In this document: positions 1 to 36,606 of the stretch, piece by piece
How positions within the stretch are numbered: position 1 is the stretch's first letter
Layout of the letters: each line of letters starts with the position of its first letter
Source of the DNA: a virus
IMG/VR virus record: IMGVR_UViG_3300026078_000056
Span: 1 to 36,606 of that record
Direction: 5' to 3' (one strand)
Length of the DNA stretch: 36,606 bases
The notes under the pieces: generated by a model
Told to the model about the DNA's origin: nothing
What the model saw: only the letters and a program-made list of their open reading frames with translations
Database searches by the model: none
Translations under genes and position numbers: made by a program

Positions 1-142
1 TGACTACCGGATCAAATATCCCCCGGAACAATTTGAGACGGAGATCGAAAGCTGGCGGGAGGTTCAATGCGAGAACTACGAGTTCACGATGAAAAGGCTG
101 AGGGAGCCGAAGATCAGCGCCCGTCGCGCCATGTCTCGATAG
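1..142 (+). CDS. 3' part of a small early gene, cut by the left edge of the window
   Basis: A frame is open from the first base to a TAG at 140-142 (46 full codons). It reads as a normal charged protein end rich in Glu, Arg and Tyr, without low-complexity sequence. The last two bases of the window (gc) plus base 1 (t) make an Ala codon that joins the plus-strand gene starting at 36212 to this frame. The joined protein would be 178 residues. I do not recognise a domain. The join assumes circularity; if the window is a mere excerpt, this is an unrelated 3' gene fragment. Confidence 0.55.
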   Translation, partial: DYRIKYPPEQFETEIESWREVQCENYEFTMKRLREPKISARRAMSR

Positions 143-197
143 CCCAAAGGATAAGGATCGCCACCATCAGCACGACCAGGGTTAGAGCGAACTTCAC
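114..197 (-). CDS. 27-residue single-helix membrane peptide (possible)
   Basis: A GTG start at 197 follows the stop of the 141-residue gene by three bases. The peptide begins MKFALTLVVLMVAILILW and ends in a short charged tail (ETWRDGR). It is thus one hydrophobic helix with a cytoplasmic-type end. A purine-rich stretch (AAAAGAAGAA) lies upstream. It would be the last gene of the leftward lysis cassette, and its 3' half overlaps the end of the converging plus-strand gene. Its size and position suit a small lysis-related membrane peptide, but the gene is short and unproven. Confidence 0.35.
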   Translation of the reverse strand: MKFALTLVVLMVAILILWAIETWRDGR

Positions 198-200
198 TCG

Positions 201-626
201 CTAATTCTTCTTTTCTATTTTGGCGTTCAGGTCTTTGAAGTCGGATTTGATCGATGCCGCCATGTCCCGAATGGCGCCCTCGATCCGATCGGTAGCCTTG
301 TCGAAAGCGTCCTTGAGGACAAAATTGTCTCGTCCCCAGACCTCGATCTGATGCATCTCTTTTTCCACGTTCGCGATGTACTGCCGCATGGCTGCACCTA
401 CCTCGCCGAAGTTATGATCCTGAACCTTCTGCTCTCTCATAAACTCCGCTCGCAGGTCGGATAGTTGGGCTGCGTGCACCTCGCTTGCTGCCGCGACCTT
501 CTCCGAAGTATCCTGCTTAATCTTCTCTACCGTCCGCGTGATGCCGATCACGCCGCCTGTCCACGTAATTCCAAATCCTAGAATTCCGAGTATCAAAGCC
601 GCCCATTGAAATGCCGTGCCTTCCAT
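201..626 (-). CDS. Membrane-anchored coiled-coil protein of the lysis region
   Basis: This encodes 141 residues. Residues 5-32 form a hydrophobic segment (AALILGILGFGITW...), and the rest is charged and helical, with a coiled-coil look from about 33 to 141. The topology is an N-terminal membrane anchor plus a long helical stalk. That is the shape of an inner-membrane spanin or of a phage membrane-structuring protein, but no family is recognised. It begins one base below the stop of the small Cys-containing gene upstream, so the two are probably translated together. It comes after amidase and holin in the leftward late operon, where accessory lysis genes are expected. Confidence 0.75.
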   Translation of the reverse strand: MEGTAFQWAALILGILGFGITWTGGVIGITRTVEKIKQDTSEKVAAASEVHAAQLSDLRAEFMREQKVQDHNFGEVGAAMRQYIANVEKEMHQIEVWGRDNFVLKDAFDKATDRIEGAIRDMAASIKSDFKDLNAKIEKKN

Positions 627-836
627 TTACGAACCTTGCGGGCACTGGCTTCGATAGGTGAGTTCATTTGCAAGCAGTCGTCGCTTGACGCCCGGGGATG
701 CTACAATGGTGCCGTCGCCCTTCTGCACAATCACCTTGTTGTAGACCTGACAGAATGAGTCGATCTGTTCGGGTGTGCAGCTACTTGGGCTCAAGGCCAC
801 GGAGGCCAGCATCGACATCGGTATCGCTAAGCGCAT
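627..836 (-). CDS. Rz1-like small Cys-containing protein, start embedded in the preceding gene
   Basis: The likely start is ATG 836, inside the 781-1008 gene but in another frame. It is preceded by a strong ribosome site (GGAGAAGG, 4-5 bases before the ATG). The 69-residue product starts with a hydrophobic stretch (MRLAIPMSMLASVAL) followed by SPSSC, then a small Cys-containing domain (Cys at about 20, 29 and 65). A second spanin gene embedded out of frame in the first is the classic Rz/Rz1 arrangement. However, the lipobox is poor (Pro at -3) and the partner is not a textbook i-spanin. An in-frame start further upstream is open to 989, but that part is an arginine-rich shadow of the neighbouring gene. 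Confidence 0.6.
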   Translation of the reverse strand: MRLAIPMSMLASVALSPSSCTPEQIDSFCQVYNKVIVQKGDGTIVASPGVKRRLLANELTYRSQCPQGS

Positions 837-1008
837 TGACCTTCTCCATGATCGCCTTGCCGGCCATCGTCTTGGCGAGGATGGCTGCGGAGACCTTGGC
901 GATCTCCGCGTCCGTTCCGGCCTGAAATTGCTTCTGGTTGTTGATCTGGCCCATGATCGCATCGGCGATCTTGAGAACCAGCAGAGCAATTTCAGCCCAG
1001 GTGATCAC
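781..1008 (-). CDS. Small protein next to the holin, possible inner-membrane spanin or antiholin
   Basis: This encodes 75 residues. The N-terminus is hydrophobic (ITWAEIALLVLKIADAIMG), then comes an amphipathic helical region rich in Ala, Lys and Glu. Its ATG overlaps the holin stop codon (ATGA, 1005-1008), so it is translationally coupled to the holin. The 3' third is overlapped out of frame by the Rz1-like gene. No domain is recognised. Position and topology suggest a part of the lysis machinery. Confidence 0.7.
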   Translation of the reverse strand: MITWAEIALLVLKIADAIMGQINNQKQFQAGTDAEIAKVSAAILAKTMAGKAIMEKVNALSDTDVDAGLRGLEPK

Positions 1009-1271
1009 GACTTGGCGTTAGCCACAGCGGTCTGGACTGCGGGCGATGCCGCGGGGCTCGTGGTCACGGTGACGCCGGGAACAGCCTGCGCTGAGGCGGC
1101 AATGCCGGCCGGCCGGTTGGTCCACATCGACCAGAGGATCGGGGCAAGGGCGAGTACCCCGCCGGTCAGCCAGTCGAAGGTTGCCGCCGAGATCATGCCC
1201 TTGCCGATGAAGAAACCACCGAGGGCGGCGAGGATGGCGCGAAGGATTCCGGTAATCTGGTCCGAGGTCAT
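1005..1271 (-). CDS. Holin, Pam3-gp28-like
   Basis: This encodes 88 residues. Two hydrophobic segments (about 8-24 and 34-50) flank a short turn, and an Ala/Val/Thr-rich polar tail ends in NAKS. The layout, with a short N-terminus and TFDWLTGGVLALAP in the second helix, resembles the Pam3-gp28 type of putative phage holins. It lies directly downstream of the amidase gene (stop at 1281) and is coupled to the next gene. Holins make the inner-membrane lesions that release or activate the endolysin. Confidence 0.75.
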   Translation of the reverse strand: MTSDQITGILRAILAALGGFFIGKGMISAATFDWLTGGVLALAPILWSMWTNRPAGIAASAQAVPGVTVTTSPAASPAVQTAVANAKS

Positions 1272-1280
1272 GGTCGTCTC

Positions 1281-1874
1281 CTAGTAAGGGTGACCGCCGC
1301 CGGGATGACGACGCTCGATTTCGGCTTGAACGGCCGCGACCAGATCGGCCTTGACCATGTTCTTGCCAGGACAGGATTTGTGAGTGGTCTTGGGATCTTC
1401 CTTGTGGAAGTGGAGGCCCCGGACGCCGCGCTCATAGGGCAGCGGAGAGATGCCAGCGGCGGCATGTAAGATCGCCAGCGCAGCCACCAGATTGTCCCGT
1501 ACGGCTCCGGTGAAGGGTTCATGCTCGAACTCGCCGACGGTCTCCACGCCCCAGCTAATCGAGTTCCATGCAGGGGAATGAGTGCCCGGGGTAGTGAGCG
1601 GCGAGAAGGTAAGGATTCCGGCCGGCGTGATGAATAAATGAGGACCGGCAAACCAATGTTGCTGATCGCGGTAATAGCCGACCAAGTTCTGCGCCCATTT
1701 TTCGTCAGTGACGGGCGGCTTACGAGTCTGCCAACCGTTCCACGTCTTGAGGTTTGGGGCCGAAGTATTGTGGACAACGACAAATTTCGGACGCCAAAGC
1801 CCGAATTTCAGGCTGGCAACATAGGCTTCGAAAGCATTGGCCGAGAAGGATTTCCCGACGATTCCGCGCCACAT
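1281..1874 (-). CDS. Endolysin: N-acetylmuramoyl-L-alanine amidase (Amidase_2)
   Basis: The chosen start, ATG 1874, has GGAG seven bases upstream; an in-frame ATG at 1901 lacks a ribosome site. The 197-residue protein has the zinc ligands of the T7-lysozyme/Amidase_2 fold: His in VVHNTSAP (about residue 35), His in RGLHFHKEDP (about 157-159), and Cys in THKSCPG (about 170), with the expected Lys two residues before that Cys. It cleaves the amide bond between MurNAc and L-Ala in peptidoglycan. No signal peptide is evident, so holin-dependent release is expected. It opens the lysis cassette, and a copy of the GGTGCGTTGTT element lies 95 bases upstream. Confidence 0.93.
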   Translation of the reverse strand: MWRGIVGKSFSANAFEAYVASLKFGLWRPKFVVVHNTSAPNLKTWNGWQTRKPPVTDEKWAQNLVGYYRDQQHWFAGPHLFITPAGILTFSPLTTPGTHSPAWNSISWGVETVGEFEHEPFTGAVRDNLVAALAILHAAAGISPLPYERGVRGLHFHKEDPKTTHKSCPGKNMVKADLVAAVQAEIERRHPGGGHPY

Positions 1875-1968
1875 GGCCCGATCTCCGTTTCGAGAGACCA
1901 TGACGGGTTGAGGCCTAGCCGCAACGCACTCATGATCCGCACGGACAATGGCAGGATCGGAAGACCCA

Positions 1969-1978
1969 ACAACGCACC
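1969..1978 (-). repeat. GGTGCGTTGTT boundary element, copy 1 (upstream of endolysin)
   Basis: The minus strand reads GGTGCGTTGTT (plus 1968-1978). It sits 28 bases after the stop of the 82-residue secreted protein gene and 95 bases before the endolysin ATG. Further down, a weaker match (AGTGCGTTGCGG) occurs on the minus strand near 1919-1930. Between element and start, GATCC and GGATC could pair across a 14-base loop. Confidence 0.75.
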
Positions 1979-2006
1979 GCCACTGGCGCCGAGGAGCAGC
2001 GCTGGC

Positions 2007-2255
2007 TTATTTCTTCGCCGGGGCCGGATCAGCCTTATGCTCGAGCTCCTTGACGCGGGCCTGCGCCTTGGCGAGATCCTCAGCGAGACCGGCGGCCTTG
2101 GCATCCGCGATCGCGGCTGAATCCAGTGCCTGATTGCGCTGCGACTGCATGGAAGCCAGTGCCCGCTGCAGGAAAGCCGGGTCTGGCTGTTGCTGCTGCT
2201 GGGCCACAGCAGGAGTTGCGAGAAGCAATAACGCGAGAGCAAGTCGTTTCATCAT
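2007..2255 (-). CDS. Secreted coiled-coil protein with Sec signal peptide
   Basis: This encodes 82 residues. The N-terminus MMKRLALALLLLATPAVAQ is a clear Sec signal peptide with an AVA-Q type cleavage site. A poly-Gln stretch follows, then an Ala/Lys/Glu-rich coiled coil to the Lys-rich end. The ATG overlaps the stop of the fibre gene (ATGA, 2252-2255), so it is coupled to fibre translation. No family is recognised. A periplasmic helical protein just before the endolysin could serve lysis, or act as a partner of the fibre. Confidence 0.8.
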   Translation of the reverse strand: MMKRLALALLLLATPAVAQQQQQPDPAFLQRALASMQSQRNQALDSAAIADAKAAGLAEDLAKAQARVKELEHKADPAPAKK

Positions 2256-4564
2256 GCAGCCTTTTCGGTGAGTGGGAAGTTATCGTTCGAAGCGGTCACG
2301 CCCTTGATGACGGCGAAATTGATCACCGGCGCATCGGTCGCAGTGCCGCCAGTCGTGTAGAACGTGATCACGAAGCTACCGGCGCCCGTAGATGATACGC
2401 TTAGACTGTAAACGTTGGTTGCGCCGCTCGCGATGGATAGGTGAACCGTATCGGTTGCCGCTACAGCGGAATTGGTCACCGTGAATGTTGCGGGCGTCGC
2501 ACTGCCTGCGGCACTGAACATTGTGATCTGGCCAGTGACCTTATTGATCGTGACGCCGGTGGTCCGTGACGTACCCTGCGTGACCGTCCCGCCGGCCCCC
2601 GTCGCATATCCAATGCCGGCCGATGCCGACTGCGATTTGATCGAGGAGTTCGCCAGAATCCCGCCAGACCCGCAGTCGGTCGTTGTGCCAACCGCGAAGC
2701 ATCCGCTGTCGAAGAACCGCGCCTTTTCCGCGTTGCTGGTATAGACCTTGACCGGAATGGCCGTGAGCGCACCGAAGATATACTGAGTTGCATCGACATA
2801 ATGCACGCCAGTGGCGGTGCCGCCGACCGCCAACTGGAATTGAGAGGTTGCGGCGTTATTGATGTAGAAGGTCGTCTGTCCGGAATTTACCGAATTGCGG
2901 AACGAGAATAGCTCGGTGTAGCCGGCGCCATTGATCTGCGAACTGAATTTCAGATAGCTGTCCGGGCTGGCGGCACCTTGGACAGGCACGTTCTCAATGA
3001 TCCAGTCCGCCTGCTGGGATGCCGCCGTGGCATTCGTTTTCCAGCCCTGCGCCGTCAAACGCAGGCGCGGGCTGTACTGCTGATTGCCAGCAGTTGCCGC
3101 AGTGGCATCGGCCAAAGCAATGCCGTCGGTGCTGGTATTTGCCGCCTGAGACGGAGTGTGGGTATGGACTCCGGTCCAGATCGGCACGATCGCCTGCGAC
3201 AGTGCTGGAGCCGCATCCGAGCGCATCGCGGTCACGGCGCTGCCGTTAACCGCGGAGAGGCCGATGCTGGCCGTTGGATTGGCGAAACTCGCTGTAGTCA
3301 AACATGTTGAACATGACAAAGCACCAGTAGTTGCATTTAATGAAAGTGGTAATGTGGCGCTAACCGCAAAGGTGCCGGCTCCAGTTGGTAAAAACAATGT
3401 TGGCGTGCCAGCAACAGCTTGCGCTGTGATAGTCGCCATTCCGCTGGTGGACCCCTTAAACTGCGCCACGCCGGGGGCCGTGCCGGTCTTCCCTATTACA
3501 ACAGTGTTTTCAAACAGCCCGTTCCCGGCTCCATCTAAATACGAATGCGGCCCCCGGATTAAGTAACTGGTTATTGTGTAGCTGCCAAAGTCAATGGCGC
3601 TGTCGATCGTTGCCGATCCGGACGAACAAATCGCGCAACCCGTCGCGGAAATTGGCGCGATACCGTTGGCGTCGGCAAATAAGATGCCGTTGTTAAAGGG
3701 AAGTCCGGCTGCGCCAAATACCAGGCCGGCGTCCAGCACTGCGCCGGCCACCTGGCCGCCGCTCACGATGTTCCAGCAAAAGCGATAGCTGGCGCTTGCG
3801 CCCGTGGTGATCGAGCAGTCGACCTCGCCGCCGGAGACCTCGAACAAGTTGGTCGCGCCGGAGCGCGCGATGACCTGAAACGACGTTGCGAACATCGTGC
3901 CTTTCGAGTTGCCGATGCCCGTTCCGGTACCTCCGTCGCCAGCCTGGACGAGGCCGGTGGCGCCCAAAGCCACGTGATCCCGCGGCGTCGCTGGGTTAGA
4001 TGCCGATGCCTTGTACAGATAGAAAAGACCGGCCTGTTTTGCGCCCGTGGAATTCGCGCCGCCCGTGACCAACCCGACGTCTAATCCGTAGGTGAAAACC
4101 GGAGGCGCGCCGGTGACGTTCGCGCCCTCGCCGTCGACGCAGATGTAGTTGTACACCAGCGACGGCGATGCTCCCCAGCAGTTGCTGGACGAGTCGCCCG
4201 TCGTGGTGCCGCTGGCCGGTCCGGTCTGGTTGACCACAAGCCCGCGCGTGCTGCTCGATGCAGTAGGCGATATGGTTAGCGGGCCGCCATTGAGAGTGGC
4301 CTTCGATCCTGTTCCGCCAGCCGTCGAACAAACCCACAGACCTGTTATCGCGTTGTAGATCGGGAAGGCGCCAGACGTGGCGCACATGCTGTTTAATAGG
4401 CTGGAATTCAGCGTGGCGAACGGGATGGCCTGCGAGGGGCCCGAGCCAGAACCGGTGCCGATACGGCCAATCACGGTGTGGTCGGGCACCGTGGGGAACT
4501 GCTGGGCGACGGCCGGGGAAAGCCATGCCAGGGCGGCGAGGAGAAGGCCAATGATGTGTTTCAT
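2252..4564 (-). CDS. Long tail fibre-like protein with N-terminal signal peptide
   Basis: The start is ATG 4564; the frame is open to 4600, but only via a TTG. The 770-residue protein begins with a typical signal peptide (MKHIIGLLLAALAWL, cleavage near AVAQQ). A long Gly/Ser/Thr/Ala-rich beta-type sequence follows, as in trimeric fibres and tailspikes. One segment (AVNGSAVTAMRSDAAPAL) is typical of phage fibre proteins of rhizobial prophages. The C-terminal 110 residues form a distinct beta domain (TGVTINKVTGQITM...). Its place after the internal virion proteins fits the T7 order for the fibre. The signal peptide is odd for a virion protein that must assemble in the cytosol. Confidence 0.75.
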   Translation of the reverse strand: MKHIIGLLLAALAWLSPAVAQQFPTVPDHTVIGRIGTGSGSGPSQAIPFATLNSSLLNSMCATSGAFPIYNAITGLWVCSTAGGTGSKATLNGGPLTISPTASSSTRGLVVNQTGPASGTTTGDSSSNCWGASPSLVYNYICVDGEGANVTGAPPVFTYGLDVGLVTGGANSTGAKQAGLFYLYKASASNPATPRDHVALGATGLVQAGDGGTGTGIGNSKGTMFATSFQVIARSGATNLFEVSGGEVDCSITTGASASYRFCWNIVSGGQVAGAVLDAGLVFGAAGLPFNNGILFADANGIAPISATGCAICSSGSATIDSAIDFGSYTITSYLIRGPHSYLDGAGNGLFENTVVIGKTGTAPGVAQFKGSTSGMATITAQAVAGTPTLFLPTGAGTFAVSATLPLSLNATTGALSCSTCLTTASFANPTASIGLSAVNGSAVTAMRSDAAPALSQAIVPIWTGVHTHTPSQAANTSTDGIALADATAATAGNQQYSPRLRLTAQGWKTNATAASQQADWIIENVPVQGAASPDSYLKFSSQINGAGYTELFSFRNSVNSGQTTFYINNAATSQFQLAVGGTATGVHYVDATQYIFGALTAIPVKVYTSNAEKARFFDSGCFAVGTTTDCGSGGILANSSIKSQSASAGIGYATGAGGTVTQGTSRTTGVTINKVTGQITMFSAAGSATPATFTVTNSAVAATDTVHLSIASGATNVYSLSVSSTGAGSFVITFYTTGGTATDAPVINFAVIKGVTASNDNFPLTEKAA

Positions 4565-4596
4565 GGCTCCGGAAGATGGCGGAAGCCATGCGGTAA

Positions 4597-4606
4597 ACAA
4601 CGCACC
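4597..4606 (-). repeat. GGTGCGTTGTT boundary element, copy 2 (upstream of fibre)
   Basis: The minus strand reads TAGGGTGCGTTGTTT, where TAG is the stop of the large virion gene. The element ends 33 bases before the fibre ATG at 4564. Between element and start lies a short inverted repeat, ATGGC-TTCC-GCCAT. Confidence 0.8.
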
Positions 4607-7600
4607 CTACGGCTGCTGAGGAGCCGCCTGCCGGGCGTTTTCGAACCGGGCCCGCTGCTCTGGGGTTGCGGTCCGATAGAAGTCCCTCAGCGCCTTGGCA
4701 CCAATCCGGGTGGCCGGGTTAAGCGTCGTCTTGATGACCCATTTCTGATAGCCGGCGTCCATACCAAGGCTGGTCATGGCCTGCTGCGCGCCCGGGATGT
4801 CTCCGCGCTGGATCTGCTTGCGGATGTCCGGCATGGCCTGCTGCACTTGGAATTCGAAGCGAGACTTGTTGGCGTACATTTCGCCGACCGCCGGGCCGCC
4901 GGGCGCTCCCTTGGAGAACGTCACGCCACCGAATGGCCCGATCGCCTGCAGGGCATTCACCTTGGCGTCGCCCTCGCCCTTTATGAGGTCCGAAAACGCC
5001 CCGATCTGGCCCTCCGGCAGTTGAGAGCCCACGATATGCTTAGCGATCTTGCCGAGATTCGATAGGTATTTTGCCGGCGTGTCGGCGTCCGGGTCGTAAA
5101 TCTTGCGACCGAAGCCGGCATCGTTACTCATGATCTGCCAGGCCGGGCGCGCGATGGTCCCGAGTTTGCGGCGCATCATGTCCAACGGGCCGGTCATGTA
5201 CCCCGTGAATTCCTCACCGATCTTGCCGGCGGGGTTGCGCATGTAGATGGCAGTGCCATTGGCCGCGGTGCCGACGCGAACCCGGTCGCCCTTCCCGGGC
5301 TCATTTTCCGAGGTCGAGGATAGATCGCCGAGCAGCTTGAGCGGCTGGATCAATTCAAGCGGATGCTCACGCACGGCCTCTAGCTTGGCCTGAAGCCTAG
5401 TCGCGTAGCCATGCAATTCCTTTTCCAGCGTCGAGTCGCCGATCATGACGTTCATCACGTTTTGCAACAGCGAGTTTCCGATATACATCAGCGCCATGTC
5501 GGCTGCGACCACGGTCATCGCCTTGCGGCGCGCCATCGACTTCGCATAGGCAACCGCATCGGTGGCCGGATTTGATAGTTCTCCTGCCTCATTGATTGCG
5601 CCAGCCCTAAAGCCGGCGTCCCGCTCGATTTGCGCCAGCACGTCCTTGGGCAGGCCGGTCAGCATATCCTTGATGACGCCGAGGTTACCCATGGTGAACG
5701 AGCGGGAGAACATCAGCATGTTCGCCACCTTCGTCGCCGCGTCGCTCATCGCCTCCTTCGGCAGCGCTCCGGCGTACCGGTTGGCCCAATGCGCCGCCAT
5801 GCGGGAGGCCGTTTGCTGATCGATGCCCTTGGCTATCGCATCGGCGCGGAAGTTGACGTAGAGGCCCATCTGCAGATCAGCGACGCGGTCCCATAGAAGC
5901 GTGTTGTGCCAGAAATTTCCGGCCTTATCGATCGCGGTCTTCACGGCGTTGCCCGCGGCTTCATCGAACAGTCCCGGGACCGCGCCGAGCATTTTCGCGG
6001 TCAAGGATCGCCCCGGCGCGAGGTCCGGCGATTCCATGACGCTGGTAATGTCCTGGTTGAAAAACCGATGCCCGATCGGGACCAGTCCGCTATCGATAGC
6101 CTCGTGCATCAGAGGGACATTGTTCTTGGCCCGGTTCCCCTCGAAATAGACCTTGAACGTCGCGACCTTGCCAGGCATCGCCGGGAGTGCGCGGCCCCAT
6201 TCGACCGCATTGTGGATCATGGGAGAGTTCATGATCAGGCTCATGGTTTTACCCTTGAGCGCCATCATGGCCCCATAGGCGGCCCCGGATTTCTGGCTTA
6301 GCACCGCGCGCAGCGGTCCTTCGAAATCGCCATGAACGTAGAGTGGAACCTGCTCAAAGATCGCCTTGCCGTTGGCATCCTTGAGAGCCAGGGTCTTGCC
6401 ATCGACTTCGCCGAATTTCGGCCGCCACGTCTTGAAGGCGGGATGATCGAGTGTGAACCATTTGGTTTCGGAGCCTGCGGGAATAGCTCCCTCGGAGATC
6501 GTGTCGGTCCCGGTCTGCTCTCCATATTTCTTGATGTTGTTGATCAGCGTCCGCCCCGCGATAGCGTCCTCGAGCTGAGACGTTGCCAGCGGCAGCACGC
6601 GGATGTCGCGGGCCAGCATCGCCTGGTCGCCATATTTGGCCTTGGCCGCCGCTTCGGTGTCCTGCGCTTCCAGATATTTCCGCTTCAGCAGGTTAGCGGT
6701 CTTGGTGCGGAGGTTGCCGCCGATGCCGTCCAGCGCCAGCGCGGTTTCCTTAGACCCGGCACCCATCGCATTGATGATCATGCGCGGCGTGTAGGCTGGT
6801 AATCCCTCGCCCTCGACCATGCCTAGGTCACGCGCACGGACCCAGGCGTTCTGGGCCCTGGCATGCATTTGCTCGACAACCGCCCGTTCCTCCGGGGTCA
6901 GTGTCGCAAGGCCCTGATGCTCCCGCATCGAGGCCGGCTCACCCAATTGGATCGACGTGCTTTCCTCATCCGCTGCCGTCCACATCCGGGCGCGGCTTTC
7001 CGGGTCGAACCGCTTCGCGATCTCGGTATCGATCCGCGACCAATCCCACCGGTTTCGGCGCATGGAATTGGCAAAGTCCTTGGCTATCGCCATACTGTCG
7101 ACGGTCCCTGTCGCCATGGGAGCGGTCAGCATTTGAACGTCTCGGCCGATGTCGAGCAGATTGTCGCCGGCCGATTTGAACGCTGCCGCTAGACGTCCTG
7201 GCGGGCTGGCCGGCTGCACCGATAGCGGCACGTCGGCAGGGTCAGTTGCGGCAGCCCCAAGGCTCCCAGGCTTCCCACCCGTCTCCGTCAGCACCTCCTC
7301 ATCGGCCGGGTCGAGTTTGACCACGTCTTGCTTGGCGGTTATCTCATTTTTCAGGAACGCATCGGCCTGTGCATCGTGAACAGCCTCGGCCGGGTGGATG
7401 CCCCGCTCCTGCCACATATGTTTCAGGTTGGCTTCGGCATGAGGAGAATCCAGCACCTTCGCCCCATTGGAGAAATCCTCCGGACGTGGCAATCCCCCGA
7501 CGGGCTGATCGACAACGCCACCTTCTCGCGTGGCTGCCGGCCGTGAGAATCGACCAAAGCCACCCTCGATCATCGCCCAATTACCGGCGTTGATGACCTC

Positions 7601-8050
7601 GTTCTTGGCACGATTTCCTTCGCCTTGCGACCCGCCGAATTCCTCAACGATTTGACCGATAGCGCCTCCGGCACCGTGAATACCGGAATTGATCCCGCTA
7701 GTGATCGCCTGCCATGCTTGCGCAGCGGGCATCATCAATGTCTCGTTCATGAACTGGATCGGGCTAGGCCTGCCCTTGGCCGGATCGTGAAAAATTCCAT
7801 AATCTATCAGGTGGCTCAGGGTCTCGTCCGAGAAACCAGTTTCCGTCACGCCACCCGCGTCATCCCCGGCCTCCTTGCTGGCCGCATTGAAGACCCGGCT
7901 AAGCGCCTGGCCCGCGCGCACGCGATCAAGAAACGGCTGCGGAATGGGCTCAGGCCCAGCGTTTGCCGACGCTGCGAACACCTCAGCATCGCTCATTTCC
8001 TTCTGATCTTTCGGTTTTCCGAATACCTCGTCGTCGGTCAGTTCCGTCAT
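4607..8050 (-). CDS. Very large internal virion (DNA-ejection) protein, T7 gp16-position
   Basis: The ATG at 8050 overlaps the previous stop (ATGA, 8047-8050), which decides the start. The product is 1147 residues long. It opens with an acidic repeat-like segment (TDDEVFGKP, then MSDAEVFAA) and continues as a long, mostly helical Ala-rich protein. There are hydrophobic stretches around residues 590-620 and 840-870. I see no convincing transglycosylase motif. Size, position after two other internal-protein candidates, and position before the fibre match the large ejection proteins of podoviruses, which form the channel across the cell envelope. The assignment rests on gene order and size. Confidence 0.7.
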   Translation of the reverse strand: MTELTDDEVFGKPKDQKEMSDAEVFAASANAGPEPIPQPFLDRVRAGQALSRVFNAASKEAGDDAGGVTETGFSDETLSHLIDYGIFHDPAKGRPSPIQFMNETLMMPAAQAWQAITSGINSGIHGAGGAIGQIVEEFGGSQGEGNRAKNEVINAGNWAMIEGGFGRFSRPAATREGGVVDQPVGGLPRPEDFSNGAKVLDSPHAEANLKHMWQERGIHPAEAVHDAQADAFLKNEITAKQDVVKLDPADEEVLTETGGKPGSLGAAATDPADVPLSVQPASPPGRLAAAFKSAGDNLLDIGRDVQMLTAPMATGTVDSMAIAKDFANSMRRNRWDWSRIDTEIAKRFDPESRARMWTAADEESTSIQLGEPASMREHQGLATLTPEERAVVEQMHARAQNAWVRARDLGMVEGEGLPAYTPRMIINAMGAGSKETALALDGIGGNLRTKTANLLKRKYLEAQDTEAAAKAKYGDQAMLARDIRVLPLATSQLEDAIAGRTLINNIKKYGEQTGTDTISEGAIPAGSETKWFTLDHPAFKTWRPKFGEVDGKTLALKDANGKAIFEQVPLYVHGDFEGPLRAVLSQKSGAAYGAMMALKGKTMSLIMNSPMIHNAVEWGRALPAMPGKVATFKVYFEGNRAKNNVPLMHEAIDSGLVPIGHRFFNQDITSVMESPDLAPGRSLTAKMLGAVPGLFDEAAGNAVKTAIDKAGNFWHNTLLWDRVADLQMGLYVNFRADAIAKGIDQQTASRMAAHWANRYAGALPKEAMSDAATKVANMLMFSRSFTMGNLGVIKDMLTGLPKDVLAQIERDAGFRAGAINEAGELSNPATDAVAYAKSMARRKAMTVVAADMALMYIGNSLLQNVMNVMIGDSTLEKELHGYATRLQAKLEAVREHPLELIQPLKLLGDLSSTSENEPGKGDRVRVGTAANGTAIYMRNPAGKIGEEFTGYMTGPLDMMRRKLGTIARPAWQIMSNDAGFGRKIYDPDADTPAKYLSNLGKIAKHIVGSQLPEGQIGAFSDLIKGEGDAKVNALQAIGPFGGVTFSKGAPGGPAVGEMYANKSRFEFQVQQAMPDIRKQIQRGDIPGAQQAMTSLGMDAGYQKWVIKTTLNPATRIGAKALRDFYRTATPEQRARFENARQAAPQQP

Positions 8051-9666
8051 GGGGCGACCCAGCCAGTACCGGTCCACTTCATTTTCCCGCGCGGCGTCTC
8101 ATAAACCCCAACCGGGCGCTGATCCGGAGGGGGAATAGCTGGCATGGGGTCGTTGCGAGGTGCCGGCGCTGCCGAGATCGGAGGTGCAACTCCCGAACGC
8201 AATCTATCCTGCATCGATGATTTATAGGGCTGCAGCGATTGCGAGATCATAGACGTCGGGTCGTTCAGATTCAGAGCGTTCGACGGCAGCGTTCCGGTGC
8301 GGGATTTCTCCAGATATTTCGGAATGAAATCCTGCATGAAACTTGCATAGTTCGCCGATCCAACCGGATCATTTCCTTCTGGCAAATCCTTCCGGATCAG
8401 CCGGTCGCGCAGCGCCGCCGTCGTGCTTTTCCAGACATCGCCTCGCAACGGGGTTTTCTCAAGCTCGGTAACGATCCGCTGCATCGATTGAAACGATGCA
8501 TTGCTCAGCTTGCCCGCAGCCTGGGCCTTCATTAGATCAAGGCGCGAGGTCGGGTTTTCCGAATCGAACAGCCGGTCGGTCAGTTGCTGTTTCACTTGGG
8601 GATCGTCGACGATCTTCGCAGCCTTGTTCTGCTGGCTCTCGCCCCAACTGAACATCGTTCGCACAGTCTCGGCTGCGGTAGGCGCGTTCGGGTTCTTGCG
8701 GGCGATATCGAGCGCCTGCTTGAAGAAGTTCGGATCAACGATCGGATGCCCGGTTTGCGGATCGAACGTGATATTATCTGTCATGACCTTGGTGGCGCCG
8801 GCATGAACCTGCTGATCGGAAATCTGCCGCTGCGCCACTTCTGTCTGTTTTTCGACCAGCGTATTCGCCTTCGCCTGCGTCTGCGCGGCGCGCTGAAACA
8901 TCTTCATTTCGCCGCCGTCTATGTATTCGCCATACTTCTTCTGGATGGCATCAAGGTCGACGTTCGGGTTCTTCGTTATCATGCCGGAGATTGCCGATTT
9001 GACGATACTCTCCTTGGCCTTCAATCCGACCTCTGCCTTAACGGATGCGGCCGTGGTAGCGTCGAGGTTTGGGCTGCTATCGACCATGGCACCGACGGAA
9101 TGATCGACGGACCCCAGCGCGAAATCCAGTGATGAAGGATCGGACGCGACCGCCGACGACAACGCATTGACCGTCGTCGTAACGTTCTTCCGCACTGCGA
9201 TTCCGGCCAGCGTCGACATATCGGCCGCCGTTTTCTGGAACATATGCTCGCGGTACTGATCGACGAAATGCTCGGCCCATGCCTGGCTCTGCTCGGTCGT
9301 GAAACTGTCCTTGAATTGATCTAGAGCCGGGGTGAGCTTCTCCTCGATGAACTTCTGCTTGACCGTGACGTCGTTAGGATCGGCGTTCTTCGCCGTCTCG
9401 TTCCATTGGTCGTTGATATTTGCTATCAGTTGGGCGCCATTGGCGGCGCCAGCGCTAATATCGCGGTGGGTCATGTAATCATTGGCGACCTGCCCGACGT
9501 CGCTGATCGCGCCCTTAAGTTCCGAGCCTTCCTGCCCATAGAGATCGGCCGTCTGATTGTAGAACGTGCCGATGCGGCGTGCGGCCTGGGTTGCCGCATC
9601 CACACCCATTTCGGTCGGCTGAAGGCCGAGGCCTTGGGGCGCTTGGTACTGTTGAATGTTCGACAT
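8047..9666 (-). CDS. Internal virion protein, T7 gp15-position
   Basis: This encodes 539 residues, almost entirely helical and rich in Ala, Gln, Lys and Asp, with little hydrophobic sequence. It begins MSNIQQYQAPQGLGLQPTEM, a type of N-terminus common in podovirus internal proteins. AAGGGG lies just upstream of the ATG. It sits between the 163-residue and the 1147-residue virion proteins and is coupled to the latter. Proteins in this place form the inner core and the ejection tunnel. No enzyme motif was found. Confidence 0.7.
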   Translation of the reverse strand: MSNIQQYQAPQGLGLQPTEMGVDAATQAARRIGTFYNQTADLYGQEGSELKGAISDVGQVANDYMTHRDISAGAANGAQLIANINDQWNETAKNADPNDVTVKQKFIEEKLTPALDQFKDSFTTEQSQAWAEHFVDQYREHMFQKTAADMSTLAGIAVRKNVTTTVNALSSAVASDPSSLDFALGSVDHSVGAMVDSSPNLDATTAASVKAEVGLKAKESIVKSAISGMITKNPNVDLDAIQKKYGEYIDGGEMKMFQRAAQTQAKANTLVEKQTEVAQRQISDQQVHAGATKVMTDNITFDPQTGHPIVDPNFFKQALDIARKNPNAPTAAETVRTMFSWGESQQNKAAKIVDDPQVKQQLTDRLFDSENPTSRLDLMKAQAAGKLSNASFQSMQRIVTELEKTPLRGDVWKSTTAALRDRLIRKDLPEGNDPVGSANYASFMQDFIPKYLEKSRTGTLPSNALNLNDPTSMISQSLQPYKSSMQDRLRSGVAPPISAAPAPRNDPMPAIPPPDQRPVGVYETPRGKMKWTGTGWVAP

Positions 9667-9674
9667 CTGACCCC

Positions 9675-10166
9675 TTATGCGAACAGCGTCGCAATGCCCG
9701 CTACACCCTTGATCACGCCGGTGATGTCAGCAAAAGTCGCTGCCTGGTTTGCGGCATTGCCCGCGGCGGTCGCTGCAGCCGCCATGTTCGTGTAGGATTC
9801 CTGCTGTTCTTTGTAGCCAGCCTCGGTGATGAGGCCCTGCTCGCCGAGCACTGCGTGAGTAAGCGCACCCTGCGCTGCACTATCCCGCATGATGTCAAGC
9901 GCTGATCCAGATGCCGCGAATCCAGCGCTGGCAACGTCGGCCTGCTGACCTCCCAACGTGTTCATCATTTCGCGCTGCTGCTGGCTTTCCTTGATCGCCG
10001 TCGAGGTCTCGGTGAATTTCTCGTTCTGCGCGGCGAGCTGGGCAGCCAGCGTATAGTTCTGCGCCTCGGCAAAATCTCCTTGCGCCTTGGCTTGATCGCC
10101 GAAGCCGGCAAAGATGTCGGCCGCCGCCCCGCCGAAATCCGAGAATGTTTGCTGGCCAAACGCCAT
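9675..10166 (-). CDS. Small internal virion protein, T7 gp14-position
   Basis: This encodes 163 residues, Ala/Gln-rich and helical. It opens with a Gly/Phe-rich stretch (FSDFGGAAADIFAGFGDQ), has the signature-like GGQQADVASAGFAASGSAL in the middle, and has a hydrophobic C-terminus (ITGVIKGVAGIATLF). This pattern recurs in the first internal protein of many temperate podoviruses, which forms an outer-membrane pore or core layer. It lies between the nozzle gene (stop four bases upstream) and the larger internal protein. Confidence 0.72.
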   Translation of the reverse strand: MAFGQQTFSDFGGAAADIFAGFGDQAKAQGDFAEAQNYTLAAQLAAQNEKFTETSTAIKESQQQREMMNTLGGQQADVASAGFAASGSALDIMRDSAAQGALTHAVLGEQGLITEAGYKEQQESYTNMAAAATAAGNAANQAATFADITGVIKGVAGIATLFA

Positions 10167-10167
10167 C

Positions 10168-13100
10168 TTATTGGTCCATCGATTCGAGGTTGGCGGCTAG
10201 CTGGGTAATAGTCAGCGGAAATACTCGGGAAGACCGCCAACACAGCGAGCTGTCGCGGGTATAATCGCCATTCATGGTTTCCCCATGTAATCCGGTATAT
10301 GCCTGCCCCGCCGGCCATGCCGTTCGATCATCGGTCTGCTTGAGGTGGACGCTCATCAGTTTCGAAAACGACATCCCGATCTGGAAGGCGAACGAGCCGA
10401 CCAGCCCGAAGGAGGCCCGGTGAATCCGCTGGATCAATCCGAATGCTGGACCGGAACGCGAGCCACTATCGGCTGGCGTCAGGGGTTTGACGATCTGCCC
10501 GTCGCTGTTGAACACGAAGCCGACCACGATCTGCGACGCAGGCGTGGCCATCGCGAAGGCTCGCGTAAAGAGGCCTCGTCCCGGTCCGGCCGAAATTCCG
10601 TCGCCGTAGGGCACGGTGATCGCGCCGCCAGATACCGTGAAATCGGTCGGGTACGTCACGCCGGCCTCATCCCCGAGGTCGCCGAGGTCGAGAAGTATTC
10701 CATCTAGCCCGGCGGAGGCCTGCACCACCGTTCCATCCGCCCATGGCAGGCCACTCAATACCGCGCTGCTGGCCCCGATCGTAACCGTCGGATTGACGGC
10801 GCCGTCGAGCTGCCAAGCGGAGGACTCATCAGTATCCTCGCTGGGAGTGTCGGTCAAAATCTCAACACGGCGGATTCCGGTCGCGGGATCGCTCGTGACC
10901 ATGGTCAGCGCGTCGAGATCGCCGCCGACGGATGGGCCCGCGCAGATGCTTTCCACGATGCGGCCTGATCCAAGGGTATGGCGATGCCAGCCGTAGAAGG
11001 TCGGGGGTTGCGCGGATGACAGCGAATCCCGCTTATAGACAATGCCGAACAGAGCGCCCGAGGCATCACGGCCCCAGATGATCGGCGTCACCGCCGAAGT
11101 ATAGGCCAGTTCCGCCACACCGGCCGCGACGATATGCTCGGCTTTGTCGGCCAGATTCGGCGCCGAGAACTTACCAGAGAACACGTCCGGGAAATATTCC
11201 AGAAGCTTGCGGGCGAAGCGCTGCGCGAAAACAAGCGTGTGCTCGGTATCGACTGGCTCGATGTTCGCGCTGCCGTGGCTTGTCACTTGGCGCGCGCTGA
11301 TGTTGAGCGGTGAGATAGGTCCAGCCGTCGGAGCCTGGATAATCCACTCTCCCTTCTGGGTCCCAGCCTTGACGCCCTGCAAATCAGGCCGCATCCACAG
11401 GATCTGATTCACGCCCTTGGAATTGAACGTATAGGAGATCGCGTGCGCGGCAGTTACCGCGCCGTATTGGTCGGTCGGCGCGAAGTTCACGGTGCCACCG
11501 ACGATGCCGTTGGCATAACTGGCATCGAACTGGTTGCCGGTGGCGCCGCCAAGATAGAGACGCCCATCGTTATAAATCCCACAGGTCGGGTAGCCAGTCG
11601 TATCGCTGAAAGCGCCTAGCCGCCAGGTTGAGACCGTCGTCGTGTAAAGCAGCGGCGATCCAATAATTTCGACGTTAACGCCGCTACCGGTTCCGGTCCC
11701 AGGCGGATTGAATAAAGACAACTCTGCCACAATGTTCGAGATAGTGGTCGAGAATGACACCGTGGAGATCATCTCCACCCAGACGTATTTCCATGCGGTC
11801 GACTGGTCGGTCGATACGATCGTCACTGCCGAAAAGGTATTTGGAATCGATCCTGACGTGCCAAGGAGCGTGCCATCGGAAGCGGATGATGGAGCAGATG
11901 CCTTTCCGCGCAAGTTGAGCGTGATGGCGACGGTCGGGTAGACACCGCCCGGTCCGATGGCGGTTACGACAAAGCCTCCATCGTTTGATGGATAAATAGT
12001 GGCCTGCTGAATTTTCTGATCGCTCGCCCCCGAAAAATTTTTCCCGACGTAGGAAGACAAGGATGTACCTGAACCAGTTCTTTCTGCCGAAGACGCGGCG
12101 GCCTGTGAAAACACGCCATCGAAAGCGGCGGCCAACCCGCCACCGGAAGTCATGTTTCCAATAGCAACAGAACCTGCCAAAGCGCGATCGATGGTGTTCG
12201 ATAGCGAAGTGATCTTACCCCATGACCATATCGCGGCGCTGGTGATCAGCGTCCAGTTCTTCAGGTCGGCACCAGGAGTGTTGCCGGTATTCGACGCGAC
12301 AAGCGACGACCAGTAGGTAGCTGCTCCAGCCAATCCGGTCGGATTGTAGGAAACAACGGCATATTGTGCGTATGTCGAACCGGAAACCCATGCGGCGGGT
12401 TCGGAAAAAAGCCTGACAAGACGGCCGATATCGGAGCCAAGGAACCCACGGCCGCCATTGATCGCCTCAGTAACGCTTGCCGTCGTCCACCATGGAGCGC
12501 CGCCCGCGGGTGCATTGCCGGCGTTCTGATCGAGCAGGGATCGATAGTTGACACCACCGGTCGATACAAAGTCACCGGCTCGATAGGCCTTCGTCGCATC
12601 ATAAGCCACGAACGAAAGAGAAAGCGCGATGATGCCGGATTTAGCGCTCGGGGTTGCCTGAACGCCATTGGTGAATGGATCGAGATAGGGACCGTCGTTG
12701 AACACGGCTGGATTGAGGGTGAAGGTCGGGACGACACCATCCGCCGGCAGCGTGGTCGCCACCAAAGCCTGCGGGGCAATGCCCGGAGAAAGCAGGATTT
12801 GTGTCGTCTCTGCCTGCACGCCACGCAGAGTTGAGGAAGCCCATGATCCGCCGATATATGGCGTCGTCAGCACCAATGGCGTGACGCCGCCATAGACGGT
12901 TGGGACCAGCGTCGCACCCGAGCGAAAGCGCAGATTGCCGTCGGTGAATTCAAGTGTGAGTGCGGCCTGCTCCTCGATCTCGAATTCCATCACGCGGCCC
13001 GGCGCACCGTTGAGCGTGGTACCAGCATCTTTGGTGCCCGGGCGCCGCATCCACGCCCCGGCCTCGCACGGGAAGGCGTTGAGGCAGGTCCGCATGGATG

Positions 13101-13191
13101 TCTTGTAATCGGGCTTATCAAAGCGACCCTCGGCGTATTTAGAGAGTTCGCCGCCCAAGAATGAAGTCACCACATGGGTTGCGGCGGCCAT
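10168..13191 (-). CDS. Tail nozzle protein (T7 gp12 / tail tubular protein B-like) with two sugar-binding-like inserts
   Basis: This encodes 1007 residues. The N-terminus has the usual nozzle pattern: FLGGELSKYAEGRFD near 11-25, then CLNAFPCEAGAWMRRPGT near 36-53. A beta-propeller-like body follows, including an IYNDGRLYLGG segment. Residues of about 195-240 and 266-316 look like inserted carbohydrate-binding modules of the chitin-binding (CBM5/12) kind: aromatic-Y-x-x-GD-V-x-x-x-G...Y...N...P...W. The protein forms the distal tail tube. It starts one base after the adaptor gene stop. The length exceeds T7 gp12 (about 800) because of the inserts. Confidence 0.85.
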   Translation of the reverse strand: MAAATHVVTSFLGGELSKYAEGRFDKPDYKTSMRTCLNAFPCEAGAWMRRPGTKDAGTTLNGAPGRVMEFEIEEQAALTLEFTDGNLRFRSGATLVPTVYGGVTPLVLTTPYIGGSWASSTLRGVQAETTQILLSPGIAPQALVATTLPADGVVPTFTLNPAVFNDGPYLDPFTNGVQATPSAKSGIIALSLSFVAYDATKAYRAGDFVSTGGVNYRSLLDQNAGNAPAGGAPWWTTASVTEAINGGRGFLGSDIGRLVRLFSEPAAWVSGSTYAQYAVVSYNPTGLAGAATYWSSLVASNTGNTPGADLKNWTLITSAAIWSWGKITSLSNTIDRALAGSVAIGNMTSGGGLAAAFDGVFSQAAASSAERTGSGTSLSSYVGKNFSGASDQKIQQATIYPSNDGGFVVTAIGPGGVYPTVAITLNLRGKASAPSSASDGTLLGTSGSIPNTFSAVTIVSTDQSTAWKYVWVEMISTVSFSTTISNIVAELSLFNPPGTGTGSGVNVEIIGSPLLYTTTVSTWRLGAFSDTTGYPTCGIYNDGRLYLGGATGNQFDASYANGIVGGTVNFAPTDQYGAVTAAHAISYTFNSKGVNQILWMRPDLQGVKAGTQKGEWIIQAPTAGPISPLNISARQVTSHGSANIEPVDTEHTLVFAQRFARKLLEYFPDVFSGKFSAPNLADKAEHIVAAGVAELAYTSAVTPIIWGRDASGALFGIVYKRDSLSSAQPPTFYGWHRHTLGSGRIVESICAGPSVGGDLDALTMVTSDPATGIRRVEILTDTPSEDTDESSAWQLDGAVNPTVTIGASSAVLSGLPWADGTVVQASAGLDGILLDLGDLGDEAGVTYPTDFTVSGGAITVPYGDGISAGPGRGLFTRAFAMATPASQIVVGFVFNSDGQIVKPLTPADSGSRSGPAFGLIQRIHRASFGLVGSFAFQIGMSFSKLMSVHLKQTDDRTAWPAGQAYTGLHGETMNGDYTRDSSLCWRSSRVFPLTITQLAANLESMDQ

Positions 13192-13192
13192 T

Positions 13193-14500
13193 TCAGTACC
13201 TTACCGACACAAAGTCGTCGTCCGGCTGGTCCGTATAGTCCTGCTCGATGGCGTCGATCAGTTTCGCCTGGCCGATCCACTTGGAATATTCCTGTGCGAT
13301 GGTTTGCAGCTTGCCCGTGGATTGCGTGACCTTCTGACAGATCGCGAGCCCAATGCGTGCTGACAGCGCTTCGCAGAACATCGCATCCATACGGCGGACA
13401 TTGGTCACATCGGCCACGAACCGATAAATGATCGGACCAGCATCGAACGTGACGATGAATTCATTCTCATAGGTCCAGTCGGTGAATACCAAGCCAGAGG
13501 GGCCGCCGAGATAGGGCGTCGCGGTTTTGGGCAATTGCGGCGCCGGGCGGATGAACGAGTTCGGCAGATGAAAGACATTGCGGGTCTGCGACTGCGAAAA
13601 CGGTCCGGAGCCGATTGGGTAACTGGGCCGGTATTCGGTCAGCGACACCCCAGACGGGAAATCGCTGCCGCCGATCTCGAGCCAATTGACGGACCCGGTT
13701 CCGCCACCGATGACCGTTGTCCACGGATTAAGCGCCCCGGTGTTGGTCCAATGGACTCCGCCATCCGTCGTCGGATCAATCCCGACATTGCCCGATCCGA
13801 TAGACTGGTAGATCACACCGTCAGAACCGCCGACCTTGTTGCCGGCGGCATAGGTAGTTCCGACAGCCCACAGCGCCGGGGCTGAGGCCGGGTCTTGATT
13901 GAGGTTGAGGTCGATCAGGCTCTTGTAGGCGACACTGGTCCGCGTGATCACGTCGTCCTGGGCATAAGTGACGGTCGCATCCCAAGACGAGGCGGTGGCG
14001 GGATTGTCGCTGTTGCCGTCGATCAGCGAGAGATAGACCTTGCCGGTGCCGTCGCCTGGCGTGGTGTAGACGACTTCGCCGGAATAGTAGGCGGTGGTCC
14101 CCGTCGAATCCCACAGCGGAACGGTGACCGGGCCGAAATAGGGCTTCCAATAGGTGGTTTGCAGCGGGTCATTGTTGAGGTTGGCGGGGATGTCAGAGAT
14201 CCACCAGTTCTGGCTCTGGTCCTGCACTACCGAGCCGCGAAAATAGGTTGTCGTGGACGACCACAGCGCCGGCTCCATCCGCATGGTATTGGTGTCGATC
14301 GCCCGCAGCGCCACCTTTTTGATGGCGAAAGTCCAGAGATTCGAGCGGAGCTCGGCCTCCCTCAGCTTGTCATAGGCAAACGAGGTCTCGGAGGCGTTGA
14401 TACCTCCCTCGTTGAAGCCAAGGGTCGGGTCCATGCGGGCAGCGCCGCAATGCTGCAGCGCGCGGTTTCCGATATCGGTCGGGGCGGTAAATGCCGGCAT
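13193..14500 (-). CDS. Head-tail adaptor (T7 gp11 / tail tubular protein A-like) carrying four sugar-binding-like repeats
   Basis: This encodes 435 residues. The first 75 residues (DIGNRALQHCGAARM, then FAYDKLREAELRSNLWTFA) and the last 90 are typical of the adaptor ring below the portal. The middle is expanded by four repeats at about 78-120, 130-172, 173-210 and 211-255, each of the type W-x-x-x-x-x-Y-x-x-G/D-x-V...Y-x-S/I...N...P...W. This resembles chitin-binding modules. T7 gp11 is only about 196 residues, so the inserts more than double it. The start lacks a Shine-Dalgarno sequence; a GC hairpin ends one base before the ATG. Confidence 0.85.
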   Translation of the reverse strand: MPAFTAPTDIGNRALQHCGAARMDPTLGFNEGGINASETSFAYDKLREAELRSNLWTFAIKKVALRAIDTNTMRMEPALWSSTTTYFRGSVVQDQSQNWWISDIPANLNNDPLQTTYWKPYFGPVTVPLWDSTGTTAYYSGEVVYTTPGDGTGKVYLSLIDGNSDNPATASSWDATVTYAQDDVITRTSVAYKSLIDLNLNQDPASAPALWAVGTTYAAGNKVGGSDGVIYQSIGSGNVGIDPTTDGGVHWTNTGALNPWTTVIGGGTGSVNWLEIGGSDFPSGVSLTEYRPSYPIGSGPFSQSQTRNVFHLPNSFIRPAPQLPKTATPYLGGPSGLVFTDWTYENEFIVTFDAGPIIYRFVADVTNVRRMDAMFCEALSARIGLAICQKVTQSTGKLQTIAQEYSKWIGQAKLIDAIEQDYTDQPDDDFVSVRY

Positions 14501-14519
14501 GGGGCCGAAAATGCGGCCC
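14501..14519 (-). promoter_or_regulatory. Hairpin directly in front of the adaptor start codon
   Basis: On the minus strand GGGCCG-CATTTT-CGGCCC forms a 6-base-pair GC stem that ends one base before ATG 14500. No purine-rich ribosome site is visible in the same 25 bases. It may expose the start codon or cap a short 5' end. There is no T-run, so it is not a terminator. Confidence 0.5.
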
Positions 14520-14532
14520 GAGGCTCAGGGGA

Positions 14533-14542
14533 ACAACGCACC
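14533..14542 (-). repeat. GGTGCGTTGTT boundary element, copy 3 (upstream of adaptor)
   Basis: The minus strand reads TAGGGTGCGTTGTTCC. It lies eight bases after the stop of the deacetylase-like gene and 33 bases before the adaptor ATG, followed by the GC hairpin. It shares 14 identical bases with copy 2. Confidence 0.8.
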
Positions 14543-14550
14543 CTATCCCT

Positions 14551-16062
14551 TTATGCGGCCTGCCGATCCATGAAGGCCGGGGTATTGTCGTTCGACCACG
14601 GATCGAGATCGCGCTTCAGAAGGAAATTCTGCAGGTTGTCGCCGTTGTAGGGCGCCAGCAGTTGGCGCGGGCCGCTTACAAACTCGATCTGGCTCGGGTA
14701 GGTCTGCGTGACGTAAGTGATCATGTCGTTGAACGCCGTCAGACAGTTCGCACATACCGAGAGATCATTGTGCATCGCGATGATGGCGACCCCTTTCGTG
14801 GTCCGCACCATGTCGAGATAGAGCAGCAAATATTGCGAGATCGTCGACCCCGCCCCATTCTGCTGCCCGTTCCCGAAGGAATTGATGTTGACGGCAACAA
14901 TCCGCTTGGGATCTCCGAACGGAAATGGCTCTGAGAACGGCAAGGGCGGGTTTTGGTTTAGGTTCGCATTGTAGAAGGTCTGCGCCGTCCTGAACGATGC
15001 CGAAAATTCCGGGTAGTTGATCATGTCTGTCTGATCAACTTGCGAGAAATAGGTCCCGTCGTAAGTGTCGCGGTAAGCGTTGACCGTCCGAGCAAGATTG
15101 CGGGTATTGGCATATTCAGCGAGCCGCTGCGCGGAGGTCATCGCATCAATGACCGACTTGGTTTCGGTCGAGTAGCTCTGAGCTCCGTATTGCCAGCCGC
15201 TATTTTTGAGCGCCTGGATTTGTGTCCAGTTCAGCCAGAAAGTGTCGTTCGTACCGATGACATTGTTGGCCTGGCCGATGGCCAGGAACCCAGCGGCGCC
15301 CACAGCATCGAGCAGAGGCTTAGCGATCGTGAAGGCATCCTTGTAGCCGTCATCCATCCGGATGATGACTTTGGCCTTCGCCAGCGGGTTCGGGTAAAAC
15401 CTGATGCTGCCGATACGAGCCGTCTTCCCGCTGCTAACACGAGCCAGGATGAGGGCGTATTTGATCTGCGTAAGGTCGGCCCCGGTGCCGCCACCGATAA
15501 CAAATTGACCTGTGGGAACGCCATGCGATTGCCAGCGCCCATTTGATCCGGTGACGGCGGTCGACGCGGTGTTTAACCAAGTGGCCGAAAAGGCTTGATG
15601 GTAGTTCGCGCTTGGGGAGGCTGGCGTGCCCGCCGAATAAAGGCGGATATTGAAGGTCGTGAGAGGCGAACTTGTCGGTAAGATCGCGTTTTCAGGTTTG
15701 AACGTCCATTGGATCATCCCGTTGGTGACGTCCACCGGGGTCGATAGGATCGTTTTCGAGACTAGCGTGCTCGTGCCGCCGTTGAACGTCTCTTGGATCG
15801 AGGTCGATCCGTATGGACTGTCCGGGTCGGCAACGTCGGCCGCACTGCCGATGAAATTGTTCTGAATGTCCGCCGTCGTGCGGAAATCAGCGAGCGTCGT
15901 GTAGGGGAACGACGGATATGAGAAGTCGCCTGCGCTGGCGGCGAGGATACCGCCATCGGTTGAATAGCCGATAGACCCGCCGATTTGCGGAGTGACCGTC
16001 TGCCCAACCGCGTTGGTAAGTCCGAGCCACAGAACGAGGAATAGACGAGCAACGTTCTTCAT
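14551..16062 (-). CDS. Secreted polysaccharide-deacetylase-like protein of the tail module
   Basis: The start is ATG 16062 (AAGG upstream), giving 503 residues that begin with a signal peptide (MKNVARLFLVLWLGLTNAVG). Residues of about 40-225 look like a beta-sandwich, lectin-like domain. Residues of about 230-435 resemble the NodB/polysaccharide deacetylase fold: IIRMDDGYKDAF (motif 1, Asp 237-238) and IIAMHNDL (late motif, His 431). The second motif, normally H-S/T-x-x-H, reads QYGAQSYST around 291-299, so the metal-binding histidines are missing there. It may bind or modify host surface polysaccharide, with altered or lost catalysis. It lies between head and tail-tube genes. Confidence 0.7.
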   Translation of the reverse strand: MKNVARLFLVLWLGLTNAVGQTVTPQIGGSIGYSTDGGILAASAGDFSYPSFPYTTLADFRTTADIQNNFIGSAADVADPDSPYGSTSIQETFNGGTSTLVSKTILSTPVDVTNGMIQWTFKPENAILPTSSPLTTFNIRLYSAGTPASPSANYHQAFSATWLNTASTAVTGSNGRWQSHGVPTGQFVIGGGTGADLTQIKYALILARVSSGKTARIGSIRFYPNPLAKAKVIIRMDDGYKDAFTIAKPLLDAVGAAGFLAIGQANNVIGTNDTFWLNWTQIQALKNSGWQYGAQSYSTETKSVIDAMTSAQRLAEYANTRNLARTVNAYRDTYDGTYFSQVDQTDMINYPEFSASFRTAQTFYNANLNQNPPLPFSEPFPFGDPKRIVAVNINSFGNGQQNGAGSTISQYLLLYLDMVRTTKGVAIIAMHNDLSVCANCLTAFNDMITYVTQTYPSQIEFVSGPRQLLAPYNGDNLQNFLLKRDLDPWSNDNTPAFMDRQAA

Positions 16063-16073
16063 GGCGGCGGACC

Positions 16074-16490
16074 TTATTGCGTATCTACGTAGAGGCTGCT
16101 GCCGGTCGTGTTGCACGTCCCTGTAATTTTGTCTCGCGGGGTCAGCGGATAATACCGCGTGTAGGATTGGCCCGCGGCGAGCGAGATCGAAGCCTGTGCG
16201 GCAGTTAGGCTGACGCCGCCGATGGTGAACGTGCTGGCGGTCGTGCTGCCGACGGTGACGGTGCCGGTCGGATCAATCAGGCATGCATCGCTGGCATTAT
16301 TGTTTTGGATCGTGACCGACTGCCGCCCGGGAGCGCCGGTGACGGCTGCTAAAATCTGCTGGTAGGTCGCCCCTGTCGTAATCTTCACCGAGCCATTGAC
16401 GCTTGCAACTGACTTGGGCTGGCCAATTGCTTGGGCAAATACCGGCGTAGCCATCAGCAGCAGGATCAGAGACAGCAGAATTTTTCGCAT
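16074..16490 (-). CDS. Small secreted protein of unknown function
   Basis: The start is ATG 16490, with TGAGGCG just upstream. The 138 residues start with a strong signal peptide (MRKILLSLILLLMATPVFAQ). A Ser/Thr/Gly-rich beta-type domain with two Cys (about 70 and 126) follows. The segment QSVTIQNNNASDACLIDPTG resembles small beta-sandwich proteins that occur beside phage fibres. It is the first gene after the terminator at 16501-16534 and comes 12 bases before the deacetylase-like gene, so the two exported proteins are probably made together. No family was recognised. Confidence 0.75.
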   Translation of the reverse strand: MRKILLSLILLLMATPVFAQAIGQPKSVASVNGSVKITTGATYQQILAAVTGAPGRQSVTIQNNNASDACLIDPTGTVTVGSTTASTFTIGGVSLTAAQASISLAAGQSYTRYYPLTPRDKITGTCNTTGSSLYVDTQ

Positions 16491-16500
16491 GGTCGCCTCA

Positions 16501-16534
16501 TAAGAAAAAGGGCGGACGAGTAATCGCCCGCCCT
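16501..16534 (-). terminator. Rho-independent terminator between head and tail modules
   Basis: The minus strand reads AGGGCGG-G-CGA-TTAC-TCG-T-CCGCCCT followed by TTTTCTTA. This is a 7-bp GC stem, one mismatch, 3 bp and a tetraloop, then a T-run. It stands after the 83-residue gene, and its T-run touches the ribosome site of the gene at 16490. It should end or reduce transcripts from the head genes. Confidence 0.8.
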
Positions 16535-16561
16535 CGATCGGGTTAGCTTTCCGTTCGGTCC

Positions 16562-16813
16562 TCAGTTCGGCGGGCCCGAGGGTTGCGTGGTGATCGCGGT
16601 TGGGCCGCCTCCACCGGTCTGCAGGTAGCGGATGAACGCCTTCAAGATCAGGATGATTTCCAGATCGTTCATATTCTTCGACTGGCCGTCGAGAACCTGA
16701 AAGCGCAATTCCACGTCTCCGGCGTTCGGCGCGAGACTGCCGACCGTGGGGTCGCTCATCTTCATGCCGAACCCGGCGGTCTCGCGGGTCATCGATAGGG
16801 AAACGGAGGTCAT
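16562..16813 (-). CDS. Small protein at the end of the head operon
   Basis: This encodes 83 residues. AAGGAG lies upstream of the ATG. There is a beta-like N-terminal half (VELRFQVLDGQ), one helix (MNDLEIILILKAFIRYLQ) and a Gly/Pro/Thr-rich tail. It lies nine bases after the 215-residue head protein and is followed by the terminator, so it is the last gene of the capsid transcript. No family was recognised. A minor capsid or assembly role fits the location only. Confidence 0.7.
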   Translation of the reverse strand: MTSVSLSMTRETAGFGMKMSDPTVGSLAPNAGDVELRFQVLDGQSKNMNDLEIILILKAFIRYLQTGGGGPTAITTQPSGPPN

Positions 16814-16822
16814 GGCATCTCC

Positions 16823-17470
16823 TTACGGCAATGCGATGTATGAGACCTTGGCGCCGAGATTGCCGAGGTGGGCCGTGCCTGCGACGACAGCAACATAGGC
16901 GACCATGTCGAAATTGCCGCCGGGATTGCAGTTGCGGCCGCCGCCGTCGGTGAACCCGAAGGTCTGCCACAAAGGCTGCTGGGTGATGGCCTGAAGCGTG
17001 TAGTTCGCCCCCATGCCCTTGAGCCAGTAGTTCGTCAAGGGCCAGGTTGCGTTCGCCGACGGCTGCACCACGCCCGCACCAAACATCTTGTTCGGCGAGG
17101 AATAGGTCGCAAGGGTCGTGGTTGCACCAGTATTGGCCGTGGTCGGGACAAGGCCCTGCAGGTTGACCGGCGTGCCATCGATGGTCGAATCCGAGAACGC
17201 GATATTGAAGTCGAATTGCAGCGACGCAGTGGCCGAAGTATCGACCGCCTGATCCGTGTAGAAGTCGAACCCCTTGATGATCGTCGTCGTCGGGAAGCGC
17301 ACCATGCGATAGTACGAGCCTACGGTGCCGAGACCAGCCGCGGTCGCGGCGCAATAGTCGTCGACCTCATAGAGATTCGCCACCGCACCCTGGCCGGCCG
17401 AAAGCATGTAGCTCGGGTTGATCGCATCAAGAAGCGCGATCGAGTTGGAATTGACAGTATCCTTTGCCAT
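16823..17470 (-). CDS. Putative head decoration or minor capsid protein
   Basis: This encodes 215 residues. AAGGAG lies upstream. The sequence is beta-rich with many Thr, Ala, Asn and Gly (TTANTGATTTLATYSS...) and has no enzyme motif or membrane segment. It directly follows the major capsid gene (12 bases) and is followed by another small gene, the usual place for head decoration or stabilising proteins. Such proteins coat the capsid surface. The function is inferred from context. Confidence 0.6.
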   Translation of the reverse strand: MAKDTVNSNSIALLDAINPSYMLSAGQGAVANLYEVDDYCAATAAGLGTVGSYYRMVRFPTTTIIKGFDFYTDQAVDTSATASLQFDFNIAFSDSTIDGTPVNLQGLVPTTANTGATTTLATYSSPNKMFGAGVVQPSANATWPLTNYWLKGMGANYTLQAITQQPLWQTFGFTDGGGRNCNPGGNFDMVAYVAVVAGTAHLGNLGAKVSYIALP

Positions 17471-17482
17471 GTCGATCGCTCC

Positions 17483-18424
17483 TTACGGGGTAATATCGCT
17501 GCCGGACGTATCCGAGCAGAGGATGTCGATAATCTTGCCCGGCTGCAGGCGGGTCGCGCCGTAGGAGGCGGCCGAGTAAACCTGGAACGGCAGGCTGGAC
17601 AGATCGACACGCTGATCGATGCGGTGCGTCATGTCCTTCCAGAGACCGAGATACAGGCCGGACTTGACGAAGGCGAAAGCAGTTCGCACGTTCGAGGCCG
17701 TTGCCAGCCGCTCCGAATAGACGATGTTGAAACCGAGGAAGCGCTCGATCTTGCCGTCATTCGAATAAACCGGCGTGGTGTTGAACTCGGTCGACACCAC
17801 CTGGACCTGATTGAGCAGATCCGATTCCTGCTGGGATCCGATGACCAGCGTCGCCTCGTCCATTTCGAGGTCATTGTGGTAGTGGCGCAGGATGCGACGG
17901 CATTCGATGATCTTCGCCACCGTCAAGCCGGACGCCGAGGACGACCCGAAGGTCGAGGCGATCTGGAAGTTGGTGGTGGAGAAGGTTTCCGAAGTCAGCC
18001 CGGCTGCGTCCTGCCCGGTGTAGGCGGTCGCGTTGTGCGCGGCGATGACGCAATCGTCATAGGCGCGCCCGATCGCCGCCGAGGCGGTCTCGACCAGTTC
18101 GGACTTTGGATCGCCGACGGCGGTCTTGAGCAAGTCGAAATTGTCGACCAGTTGCGGAATTTCGATATCCTGCGGGAACACCCAGCGCCGGTAGAAATCG
18201 GCGTTCTGAATCTGCAGCGGCGCGCCGCGACCGGCAGCCGACTTGGCGGAGAGGTAGCCGACCTGGTTGATGGGCGAGGCCATCTTGCCGACGTGGAAGC
18301 CTTCACGAAGGCGGCCGCGCAGCAATGAGCGCTTCTGCTGAAGCAATAGCTCGATCTGGGTCGAGAATTGGGTCGTATAAAGCTGATAAAGGCCTTGGCC
18401 TTCTGACGGGACGGTGCCTGCCAT
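17483..18424 (-). CDS. Major capsid protein
   Basis: This encodes 313 residues. The start has AGGAG seven bases upstream. It opens with a helical arm (QGLYQLYTTQFSTQIELLLQQK). DFYRRWVFPQDIEIPQLVDNF and the later AFAFVKSGLYLGLWKDM are typical of capsid proteins of temperate podoviruses. The size suits an HK97-fold shell subunit without a protease domain. It follows the scaffold gene and is separated from it by an unusual 300-base structured leader, which suggests separate control of its very high expression. Confidence 0.88.
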   Translation of the reverse strand: MAGTVPSEGQGLYQLYTTQFSTQIELLLQQKRSLLRGRLREGFHVGKMASPINQVGYLSAKSAAGRGAPLQIQNADFYRRWVFPQDIEIPQLVDNFDLLKTAVGDPKSELVETASAAIGRAYDDCVIAAHNATAYTGQDAAGLTSETFSTTNFQIASTFGSSSASGLTVAKIIECRRILRHYHNDLEMDEATLVIGSQQESDLLNQVQVVSTEFNTTPVYSNDGKIERFLGFNIVYSERLATASNVRTAFAFVKSGLYLGLWKDMTHRIDQRVDLSSLPFQVYSAASYGATRLQPGKIIDILCSDTSGSDITP

Positions 18425-18451
18425 CGGATGCTCCTAAAGGATCGCGGGAAC

Positions 18452-18609
18452 GGTTCGCTTGCGCGATACCTGCGGTTGCCTTGAGCCGTGTCCGAATAAC
18501 GGGGGCCTGCGGTCAGTTGGTCGAATTGCCGGTGTACCCTTGCGGGGCCGTTACACCCGTCCGGTGTGCCCAAAGGTCGCTTGTGGCGATGCCTGCGGGT
18601 CCGGATAAC
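18452..18609 (-). repeat. Imperfect direct repeat in the capsid leader
   Basis: The two copies lie at 18452-18500 and 18575-18609. On the plus strand GCGATACCTGCGGT matches GCGATGCCTGCGGG, preceded by GGTTCGCTTG versus GGTCGCTTG, and followed by CCGAATAAC versus CCGGATAAC. The first copy carries about 15 extra bases before that last block. A third CCTGCGG occurs between them near 18506. Confidence 0.6.
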
Positions 18610-18714
18610 ACTCGGGGCGCCCGGGACCGACTTTCATACCAGACGGATTTCTCCGTGGTTGCCGTCGGTCCCGTATTAAGCTTGGGCGGAAGATGCCGCC
18701 TGCCAAAAATTGGA

Positions 18715-18724
18715 ACAACGCACC
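18715..18724 (-). repeat. GGTGCGTTGTT boundary element, copy 4 (start of capsid leader)
   Basis: The minus strand reads TAGTGGTGCGTTGTTCC, where TAG is the stop of the scaffold gene. The next start codon (capsid) is 290 bases away, so here the element marks the 5' side of the long leader. Confidence 0.8.
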
Positions 18725-18725
18725 A

Positions 18726-19595
18726 CTATGCCGCGCTCTCGAAATCGCCGGTGATGATGCGGTTGAGGTTGAGCATTTCGGTGCGAGCAGCCGTGTCGCC
18801 ATCGACGTAGCGCTTGGTCCATGCCTTGTCCTGCATGAGGTCGCTCTTGCGCGCGGTGGCCTGCTCGCGGGTCATGGCGCCACCATTGCCGTTCTGATTG
18901 CCGATCAGGCCATTCGGTTCGCGGTTGAGCGTACCTACCTTGTGCATGGCCTTCATGATGCCGGCATAACCGACCAGGCCTTCCAGCGCGGTTACCTGTT
19001 CGGGCGTCAGGCCCAGCGCCTGCGCGCCGCGCTTGGCGATGAACAGGTTGCCTTCGGGGTCTTGCTTCCATTCAGCGGCGAGCGCTGCCTTTTCCGCATT
19101 GATGGTCGCGGTCTTGGCGGCCGCCTTCTGCTGCGCGTCGCCCTCGTTGAACTTGATCAAATCCTTGGCGATCTCGGCGGCGGTGTCCTTGGGCACGAAG
19201 CGGCGAGCAAACGAGGCCCGGAGCGCATCCGCCAGTTCAGGCGCGATGTCCTTGCCGTCGGCGGTCTTGACGCCAGAGAAATCGTATTCCTTGGGGTCGG
19301 CCGGAGCGCCCAGCCTGTTCCAGAACGCCTTGACGTCAGCCTCCGGCGAGTCCGGCTTGAGCACGCGGATCAACTGATCGGCCGGCACGCCGAGCTTCGA
19401 CGAGGCCTCGCGATGGGCTTTTGCCAGGTTGTCCACAATGGACTTGGGATCGTCGAGCTTAAGCCCACGATTCTGGATATGGCCGATAATTTCGGGCTCA
19501 AGGCCGGTATGCCAAGCCGTCTGCTGGCCACCACCCTGATCGCCGCCGCCTTGTTGCTGTCCGCCGCCTTGGGTACCCTGATCGCCGTCTGCCAT
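18726..19595 (-). CDS. Scaffolding (capsid assembly) protein
   Basis: This encodes 289 residues. AGGAG lies upstream. The N-terminus is a Gln/Gly-rich low-complexity stretch (GDQGTQGGGQQQGGG). A helical, highly charged body follows, with ADPKEYDFSGVK near 100, which is typical of T7 gp9-type scaffolds. The end is a helix-rich, basic and acidic C-terminus. Scaffolds direct capsid shell assembly and leave before packaging. Its position just upstream of the major capsid gene is the canonical one. Confidence 0.85.
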   Translation of the reverse strand: MADGDQGTQGGGQQQGGGDQGGGQQTAWHTGLEPEIIGHIQNRGLKLDDPKSIVDNLAKAHREASSKLGVPADQLIRVLKPDSPEADVKAFWNRLGAPADPKEYDFSGVKTADGKDIAPELADALRASFARRFVPKDTAAEIAKDLIKFNEGDAQQKAAAKTATINAEKAALAAEWKQDPEGNLFIAKRGAQALGLTPEQVTALEGLVGYAGIMKAMHKVGTLNREPNGLIGNQNGNGGAMTREQATARKSDLMQDKAWTKRYVDGDTAARTEMLNLNRIITGDFESAA

Positions 19596-19598
19596 GTC

Positions 19599-19868
19599 TT
19601 ACTCCTGTGGAAGCCTTAGAACGGCGTCATAGTGGACTGCCAGTTCCTCGGGGGTGAAATTCAAATGTTTCTGGATGCGCATCCAGACCAGCCGCTTTCC
19701 CTCGTTGAGGAAAGTATCGCGATCGCTACCGGCAGCCGTTGTGTCGAAGGCGCAGCAGAACTTGGCGAGATCGGCCAGCACTTCGGCGCCATGACCGCTG
19801 CGGAACGTCGTCTGGTAAGCCGCCTTGCGCTTGCGATAGCGCTCTAGGATGTTAAGCGTCAGTTTCAT
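19599..19868 (-). CDS. Bbp19-like phage protein
   Basis: The start is ATG 19868; the frame is open to a GTG at 19904. The 89 residues match the pattern of the family named after Bordetella phage BPP-1 gp19: an F-x-S/T-x-x-G segment, then EVLADLAKFCCAFDTT, a later NEGKRLVWMRIQKHL and a short tail. The role of the family is unknown, but it regularly stands between portal and scaffold genes of temperate podoviruses, exactly as here. It overlaps the upstream gene by 17 bases and is followed by the scaffold gene after three bases. Confidence 0.72.
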   Translation of the reverse strand: MKLTLNILERYRKRKAAYQTTFRSGHGAEVLADLAKFCCAFDTTAAGSDRDTFLNEGKRLVWMRIQKHLNFTPEELAVHYDAVLRLPQE

Positions 19869-20334
19869 GCTTATGCTCAACGGACGGACCGACGCGCTCG
19901 TCACGCGACACCCAGCGCTTCAAGTCGCGGAACATTGCCGTTCGATCCTCGTCGGAGAACTTCAAACGGTCGGCGATCCTGCGGAAGGTCGAAATAAACT
20001 GGTCATCTGAATCGTATACGATGACGTTCCGATAGATCGCATAATCCGAATCGATATAATCGCAGACCACATGGCCCGTGCGCTTGATGGTTGCAAAGCC
20101 GCTGTAGATCGGCGGCTTGACTTGGATGAAATCCGGAAACGCCACGCGCATCAGGACTTCCATCGCCTCAAGATAAAGATTTGCCAGCACGGCCAGCATG
20201 ACCAGGCGCTCCGTGCCTTTCGTTTCCACCAGCAACCGGCATTGCCACTCGTCGCGCAACTGCTGTGCGTGACGGGATGCCATCACTTTGGCTTCCAGCG
20301 AGTATTGCTGGGTCGATCCGTTCATCAGGCTCAT
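19852..20334 (-). CDS. Head-module protein of unknown function
   Basis: The ATG at 20334 overlaps the portal stop (ATGA), which decides the start; the longer open frame upstream is a shadow of the portal gene. The product is 160 residues, with a helical first half (MASRHAQQLRDEWQCRLLVE) and a mixed second half (YSGFATIKRTGHVVCDYID). No domain is recognised. Coupling to the portal suggests a structural or assembly role. Confidence 0.72.
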   Translation of the reverse strand: MSLMNGSTQQYSLEAKVMASRHAQQLRDEWQCRLLVETKGTERLVMLAVLANLYLEAMEVLMRVAFPDFIQVKPPIYSGFATIKRTGHVVCDYIDSDYAIYRNVIVYDSDDQFISTFRRIADRLKFSDEDRTAMFRDLKRWVSRDERVGPSVEHKHETDA

Positions 20335-22046
20335 ACGGGCCCCTGCGGCTGTTGGCCAACACCGGCCTTCTGCATCTTGGACTGCGCATTCATGATGGCC
20401 GCCTGACCCGGCATGGCGTCGATCTTGGCCTTCTGCTGCTGCGCCTGGGCGCGAGACTTGCGGATGGCCGCCTTCTTTTCGTCCGTCGCCATCCAACGCG
20501 TCGGCACAAGCTGGTCGTAGGCGATCTCGGGGGCCGCCGTGTCGATATCGAAATTGTCCAGCGGGCTCGGGTCCTGCGTGATCTGTACAACTTCCTTGAA
20601 TTGCTCCAGCGTCCGGAAAAACCCTGCGGCGCGGCCGGCACGGGCTTCCAGTGCCAGGGGTGAGGTATCGGTGACGCGGTATTCGCCGCGGGCCTCTTTC
20701 AGGCGGCGCGGCATCGGCGGCAACAGCCCCTGCTCAGCGAGCAGATCAAGTTCGCGCTCGACCATGCCGGGGATATACTCCGAATGCTGGCGGCCCAGCG
20801 TCGGCGCGGTCAGCATGGCGCGCTCATTGACGAGCTGAATAACCTGCGTCGCCTTCATGTTCGGGTTGTCGACCAGGGTGTCAATCAGCGAAATCCCGCT
20901 GGTTTCCTTGATCAGCTTGGCCTCGACCTCCATCATCTCCTTGGCGATTTCGATCTTGCCGGTGGGGAGAACGCCGACCAATGGCTTGCCGTCGGGCGAC
21001 ATGCCGCCGGGGTTCATCGCGCCGGGGCGAAGCGAGAAGTTCTGGGCGCCGTCATCGGTCGACAGCAACACGGGATCGGCGGCGCGGTGGCCCTGCTTGA
21101 GGAACACCACCTTTTGCGCGTTCAGTGTCTTGATGGCCGGAAGCGCGATCTGCACCCAACCGCGGCCATAGACCTCGCCGGGGGTCTGGTCATAGCGGGA
21201 CGGCGCATAGGGGAATTTGCGGTAGCCGCCCTCTGGCGCGACCATGCACTGGCCGGTCATCGAGATGTAATAGGATTCGAAAGGCTTGCCGCGCTCGTCG
21301 ATACGATCAGGGTCGTAGTCGTTGTCGTCGCGCGGCCGCACAACGTGCAGGAAGTCGTAGACCGCCTGGCTGTCCTTTTTGTAGGCCTCGAGCAGTTGCG
21401 GCGGGGTCCAGTCCTCGCCGAATTTCTGTACGCATTGGTAGGGCGTCAGGCGGAAATAGCGGTGGATGCGATCGACCATGCCCTGATGGTTCTCGCCGAA
21501 GAAGGTCTCGCCCAATGGCACCGACTTGTAGCGCAGGCCGCGGGCTCCGGGCTGCATCCGCGAATCAAGCTTGTCCACGAACATCGTGAAGTTGCCGAAC
21601 GCGCCGAGCGATTGCCAATTGTTGTAATTCTGCCCGACAAAATTGGCGTTCTGCGCATAGCGGTAGCGGAACAGGAGTTTGGTGACCTGCTCGAACCACA
21701 ACCGCGTATCGCGGTCCTTCATGATGTAATCGGCATTCGGACCGTCGGCTTCCAGCCCATGGTAGAGCATATTGCGCGGGGTGATCAGCGAATCCGTGAT
21801 GGCACAAAAACGATGCAGGGCGAGGCCGGCGGTCATATCCACCTGGCGGTCGGTTTTCTTCTGGCCCTGCCAGTTGAAGGATCCAGGGAAGAACGTGTTG
21901 CGCGAGGTTGGCAGCACAATCTGCGCGGCCTCCTCCCATTGCCCCGCGAACAGGGCGCGCTGCACCTGCAACTCGCCAAACTCACGGATTGCGCGACCTA
22001 CGATTTCGCTCTCGCGCGGGGTGACCTGCCGGTAGGCGTCAGCCAT
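20331..22046 (-). CDS. Portal (head-tail connector) protein, T7 gp8-like
   Basis: This encodes 571 residues. It contains the usual podovirus portal features: an N-terminal helical region with QWEEAAQIVLPTSRNTFFPG, then DSLITPRNMLYHGL, a LGAFGNFTMFVDK segment, a GYRKFPYAPSRYDQTPGEVY strand region near residue 280, and YGRGWVQIALPAIKTLN as the start of the long stem helix. The C-terminus is Gln/Ala-rich. The portal forms the twelve-fold ring at the packaging vertex. It overlaps the small genes on both sides. Confidence 0.92.
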   Translation of the reverse strand: MADAYRQVTPRESEIVGRAIREFGELQVQRALFAGQWEEAAQIVLPTSRNTFFPGSFNWQGQKKTDRQVDMTAGLALHRFCAITDSLITPRNMLYHGLEADGPNADYIMKDRDTRLWFEQVTKLLFRYRYAQNANFVGQNYNNWQSLGAFGNFTMFVDKLDSRMQPGARGLRYKSVPLGETFFGENHQGMVDRIHRYFRLTPYQCVQKFGEDWTPPQLLEAYKKDSQAVYDFLHVVRPRDDNDYDPDRIDERGKPFESYYISMTGQCMVAPEGGYRKFPYAPSRYDQTPGEVYGRGWVQIALPAIKTLNAQKVVFLKQGHRAADPVLLSTDDGAQNFSLRPGAMNPGGMSPDGKPLVGVLPTGKIEIAKEMMEVEAKLIKETSGISLIDTLVDNPNMKATQVIQLVNERAMLTAPTLGRQHSEYIPGMVERELDLLAEQGLLPPMPRRLKEARGEYRVTDTSPLALEARAGRAAGFFRTLEQFKEVVQITQDPSPLDNFDIDTAAPEIAYDQLVPTRWMATDEKKAAIRKSRAQAQQQKAKIDAMPGQAAIMNAQSKMQKAGVGQQPQGPV

Positions 22047-22215
22047 AAGTTCCCATTCCGAGGGTCTGCGCCGCCGGGCCTATCGCGGCACTTTGCTGTT
22101 GGGCGAGAAGCCGCTTCTTGCGAGCTTCCTCGCTTTCGTCCTGCATCTGCTGGGGAAGGTTGAGCCCGAGATCGGACGCCGCCATTCCCATGGTGAACGG
22201 GCTAGTCGTCGTCAT
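22039..22215 (-). CDS. Small Gln/Met-rich head protein
   Basis: The start is ATG 22215, which overlaps the 125-residue gene by 14 bases and the portal start by 8. The 58 residues are a polar helical protein (QMQDESEEARKKRLLAQQQ) with a Gly-rich end. Genes of this size commonly stand right before podovirus portals. No motif or strong ribosome site was seen. Confidence 0.6.
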   Translation of the reverse strand: MTTTSPFTMGMAASDLGLNLPQQMQDESEEARKKRLLAQQQSAAIGPAAQTLGMGTYG

Positions 22216-22579
22216 CGTCGGCCGCCGCTGCTTCGGCGCGCCGGCGGGCATCGCACTTCGCCAGCTTGGCGCGCATTTCCTTCAGATTGTCCTCGAACCC
22301 GGGCTCCGGACCGCCCTTGCGACGCTCGGTTTGGTTCTTGATGTAGGCCTCGATCGACTGCGCGGTCATGTTGCCATCGGCACCAAGCCCCTGCTCGATC
22401 GGGTTGCCTTCCTTCGTGGTCTTGTGGTCGTGGCCGAACACGTCCTGCAACGCGATCTTCCTGGCTTCGCGCTTGATCTCGCGGCGGGTTTCCTTCGGAA
22501 GAAGGCTCATGGCCTCGGCCTTGCGCGCGGTCAGTTGGCTCTCGATGAATTTCTGGGAACGGATCGAAACGGCGTCCAT
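22202..22579 (-). CDS. Charged helical protein with acidic tail
   Basis: This encodes 125 residues. It is lysine/arginine-rich and helical in the first half (LPKETRREIKREARKI) and ends in five aspartates after an Ala-rich run. The sequence around GHDHKTTKEGNPIEQGLG looks like a linker. It begins one base below the stop of the preceding gene. No family was recognised. A head assembly role is suggested only by its place between terminase and portal. Confidence 0.65.
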   Translation of the reverse strand: MDAVSIRSQKFIESQLTARKAEAMSLLPKETRREIKREARKIALQDVFGHDHKTTKEGNPIEQGLGADGNMTAQSIEAYIKNQTERRKGGPEPGFEDNLKEMRAKLAKCDARRRAEAAAADDDDD

Positions 22580-22580
22580 G

Positions 22581-22883
22581 TCAGAGCGCCCCCTCAGTCT
22601 CGGCAGCGCGTGCGATGGCGGTTTCCAGTTTGGCGTGGACCGCTTCTTCCGCGGCGCTTGCGGCCTGGTGTTCCTTCTCGGCAGCGATCAGGGCTTCCAG
22701 TGCGGCATGGTGCGCCTTCTGCGGGTCGCTCATGCGCGAAAACGGCGAACCAACGCCCTTCTCCGGTGTATCCTTGTGGCGCAAATGATTTTCGCCAAGC
22801 GTCGCATCCTCAAACGCGCGTAGCCGCGCTTCGGTGGATTCGGGTTCTTTGATTTCCGTGAAGGATTCGGGTTCGTCGGCCAT
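22581..22883 (-). CDS. Small acidic helical protein
   Basis: The ATG at 22883 has GGAG about nine bases upstream; the longer open frame is not needed. The 100 residues are Glu/Ala-rich, with an N-terminal disordered part (ADEPESFTEIKEPES) and a helical C-terminal half (AHHAALEALIAAEKEHQAA). It is the first gene after the glycosyltransferase and the hairpin at 22903-22933. No family was recognised. Confidence 0.65.
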   Translation of the reverse strand: MADEPESFTEIKEPESTEARLRAFEDATLGENHLRHKDTPEKGVGSPFSRMSDPQKAHHAALEALIAAEKEHQAASAAEEAVHAKLETAIARAAETEGAL

Positions 22884-22898
22884 GATTTTCTCCAAAAG

Positions 22899-22933
22899 GG
22901 ACGGCGGGAGGCCACTCCCGGGGTTCTCCCGCC
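22899..22933 (-). terminator. Strong hairpin after the glycosyltransferase gene, possible terminator
   Basis: On the minus strand GGCGGGAG and CTCCCGCC form a perfect 8-bp GC stem (22933-22926 with 22910-22903) around a 15-base loop. GTCCCTTTTGG follows. The T-run is short and broken, so it may only attenuate transcription or protect RNA ends. It sits between the glycosyltransferase stop and the next ribosome site. Confidence 0.45.
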
Positions 22934-22971
22934 GCAAGTCGAGGGAGGATTTGGCTTAAGGATCGGGAACG

Positions 22972-24216
22972 TCAGGCCTTTGAAGGCTGTAAACAACGCA
23001 CCCACGCGCTTGCCGCGGCGACGGCCGGGCTCCAGGCGCCGAATTCAGGCTGCCGGAAGATGCGGGCGCTATCATACCAGGGCGTCGTGTCGCCGCTTTC
23101 GCCCCAGCGCCAGTCTCCAGCGTAAGGTAGAAGCACCGCTGTAGGGATGCCCAGCGCGCCGGCCAGGTGCGCGGTCGCGGTATCGACCGAGATCACGGCG
23201 TCGAGCCGGGTCATTAGTGCGGCGGTATCGGCGAAGTCGCTGCATAGCGCGCCGCCGTCGAACACGAATGGCCGCTCGTCGTCGCGCAAGTCCTTTTGCA
23301 GGCTGACGAAGGTTGCGCCCGGAATATCGGGCAGGAAGTCCTTCAGGCTTGCCGATCGGTTGTGGTCGTTGGGAAACTCAGGACGGCCGCGCCAGGAAAG
23401 GCCAATGCGCGATCCTGCTGGCAGCGCTGCTCGCATTCGCTCGATCCGCAACGGATCTGCTCGCAGGTATTGATCGCCCCGGGTTTCAAGACCGGCGGTT
23501 TGCCAGAGGTCCATAACCAGCACGAAGGCGTCGGACTGATAAATTCGCGCAGCCATGCTGATATCGTTCCCATCAGAAAACTCCACATTAGGGAAATTGT
23601 CGGCGAACAACGGTAGCAGCGGGTCCTTAGTGACCCAGTGAACTGAGCGCGCAACGGCTGCGATCGCAGGCACGAACCTCGCCATCATTATCGAGTCGCC
23701 GAAACCCTGCTCGTGGACGATCAGCACGCGCTTGTCGCGCAAATCCTCCAGCCGATGCGGTTTGGCGCCGTAATGCTGGGCCATCGGCCGGCTGCGGTAT
23801 AGCTCCAGCCCGCGTTCGAAATGCCCTCGCATCAGGTGGATGTAGGATGCATTCAGCCGCGATTCCGGACTGTCGTCGCTGGTGAAATCGGCCAATGCCT
23901 CGTCGTAGCGCCTGACAGAGCCGAGCAGGACGCCGCGATTGACCCGGATCATGGCCTTCAGTTCTGCCGATCCGGACCGAAACGCGACATCGTAATCGGC
24001 CAGCGCCAGGTCCGGCCGGGAAAGCTGGTGCCAGCACATGCCACGGTTGGCGAGCGCTGCGAAAAGGGCGCGTTCACATTCCAGCGCGCAGTTATAGCTG
24101 GTGATGGCGTCACGCCATTGCCGCTTCTTCTGGTGTGCCCAACCCTCGTTGAAATACCGTGCCGCCTGCCGTCTGCGACGGGTAGAGGTGTCGGTTTGCA
24201 GGGTGACGGTCTTCAT
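22972..24216 (-). CDS. TPR-containing glycosyltransferase (GT9/heptosyltransferase-like)
   Basis: The ATG at 24216 overlaps the previous stop (ATGA), so I use it rather than upstream ATGs. The product is 414 residues. Residues of about 16-145 are helical TPR-type repeats (ANRGMCWHQLSRPDLALADY, RVNRGVLLGSVRRYDEALAD). Residues of about 160-405 resemble a GT-B glycosyltransferase: HEQGFGDSIMMARFVP (168-183) matches the glycine-rich motif of heptosyltransferase-like enzymes, and VDTATAHLAGALGIPT (345-359) followed by DWRWG is the usual C-terminal donor-site region. It probably glycosylates a phage or host surface component. It sits in the packaging operon between terL and portal. Confidence 0.8.
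   Translation of the reverse strand: MKTVTLQTDTSTRRRRQAARYFNEGWAHQKKRQWRDAITSYNCALECERALFAALANRGMCWHQLSRPDLALADYDVAFRSGSAELKAMIRVNRGVLLGSVRRYDEALADFTSDDSPESRLNASYIHLMRGHFERGLELYRSRPMAQHYGAKPHRLEDLRDKRVLIVHEQGFGDSIMMARFVPAIAAVARSVHWVTKDPLLPLFADNFPNVEFSDGNDISMAARIYQSDAFVLVMDLWQTAGLETRGDQYLRADPLRIERMRAALPAGSRIGLSWRGRPEFPNDHNRSASLKDFLPDIPGATFVSLQKDLRDDERPFVFDGGALCSDFADTAALMTRLDAVISVDTATAHLAGALGIPTAVLLPYAGDWRWGESGDTTPWYDSARIFRQPEFGAWSPAVAAASAWVRCLQPSKA
22993..23002 (-). repeat. GGTGCGTTGTT boundary element, copy 5 (inside the 3' end of the glycosyltransferase gene)
   Basis: The minus strand reads GGGTGCGTTGTTT. Here the element is coding: it forms part of the codons for Val-Arg-Cys-Leu eight residues before the stop at 22972. 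The next start codon (22883) is 110 bases away, with a strong hairpin between. Confidence 0.75.
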
Positions 24217-24470
24217 GCCGGCGGTGTCCATCGGCGCCAGTCGAGCGGGATAGTCACGCCATAGCGCTCCATGGTGGCGAGCGTGCCGAGGCACATGTTC
24301 AGCATCTGCTCGGGCGTCATGTTGGCCTGGGCGGATTGCTTGCCCTCGATCCGGATGTACCAGGAGCCATCGAGATTGCGGCCCACTGTGGTGCGCTGGT
24401 CCGGGGCGGTGATCAGGCCATCCTTGCGGAAGAAGCTGTCGTTGTTCTTGTCGGCGTTGTTCCAGTCCAT
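24213..24470 (-). CDS. Small protein between terL and the glycosyltransferase
   Basis: This encodes 85 residues. AAAGGAAG lies upstream of the ATG, 10 bases after the terL stop. The N-terminal part is polar and Asn/Asp-rich. The middle (TTVGRNLDGSWYIRIEGK) looks like a beta hairpin, and a helix (TPEQMLNMCLGTLATMERYG) follows. It is coupled to the glycosyltransferase by an ATGA overlap. No family was recognised. Confidence 0.7.
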   Translation of the reverse strand: MDWNNADKNNDSFFRKDGLITAPDQRTTVGRNLDGSWYIRIEGKQSAQANMTPEQMLNMCLGTLATMERYGVTIPLDWRRWTPPA

Positions 24471-24480
24471 GGGGCTTCCT

Positions 24481-25929
24481 TTAGAACATTTCGAAATCGA
24501 CGCCGGCGGCTTGGGGATTGGGTGGCGCGCCCGGGTTGCGCGGGGCGGGACCGATCGGTCCCTGTTTGGCGAAACGCTTGGCCATCATCGCCCTGATCAG
24601 CGCGGAGATCAGGTCATCGCGCTCTTTCACGATCTTGCCAGTGCCGTCATTCTTGCGGTGATACATGCGGCGTTCTTCAAGGAGGTCTGTCAGGGTCGTG
24701 GCGTATTTCAGCCGGCCGGACTTCTCCCGCTCGTCGATCTCGAGGATACCGGCTTCGGTCGATACTGAGCCATCGGGCCAGGTCGCGTGACCAGGCAGCA
24801 TCTTGACCCCATGGCGCTTGTAATGCTCGGCCATCGGCGCGCCGTCGTCCCTGCGGATATTGCCGTCGACCGGCCACGCCACCGGGATGGTCGCCGCCAC
24901 CCGCTTGATCGCGTCGGCATGCTGGATCGGCAGTGCATCCTTGACACGGTAGGTATGGTGGACGTGGATGACGTCAGCCTCCTTGTCCCAAAGGATCAGC
25001 ACATAGCCGAAGGGGTGATCGATGCCGAAATCGAGTGCGCCTAGCTTAAACCAGAACGGCGGGATCTCCTCCGGGCGCATCGGGTTCTCGGTGATCGATT
25101 CCTCCGGCGCGGTGAAAATCCGGCCAGAGCCCAGCATCGGCACGCCCTTGGCCCGGGCCTCGCGCTCGTGCGCTGGCCATGAGGCGATCAGCCGCTTCTT
25201 CTCGTCATCGGGAATGTGGACGGCGTCCATGATCGACATGGTGACGACGCCGCGGTACGGGCTGGGCTCGTTGAGAAACCGCAGCACGACCTCGGTCGGT
25301 CCCTGCAATGGGGTGAAGGTCATGAAGGTGATGCCGCGGGTGGCCGCGGTACGGGTTAGGCCCTCCGAATAAATGTTCATCGGCGGTTCTTCGTCGAACC
25401 AGAGCCAGTCCAGCGTCTCGCCTTGAAACTTCTGCCGCCCCTGTTCGTACGACTTGAACCGCGCCACGGACGTTCCGCCCGACACGTGCTTGACCTGGAT
25501 CGTGTCGTAGGCGTCCGTAATGCCCCGAGCGAGCGAGGGCCGTTCGGTGAACAGGTCTTTTGGGATCATGCCAGTGCCGAAGGACGTATCGACGCCGGGC
25601 TCGCCGCAAAGCTTCTTCTGCTGCACATCGCGCACCACCAGCGACGTCTCGCCGGCGATCCAGCCCCGCGTCGGTTTCTCGAACCGACGGCCCTTCCAGT
25701 CGGCAGGGTAAAGCCCCGTCAGGTGGCAGGCCGCCTCATAGGCGCCGACATGCGTCTTGCCGTTCTGGTTGCCCGCGATTAACAGCCGCTCGGACTTCGC
25801 CGAGCCCATGTCAAGGAATTCCTGTTGCTTCGGGTATGGGGCGAAGTCGAAAAACTGCTGGTAGGTCTTGCGGTAGTCGAGAGCTTCCAGGCCCTCGAGC
25901 GTCTCCTGAAGCGTGCGGAGGTCACGCAT
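24481..25929 (-). CDS. terL: Terminase large subunit
   Basis: This encodes 482 residues. The ATPase domain has Walker A AGNQNGKT (52-59) and Walker B LDWLWFDEE (173-181). The nuclease domain has LGALDFGIDHP (Asp 300, Asp 304) and ERDDLISALI (Asp 438-439), as in P22/T4-type RNase-H-fold terminases. It drives DNA translocation into the procapsid and cuts the concatemer. It overlaps terS by eight bases. The type suggests headful packaging, which would fit a circularly permuted genome. Confidence 0.95.
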   Translation of the reverse strand: MRDLRTLQETLEGLEALDYRKTYQQFFDFAPYPKQQEFLDMGSAKSERLLIAGNQNGKTHVGAYEAACHLTGLYPADWKGRRFEKPTRGWIAGETSLVVRDVQQKKLCGEPGVDTSFGTGMIPKDLFTERPSLARGITDAYDTIQVKHVSGGTSVARFKSYEQGRQKFQGETLDWLWFDEEPPMNIYSEGLTRTAATRGITFMTFTPLQGPTEVVLRFLNEPSPYRGVVTMSIMDAVHIPDDEKKRLIASWPAHEREARAKGVPMLGSGRIFTAPEESITENPMRPEEIPPFWFKLGALDFGIDHPFGYVLILWDKEADVIHVHHTYRVKDALPIQHADAIKRVAATIPVAWPVDGNIRRDDGAPMAEHYKRHGVKMLPGHATWPDGSVSTEAGILEIDEREKSGRLKYATTLTDLLEERRMYHRKNDGTGKIVKERDDLISALIRAMMAKRFAKQGPIGPAPRNPGAPPNPQAAGVDFEMF

Positions 25930-26428
25930 CGCCCTTCACCTCCGAGAATTCGGCATCGACCGGCGCAGGCGCGCCCAGAAGCTTCATCGGATCCAGCCCG
26001 TGCTTCTGCGCCAGCTGCTGGATTCGCTCCATGATCGCCTTGCCGCTGTGATCGGTGGTCGTCTTATTGACGTTGATCGTCTGCGCCGCCCCAAACCCAG
26101 ATCGGTCCAGTAGCATCCCGGCCGCCTTGATCCGGTCCTTCGGCTCCACCCCCTCATCCGTCAAAAGCGTCAGCAGCACATTCGCCGCCATCAACGACGA
26201 CGAATTCAGCCGCTTGCCGGCCTCTTCCCGCATCGCCGCAAGCACCGCCGGACTATGCGCAAGATAGTGCCCGCGGACCTTGGCCCCCTCCGACGCATCC
26301 GAATACCCGGCTCGCCGGGCCGCCTCGGCCTGCGTAATCCCCGGAAATTCGATCAGCGCCATCACGAACGACCGCTGCCGCTCGCTCAACGCCGCCATCG
26401 CCGGGCCATAATCGCTATCGTCAGCCAT
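25922..26428 (-). CDS. terS: Terminase small subunit
   Basis: This encodes 168 residues. The N-terminal helix-turn-helix (SERQRSFVMALIEFPGITQAEAARRAGYS, about 15-43) is of the Terminase_2 kind. A helical oligomerisation part follows, and the end binds terL in other phages. It recognises the packaging site. The start ATG lies 32 bases after a GGTGCGTTGTT element, and no clear Shine-Dalgarno sequence is seen. A small palindrome (ATAAC-CC-GTTAT) lies just upstream. Confidence 0.88.
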   Translation of the reverse strand: MADDSDYGPAMAALSERQRSFVMALIEFPGITQAEAARRAGYSDASEGAKVRGHYLAHSPAVLAAMREEAGKRLNSSSLMAANVLLTLLTDEGVEPKDRIKAAGMLLDRSGFGAAQTINVNKTTTDHSGKAIMERIQQLAQKHGLDPMKLLGAPAPVDAEFSEVKGDA

Positions 26429-26459
26429 CCATAACGGGTTATTCTTTCAGGCCGATCAA

Positions 26460-26469
26460 ACAACGCACC
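26460..26469 (-). repeat. GGTGCGTTGTT boundary element, copy 6 (upstream of terS)
   Basis: The minus strand reads GGGGTGCGTTGTTTG, ending 32 bases before the terS ATG. This copy has no gene directly in front of it, unlike most others, which argues that the spacing to the downstream start is what matters. Confidence 0.8.
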
Positions 26470-26660
26470 CCGTGCCGCCCAAAAAATCGGAACGGCCAAC
26501 TCATTGAGATATTTGAAGAATGGCGCGAAAAAGAGGGGGGACGTCGATTATCGACCGGCCGCTCTGTTTCTCTCCCCGCCCCCACCCACCCCCGGTCTTT
26601 TGGCCCTCGAACCCACGCATATCGCCGATTTCAGACGTTTCGCCGCTGCCTGGGTGACTG

Positions 26661-26689
26661 ACATATTGAACGACATGTAGAAATATCAA
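26661..26689 (-). promoter_or_regulatory. Possible promoter upstream of terS
   Basis: The minus strand has TTGATA, 17 bases, then ATATGT. The -35 is good and the -10 poor. It lies about 230 bases before terS in the gene-free region. No other sigma-70-like pair nearby looked better. Confidence 0.3.
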
Positions 26690-26858
26690 TGGCTTAGGCT
26701 AGAAACAGCGCTCATGGCCTATGAACGCCGTGTGCACCACGCCAGATTATGGAACATTTTCAGTTAATTGGCCAAATCGAATGACGAGGTCAATCCCGCA
26801 ACCTATGCCAATTCGACAGGAAGGCTGCTGGGCAATGATTAGAGCTCTCGTTGCCAGC

Positions 26859-26922
26859 GTGAGACAAATCCTGCACCACACATATTACGATAGATATATG
26901 CAGGGTGCGGAAATCGTCTCAC
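26859..26922 (-). repeat. Large inverted repeat (stem about 20 base pairs) after the 193-residue gene
   Basis: GTGAGAC (26859-26865) pairs with GTCTCAC (26916-26922). Inside it TCC pairs with GGA, GCACC (26873-26877) with GGTGC (26904-26908), and CATAT (26881-26885) with ATATG (26896-26900), leaving a 10-base AT-rich loop. It begins four bases after a stop codon on the minus strand. No T-run follows, so a simple terminator is unlikely. It could be an RNA-stabilising 3' end, an RNase III site, an origin hairpin or a packaging signal. Confidence 0.65.
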
Positions 26923-26926
26923 GGTC

Positions 26927-27508
26927 TCAGGGCTTGTGGTGGCGATACCAAGTGGCGCGGCTGATGCCTGCGGATATCCATGGCTTGGCAGGTGGCACCT
27001 TGCGCGGCCGGCGGGCTGCATCGCGCATCGCTCGCTTGGCCTTGGCTCTGGCTTTGCGCTGATCCTTGGTGACGTCAAAGCCGCCGATGGTCCTGATCTT
27101 GAGGCGCGAGCGGTCGATGTCGCGGAGTTGCAACTTCCAGCCCAGCTTATCCGCTGACCATTTGATCGGGCATTCCGCCACCTCGCGAATAAGCCGCTCG
27201 AGATCGCGTGGGCTGATCCATGGAGCATAGGTCGCAGTCCAACGCGTGATGCGCCGCGGGCTGTCTGGCATCGCGGCTAAATGGTGGGCGAAGATGCGAG
27301 CTATCAGTTCGCCCTGTTTGCCTGGCTCGAGCTCGACGCCTTGCCCGAATTTGTCATCAAGCCAGCGTGTGAGCTCGGCGAGGCGGATGGCGGCCATTCC
27401 GCGCGATCGATTCGCTTTGCGTACTTTCGTAGCCTTGCGCTTGTAACGCTGCGCGATCTCGTATTTGAGCGAGGCTAATTGCTCTGGGGAGGGGCGGCGA
27501 TTGACCAT
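26927..27508 (-). CDS. Conserved basic protein of rhizobial mobile elements, probable DNA-binding
   Basis: This encodes 193 residues. The N-terminal half is helical (EQLASLKYEIAQRYKRKATK), and the middle is mixed. A segment reads LQLRDIDRSRLKIRTIGGFD, and the C-terminus is strongly basic and ends in ISRATWYRHHKP, which looks like a recognition helix. Proteins with the pattern 'R-x-x-L-x-I-x-T-I-G...GISRxTWYR' are common on integrated elements of Rhizobiales. Their function is not established, so I only suggest nucleic-acid binding. The start lies 31 bases after boundary element copy 7. Confidence 0.72.
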   Translation of the reverse strand: MVNRRPSPEQLASLKYEIAQRYKRKATKVRKANRSRGMAAIRLAELTRWLDDKFGQGVELEPGKQGELIARIFAHHLAAMPDSPRRITRWTATYAPWISPRDLERLIREVAECPIKWSADKLGWKLQLRDIDRSRLKIRTIGGFDVTKDQRKARAKAKRAMRDAARRPRKVPPAKPWISAGISRATWYRHHKP

Positions 27509-27538
27509 CCCACGATCATCGCGCCCTCACCATTCAGG

Positions 27539-27548
27539 ACAACGCACC
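27539..27548 (-). repeat. GGTGCGTTGTC boundary element, copy 7
   Basis: The minus strand reads TAGGCGGTGCGTTGTCC, two bases after the TAG of the HTH regulator gene and 31 bases before the next ATG at 27508. It differs from the others only at the last base of the 11-mer. Confidence 0.72.
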
Positions 27549-27550
27549 GC

Positions 27551-28075
27551 CTAGGATGCGGATTGCTGCTGCCCCCAGCGCTTCCGTGCCGCATGGCTGG
27601 CGATGCGCTGACGCGCCCGCTTGCCGAGAACCTTTGCCCGTCGTTTACCGCCCTTGCTTGCACCCAATTTCCCGATCCTTTTCATGAAGTCCAATGTCCG
27701 ATGTTGTGGCCGATCCGCAGCAGTTTCCTGCATTTCGACCGTGATGCTTGCCCGTGATGCTTGCCCGTCGCGCTGCCGGGCTCTCAACTGCAGTGTCGAC
27801 CCTCCCCGGATATGTCGCTTCTTCCAATGCTTCCGCACCTGTTCGATGTTCTCGAGATCGTCGACGAGCACCAGCGCCTTTCCGACCCCGAGCGCGATAT
27901 CGAACGCTGAGAGCGGCCCCAGATTCTTGCTCGGCTCCGGCGCCAGGTACTTGGCCACACTGCCGTGAGCCATCCCAGCAACGTGCTCGATGGTCTCATA
28001 GCTGATGTTGCGATCGATCTGCGCGGTGCGTAGCGCTTCAACCAGATCGCCCATGCTGCGGATCAGCGCGGTCAT
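27551..28075 (-). CDS. HTH transcriptional regulator with basic C-terminus
   Basis: This encodes 174 residues. GGAGG lies upstream of the ATG. Residues of about 8-70 look like an XRE-type helix-turn-helix domain (SYETIEHVAGMAHGSVAKYL, then LSAFDIALGVGKALVLVDD). The C-terminus is Lys/Arg/Ala-rich (GKLGASKGGKRRAKVLGKRA), as in many small rhizobial regulators of this type. It overlaps the upstream small gene by four bases. As the last gene of the leftward early block, it might control late transcription. Confidence 0.72.
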   Translation of the reverse strand: MTALIRSMGDLVEALRTAQIDRNISYETIEHVAGMAHGSVAKYLAPEPSKNLGPLSAFDIALGVGKALVLVDDLENIEQVRKHWKKRHIRGGSTLQLRARQRDGQASRASITVEMQETAADRPQHRTLDFMKRIGKLGASKGGKRRAKVLGKRARQRIASHAARKRWGQQQSAS

Positions 28076-28257
28076 TGCTTCACGGCCTCCTCGGCCTTCT
28101 CGCGCTCGTCCATCGCGTTGTGCACCATGACAGCCGGATCCTCATCGTCCAGCTTGGGACGGCACCAGCAGTCCACGGAATGACGGTGCGGCCGCATGTC
28201 AGCCTTGGGGATGACGTGTTGCTTGCCGTCGGATCCAGGCCAGACTTCCCAGGTCAT
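28072..28257 (-). CDS. Small conserved phage protein with a DCWCRP motif
   Basis: This encodes 61 residues. GAGG lies upstream. It contains VIPKADMRPHRHSVDCWCRP and VMVHNAMDEREKAEEA. The pattern 'H...CWCRP...D...VHN-x-MD-x-RE' is widespread in small proteins of alphaproteobacterial phages and might bind a metal through His and the two Cys. Function unknown. It is coupled to its neighbours on both sides by four-base overlaps. Confidence 0.72.
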   Translation of the reverse strand: MTWEVWPGSDGKQHVIPKADMRPHRHSVDCWCRPKLDDEDPAVMVHNAMDEREKAEEAVKQ

Positions 28258-28994
28258 TCTGCCGCCTCGGCCCGCTCGGTGGTGTGCTCCGGCTCAGTCG
28301 ACAACTTCACCGCATCGTCAAATGTCAGGGATCGCGCTACATCGAGATCGCCGGATTTCAACGCCTTCTTCAATCCATTCATCGCAGCGCGGCCCGCCTC
28401 GAGCTGTTTCGTGCAATCGACGTATTCCCTGGCATCCAGTAGCCGTTGGATTGTTCCGATGCGCGCGCCAATTGGATAGGTGAAAGTAAGCGCTATCTTG
28501 CGGAGCGTGCCGGGATCGGGCGCCCATTTGTAGTCGTGCGGGCGGCCGCGCTCATCCGTCCCACAATCGTGCTTGAACCAGGCGCGCACCGCGGAATCCA
28601 CAGCCCACCAAGCCACATCGTCCAGCACGTCGAGATAGACGTCGCTGCGGGCCTCCTCGACCAGATCGGATTTGCGCTCGCCAGCAAGAACCGTAAGCAG
28701 TTTGGATACCGCGGTGGCCACCTTGGTTTCTGCGGTCACACTAGCCGCGGGAGTGTCCAGCAGCGAGGAGCGTAAGCTGTCGCGGTGGTTGATCATCATC
28801 TGGCGCTGCTCCGCAGTCGGCATCAGGTTCGGCGGCAACACCATCAGATCGCTGAACTTGTCCCCCGTCATCTGCAGCTCGAGCCGCACGGCGCCGTTCA
28901 AGCGCTCGGCCCATGCCGGCAATGATGGCAGTGTCGCGGGTCGGCGGGGATCCGGAAGTTGGATTGGTTCGATTAGCGCTAAATCCTTGGCCAT
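28254..28994 (-). CDS. Conserved phage protein next to the replication gene
   Basis: This encodes 246 residues. GAGGGAG lies just upstream of the ATG. Recognisable parts are LPSLPAWAERLNGAVRLEL near residue 22, a LPPNLMPTAEQRQMM segment near 53, and WFKHDCGTDERGRPHDYKW near 140, followed by helical sequence. Similar proteins stand directly after the replication-type gene in rhizobial phages and may help it load or regulate replication, which is not shown. Its first 254 bases overlap the 3' end of that gene in another frame. Confidence 0.72.
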   Translation of the reverse strand: MAKDLALIEPIQLPDPRRPATLPSLPAWAERLNGAVRLELQMTGDKFSDLMVLPPNLMPTAEQRQMMINHRDSLRSSLLDTPAASVTAETKVATAVSKLLTVLAGERKSDLVEEARSDVYLDVLDDVAWWAVDSAVRAWFKHDCGTDERGRPHDYKWAPDPGTLRKIALTFTYPIGARIGTIQRLLDAREYVDCTKQLEAGRAAMNGLKKALKSGDLDVARSLTFDDAVKLSTEPEHTTERAEAAE

Positions 28995-29544
28995 TGCTCC
29001 CTCGGTACTTGTTTGAAATCTGTCGAATGCGATTGCGCCAGGTGGCTGGCCAGTCGAGCTTCACACCGCGCGATCCGGGCACGCCGATCCAATAGTCGAC
29101 GAATTCCGTCCACTCCGCGTCCACCCGATTTTCTGGAATGCCGTTTTCGATTGCGAACGCGCGGTCGTCGTCGCTCACGCGCGCATTACTCAACAATCTA
29201 CTTCCTTTTTTTCTTTCCTTAACTGAAAGACCTTTTTCCTTATCTTCTAAAACAACAGTGCAAACATCCGCTTTTTCCACCCGATTTCCGGTGGATTCCG
29301 GTGGATGTCCGGTGGACAAAGCGGACAGGCGTTTGGCCTCTCTTTCCGCCTCGCGCTCTCGCGCTTTACGATCCCGATCCCATGCCCGACGCTTTTCAAG
29401 CGTTCGGTATTCCGGACTTTCCACCGGATTCGCACCGGATGATCCGGTGGACAGGGACAGGACGAGCTCCATCAGCAACGCAGTTTGTACCGGCGAAAGA
29501 CCGGTCGCGATTAGTTCATTCGTGATCGCCGTGGCGGCCCTCAT
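28741..29544 (-). CDS. Putative replication protein (phage O-like)
   Basis: This encodes 267 residues. The N-terminal helical part (ATGLSPVQTALLMELVLSL) is followed by a very charged linker (RAWDRDRKAREREAEREAK). A C-terminal segment DAEWTEFVDYWIGVPGSRG then runs on to DWPATWRNRIRQ, a pattern seen in phage replication proteins that recruit the host replisome. The last 80 residues lie over the start of the next gene and look partly like a shadow, although AIIAGMGRALERRRA is a normal end for this family. No primase, helicase or polymerase is present, so host replication enzymes would be used. Confidence 0.62.
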   Translation of the reverse strand: MRAATAITNELIATGLSPVQTALLMELVLSLSTGSSGANPVESPEYRTLEKRRAWDRDRKAREREAEREAKRLSALSTGHPPESTGNRVEKADVCTVVLEDKEKGLSVKERKKGSRLLSNARVSDDDRAFAIENGIPENRVDAEWTEFVDYWIGVPGSRGVKLDWPATWRNRIRQISNKYRGSNGQGFSANRTNPTSGSPPTRDTAIIAGMGRALERRRAARAADDGGQVQRSDGVAAEPDADCGAAPDDDQPPRQLTLLAAGHSRG

Positions 29545-29714
29545 TCAGCCCCCATCTCACGCCGCTTACGGCGAATCCTGGAGAGCCTTGAGTTCAAATC
29601 CTCCCTCGTAATATTGAGTTCGTCGCAGATGGCATCCTTGCTCGCGCCAGCATCGACCATCGCCGATATTCTCGCTTCGATTGTCACGTGCTGCGGTCCG
29701 CGTTCCTTGCACAT
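29541..29714 (-). CDS. 57-residue HTH protein
   Basis: The start is ATG 29714; the stop overlaps the next ATG (ATGA, 29541-29544). The sequence ARISAMVDAGASKDAICDEL followed by NITREDLNSRLSRIR looks like a two-helix DNA-binding unit of the kind that reads start-site or origin DNA. A basic end (RRKRRE) follows. Its start shares bases with the stop of the preceding 58-residue gene, so the row is tightly coupled. Confidence 0.65.
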   Translation of the reverse strand: MCKERGPQHVTIEARISAMVDAGASKDAICDELNITREDLNSRLSRIRRKRREMGAE

Positions 29715-29890
29715 CACAGCCCCGCCAGTTCATCGGCCAGATCGGCTACGGCACGCGCCAGTTCTTCAGCCTCCCTGTCGGCCTTCGGATCGTCTGGGAA
29801 TGCCGCGCGGTGGCGTTCCGCGCGCTGCAGGGAGCGTTCGAGCACCGAGCGCATATCGAGCAGTTCGCCGCGGGATAGGCGCTTGGTCAT
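29714..29890 (-). CDS. 58-residue helical protein
   Basis: The start is ATG 29890, overlapping the RusA stop (ATGA, 29887-29890). The protein (MTKRLSRGELLDMRSVLERS...) is a single charged helical unit with a short PDDPKAD turn and an Ala/Leu/Asp/Glu-rich second helix. No family was recognised. It is coupled on both sides in the early operon. Confidence 0.6.
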   Translation of the reverse strand: MTKRLSRGELLDMRSVLERSLQRAERHRAAFPDDPKADREAEELARAVADLADELAGL

Positions 29891-30414
29891 GGCAATGGCC
29901 TCACAGTCACCACGACGAGCGCCTGGGGGCCGTAGCGCTTGTCCAGCGTCATCCGGCAGATCAGGGAATCGTCTCGATAGACAACGCCGTTAAGCGCGTC
30001 ATTCCATGCTTTGGCGATGTTATCGAGATCGGGCTTTTTGCCGGGCTTGATGGCACCGGTGATCGCCTGCTGGCGCTTTCTCTCAGACCACGATGCAGGC
30101 ACCGGAAACACGGCGCGCATCGCGAATTCGATAGGGCAGACGAGCGGCGGTTTACTACCGACCACGTCCATTGCGGCCGATCGGATCATCCCCTCATAAG
30201 TGCGGGTTATCTCAGGGGTGTAGTGCCCAACATGGCCACCCCGGATGAACGCGCGCGCCCTGCCCTTGCCCTGCGGAATACCGGCAAGGCTGATGGTTAC
30301 CGGCTCATGCTCGGGATCAACCGGAACATGGAACGGCGCGTCGGCCATTGACGGCGCGACAGGATTTCCCCGTCGCGCCTCATAATCCGCGAGCTGGTCA
30401 GAGGTCCAGCGCAT
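29887..30414 (-). CDS. RusA-family Holliday-junction resolvase
   Basis: This encodes 175 residues. The RusA pattern is clear: GIPQGKGRARAF (45-56), then KKPDLDNIAKAWNDALNG (126-143) and VVYRDDS (144-150). The aspartates at about 129, 131, 148 and 149 are expected metal ligands, and the preceding lysines are expected to contact DNA. It cuts four-way junctions formed by recombination or replication and so helps make packageable DNA. The N-terminal 35 residues are an extra tail compared with the roughly 120-residue family core. It starts in overlap with the previous stop (TGATG). Confidence 0.92.
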   Translation of the reverse strand: MRWTSDQLADYEARRGNPVAPSMADAPFHVPVDPEHEPVTISLAGIPQGKGRARAFIRGGHVGHYTPEITRTYEGMIRSAAMDVVGSKPPLVCPIEFAMRAVFPVPASWSERKRQQAITGAIKPGKKPDLDNIAKAWNDALNGVVYRDDSLICRMTLDKRYGPQALVVVTVRPLP

Positions 30415-30920
30415 CAGGCGGTCGCGTGCTCAGCGGCGCCGTTCTTCTTGCCTCGCCCGACCTTTGCCAGATTGGCTTCCTGCTCGGCGGCGACAGCTTC
30501 TTTCGGAATCGCCAGATCGCCAACGACCTCGGTTTCAGCCTTGGCTTTCTCTCCGTTGTAGGCGTCCGGAGAGGCCAGAACGAACATCGCGCGCTTGTTC
30601 GCCAGATGTTTGATCCGCAGCAGGCTTTCGTCGTCGGCGTAGCATTCGAAGGTGCCCTTGATGGCAGCGCCGTCTACCGTGAACTTTCCGACTTCGATCG
30701 GCAACGCTGGCAACCCGCGAGCGGCAACCAGGTCCACAGCCGAACGCACCAGCTTGTCGGCGATGTCGGCGGCGCGGTTGATGATCCGGTTCTGCTCGTC
30801 CTCGTTCATGGCCTGCCAAGGCTTAGGGAGATGCTTGAATTCCCGGAGCAGTTCGTCGCGAATGTCGCCGCGCAATGTTTCGGTATCAATATCGGTGGTC
30901 GGCTCGGTGGCTTCGGCCAT
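30414..30920 (-). CDS. Conserved phage protein, early operon
   Basis: The start is ATG 30920 with GAGGAA upstream; the longer frame is Arg-rich shadow. The 168 residues are acidic at the N-terminus (ATEPTTDIDTETLRGDIRDE). PWQAMNEDEQNRIINRAADI and VDLVAARGLPALPIEVGKF follow, then a beta-rich middle and GDLAIPKEAVAAEQEA near the end. The pattern 'PWQ-x-M-x-E-x-EQ...V...ARG...GD' is frequent in early regions of alphaproteobacterial phages. Function unknown, possibly nucleic-acid related by company (RusA). Confidence 0.75.
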   Translation of the reverse strand: MAEATEPTTDIDTETLRGDIRDELLREFKHLPKPWQAMNEDEQNRIINRAADIADKLVRSAVDLVAARGLPALPIEVGKFTVDGAAIKGTFECYADDESLLRIKHLANKRAMFVLASPDAYNGEKAKAETEVVGDLAIPKEAVAAEQEANLAKVGRGKKNGAAEHATA

Positions 30921-30967
30921 TTGCAGTTTCCTCAGTTGATCGCCGCGGATCGCCCACGGCCGGCGGT

Positions 30968-31153
30968 TCAGCGTCCCGCGAGCACGGCGAGCACCGGGAT
31001 AAGCTCGACGGCCTTGAGATATTCCTGGCTGGGCCTCGCGATGAACGCCGGCATTTCCGCGAGATCGGCCATGAACTTCGCTTGGTCCAGGACGAAGCGT
31101 GGCGGCTCGTCGGCTTGCACCGGCGGGAAAAATGGATTCGGCAGGCTCCACAT
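30968..31153 (-). CDS. Small protein, early operon
   Basis: The likely start is ATG 31153 with AGGGA upstream. The 61 residues start MWSLPNPFFPPVQADEPPRF and continue as a helical part (LDQAKFMADLAEMPAFIARP, YLKAVELIPVLAVLAG). An upstream in-frame start at 31288 would add a Ser/Pro/Arg-rich stretch that overlaps the neighbouring gene and looks non-coding. No family was recognised. Confidence 0.5.
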   Translation of the reverse strand: MWSLPNPFFPPVQADEPPRFVLDQAKFMADLAEMPAFIARPSQEYLKAVELIPVLAVLAGR

Positions 31154-31211
31154 GGGATAGTCCCTGATGATGCGCCGGAATGCCTCCGGCCAGGAACGCA
31201 AACGGCTACTG

Positions 31212-31337
31212 TTAGAACGGTCGTCGACGTACTGGTTTGGCGGGTATGTTGGCCCAGCAGATGAATTTCCCGACGAAGATGCCGGCAACGAGGCTCACCG
31301 CGAACCACGCGAACAGCGCTGCCAGCACCCATTTCAT
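31212..31337 (-). CDS. 41-residue single-pass membrane protein
   Basis: AGGAG stands eight bases before ATG 31337. The peptide has one long hydrophobic helix (LAALFAWFAVSLVAGIFVG) and a short basic end (RRRPF). Being in the leftward early operon right after two regulators, it could affect the host envelope or superinfection. This is a guess from position. It overlaps no confirmed gene. Confidence 0.6.
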   Translation of the reverse strand: MKWVLAALFAWFAVSLVAGIFVGKFICWANIPAKPVRRRPF

Positions 31338-31346
31338 GCAGCGCTC

Positions 31347-31631
31347 CTATTTTCGAGCGGCAACGCGGACATTGCGCATGGCGTGGCGGCGGAGAATTTC
31401 GGAGACGATGGCGGCGATCGCGTCGCCGGACCAGTCGCGATCCCCAGCGAGATAAAATTCTGCGGCGCGCACCGAACAATTGGCGGCCGTCGCAATATTT
31501 GCGGCAGTTTTTTCCGGCCAAAGCGTTCTAGCGACTTGCGAAAGCGTCGATCCGAACAAGTGTTCGGCGGGGTCGTCTGTGGATAATTTGGCCCGTTGTT
31601 CCTCTCGCGGAACCCGCGATAATGCACGCAT
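31347..31631 (-). CDS. HTH DNA-binding protein
   Basis: This encodes 94 residues. AGAGG lies six bases before the ATG. WPEKTAANIATAANCSVRAA then EFYLAGDRDWSGDAIAAIVS form a typical 'W-P-x-K-T-A-x-x-I/L-A' helix-turn-helix found in small regulators of rhizobial phages. A basic tail follows. It is the second gene of the cro-side operon and may act as an early activator, similar to a CII-type role, but that is only inferred. Confidence 0.7.
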   Translation of the reverse strand: MRALSRVPREEQRAKLSTDDPAEHLFGSTLSQVARTLWPEKTAANIATAANCSVRAAEFYLAGDRDWSGDAIAAIVSEILRRHAMRNVRVAARK

Positions 31632-31683
31632 GAAACGCCTCTAACGCTACGCAACACAACAAAACTGGAATTTGAAAATGCCC

Positions 31684-31980
31684 TCACGAGATCACCTCAC
31701 CCGCGTTGGCCGACGAACACTCATCGCTATGAGCGTTCTGATCGTCCTGGCTTTGGCTCTGTGGCTGGATGGCCGGTGATGGCCACGGAAGGTCGGGGCG
31801 AAGCTCGATGGCGGTCACTTTTCCGCCGGTGGCCTGCTGAATTTGAAGGGCGAGCTCGGCCGAACATCGGCCCGTTTCCTTAGCCTGCCAGATTGATTGC
31901 TGCTTCACGCCGCAGGCTTCCGCCAGCTTCGACTGGGAGCCGGCCAGCGATATCGCTTGCTCGATCAGTTCTCGGGACAT
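31684..31980 (-). CDS. Cro/YdaS-like regulator
   Basis: This encodes 98 residues. AGGGA lies upstream. Residues 1-65 form a YdaS/Cro-type helix-turn-helix (IEQAISLAGSQSKLAEACGV then KQQSIWQAKETGRCSAELAL, TGGKVTAIELRPDLPW). The last 30 residues are polar and disordered. It is divergently placed to the repressor gene across a 78-base region with an operator, the standard cI/cro layout. It should repress the repressor promoter and favour lytic growth. Confidence 0.85.
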   Translation of the reverse strand: MSRELIEQAISLAGSQSKLAEACGVKQQSIWQAKETGRCSAELALQIQQATGGKVTAIELRPDLPWPSPAIQPQSQSQDDQNAHSDECSSANAGEVIS

Positions 31981-31990
31981 GAATCGTCCC

Positions 31991-32008
31991 TAACAGGCAA
32001 AACTGAGT
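31991..32008. promoter_or_regulatory. Weak repressor operator in front of cro
   Basis: TAACAG-GCAAAA-CTGAGT is an imperfect copy of the TWACAG-N6-CTGTWA pattern; the left arm is intact and the right arm weak. It lies 11 bases before the cro ATG, near its ribosome site, so binding would block expression of the cro operon. Confidence 0.45.
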
Positions 32009-32027
32009 AAAGCAACAGTTTTTTATG

Positions 32028-32065
32028 TCGATACTGGTTACAGGTTTACCTGTAAATTGTGGATA
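32028..32065 (+). promoter_or_regulatory. Candidate repressor promoter (possibly leaderless transcript)
   Basis: TCGATA (32028-32033), 17 bases, TGTAAA (32051-32056). A start seven bases further would fall on the GTG 32059/ATG 32065 start codons. No ribosome site is seen, so a leaderless message as in lambda cI from PRM is possible. On the other strand TTTACA-N17-TATCGA could be the opposing cro promoter. Confidence 0.35.
32038..32055. promoter_or_regulatory. Main repressor operator between repressor and cro
   Basis: TTACAGGTTTACCTGTAA is a near-perfect palindrome (arms TTACAG and CTGTAA, six bases between). It overlaps the candidate -10 of the repressor promoter and the -35 of the opposing promoter. 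Its arms match the site at 33048-33067, so both are likely bound by the same repressor. Confidence 0.75.
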
Positions 32066-32718
32066 TGTCTGATCCCAAGGAAATTGGTTCCATAATTCGC
32101 GCTGCTCGCGAGGCGAAGGGCTTGTCCCAAACGGATTTGGCCCGCGCGATCGGGATAAAGCAGCAATCCCTCCAGTCCATCGAGCGCGGCGAAACCGCCC
32201 GGAGCAAATTTCTGCCGGAGATCGTAACCGAGCTCGGGATCAGGCCTGAGGAGGTAGGTCTTCCTAAGGAAGTGCCCGCAGAAGGCTGGGTACCGCCACC
32301 GCAAATCCAGACCGTGGGCCGGGATTTTCCCATCTATGCGTCTGCTGAGGGCGGCCCAGGCGAGATTATCCGTTCAGTTGAACCGGTAGATTGGTATCCG
32401 CGGCCTGCTCCGGTCGCTCATGTCCGCGATGCGTACGGCCTTTTCGTGGTCGGAGAATCGATGGCACCAGAGTTCGAGCCGGGCGACATCGCGCTTGTGA
32501 ACCCGATCCTGCCTCCCCTCCCCGGTAAGCCCTGTATTTTCTACGCCGAACTGCATGGTGAGGCCCGGGCGACGATTAAGCGTTTTCAGCGCGCCTCCGG
32601 ATCTGTCTGGCACGTTTACCAGCACAATCCGCCGCGCGGTATGGCGCACGAATTCACGCTTTCCCGCAAGGAATGGGGCATATGTCACCGCGTGCTTGGA
32701 AAGTATTATCCGCAATAG
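32059..32718 (+). CDS. CI/LexA-type repressor with S24 peptidase domain
   Basis: This encodes 219 residues from GTG 32059, or 217 from ATG 32065, which I cannot decide. Residues of about 8-60 are an XRE helix-turn-helix (IIRAAREAKGLSQTDLARAI, KQQSLQSIERGETARSKF). Residues of about 88-217 form an S24 self-cleaving domain: YASAEGGPG near the expected cleavage site, GESMAPEFEPGD with catalytic Ser 134, and ATIKRF with catalytic Lys 174. It should keep early promoters silent and be destroyed in the SOS response. It divides the two transcription directions of the genome. Confidence 0.92.
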   Translation: MDMSDPKEIGSIIRAAREAKGLSQTDLARAIGIKQQSLQSIERGETARSKFLPEIVTELGIRPEEVGLPKEVPAEGWVPPPQIQTVGRDFPIYASAEGGPGEIIRSVEPVDWYPRPAPVAHVRDAYGLFVVGESMAPEFEPGDIALVNPILPPLPGKPCIFYAELHGEARATIKRFQRASGSVWHVYQHNPPRGMAHEFTLSRKEWGICHRVLGKYYPQ

Positions 32719-33026
32719 CGTTGTTCTGTATGTGCGCTAGCTTATCGGTCGGCGGACTGCTTGCTGCCGGCTGGCTGGTGCAAGAGGATGAACGTCCTGC
32801 GTGGCTGCCCTTAGATGGACGCACCTTGAACGTCGCTGCCTACCCAGAATTGTTCAAAGCTACCGGCGTAGCCGCGGGCGGCACCACATTCCAATTGCCT
32901 GACGAGCCGCCCGAGCTACAAGCCAACGACATATTCGGCGTTCAAAGCGTTCGCCGCTGCGTCGCTACGCGGGAATTAGCGGATAAGACCCCGGCAGGAA
33001 CGATCGCGATCTGCGGGAGACCATAG
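32673..33026 (+). CDS. Membrane-anchored protein with a tail-collar-like domain
   Basis: This encodes 117 residues from ATG 32673 (or 32682), overlapping the repressor 3' end by 46 bases, so the two are co-transcribed. A hydrophobic helix spans about 10-36. Residues of about 44-80 read WLPLDGRTLNVAAYPELF then KATGVAAGGTTFQLPDE, which matches the phage tail-collar pattern 'DGR-x-L-x-x-x-x-YP-x-LF...G...F-x-LPD'. Two Cys occur near the C-terminus. A collar-like domain outside a fibre, tethered to the membrane and expressed with the repressor, could exclude related phages. The function is not proven. Confidence 0.65.
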   Translation: MGHMSPRAWKVLSAIALFCMCASLSVGGLLAAGWLVQEDERPAWLPLDGRTLNVAAYPELFKATGVAAGGTTFQLPDEPPELQANDIFGVQSVRRCVATRELADKTPAGTIAICGRP

Positions 33027-33042
33027 GCCACAAACTTTCCTG

Positions 33043-33070
33043 TTGACTTAACAGTTTTGGCTGTTAAATT
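33043..33070 (+). promoter_or_regulatory. Rightward early promoter
   Basis: TTGACT (33043-33048), 16 bases, TAAATT (33065-33070). The -35 is strong and the -10 moderate. It stands 24 bases before the first gene of the early operon, and its spacer and -10 are covered by an operator, so the repressor should shut it off. Confidence 0.6.
33048..33067. promoter_or_regulatory. Repressor operator in the rightward early promoter
   Basis: TTAACAGTTTTGGCTGTTAA has perfect 7-base arms (TTAACAG/CTGTTAA) with six bases between, the same geometry as the 32038 operator. It covers the region between -35 and -10 of the early promoter. Confidence 0.75.
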
Positions 33071-33093
33071 GGTCTCCACACACGGAGACCGCC

Positions 33094-33363
33094 ATGCTTG
33101 CTCCCGCCCCCTCCTTTACCGACTGGCTGGCCGCCGAGCTCGACAAAAAGCTCAATAGCCTTCCGTCCGACCAGGCCCGATATCGGCACCTGATCCTCGT
33201 CAGCAACGTCTGGCGTCAGAAGTACGATCAGTTCGTTGCGTTCGGCACCCAGCCGTTCAATTGCCCGCACCCCGTCTATGGCGACATGGACGCTTTCGAT
33301 TTCACGATCCTGCTGGCCGCCATCGAACTTCGCAAAACTCAGCTTGAGCGGGTGCAGGCATGA
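33094..33363 (+). CDS. First gene of the rightward early operon, unknown function
   Basis: This encodes 89 residues. GGAGA lies upstream of the ATG. It is mostly helical (FTDWLAAELDKKLNSLPSDQ, LLAAIELRKTQLERVQA) with one NCPHPVYGDMDAFDF loop. No domain is recognised. As the first product of a repressor-controlled promoter it may act on the host early in infection. It is coupled to the next gene by ATGA (33360-33363). Confidence 0.75.
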   Translation: MLAPAPSFTDWLAAELDKKLNSLPSDQARYRHLILVSNVWRQKYDQFVAFGTQPFNCPHPVYGDMDAFDFTILLAAIELRKTQLERVQA

Positions 33364-33557
33364 CCGTCGAGCAAGAGCGCCAGGCTGCCGCTGTTGAGTT
33401 GTGCGGCGTCGTGCAGGGCCTGATCCTGACAAACACCGTGCCCGACTACATGAAGGATTTTCTGGCGTCACGATGCGCCAGGGTCCAGCGGGCCTTCGGG
33501 ATGAGCCCGACGCTTGCCACCGCCAAGGTACAGGAGGCCGCCAATGCGCCGTCCTGA
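33360..33557 (+). CDS. Small helical early protein
   Basis: This encodes 65 residues, helical and Ala/Val/Gln-rich (QERQAAAVELCGVVQGLILT), with a Met-rich middle and a short polar end. No family was recognised. Its ATG overlaps the preceding stop, and its 3' end overlaps the next gene by 14 bases, so expression is coupled. Confidence 0.65.
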   Translation: MTVEQERQAAAVELCGVVQGLILTNTVPDYMKDFLASRCARVQRAFGMSPTLATAKVQEAANAPS

Positions 33558-33666
33558 TCCTGTTGAGATCGTCGCTATCGGCCTGCCGATCGTGCTGGAA
33601 GCAGTCAGCGTGCTCGGCTTCATCGCCGGGCTCGCGGTGTGGATCGCGTTGAGGGCCGGCGCATGA
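33544..33666 (+). CDS. 40-residue membrane peptide
   Basis: The start is ATG 33544, inside the end of the preceding gene; the stop overlaps the next ATG (ATGA, 33663-33666). The peptide is an almost pure hydrophobic helix (IVAIGLPIVLEAVSVLGF, IAGLAVWIAL) with one central Glu. Two-helix or single-helix early membrane peptides are common in phages. The role is unknown. Confidence 0.65.
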   Translation: MRRPDPVEIVAIGLPIVLEAVSVLGFIAGLAVWIALRAGA

Positions 33667-33887
33667 GCCCGCCGGTCGGTGGTTACACCCCTGTTCCCGA
33701 GCGCGCCGTATGTCGGCGCTGCCAGAACGAATTCGTGTACGGGCGAAAGACAAAGCGCCGATTTTACTGCGATCCATGCCAACCGCTGGAGCGGCAGGAC
33801 ACCAACGACTTCAACAACAATCTCGCGCGGCAAAGGCGATTGGCTGCGCGAATGAACGCCTTTCTCGCGCATGAGGCTGCGGCATGA
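33663..33887 (+). CDS. Small zinc-finger protein
   Basis: The start is ATG 33663 in the ATGA overlap. The 74 residues contain CRRCQNEFVYGRKTKRRFYC followed by DPC, i.e. CxxC-x16-CxxC, a four-Cys zinc ribbon, then a basic and helical C-terminal part. It may bind DNA or RNA. It directly precedes the exonuclease gene, which overlaps its last four bases. Confidence 0.75.
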   Translation: MSPPVGGYTPVPERAVCRRCQNEFVYGRKTKRRFYCDPCQPLERQDTNDFNNNLARQRRLAARMNAFLAHEAAA

Positions 33888-34828
33888 TCCCAGGCATTTA
33901 CCGAGACATGGATTCGGCGACGTACTTCGATGACCCATGCCCGGAGCCGTCGCTGTCGCAGTCCATCGCAAAGGTGCTGATCGAGCGATCGCCGCTGCAT
34001 GCCAAGATGGAGCATCCGAGGCTGTGTCCGCCGTCCGCTGCCGACGACGATCAGGAGCGCTACGACAAGGCCAAGGCGATCGGCAACGCGGCGCACAAGC
34101 TGATGCTCGGCCGCGGCAAGGATTTGGCGATCATCTGTTCGAACGATTTCCGCAACAAGGCGGCTAAGGAAGAACGGGACGCTGCCTATGCAGGCGGGCT
34201 CGAACCGGTGCTGGAAAAGCACCTGGAAACGGCCACCGAAATGACAGCGGCGGCGTTGAGCCAACTTTCGCAAATACCGGGCTGCGTCCACGCTTTCGAC
34301 AAGGCCGCCGGCGACAGCGAAGTGGTCGCCGTCGCCTGCGAGGAAGGCTTATGGCTGCGGACAATGATTGACTGGATCACGCCTGATTTACGCGAGGTGT
34401 GGGATTTCAAGACGTCCGGAATGTCGGCATCGCCCTACGCCACCGGTAGGCTGATGGCGTCAGCCGGTTGGCATGTTCAGGCGGCGATGCATGAGCGAAT
34501 TCTTGATGCAATCGACCCCGATAGCGCAGGCCGTCGTCGCTTCTTCTACGTCTGCCAAGAGAACGAGACGCCATATGCACTCACCGTCAACGAGATCGGT
34601 GAAAGTGCGCTGACCATCGGCCGCAAGCAAATTCAGTACGCAGTCGACGCCTGGCGACGGTGTCTCCAATGCAACTCGTGGCCGGCATATCCGCAGCGCA
34701 TCATCATTCCAGAACTGCCGGCATGGTCCGAGAGCGGCTGGATGGATCGTGAGACGTCCGAATATGACGCGCGTCAGGTCGAGCCGAACCGCCGCGCTCC
34801 GATGCTCAAATCTTTGATGGGTGGGTGA
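33884..34828 (+). CDS. PD-(D/E)XK exonuclease, RecE/ExoVIII-like
   Basis: This encodes 314 residues. The N-terminus (GIYRDMDSATYFDDPCPEPS) and GNAAHKLMLG (67-76) are typical of the DUF3799 exodeoxyribonuclease VIII-like family. The catalytic core reads GLWLRTMIDWITPDLREVWD then FKTSG, with Asp 163, Asp 174 and Lys 176 as the PD-(D/E)XK residues. It would resect double-stranded DNA ends to give single strands for annealing. It lies directly before a Sak4-like ATPase; such pairs form phage recombination systems. Confidence 0.85.
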   Translation: MIPGIYRDMDSATYFDDPCPEPSLSQSIAKVLIERSPLHAKMEHPRLCPPSAADDDQERYDKAKAIGNAAHKLMLGRGKDLAIICSNDFRNKAAKEERDAAYAGGLEPVLEKHLETATEMTAAALSQLSQIPGCVHAFDKAAGDSEVVAVACEEGLWLRTMIDWITPDLREVWDFKTSGMSASPYATGRLMASAGWHVQAAMHERILDAIDPDSAGRRRFFYVCQENETPYALTVNEIGESALTIGRKQIQYAVDAWRRCLQCNSWPAYPQRIIIPELPAWSESGWMDRETSEYDARQVEPNRRAPMLKSLMGG

Positions 34829-34829
34829 C

Positions 34830-35732
34830 ATGACGTTCCAATTCGCACCGGCTGTCCGTGAACAGGTATCGCTGCTGATCGCCCTCGCTGGCGCATCTGG
34901 CAGCGGCAAAACCTACAGCGCCCTTCGTCTCGCTAAGGGGATGTCGCCCGAGGGGAAGATCGCCTTCATCGACACCGAGGCGCGCCGCGGGCTGCACTAT
35001 GCGGAGGAATTCAAGTTCCTGCATTCGGACATGCGTCCGCCGTTTGCGCCTGCGCGCTTCATTGAAGGCATCCGAGCGGCTGAGGATGCCGGCGCCGAGG
35101 TCGTCATCATCGACTCGTTCAGCCACGAATACGATGGTGTCGGCGGTATCATGGATTGGGCCGACAGGCTGGCATCGGAAGGTGTGAAGTCGCCCGGCAA
35201 CTGGAAAGAGCCCAAGGGCGCGCACAAGAAACTCATGAACGCGCTGCTGCAATGTCGCGCCTCGATCATTTTCTGCCTTCGCGCTGATGAGAAGATCGAG
35301 ATCCTGCGCGAGAACAACAAAACTGTTGTTCATCCGCTTGGATGGATGCCGATCTGCGAGAAGCGGTTCATGTTCGAGATGACAGCCAGCTTCACGCTGA
35401 CACCCGATCGTCCGGGCATTCCGCACTTTGAATTGCCGCACAAACTGCAGCGCCAGCACCGAGCGTTCTTTCCCGAGGGCGTGACGATCGGCGAAGACAG
35501 CGGGCGCATGCTCTCCGAGTGGGCGCGCGGCGGGAATCCGGCGCCGGCCTTGCAATCAGACGACAGCGCCGACGATGTGATGGCCTGGGATTCGAAGCTC
35601 GCCACAGCAGCGCTGATGGGTGTCGAGGCATTGCGTGAGACGTGGGGAATGGTGCCGCGCGAGTTCAAGCCGACGCTCAAAGCCGCGATGGATAATCGGC
35701 ACAAGCCCACTGCGGAACAGGTGCCGGCCTAG
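34830..35732 (+). CDS. Sak4-like RecA-fold ATPase (recombinase)
   Basis: The start is ATG 34830, one base after the exonuclease stop; the GTG at 34821 is less likely. The 300 residues have a Walker A GASGSGKT (21-28) and a Walker B-like VVIIDSFSHEYDG (91-103), in a short RecA-core layout without the RecA N- and C-domains (AAA_24/Sak4 kind). LGWMPICEKRFMFEMT near 175 is typical of this family. Sak4 proteins promote single-strand annealing with exonuclease and single-strand-binding partners. No phage SSB gene is recognisable here. Confidence 0.85.
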   Translation: MTFQFAPAVREQVSLLIALAGASGSGKTYSALRLAKGMSPEGKIAFIDTEARRGLHYAEEFKFLHSDMRPPFAPARFIEGIRAAEDAGAEVVIIDSFSHEYDGVGGIMDWADRLASEGVKSPGNWKEPKGAHKKLMNALLQCRASIIFCLRADEKIEILRENNKTVVHPLGWMPICEKRFMFEMTASFTLTPDRPGIPHFELPHKLQRQHRAFFPEGVTIGEDSGRMLSEWARGGNPAPALQSDDSADDVMAWDSKLATAALMGVEALRETWGMVPREFKPTLKAAMDNRHKPTAEQVPA

Positions 35733-35755
35733 CTGGTGATGAACGGAGAATTACG

Positions 35756-35800
35756 ATGCTGACACCCCACATCCAGCCAGTCATCGGGGAGGCGAAATGA
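35756..35800 (+). CDS. 14-residue micro-ORF coupled to the next gene
   Basis: ATG 35756 follows CGGAGAA at good spacing and encodes MLTPHIQPVIGEAK. Its stop overlaps the ATG of the 83-residue gene (ATGA, 35797-35800). It may be a leader peptide that carries ribosomes to the next start, or chance. Confidence 0.35.
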   Translation: MLTPHIQPVIGEAK

Positions 35801-36048
35801 ACAACGACGCCGCCTTAGCAGAGGCCATCCGAAAGGTCCGGAAACTTCGGCTGGTCGATCACGTTCCTATCAAGGACAGCCCGCCGCCTGCCGTAACCTT
35901 CCTGGCCGTGATGCAGCAGGGGCTAGGCGGAATGTATGAGGACGCCGCTCTAGAATACATATTCCGTCATTTTCTGAAGTATTACGAGGCAGCAAAAAAG
36001 ACTCCCGCCACGCTGGTGTCTCAACATCAGCGGGGTGACCAGTCATGA
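35797..36048 (+). CDS. Small early protein
   Basis: This encodes 83 residues. GGGAGG is upstream. The first helix is charged (ALAEAIRKVRKLRLVDHV), a Pro-rich turn follows, and then a helical Tyr/Phe-rich part (MYEDAALEYIFRHFLKYYEA). No family was recognised. The stop overlaps the next start (ATGA, 36045-36048). Confidence 0.7.
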   Translation: MNNDAALAEAIRKVRKLRLVDHVPIKDSPPPAVTFLAVMQQGLGGMYEDAALEYIFRHFLKYYEAAKKTPATLVSQHQRGDQS

Positions 36049-36215
36049 TGACCCTGTTTGCGATCTGCGCCGCAATCGGCGTCCTTTGGCTCATTCTGGA
36101 GGCCGCCGCCAAATCCGGAAGCGTGGCCCCGAGTATGTACCGGACTTCTGGCAACGGCTGGATCTTGGTCATCATTGGTGCGGTTGGCCTTATCTGCACG
36201 AGGTACTTGCCATGA
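36045..36215 (+). CDS. 56-residue two-helix membrane protein
   Basis: The start is ATG 36045 (a second ATG follows directly). Helices are at about 3-20 (LFAICAAIGVLWLILEAA) and 38-52 (GWILVIIGAVGLIC) with a short polar loop. The stop overlaps the start of the next gene (ATGA). It is similar in type to the other tiny membrane proteins of the genome. Function unknown. Confidence 0.65.
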   Translation: MMTLFAICAAIGVLWLILEAAAKSGSVAPSMYRTSGNGWILVIIGAVGLICTRYLP

Positions 36216-36606
36216 CCGACGAAGCAAACCGGCTGGCGGATGAAATTGAGCGTCGTGCACCAAATGCATTGCACCGTTACCTATTTGCGTTCAGCGAAAA
36301 CCAGCGGGATCAGATCGCCGCCGCCCTCCGCGCCATACCGCAAGAGCCGGTCGCATGGCGATGGCATGCATCGGGTGAGGTCCGCTGGACGCTCGATTTC
36401 TATCCGCCGTCTTCTTCTGACATCATCAAACAACCGCTCTACGCGGCACCATATTCCCGAGGTCAGGAAAATGGTCCCAGCCCGTCAGAGCCCATCGCGC
36501 AGGGGCAGAGGGAGGCGATTGCGCGGATCATCGATCCGGGCTCATTTAAATATCATCGGGATATGATCGAGGCCGGAATTGCCGATGGCATGACGCCAAT
36601 CGCGGC
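36212..36606 (+). CDS. Early protein running off the right edge, probably continues at base 1
   Basis: There are 131 codons plus two bases to the window end. The N-terminal part resembles a typical phage helical protein (NRLADEIERRAPNALHRY), then a Trp/Pro-rich loop (EPVAWRWHASGEVRWTLDF) and a helical end (QREAIARIIDPGSFKYHRDM). Loops of the type 'VAWRW...G...' are common in small phage proteins. The remaining two bases and the first base of the window complete a codon, and the frame stays open to 142. Confidence 0.65.
   Translation, partial: MTDEANRLADEIERRAPNALHRYLFAFSENQRDQIAAALRAIPQEPVAWRWHASGEVRWTLDFYPPSSSDIIKQPLYAAPYSRGQENGPSPSEPIAQGQREAIARIIDPGSFKYHRDMIEAGIADGMTPIA

Follow-up and report, generated by a model that had tools for sequence, protein, structure and literature searches.

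The window, a single viral record (IMGVR_UViG_3300026078_000056) analysed over its whole length of 36,606 nucleotides, carries a podovirus-like block of late genes (Table 1) and also encodes a cI/LexA-like repressor. Seven copies of a short sequence lie at boundaries of the late genes, all on the leftward strand. The 11-mer GGTGCGTTGTT occurs six times without change (minus strand, starting at 1968, 4596, 14532, 18714, 22992 and 26459); the seventh copy, GGTGCGTTGTC, has one base changed and starts at 27538 on the same strand. The coordinates and strand given for the seven copies in the initial annotation are all correct, as is its statement that the rightward genes lack the element: zero copies are found there in the window.

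Table 1. Copies of the element and associated features of the window
Feature	Position	Strand	Context
Copy GGTGCGTTGTCCT	27536..27548	-	Upstream of 193-aa gene; -35 TTGTCC; predicted leaderless start at ATG 27508
terS copy	26457..26469	-	Second box TAACCC at 26436-26441; predicted start 26428, the A of the terS ATG
Portal/head copy	22990..23002	-	Overlaps last codons of 440-aa TPR gene; second box GACGTTCC at 22966-22973; heads portal/head module
Capsid copy	18712..18724	-	Upstream of major capsid gene; second box CATCTTCC at 18688-18695; predicted leader ~260 nt
Tail copy	14530..14542	-	Upstream of 435-aa tail protein gene; second box CATTTTCG at 14506-14513; predicted leaderless start at ATG 14500
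Fibre copy	4594..4606	-	Upstream of fibre gene; second box CATCTTCC at 4571-4578; predicted leaderless start at ATG 4564
Lysis copy	1966..1978	-	Upstream of lysis module (endolysin-like, 1281-1901); second box CATTGTCC at 1943-1950
Terminator-like hairpin	16508..16535	-	Downstream of capsid operon; pattern match only
HTH174, 174-aa protein	27551..28075	-	Cro/HipB-type HTH, residues ~8-80; last gene before late block
Late-block gene content			terS, terL, phrog_332 head-tail adaptor, major head protein, phrog_394 and phrog_376 tail proteins, internal virion protein

A chance expectation of about 0.02 had been given for the 11-mer in both strands. For this particular sequence 0.004-0.03 copies are expected on its own strand under Markov models of order 1-4, but the count by itself is less striking, since some 11-mer, any being allowed, is present six times in two of 150 order-5 simulations. 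Matches with at most two mismatches number 11 against 9.3 expected, which is no excess. The decisive evidence for the element is comparative and does not come from its copy number within the window.

Conservation and concerted variation

Searches with the portal, tail and terL proteins brought up one 42.3-kb record that is nearly identical, together with many relatives at ~50-80% identity. In these related loci GGTGCGTTGYT points 95 times in the direction of the late genes and twice the opposite way (some loci overlap and not all of these sites are unique), and it is this imbalance that settles the reality of the element. A deduplicated set of 141 sites gives the profile GGTGCGTTGYTGG followed by a second box, CAYSTTCC, at positions 30-37, in which A31 is present at 94 of the 141. 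The 11 bp originally reported are thus real sequence but only part of an element of ~13 bp, after which a second conserved box follows at a distance of 16-17 bp; among the seven copies of the window, the one at 27536..27548 has the weakest second box.

The junctions that carry the element (terS, after terL, capsid, tail adaptor, fibre, lysis) are common to dozens of related uncultured phages, each genome having 6-7 copies, in late genes only. Orthologous positions persist down to ~50% protein identity. The element precedes the capsid gene by ~100-290 nt and the fibre gene by ~31 nt, and the 32-33 nt spacing of the tail-gene copy recurs in most relatives. The motif search with spacing statistics that had been proposed as a check finds the junctions to be shared and the distance to the second box to be fixed. 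The element is absent from the annotated phage records MW202898, HTVC010P and RHph_N2 and from prophages at ~50% identity that a terL-profile scan brought up; a scan of bacterial genomes with the portal protein found no relative.

Copies within one genome tend toward one common variant. Types such as GGTACG..., AGTGCG..., GGTGTG... and ...TTGCG distinguish genomes, with GGTACGTTGCT in G012, AGTGCGTTG in G013, GGTGCGTTGCG in G019 and G022, GGTGTGTTG in G020 and [ACT]GTACGTTT in G003. Identity of the 13-mer is 0.878 within genomes and 0.780 between orthologous sites, a difference reached in none of 2000 permutations (the G020 and G003 sites in this test were picked with genome-specific patterns). 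The spacer shows no concerted effect in the same comparison. Because the copies of a genome vary together, the sequences imply one trans-acting reader per phage or per host. The proposal that the element is a conserved linker guiding recombination between modules fares badly here: each genome's copies share their own variant, and genome-specific variants would reduce homology between phages.

Promoter geometry and predicted starts

If numbering begins at the A of a nearby ATG (+1; modal positions 41-43), the element has its TTG at -35 and the second box its A31 at -11. This is a layout of the sigma-70 type, for which boxes 16-18 bp apart and a start 5-9 nt past the -10 are expected; TTG is at position 7, the box at 29-31 and the ATG peak at 41-43, the start being predicted. 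Left out one at a time, 84 of 140 sites have their best second-box match at positions 29-31, out of 63 possible positions. A scan of all viral contigs that allowed gaps of 10-16 returned 28 matches, nearly all in the same phage lineage: 22 have a gap of 13, four of 14 and one each of 12 and 15, with zero at 10, 11 and 16. The second box is not close to TATAAT (it is TAAYTT-like only at terS copies), and a standard sigma-70 consensus scan misses the copies. Sigma-54 (-24/-12) and ECF-type layouts were also considered and do not fit the spacing in the site profile.

Of 19 loci from relatives that lack the element, 10 carry TTGAC at a distance of 34-38 nt ahead of the terS ATG; L096 reads TTGACA-16-TATAGT-6-ATG. 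Since TTGAC is found at the same place in these more distant relatives, the terS promoter has probably been kept in position while its -35 block came to differ between lineages. A terminator directly precedes the tail-gene copy in L013, with similar sequences in L022 and L071, as would be expected if a new transcript begins there. Together these signs speak strongly for the suggestion of a phage-specific promoter or activator site: the fixed-spacing box, the -35/-11 register, the shared junctions, the replacement by TTGAC and the terminators. By all comparative signs the element is real, conserved and functional, its functional steps being read from sequence.

The same sites could conceivably serve a repressor that, bound to asymmetric repeats in a prophage, blocks elongation through the late genes. 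The stoperators of L5-type phages are likewise asymmetric, 13 bp long, situated between genes and aligned with the direction of transcription (PMC9283540), and the window does encode a cI/LexA-like repressor. Stoperators are, however, spread throughout the genome in more than 20 copies, against the 6-7 found here at heads of late operons, and a roadblock needs neither a second box at fixed spacing, nor a -35/-11 register to an ATG, nor replacement by TTGAC; such a role is very unlikely.

Promoters of this geometry would place the transcription start ~30 nt after the 11-mer. Each would combine an extended -35 block, GGTGCGTTGYTGG, spanning -41 to -29, with a degenerate -10 (CAYSTTCC, or TAAYTT-like at terS) across a spacer of 16-17 bp. 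Seven such leftward late promoters would head the terS, portal/head, capsid, tail, fibre and lysis operons and the 193-aa gene. For the terS, 435-aa tail, fibre and 193-aa genes the start would be the A of the ATG, yielding leaderless mRNAs; the other operons would have leaders, usually with Shine-Dalgarno sites, from predicted starts near 22961 (portal/head), 18683 (capsid) and 1937 (lysis). The initial annotation was right that four copies lie near start codons, but the distance is corrected to 29-31 intervening bases (30 at the terS copy), with the fibre gene probably starting at ATG 4564 (MKHIIGLLLAALAWLSPAVA...) and not at TTG 4600 of the mechanical ORF list.

Across the related phages, the reading frames that open at offset 28-32 (n=74) begin with ATG in 72 cases and with GTG and TTG in one case each. 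A Shine-Dalgarno sequence of at least 4 nt precedes 4% of near starts; for starts further from the element the figure is 74%, and for random positions 22% (the near/far split rests on simple ORF rules). These genes accordingly look leaderless, with AUG and no Shine-Dalgarno sequence at the predicted start. About half of the promoters appear to start their mRNA exactly at the start codon of the gene. In S. meliloti, too, leaderless mRNAs all begin with AUG (PMC3616915). The literature searched contained no earlier description of leaderless phage late promoters of this sort.

The near starts also lend themselves to another reading, already raised in the initial annotation, in which the element acts in translation initiation of genes without a Shine-Dalgarno sequence. 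Half of the sites do have an ATG at 29-31 nt and no Shine-Dalgarno sequence, and the start-associated sequences of Cluster K mycobacteriophages are 13-bp repeats tied to starts (PMC3203893). The position of the second box is not tied to the start codon, however: it is equally conserved and at the same distance in 68 sites without a nearby ATG as in 72 with one, and in L013 the element comes after a terminator. A start-associated cause is extremely unlikely.

Inverted repeats between element and start, which had been described as frequent, are strong at the capsid-gene copies only, where they flank the second box. In relatives these are perfect repeats of 6-9 bp with variable stems and a conserved loop (window 18688-18720; L070, L072, L075, L078), and in the window the second box of the capsid copy lies inside GGCGG...CCGCC. 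The stems of other copies are much closer to shuffled expectation, and a hairpin was rejected as a general feature. An element acting as RNA (box plus hairpin, like a nut site) in antitermination or processing would fit the capsid copies, in which the second box sits in the loop, but would leave the leaderless register unexplained; Rfam matches nothing in the window. We consider it highly unlikely.

Two local structures deserve separate mention. At terS copies (window 26425-26445; L025, L066, L079, L084, L110) the -10 region lies within an inverted repeat, TAAY...GTTA, that abuts the ATG (for example GTAATTTGTTAC); it could be an operator. Capsid-gene leaders (mostly 160-230 nt; for example in G018, G013, G012 and G029) contain a GGCCCCCGCAAGGACAAGGC-like unit repeated two or three times, possibly a structured RNA.

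Candidate readers

The seven copies very probably form a late regulon of bipartite promoters, many of which would give leaderless mRNAs, that would be served by host RNA polymerase together with a phage-encoded factor. That factor would bind the -35 block and recruit host RNA polymerase. It is judged probable because the -10 is weak, because the block is over-informative for sigma-70 and because the block changes in concert within each genome.

The same promoters might instead be used by host RNA polymerase alone, with a housekeeping or alternative sigma factor, the block reflecting host sigma preference and the variants different hosts. Sigma-70 promoters of S. meliloti have a conserved TTG and a poorly conserved -10 (PMC3616915), which the TTG at -35 and poor -10 seen here resemble; extending this likeness, with its AUG-only leaderless mRNAs, to these phages assumes an alphaproteobacterial host. 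No phage sigma factor scored over the cut-off: 17 related records gave no match to PF04542 and none over the cut-off to PF04545 or PF08281. Against the host-only reading stand GGTGCG at -41 to -36, near-invariant and outside the usual -35 hexamer of sigma-70, and the ordinary TTGAC used by more distant relatives. We regard it as rather doubtful.

If a phage-encoded factor is indeed the reader, HTH174 would be the likeliest one. Of the non-structural families, it alone is present in nearly every genome that has the motif and covers the region. Among contigs with at least 3.5 kb upstream of terL it occurs in 17 of the 19 that have the motif and in three of 86 without (Fisher 1e-14, a value confounded by the relatedness of the phages); L108, one of the latter three, does carry one copy of the element. 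Conversely, G021 has the motif and no detectable HTH174 homologue. L085 and L008 have a homologue and no recognisable copy of the element, nor was a variant of the promoter found in them. The N-terminal HTH is confidently predicted by AlphaFold, the predicted fold resembles those of HipB and C proteins (with weak E-values), and the near-invariant residues of the family (G38, K42, L44, K50) cluster around the presumed recognition helix. It counts against HTH174 that divergent subtypes accompany one identical motif, and no covariation of the recognition helix with the motif variants was seen. The HTH protein at 27551-28075, named in the initial annotation as a possible reader, thus emerges as the best candidate, on support that is circumstantial (co-occurrence). 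Our tentative proposal, possible rather than probable, is that at the 6-7 matched late promoters HTH174 assumes the task of recognising the -35 for host RNA polymerase, in the manner of sigma appropriation and with many start codons at +1, and that it co-evolves with all of the sites of its phage.

Two other genes were considered as readers and set aside, the 193-aa gene (missing from many motif-bearing genomes) and the 94-aa HTH gene at 31347-31631 (missing from several). A YdaS/Cro-like protein at 31684-31980 (PF15943, E 3e-18) adjoins the cI/LexA-like repressor at 32059-32718, and the pair is an apparent lysogeny switch.

Significance and known systems

The phages belong to a little-known environmental group, and the matched promoters most likely turn on their virion and lysis genes. 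From sequence alone, the analysis outlines how late transcription would be organised in a lineage of uncultured podophages: it offers operon heads, predicted starts, corrections to gene starts and a candidate for the regulator. The concerted change of the matched copies in each genome would be a natural record of the co-evolution of promoters and reader, to which the TTGAC-type relatives provide the contrast, and leaderless virion genes in phages would make a useful test set for leaderless translation. As a predicted late-promoter regulon, it is new in its sequence and leaderless habit; the general kind is already known.

Phages of the T7 group have many matched promoters that point in one direction along the structural genes. 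Multiple matched one-direction promoters and a similar gene order are shared with them, but the geometry here is bipartite and of the sigma-70 type. PF00940 (single-subunit RNA polymerase) gave no match in the related records, and none in the control genomes either. Mycobacteriophage stoperators and start-associated sequences are also oriented repeats, asymmetric and 13 bp long, that sit at gene boundaries (PMC9283540, PMC3203893); here, in contrast, a second box follows at fixed spacing and copies are confined to the heads of late operons. Phages phiEco32 and 7-11 use promoters of a phage sigma factor, with a short motif repeated between genes on the structural-gene strand (PMC4331800). A short conserved intergenic motif on that strand is what the present phages have as well, but it is centred on -35 where theirs is an extended -10, and 17 related records contain no sigma-70 region 2.

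The late promoters of phage Mu (lys, I, P and mom) are activated by protein C, whose site lies at -35 or immediately upstream of it, and have non-consensus -10 and -35 sequences (PMC4461284). The sequence differs here, no Mu C homologue is identified, many starts look leaderless and activator dependence is a proposal. What the two have in common is several late promoters with non-consensus boxes and a conserved site at -35, and the copies described here lie at heads of late operons in the late orientation, as do sites of the Mu C and P2 Ogr kind.
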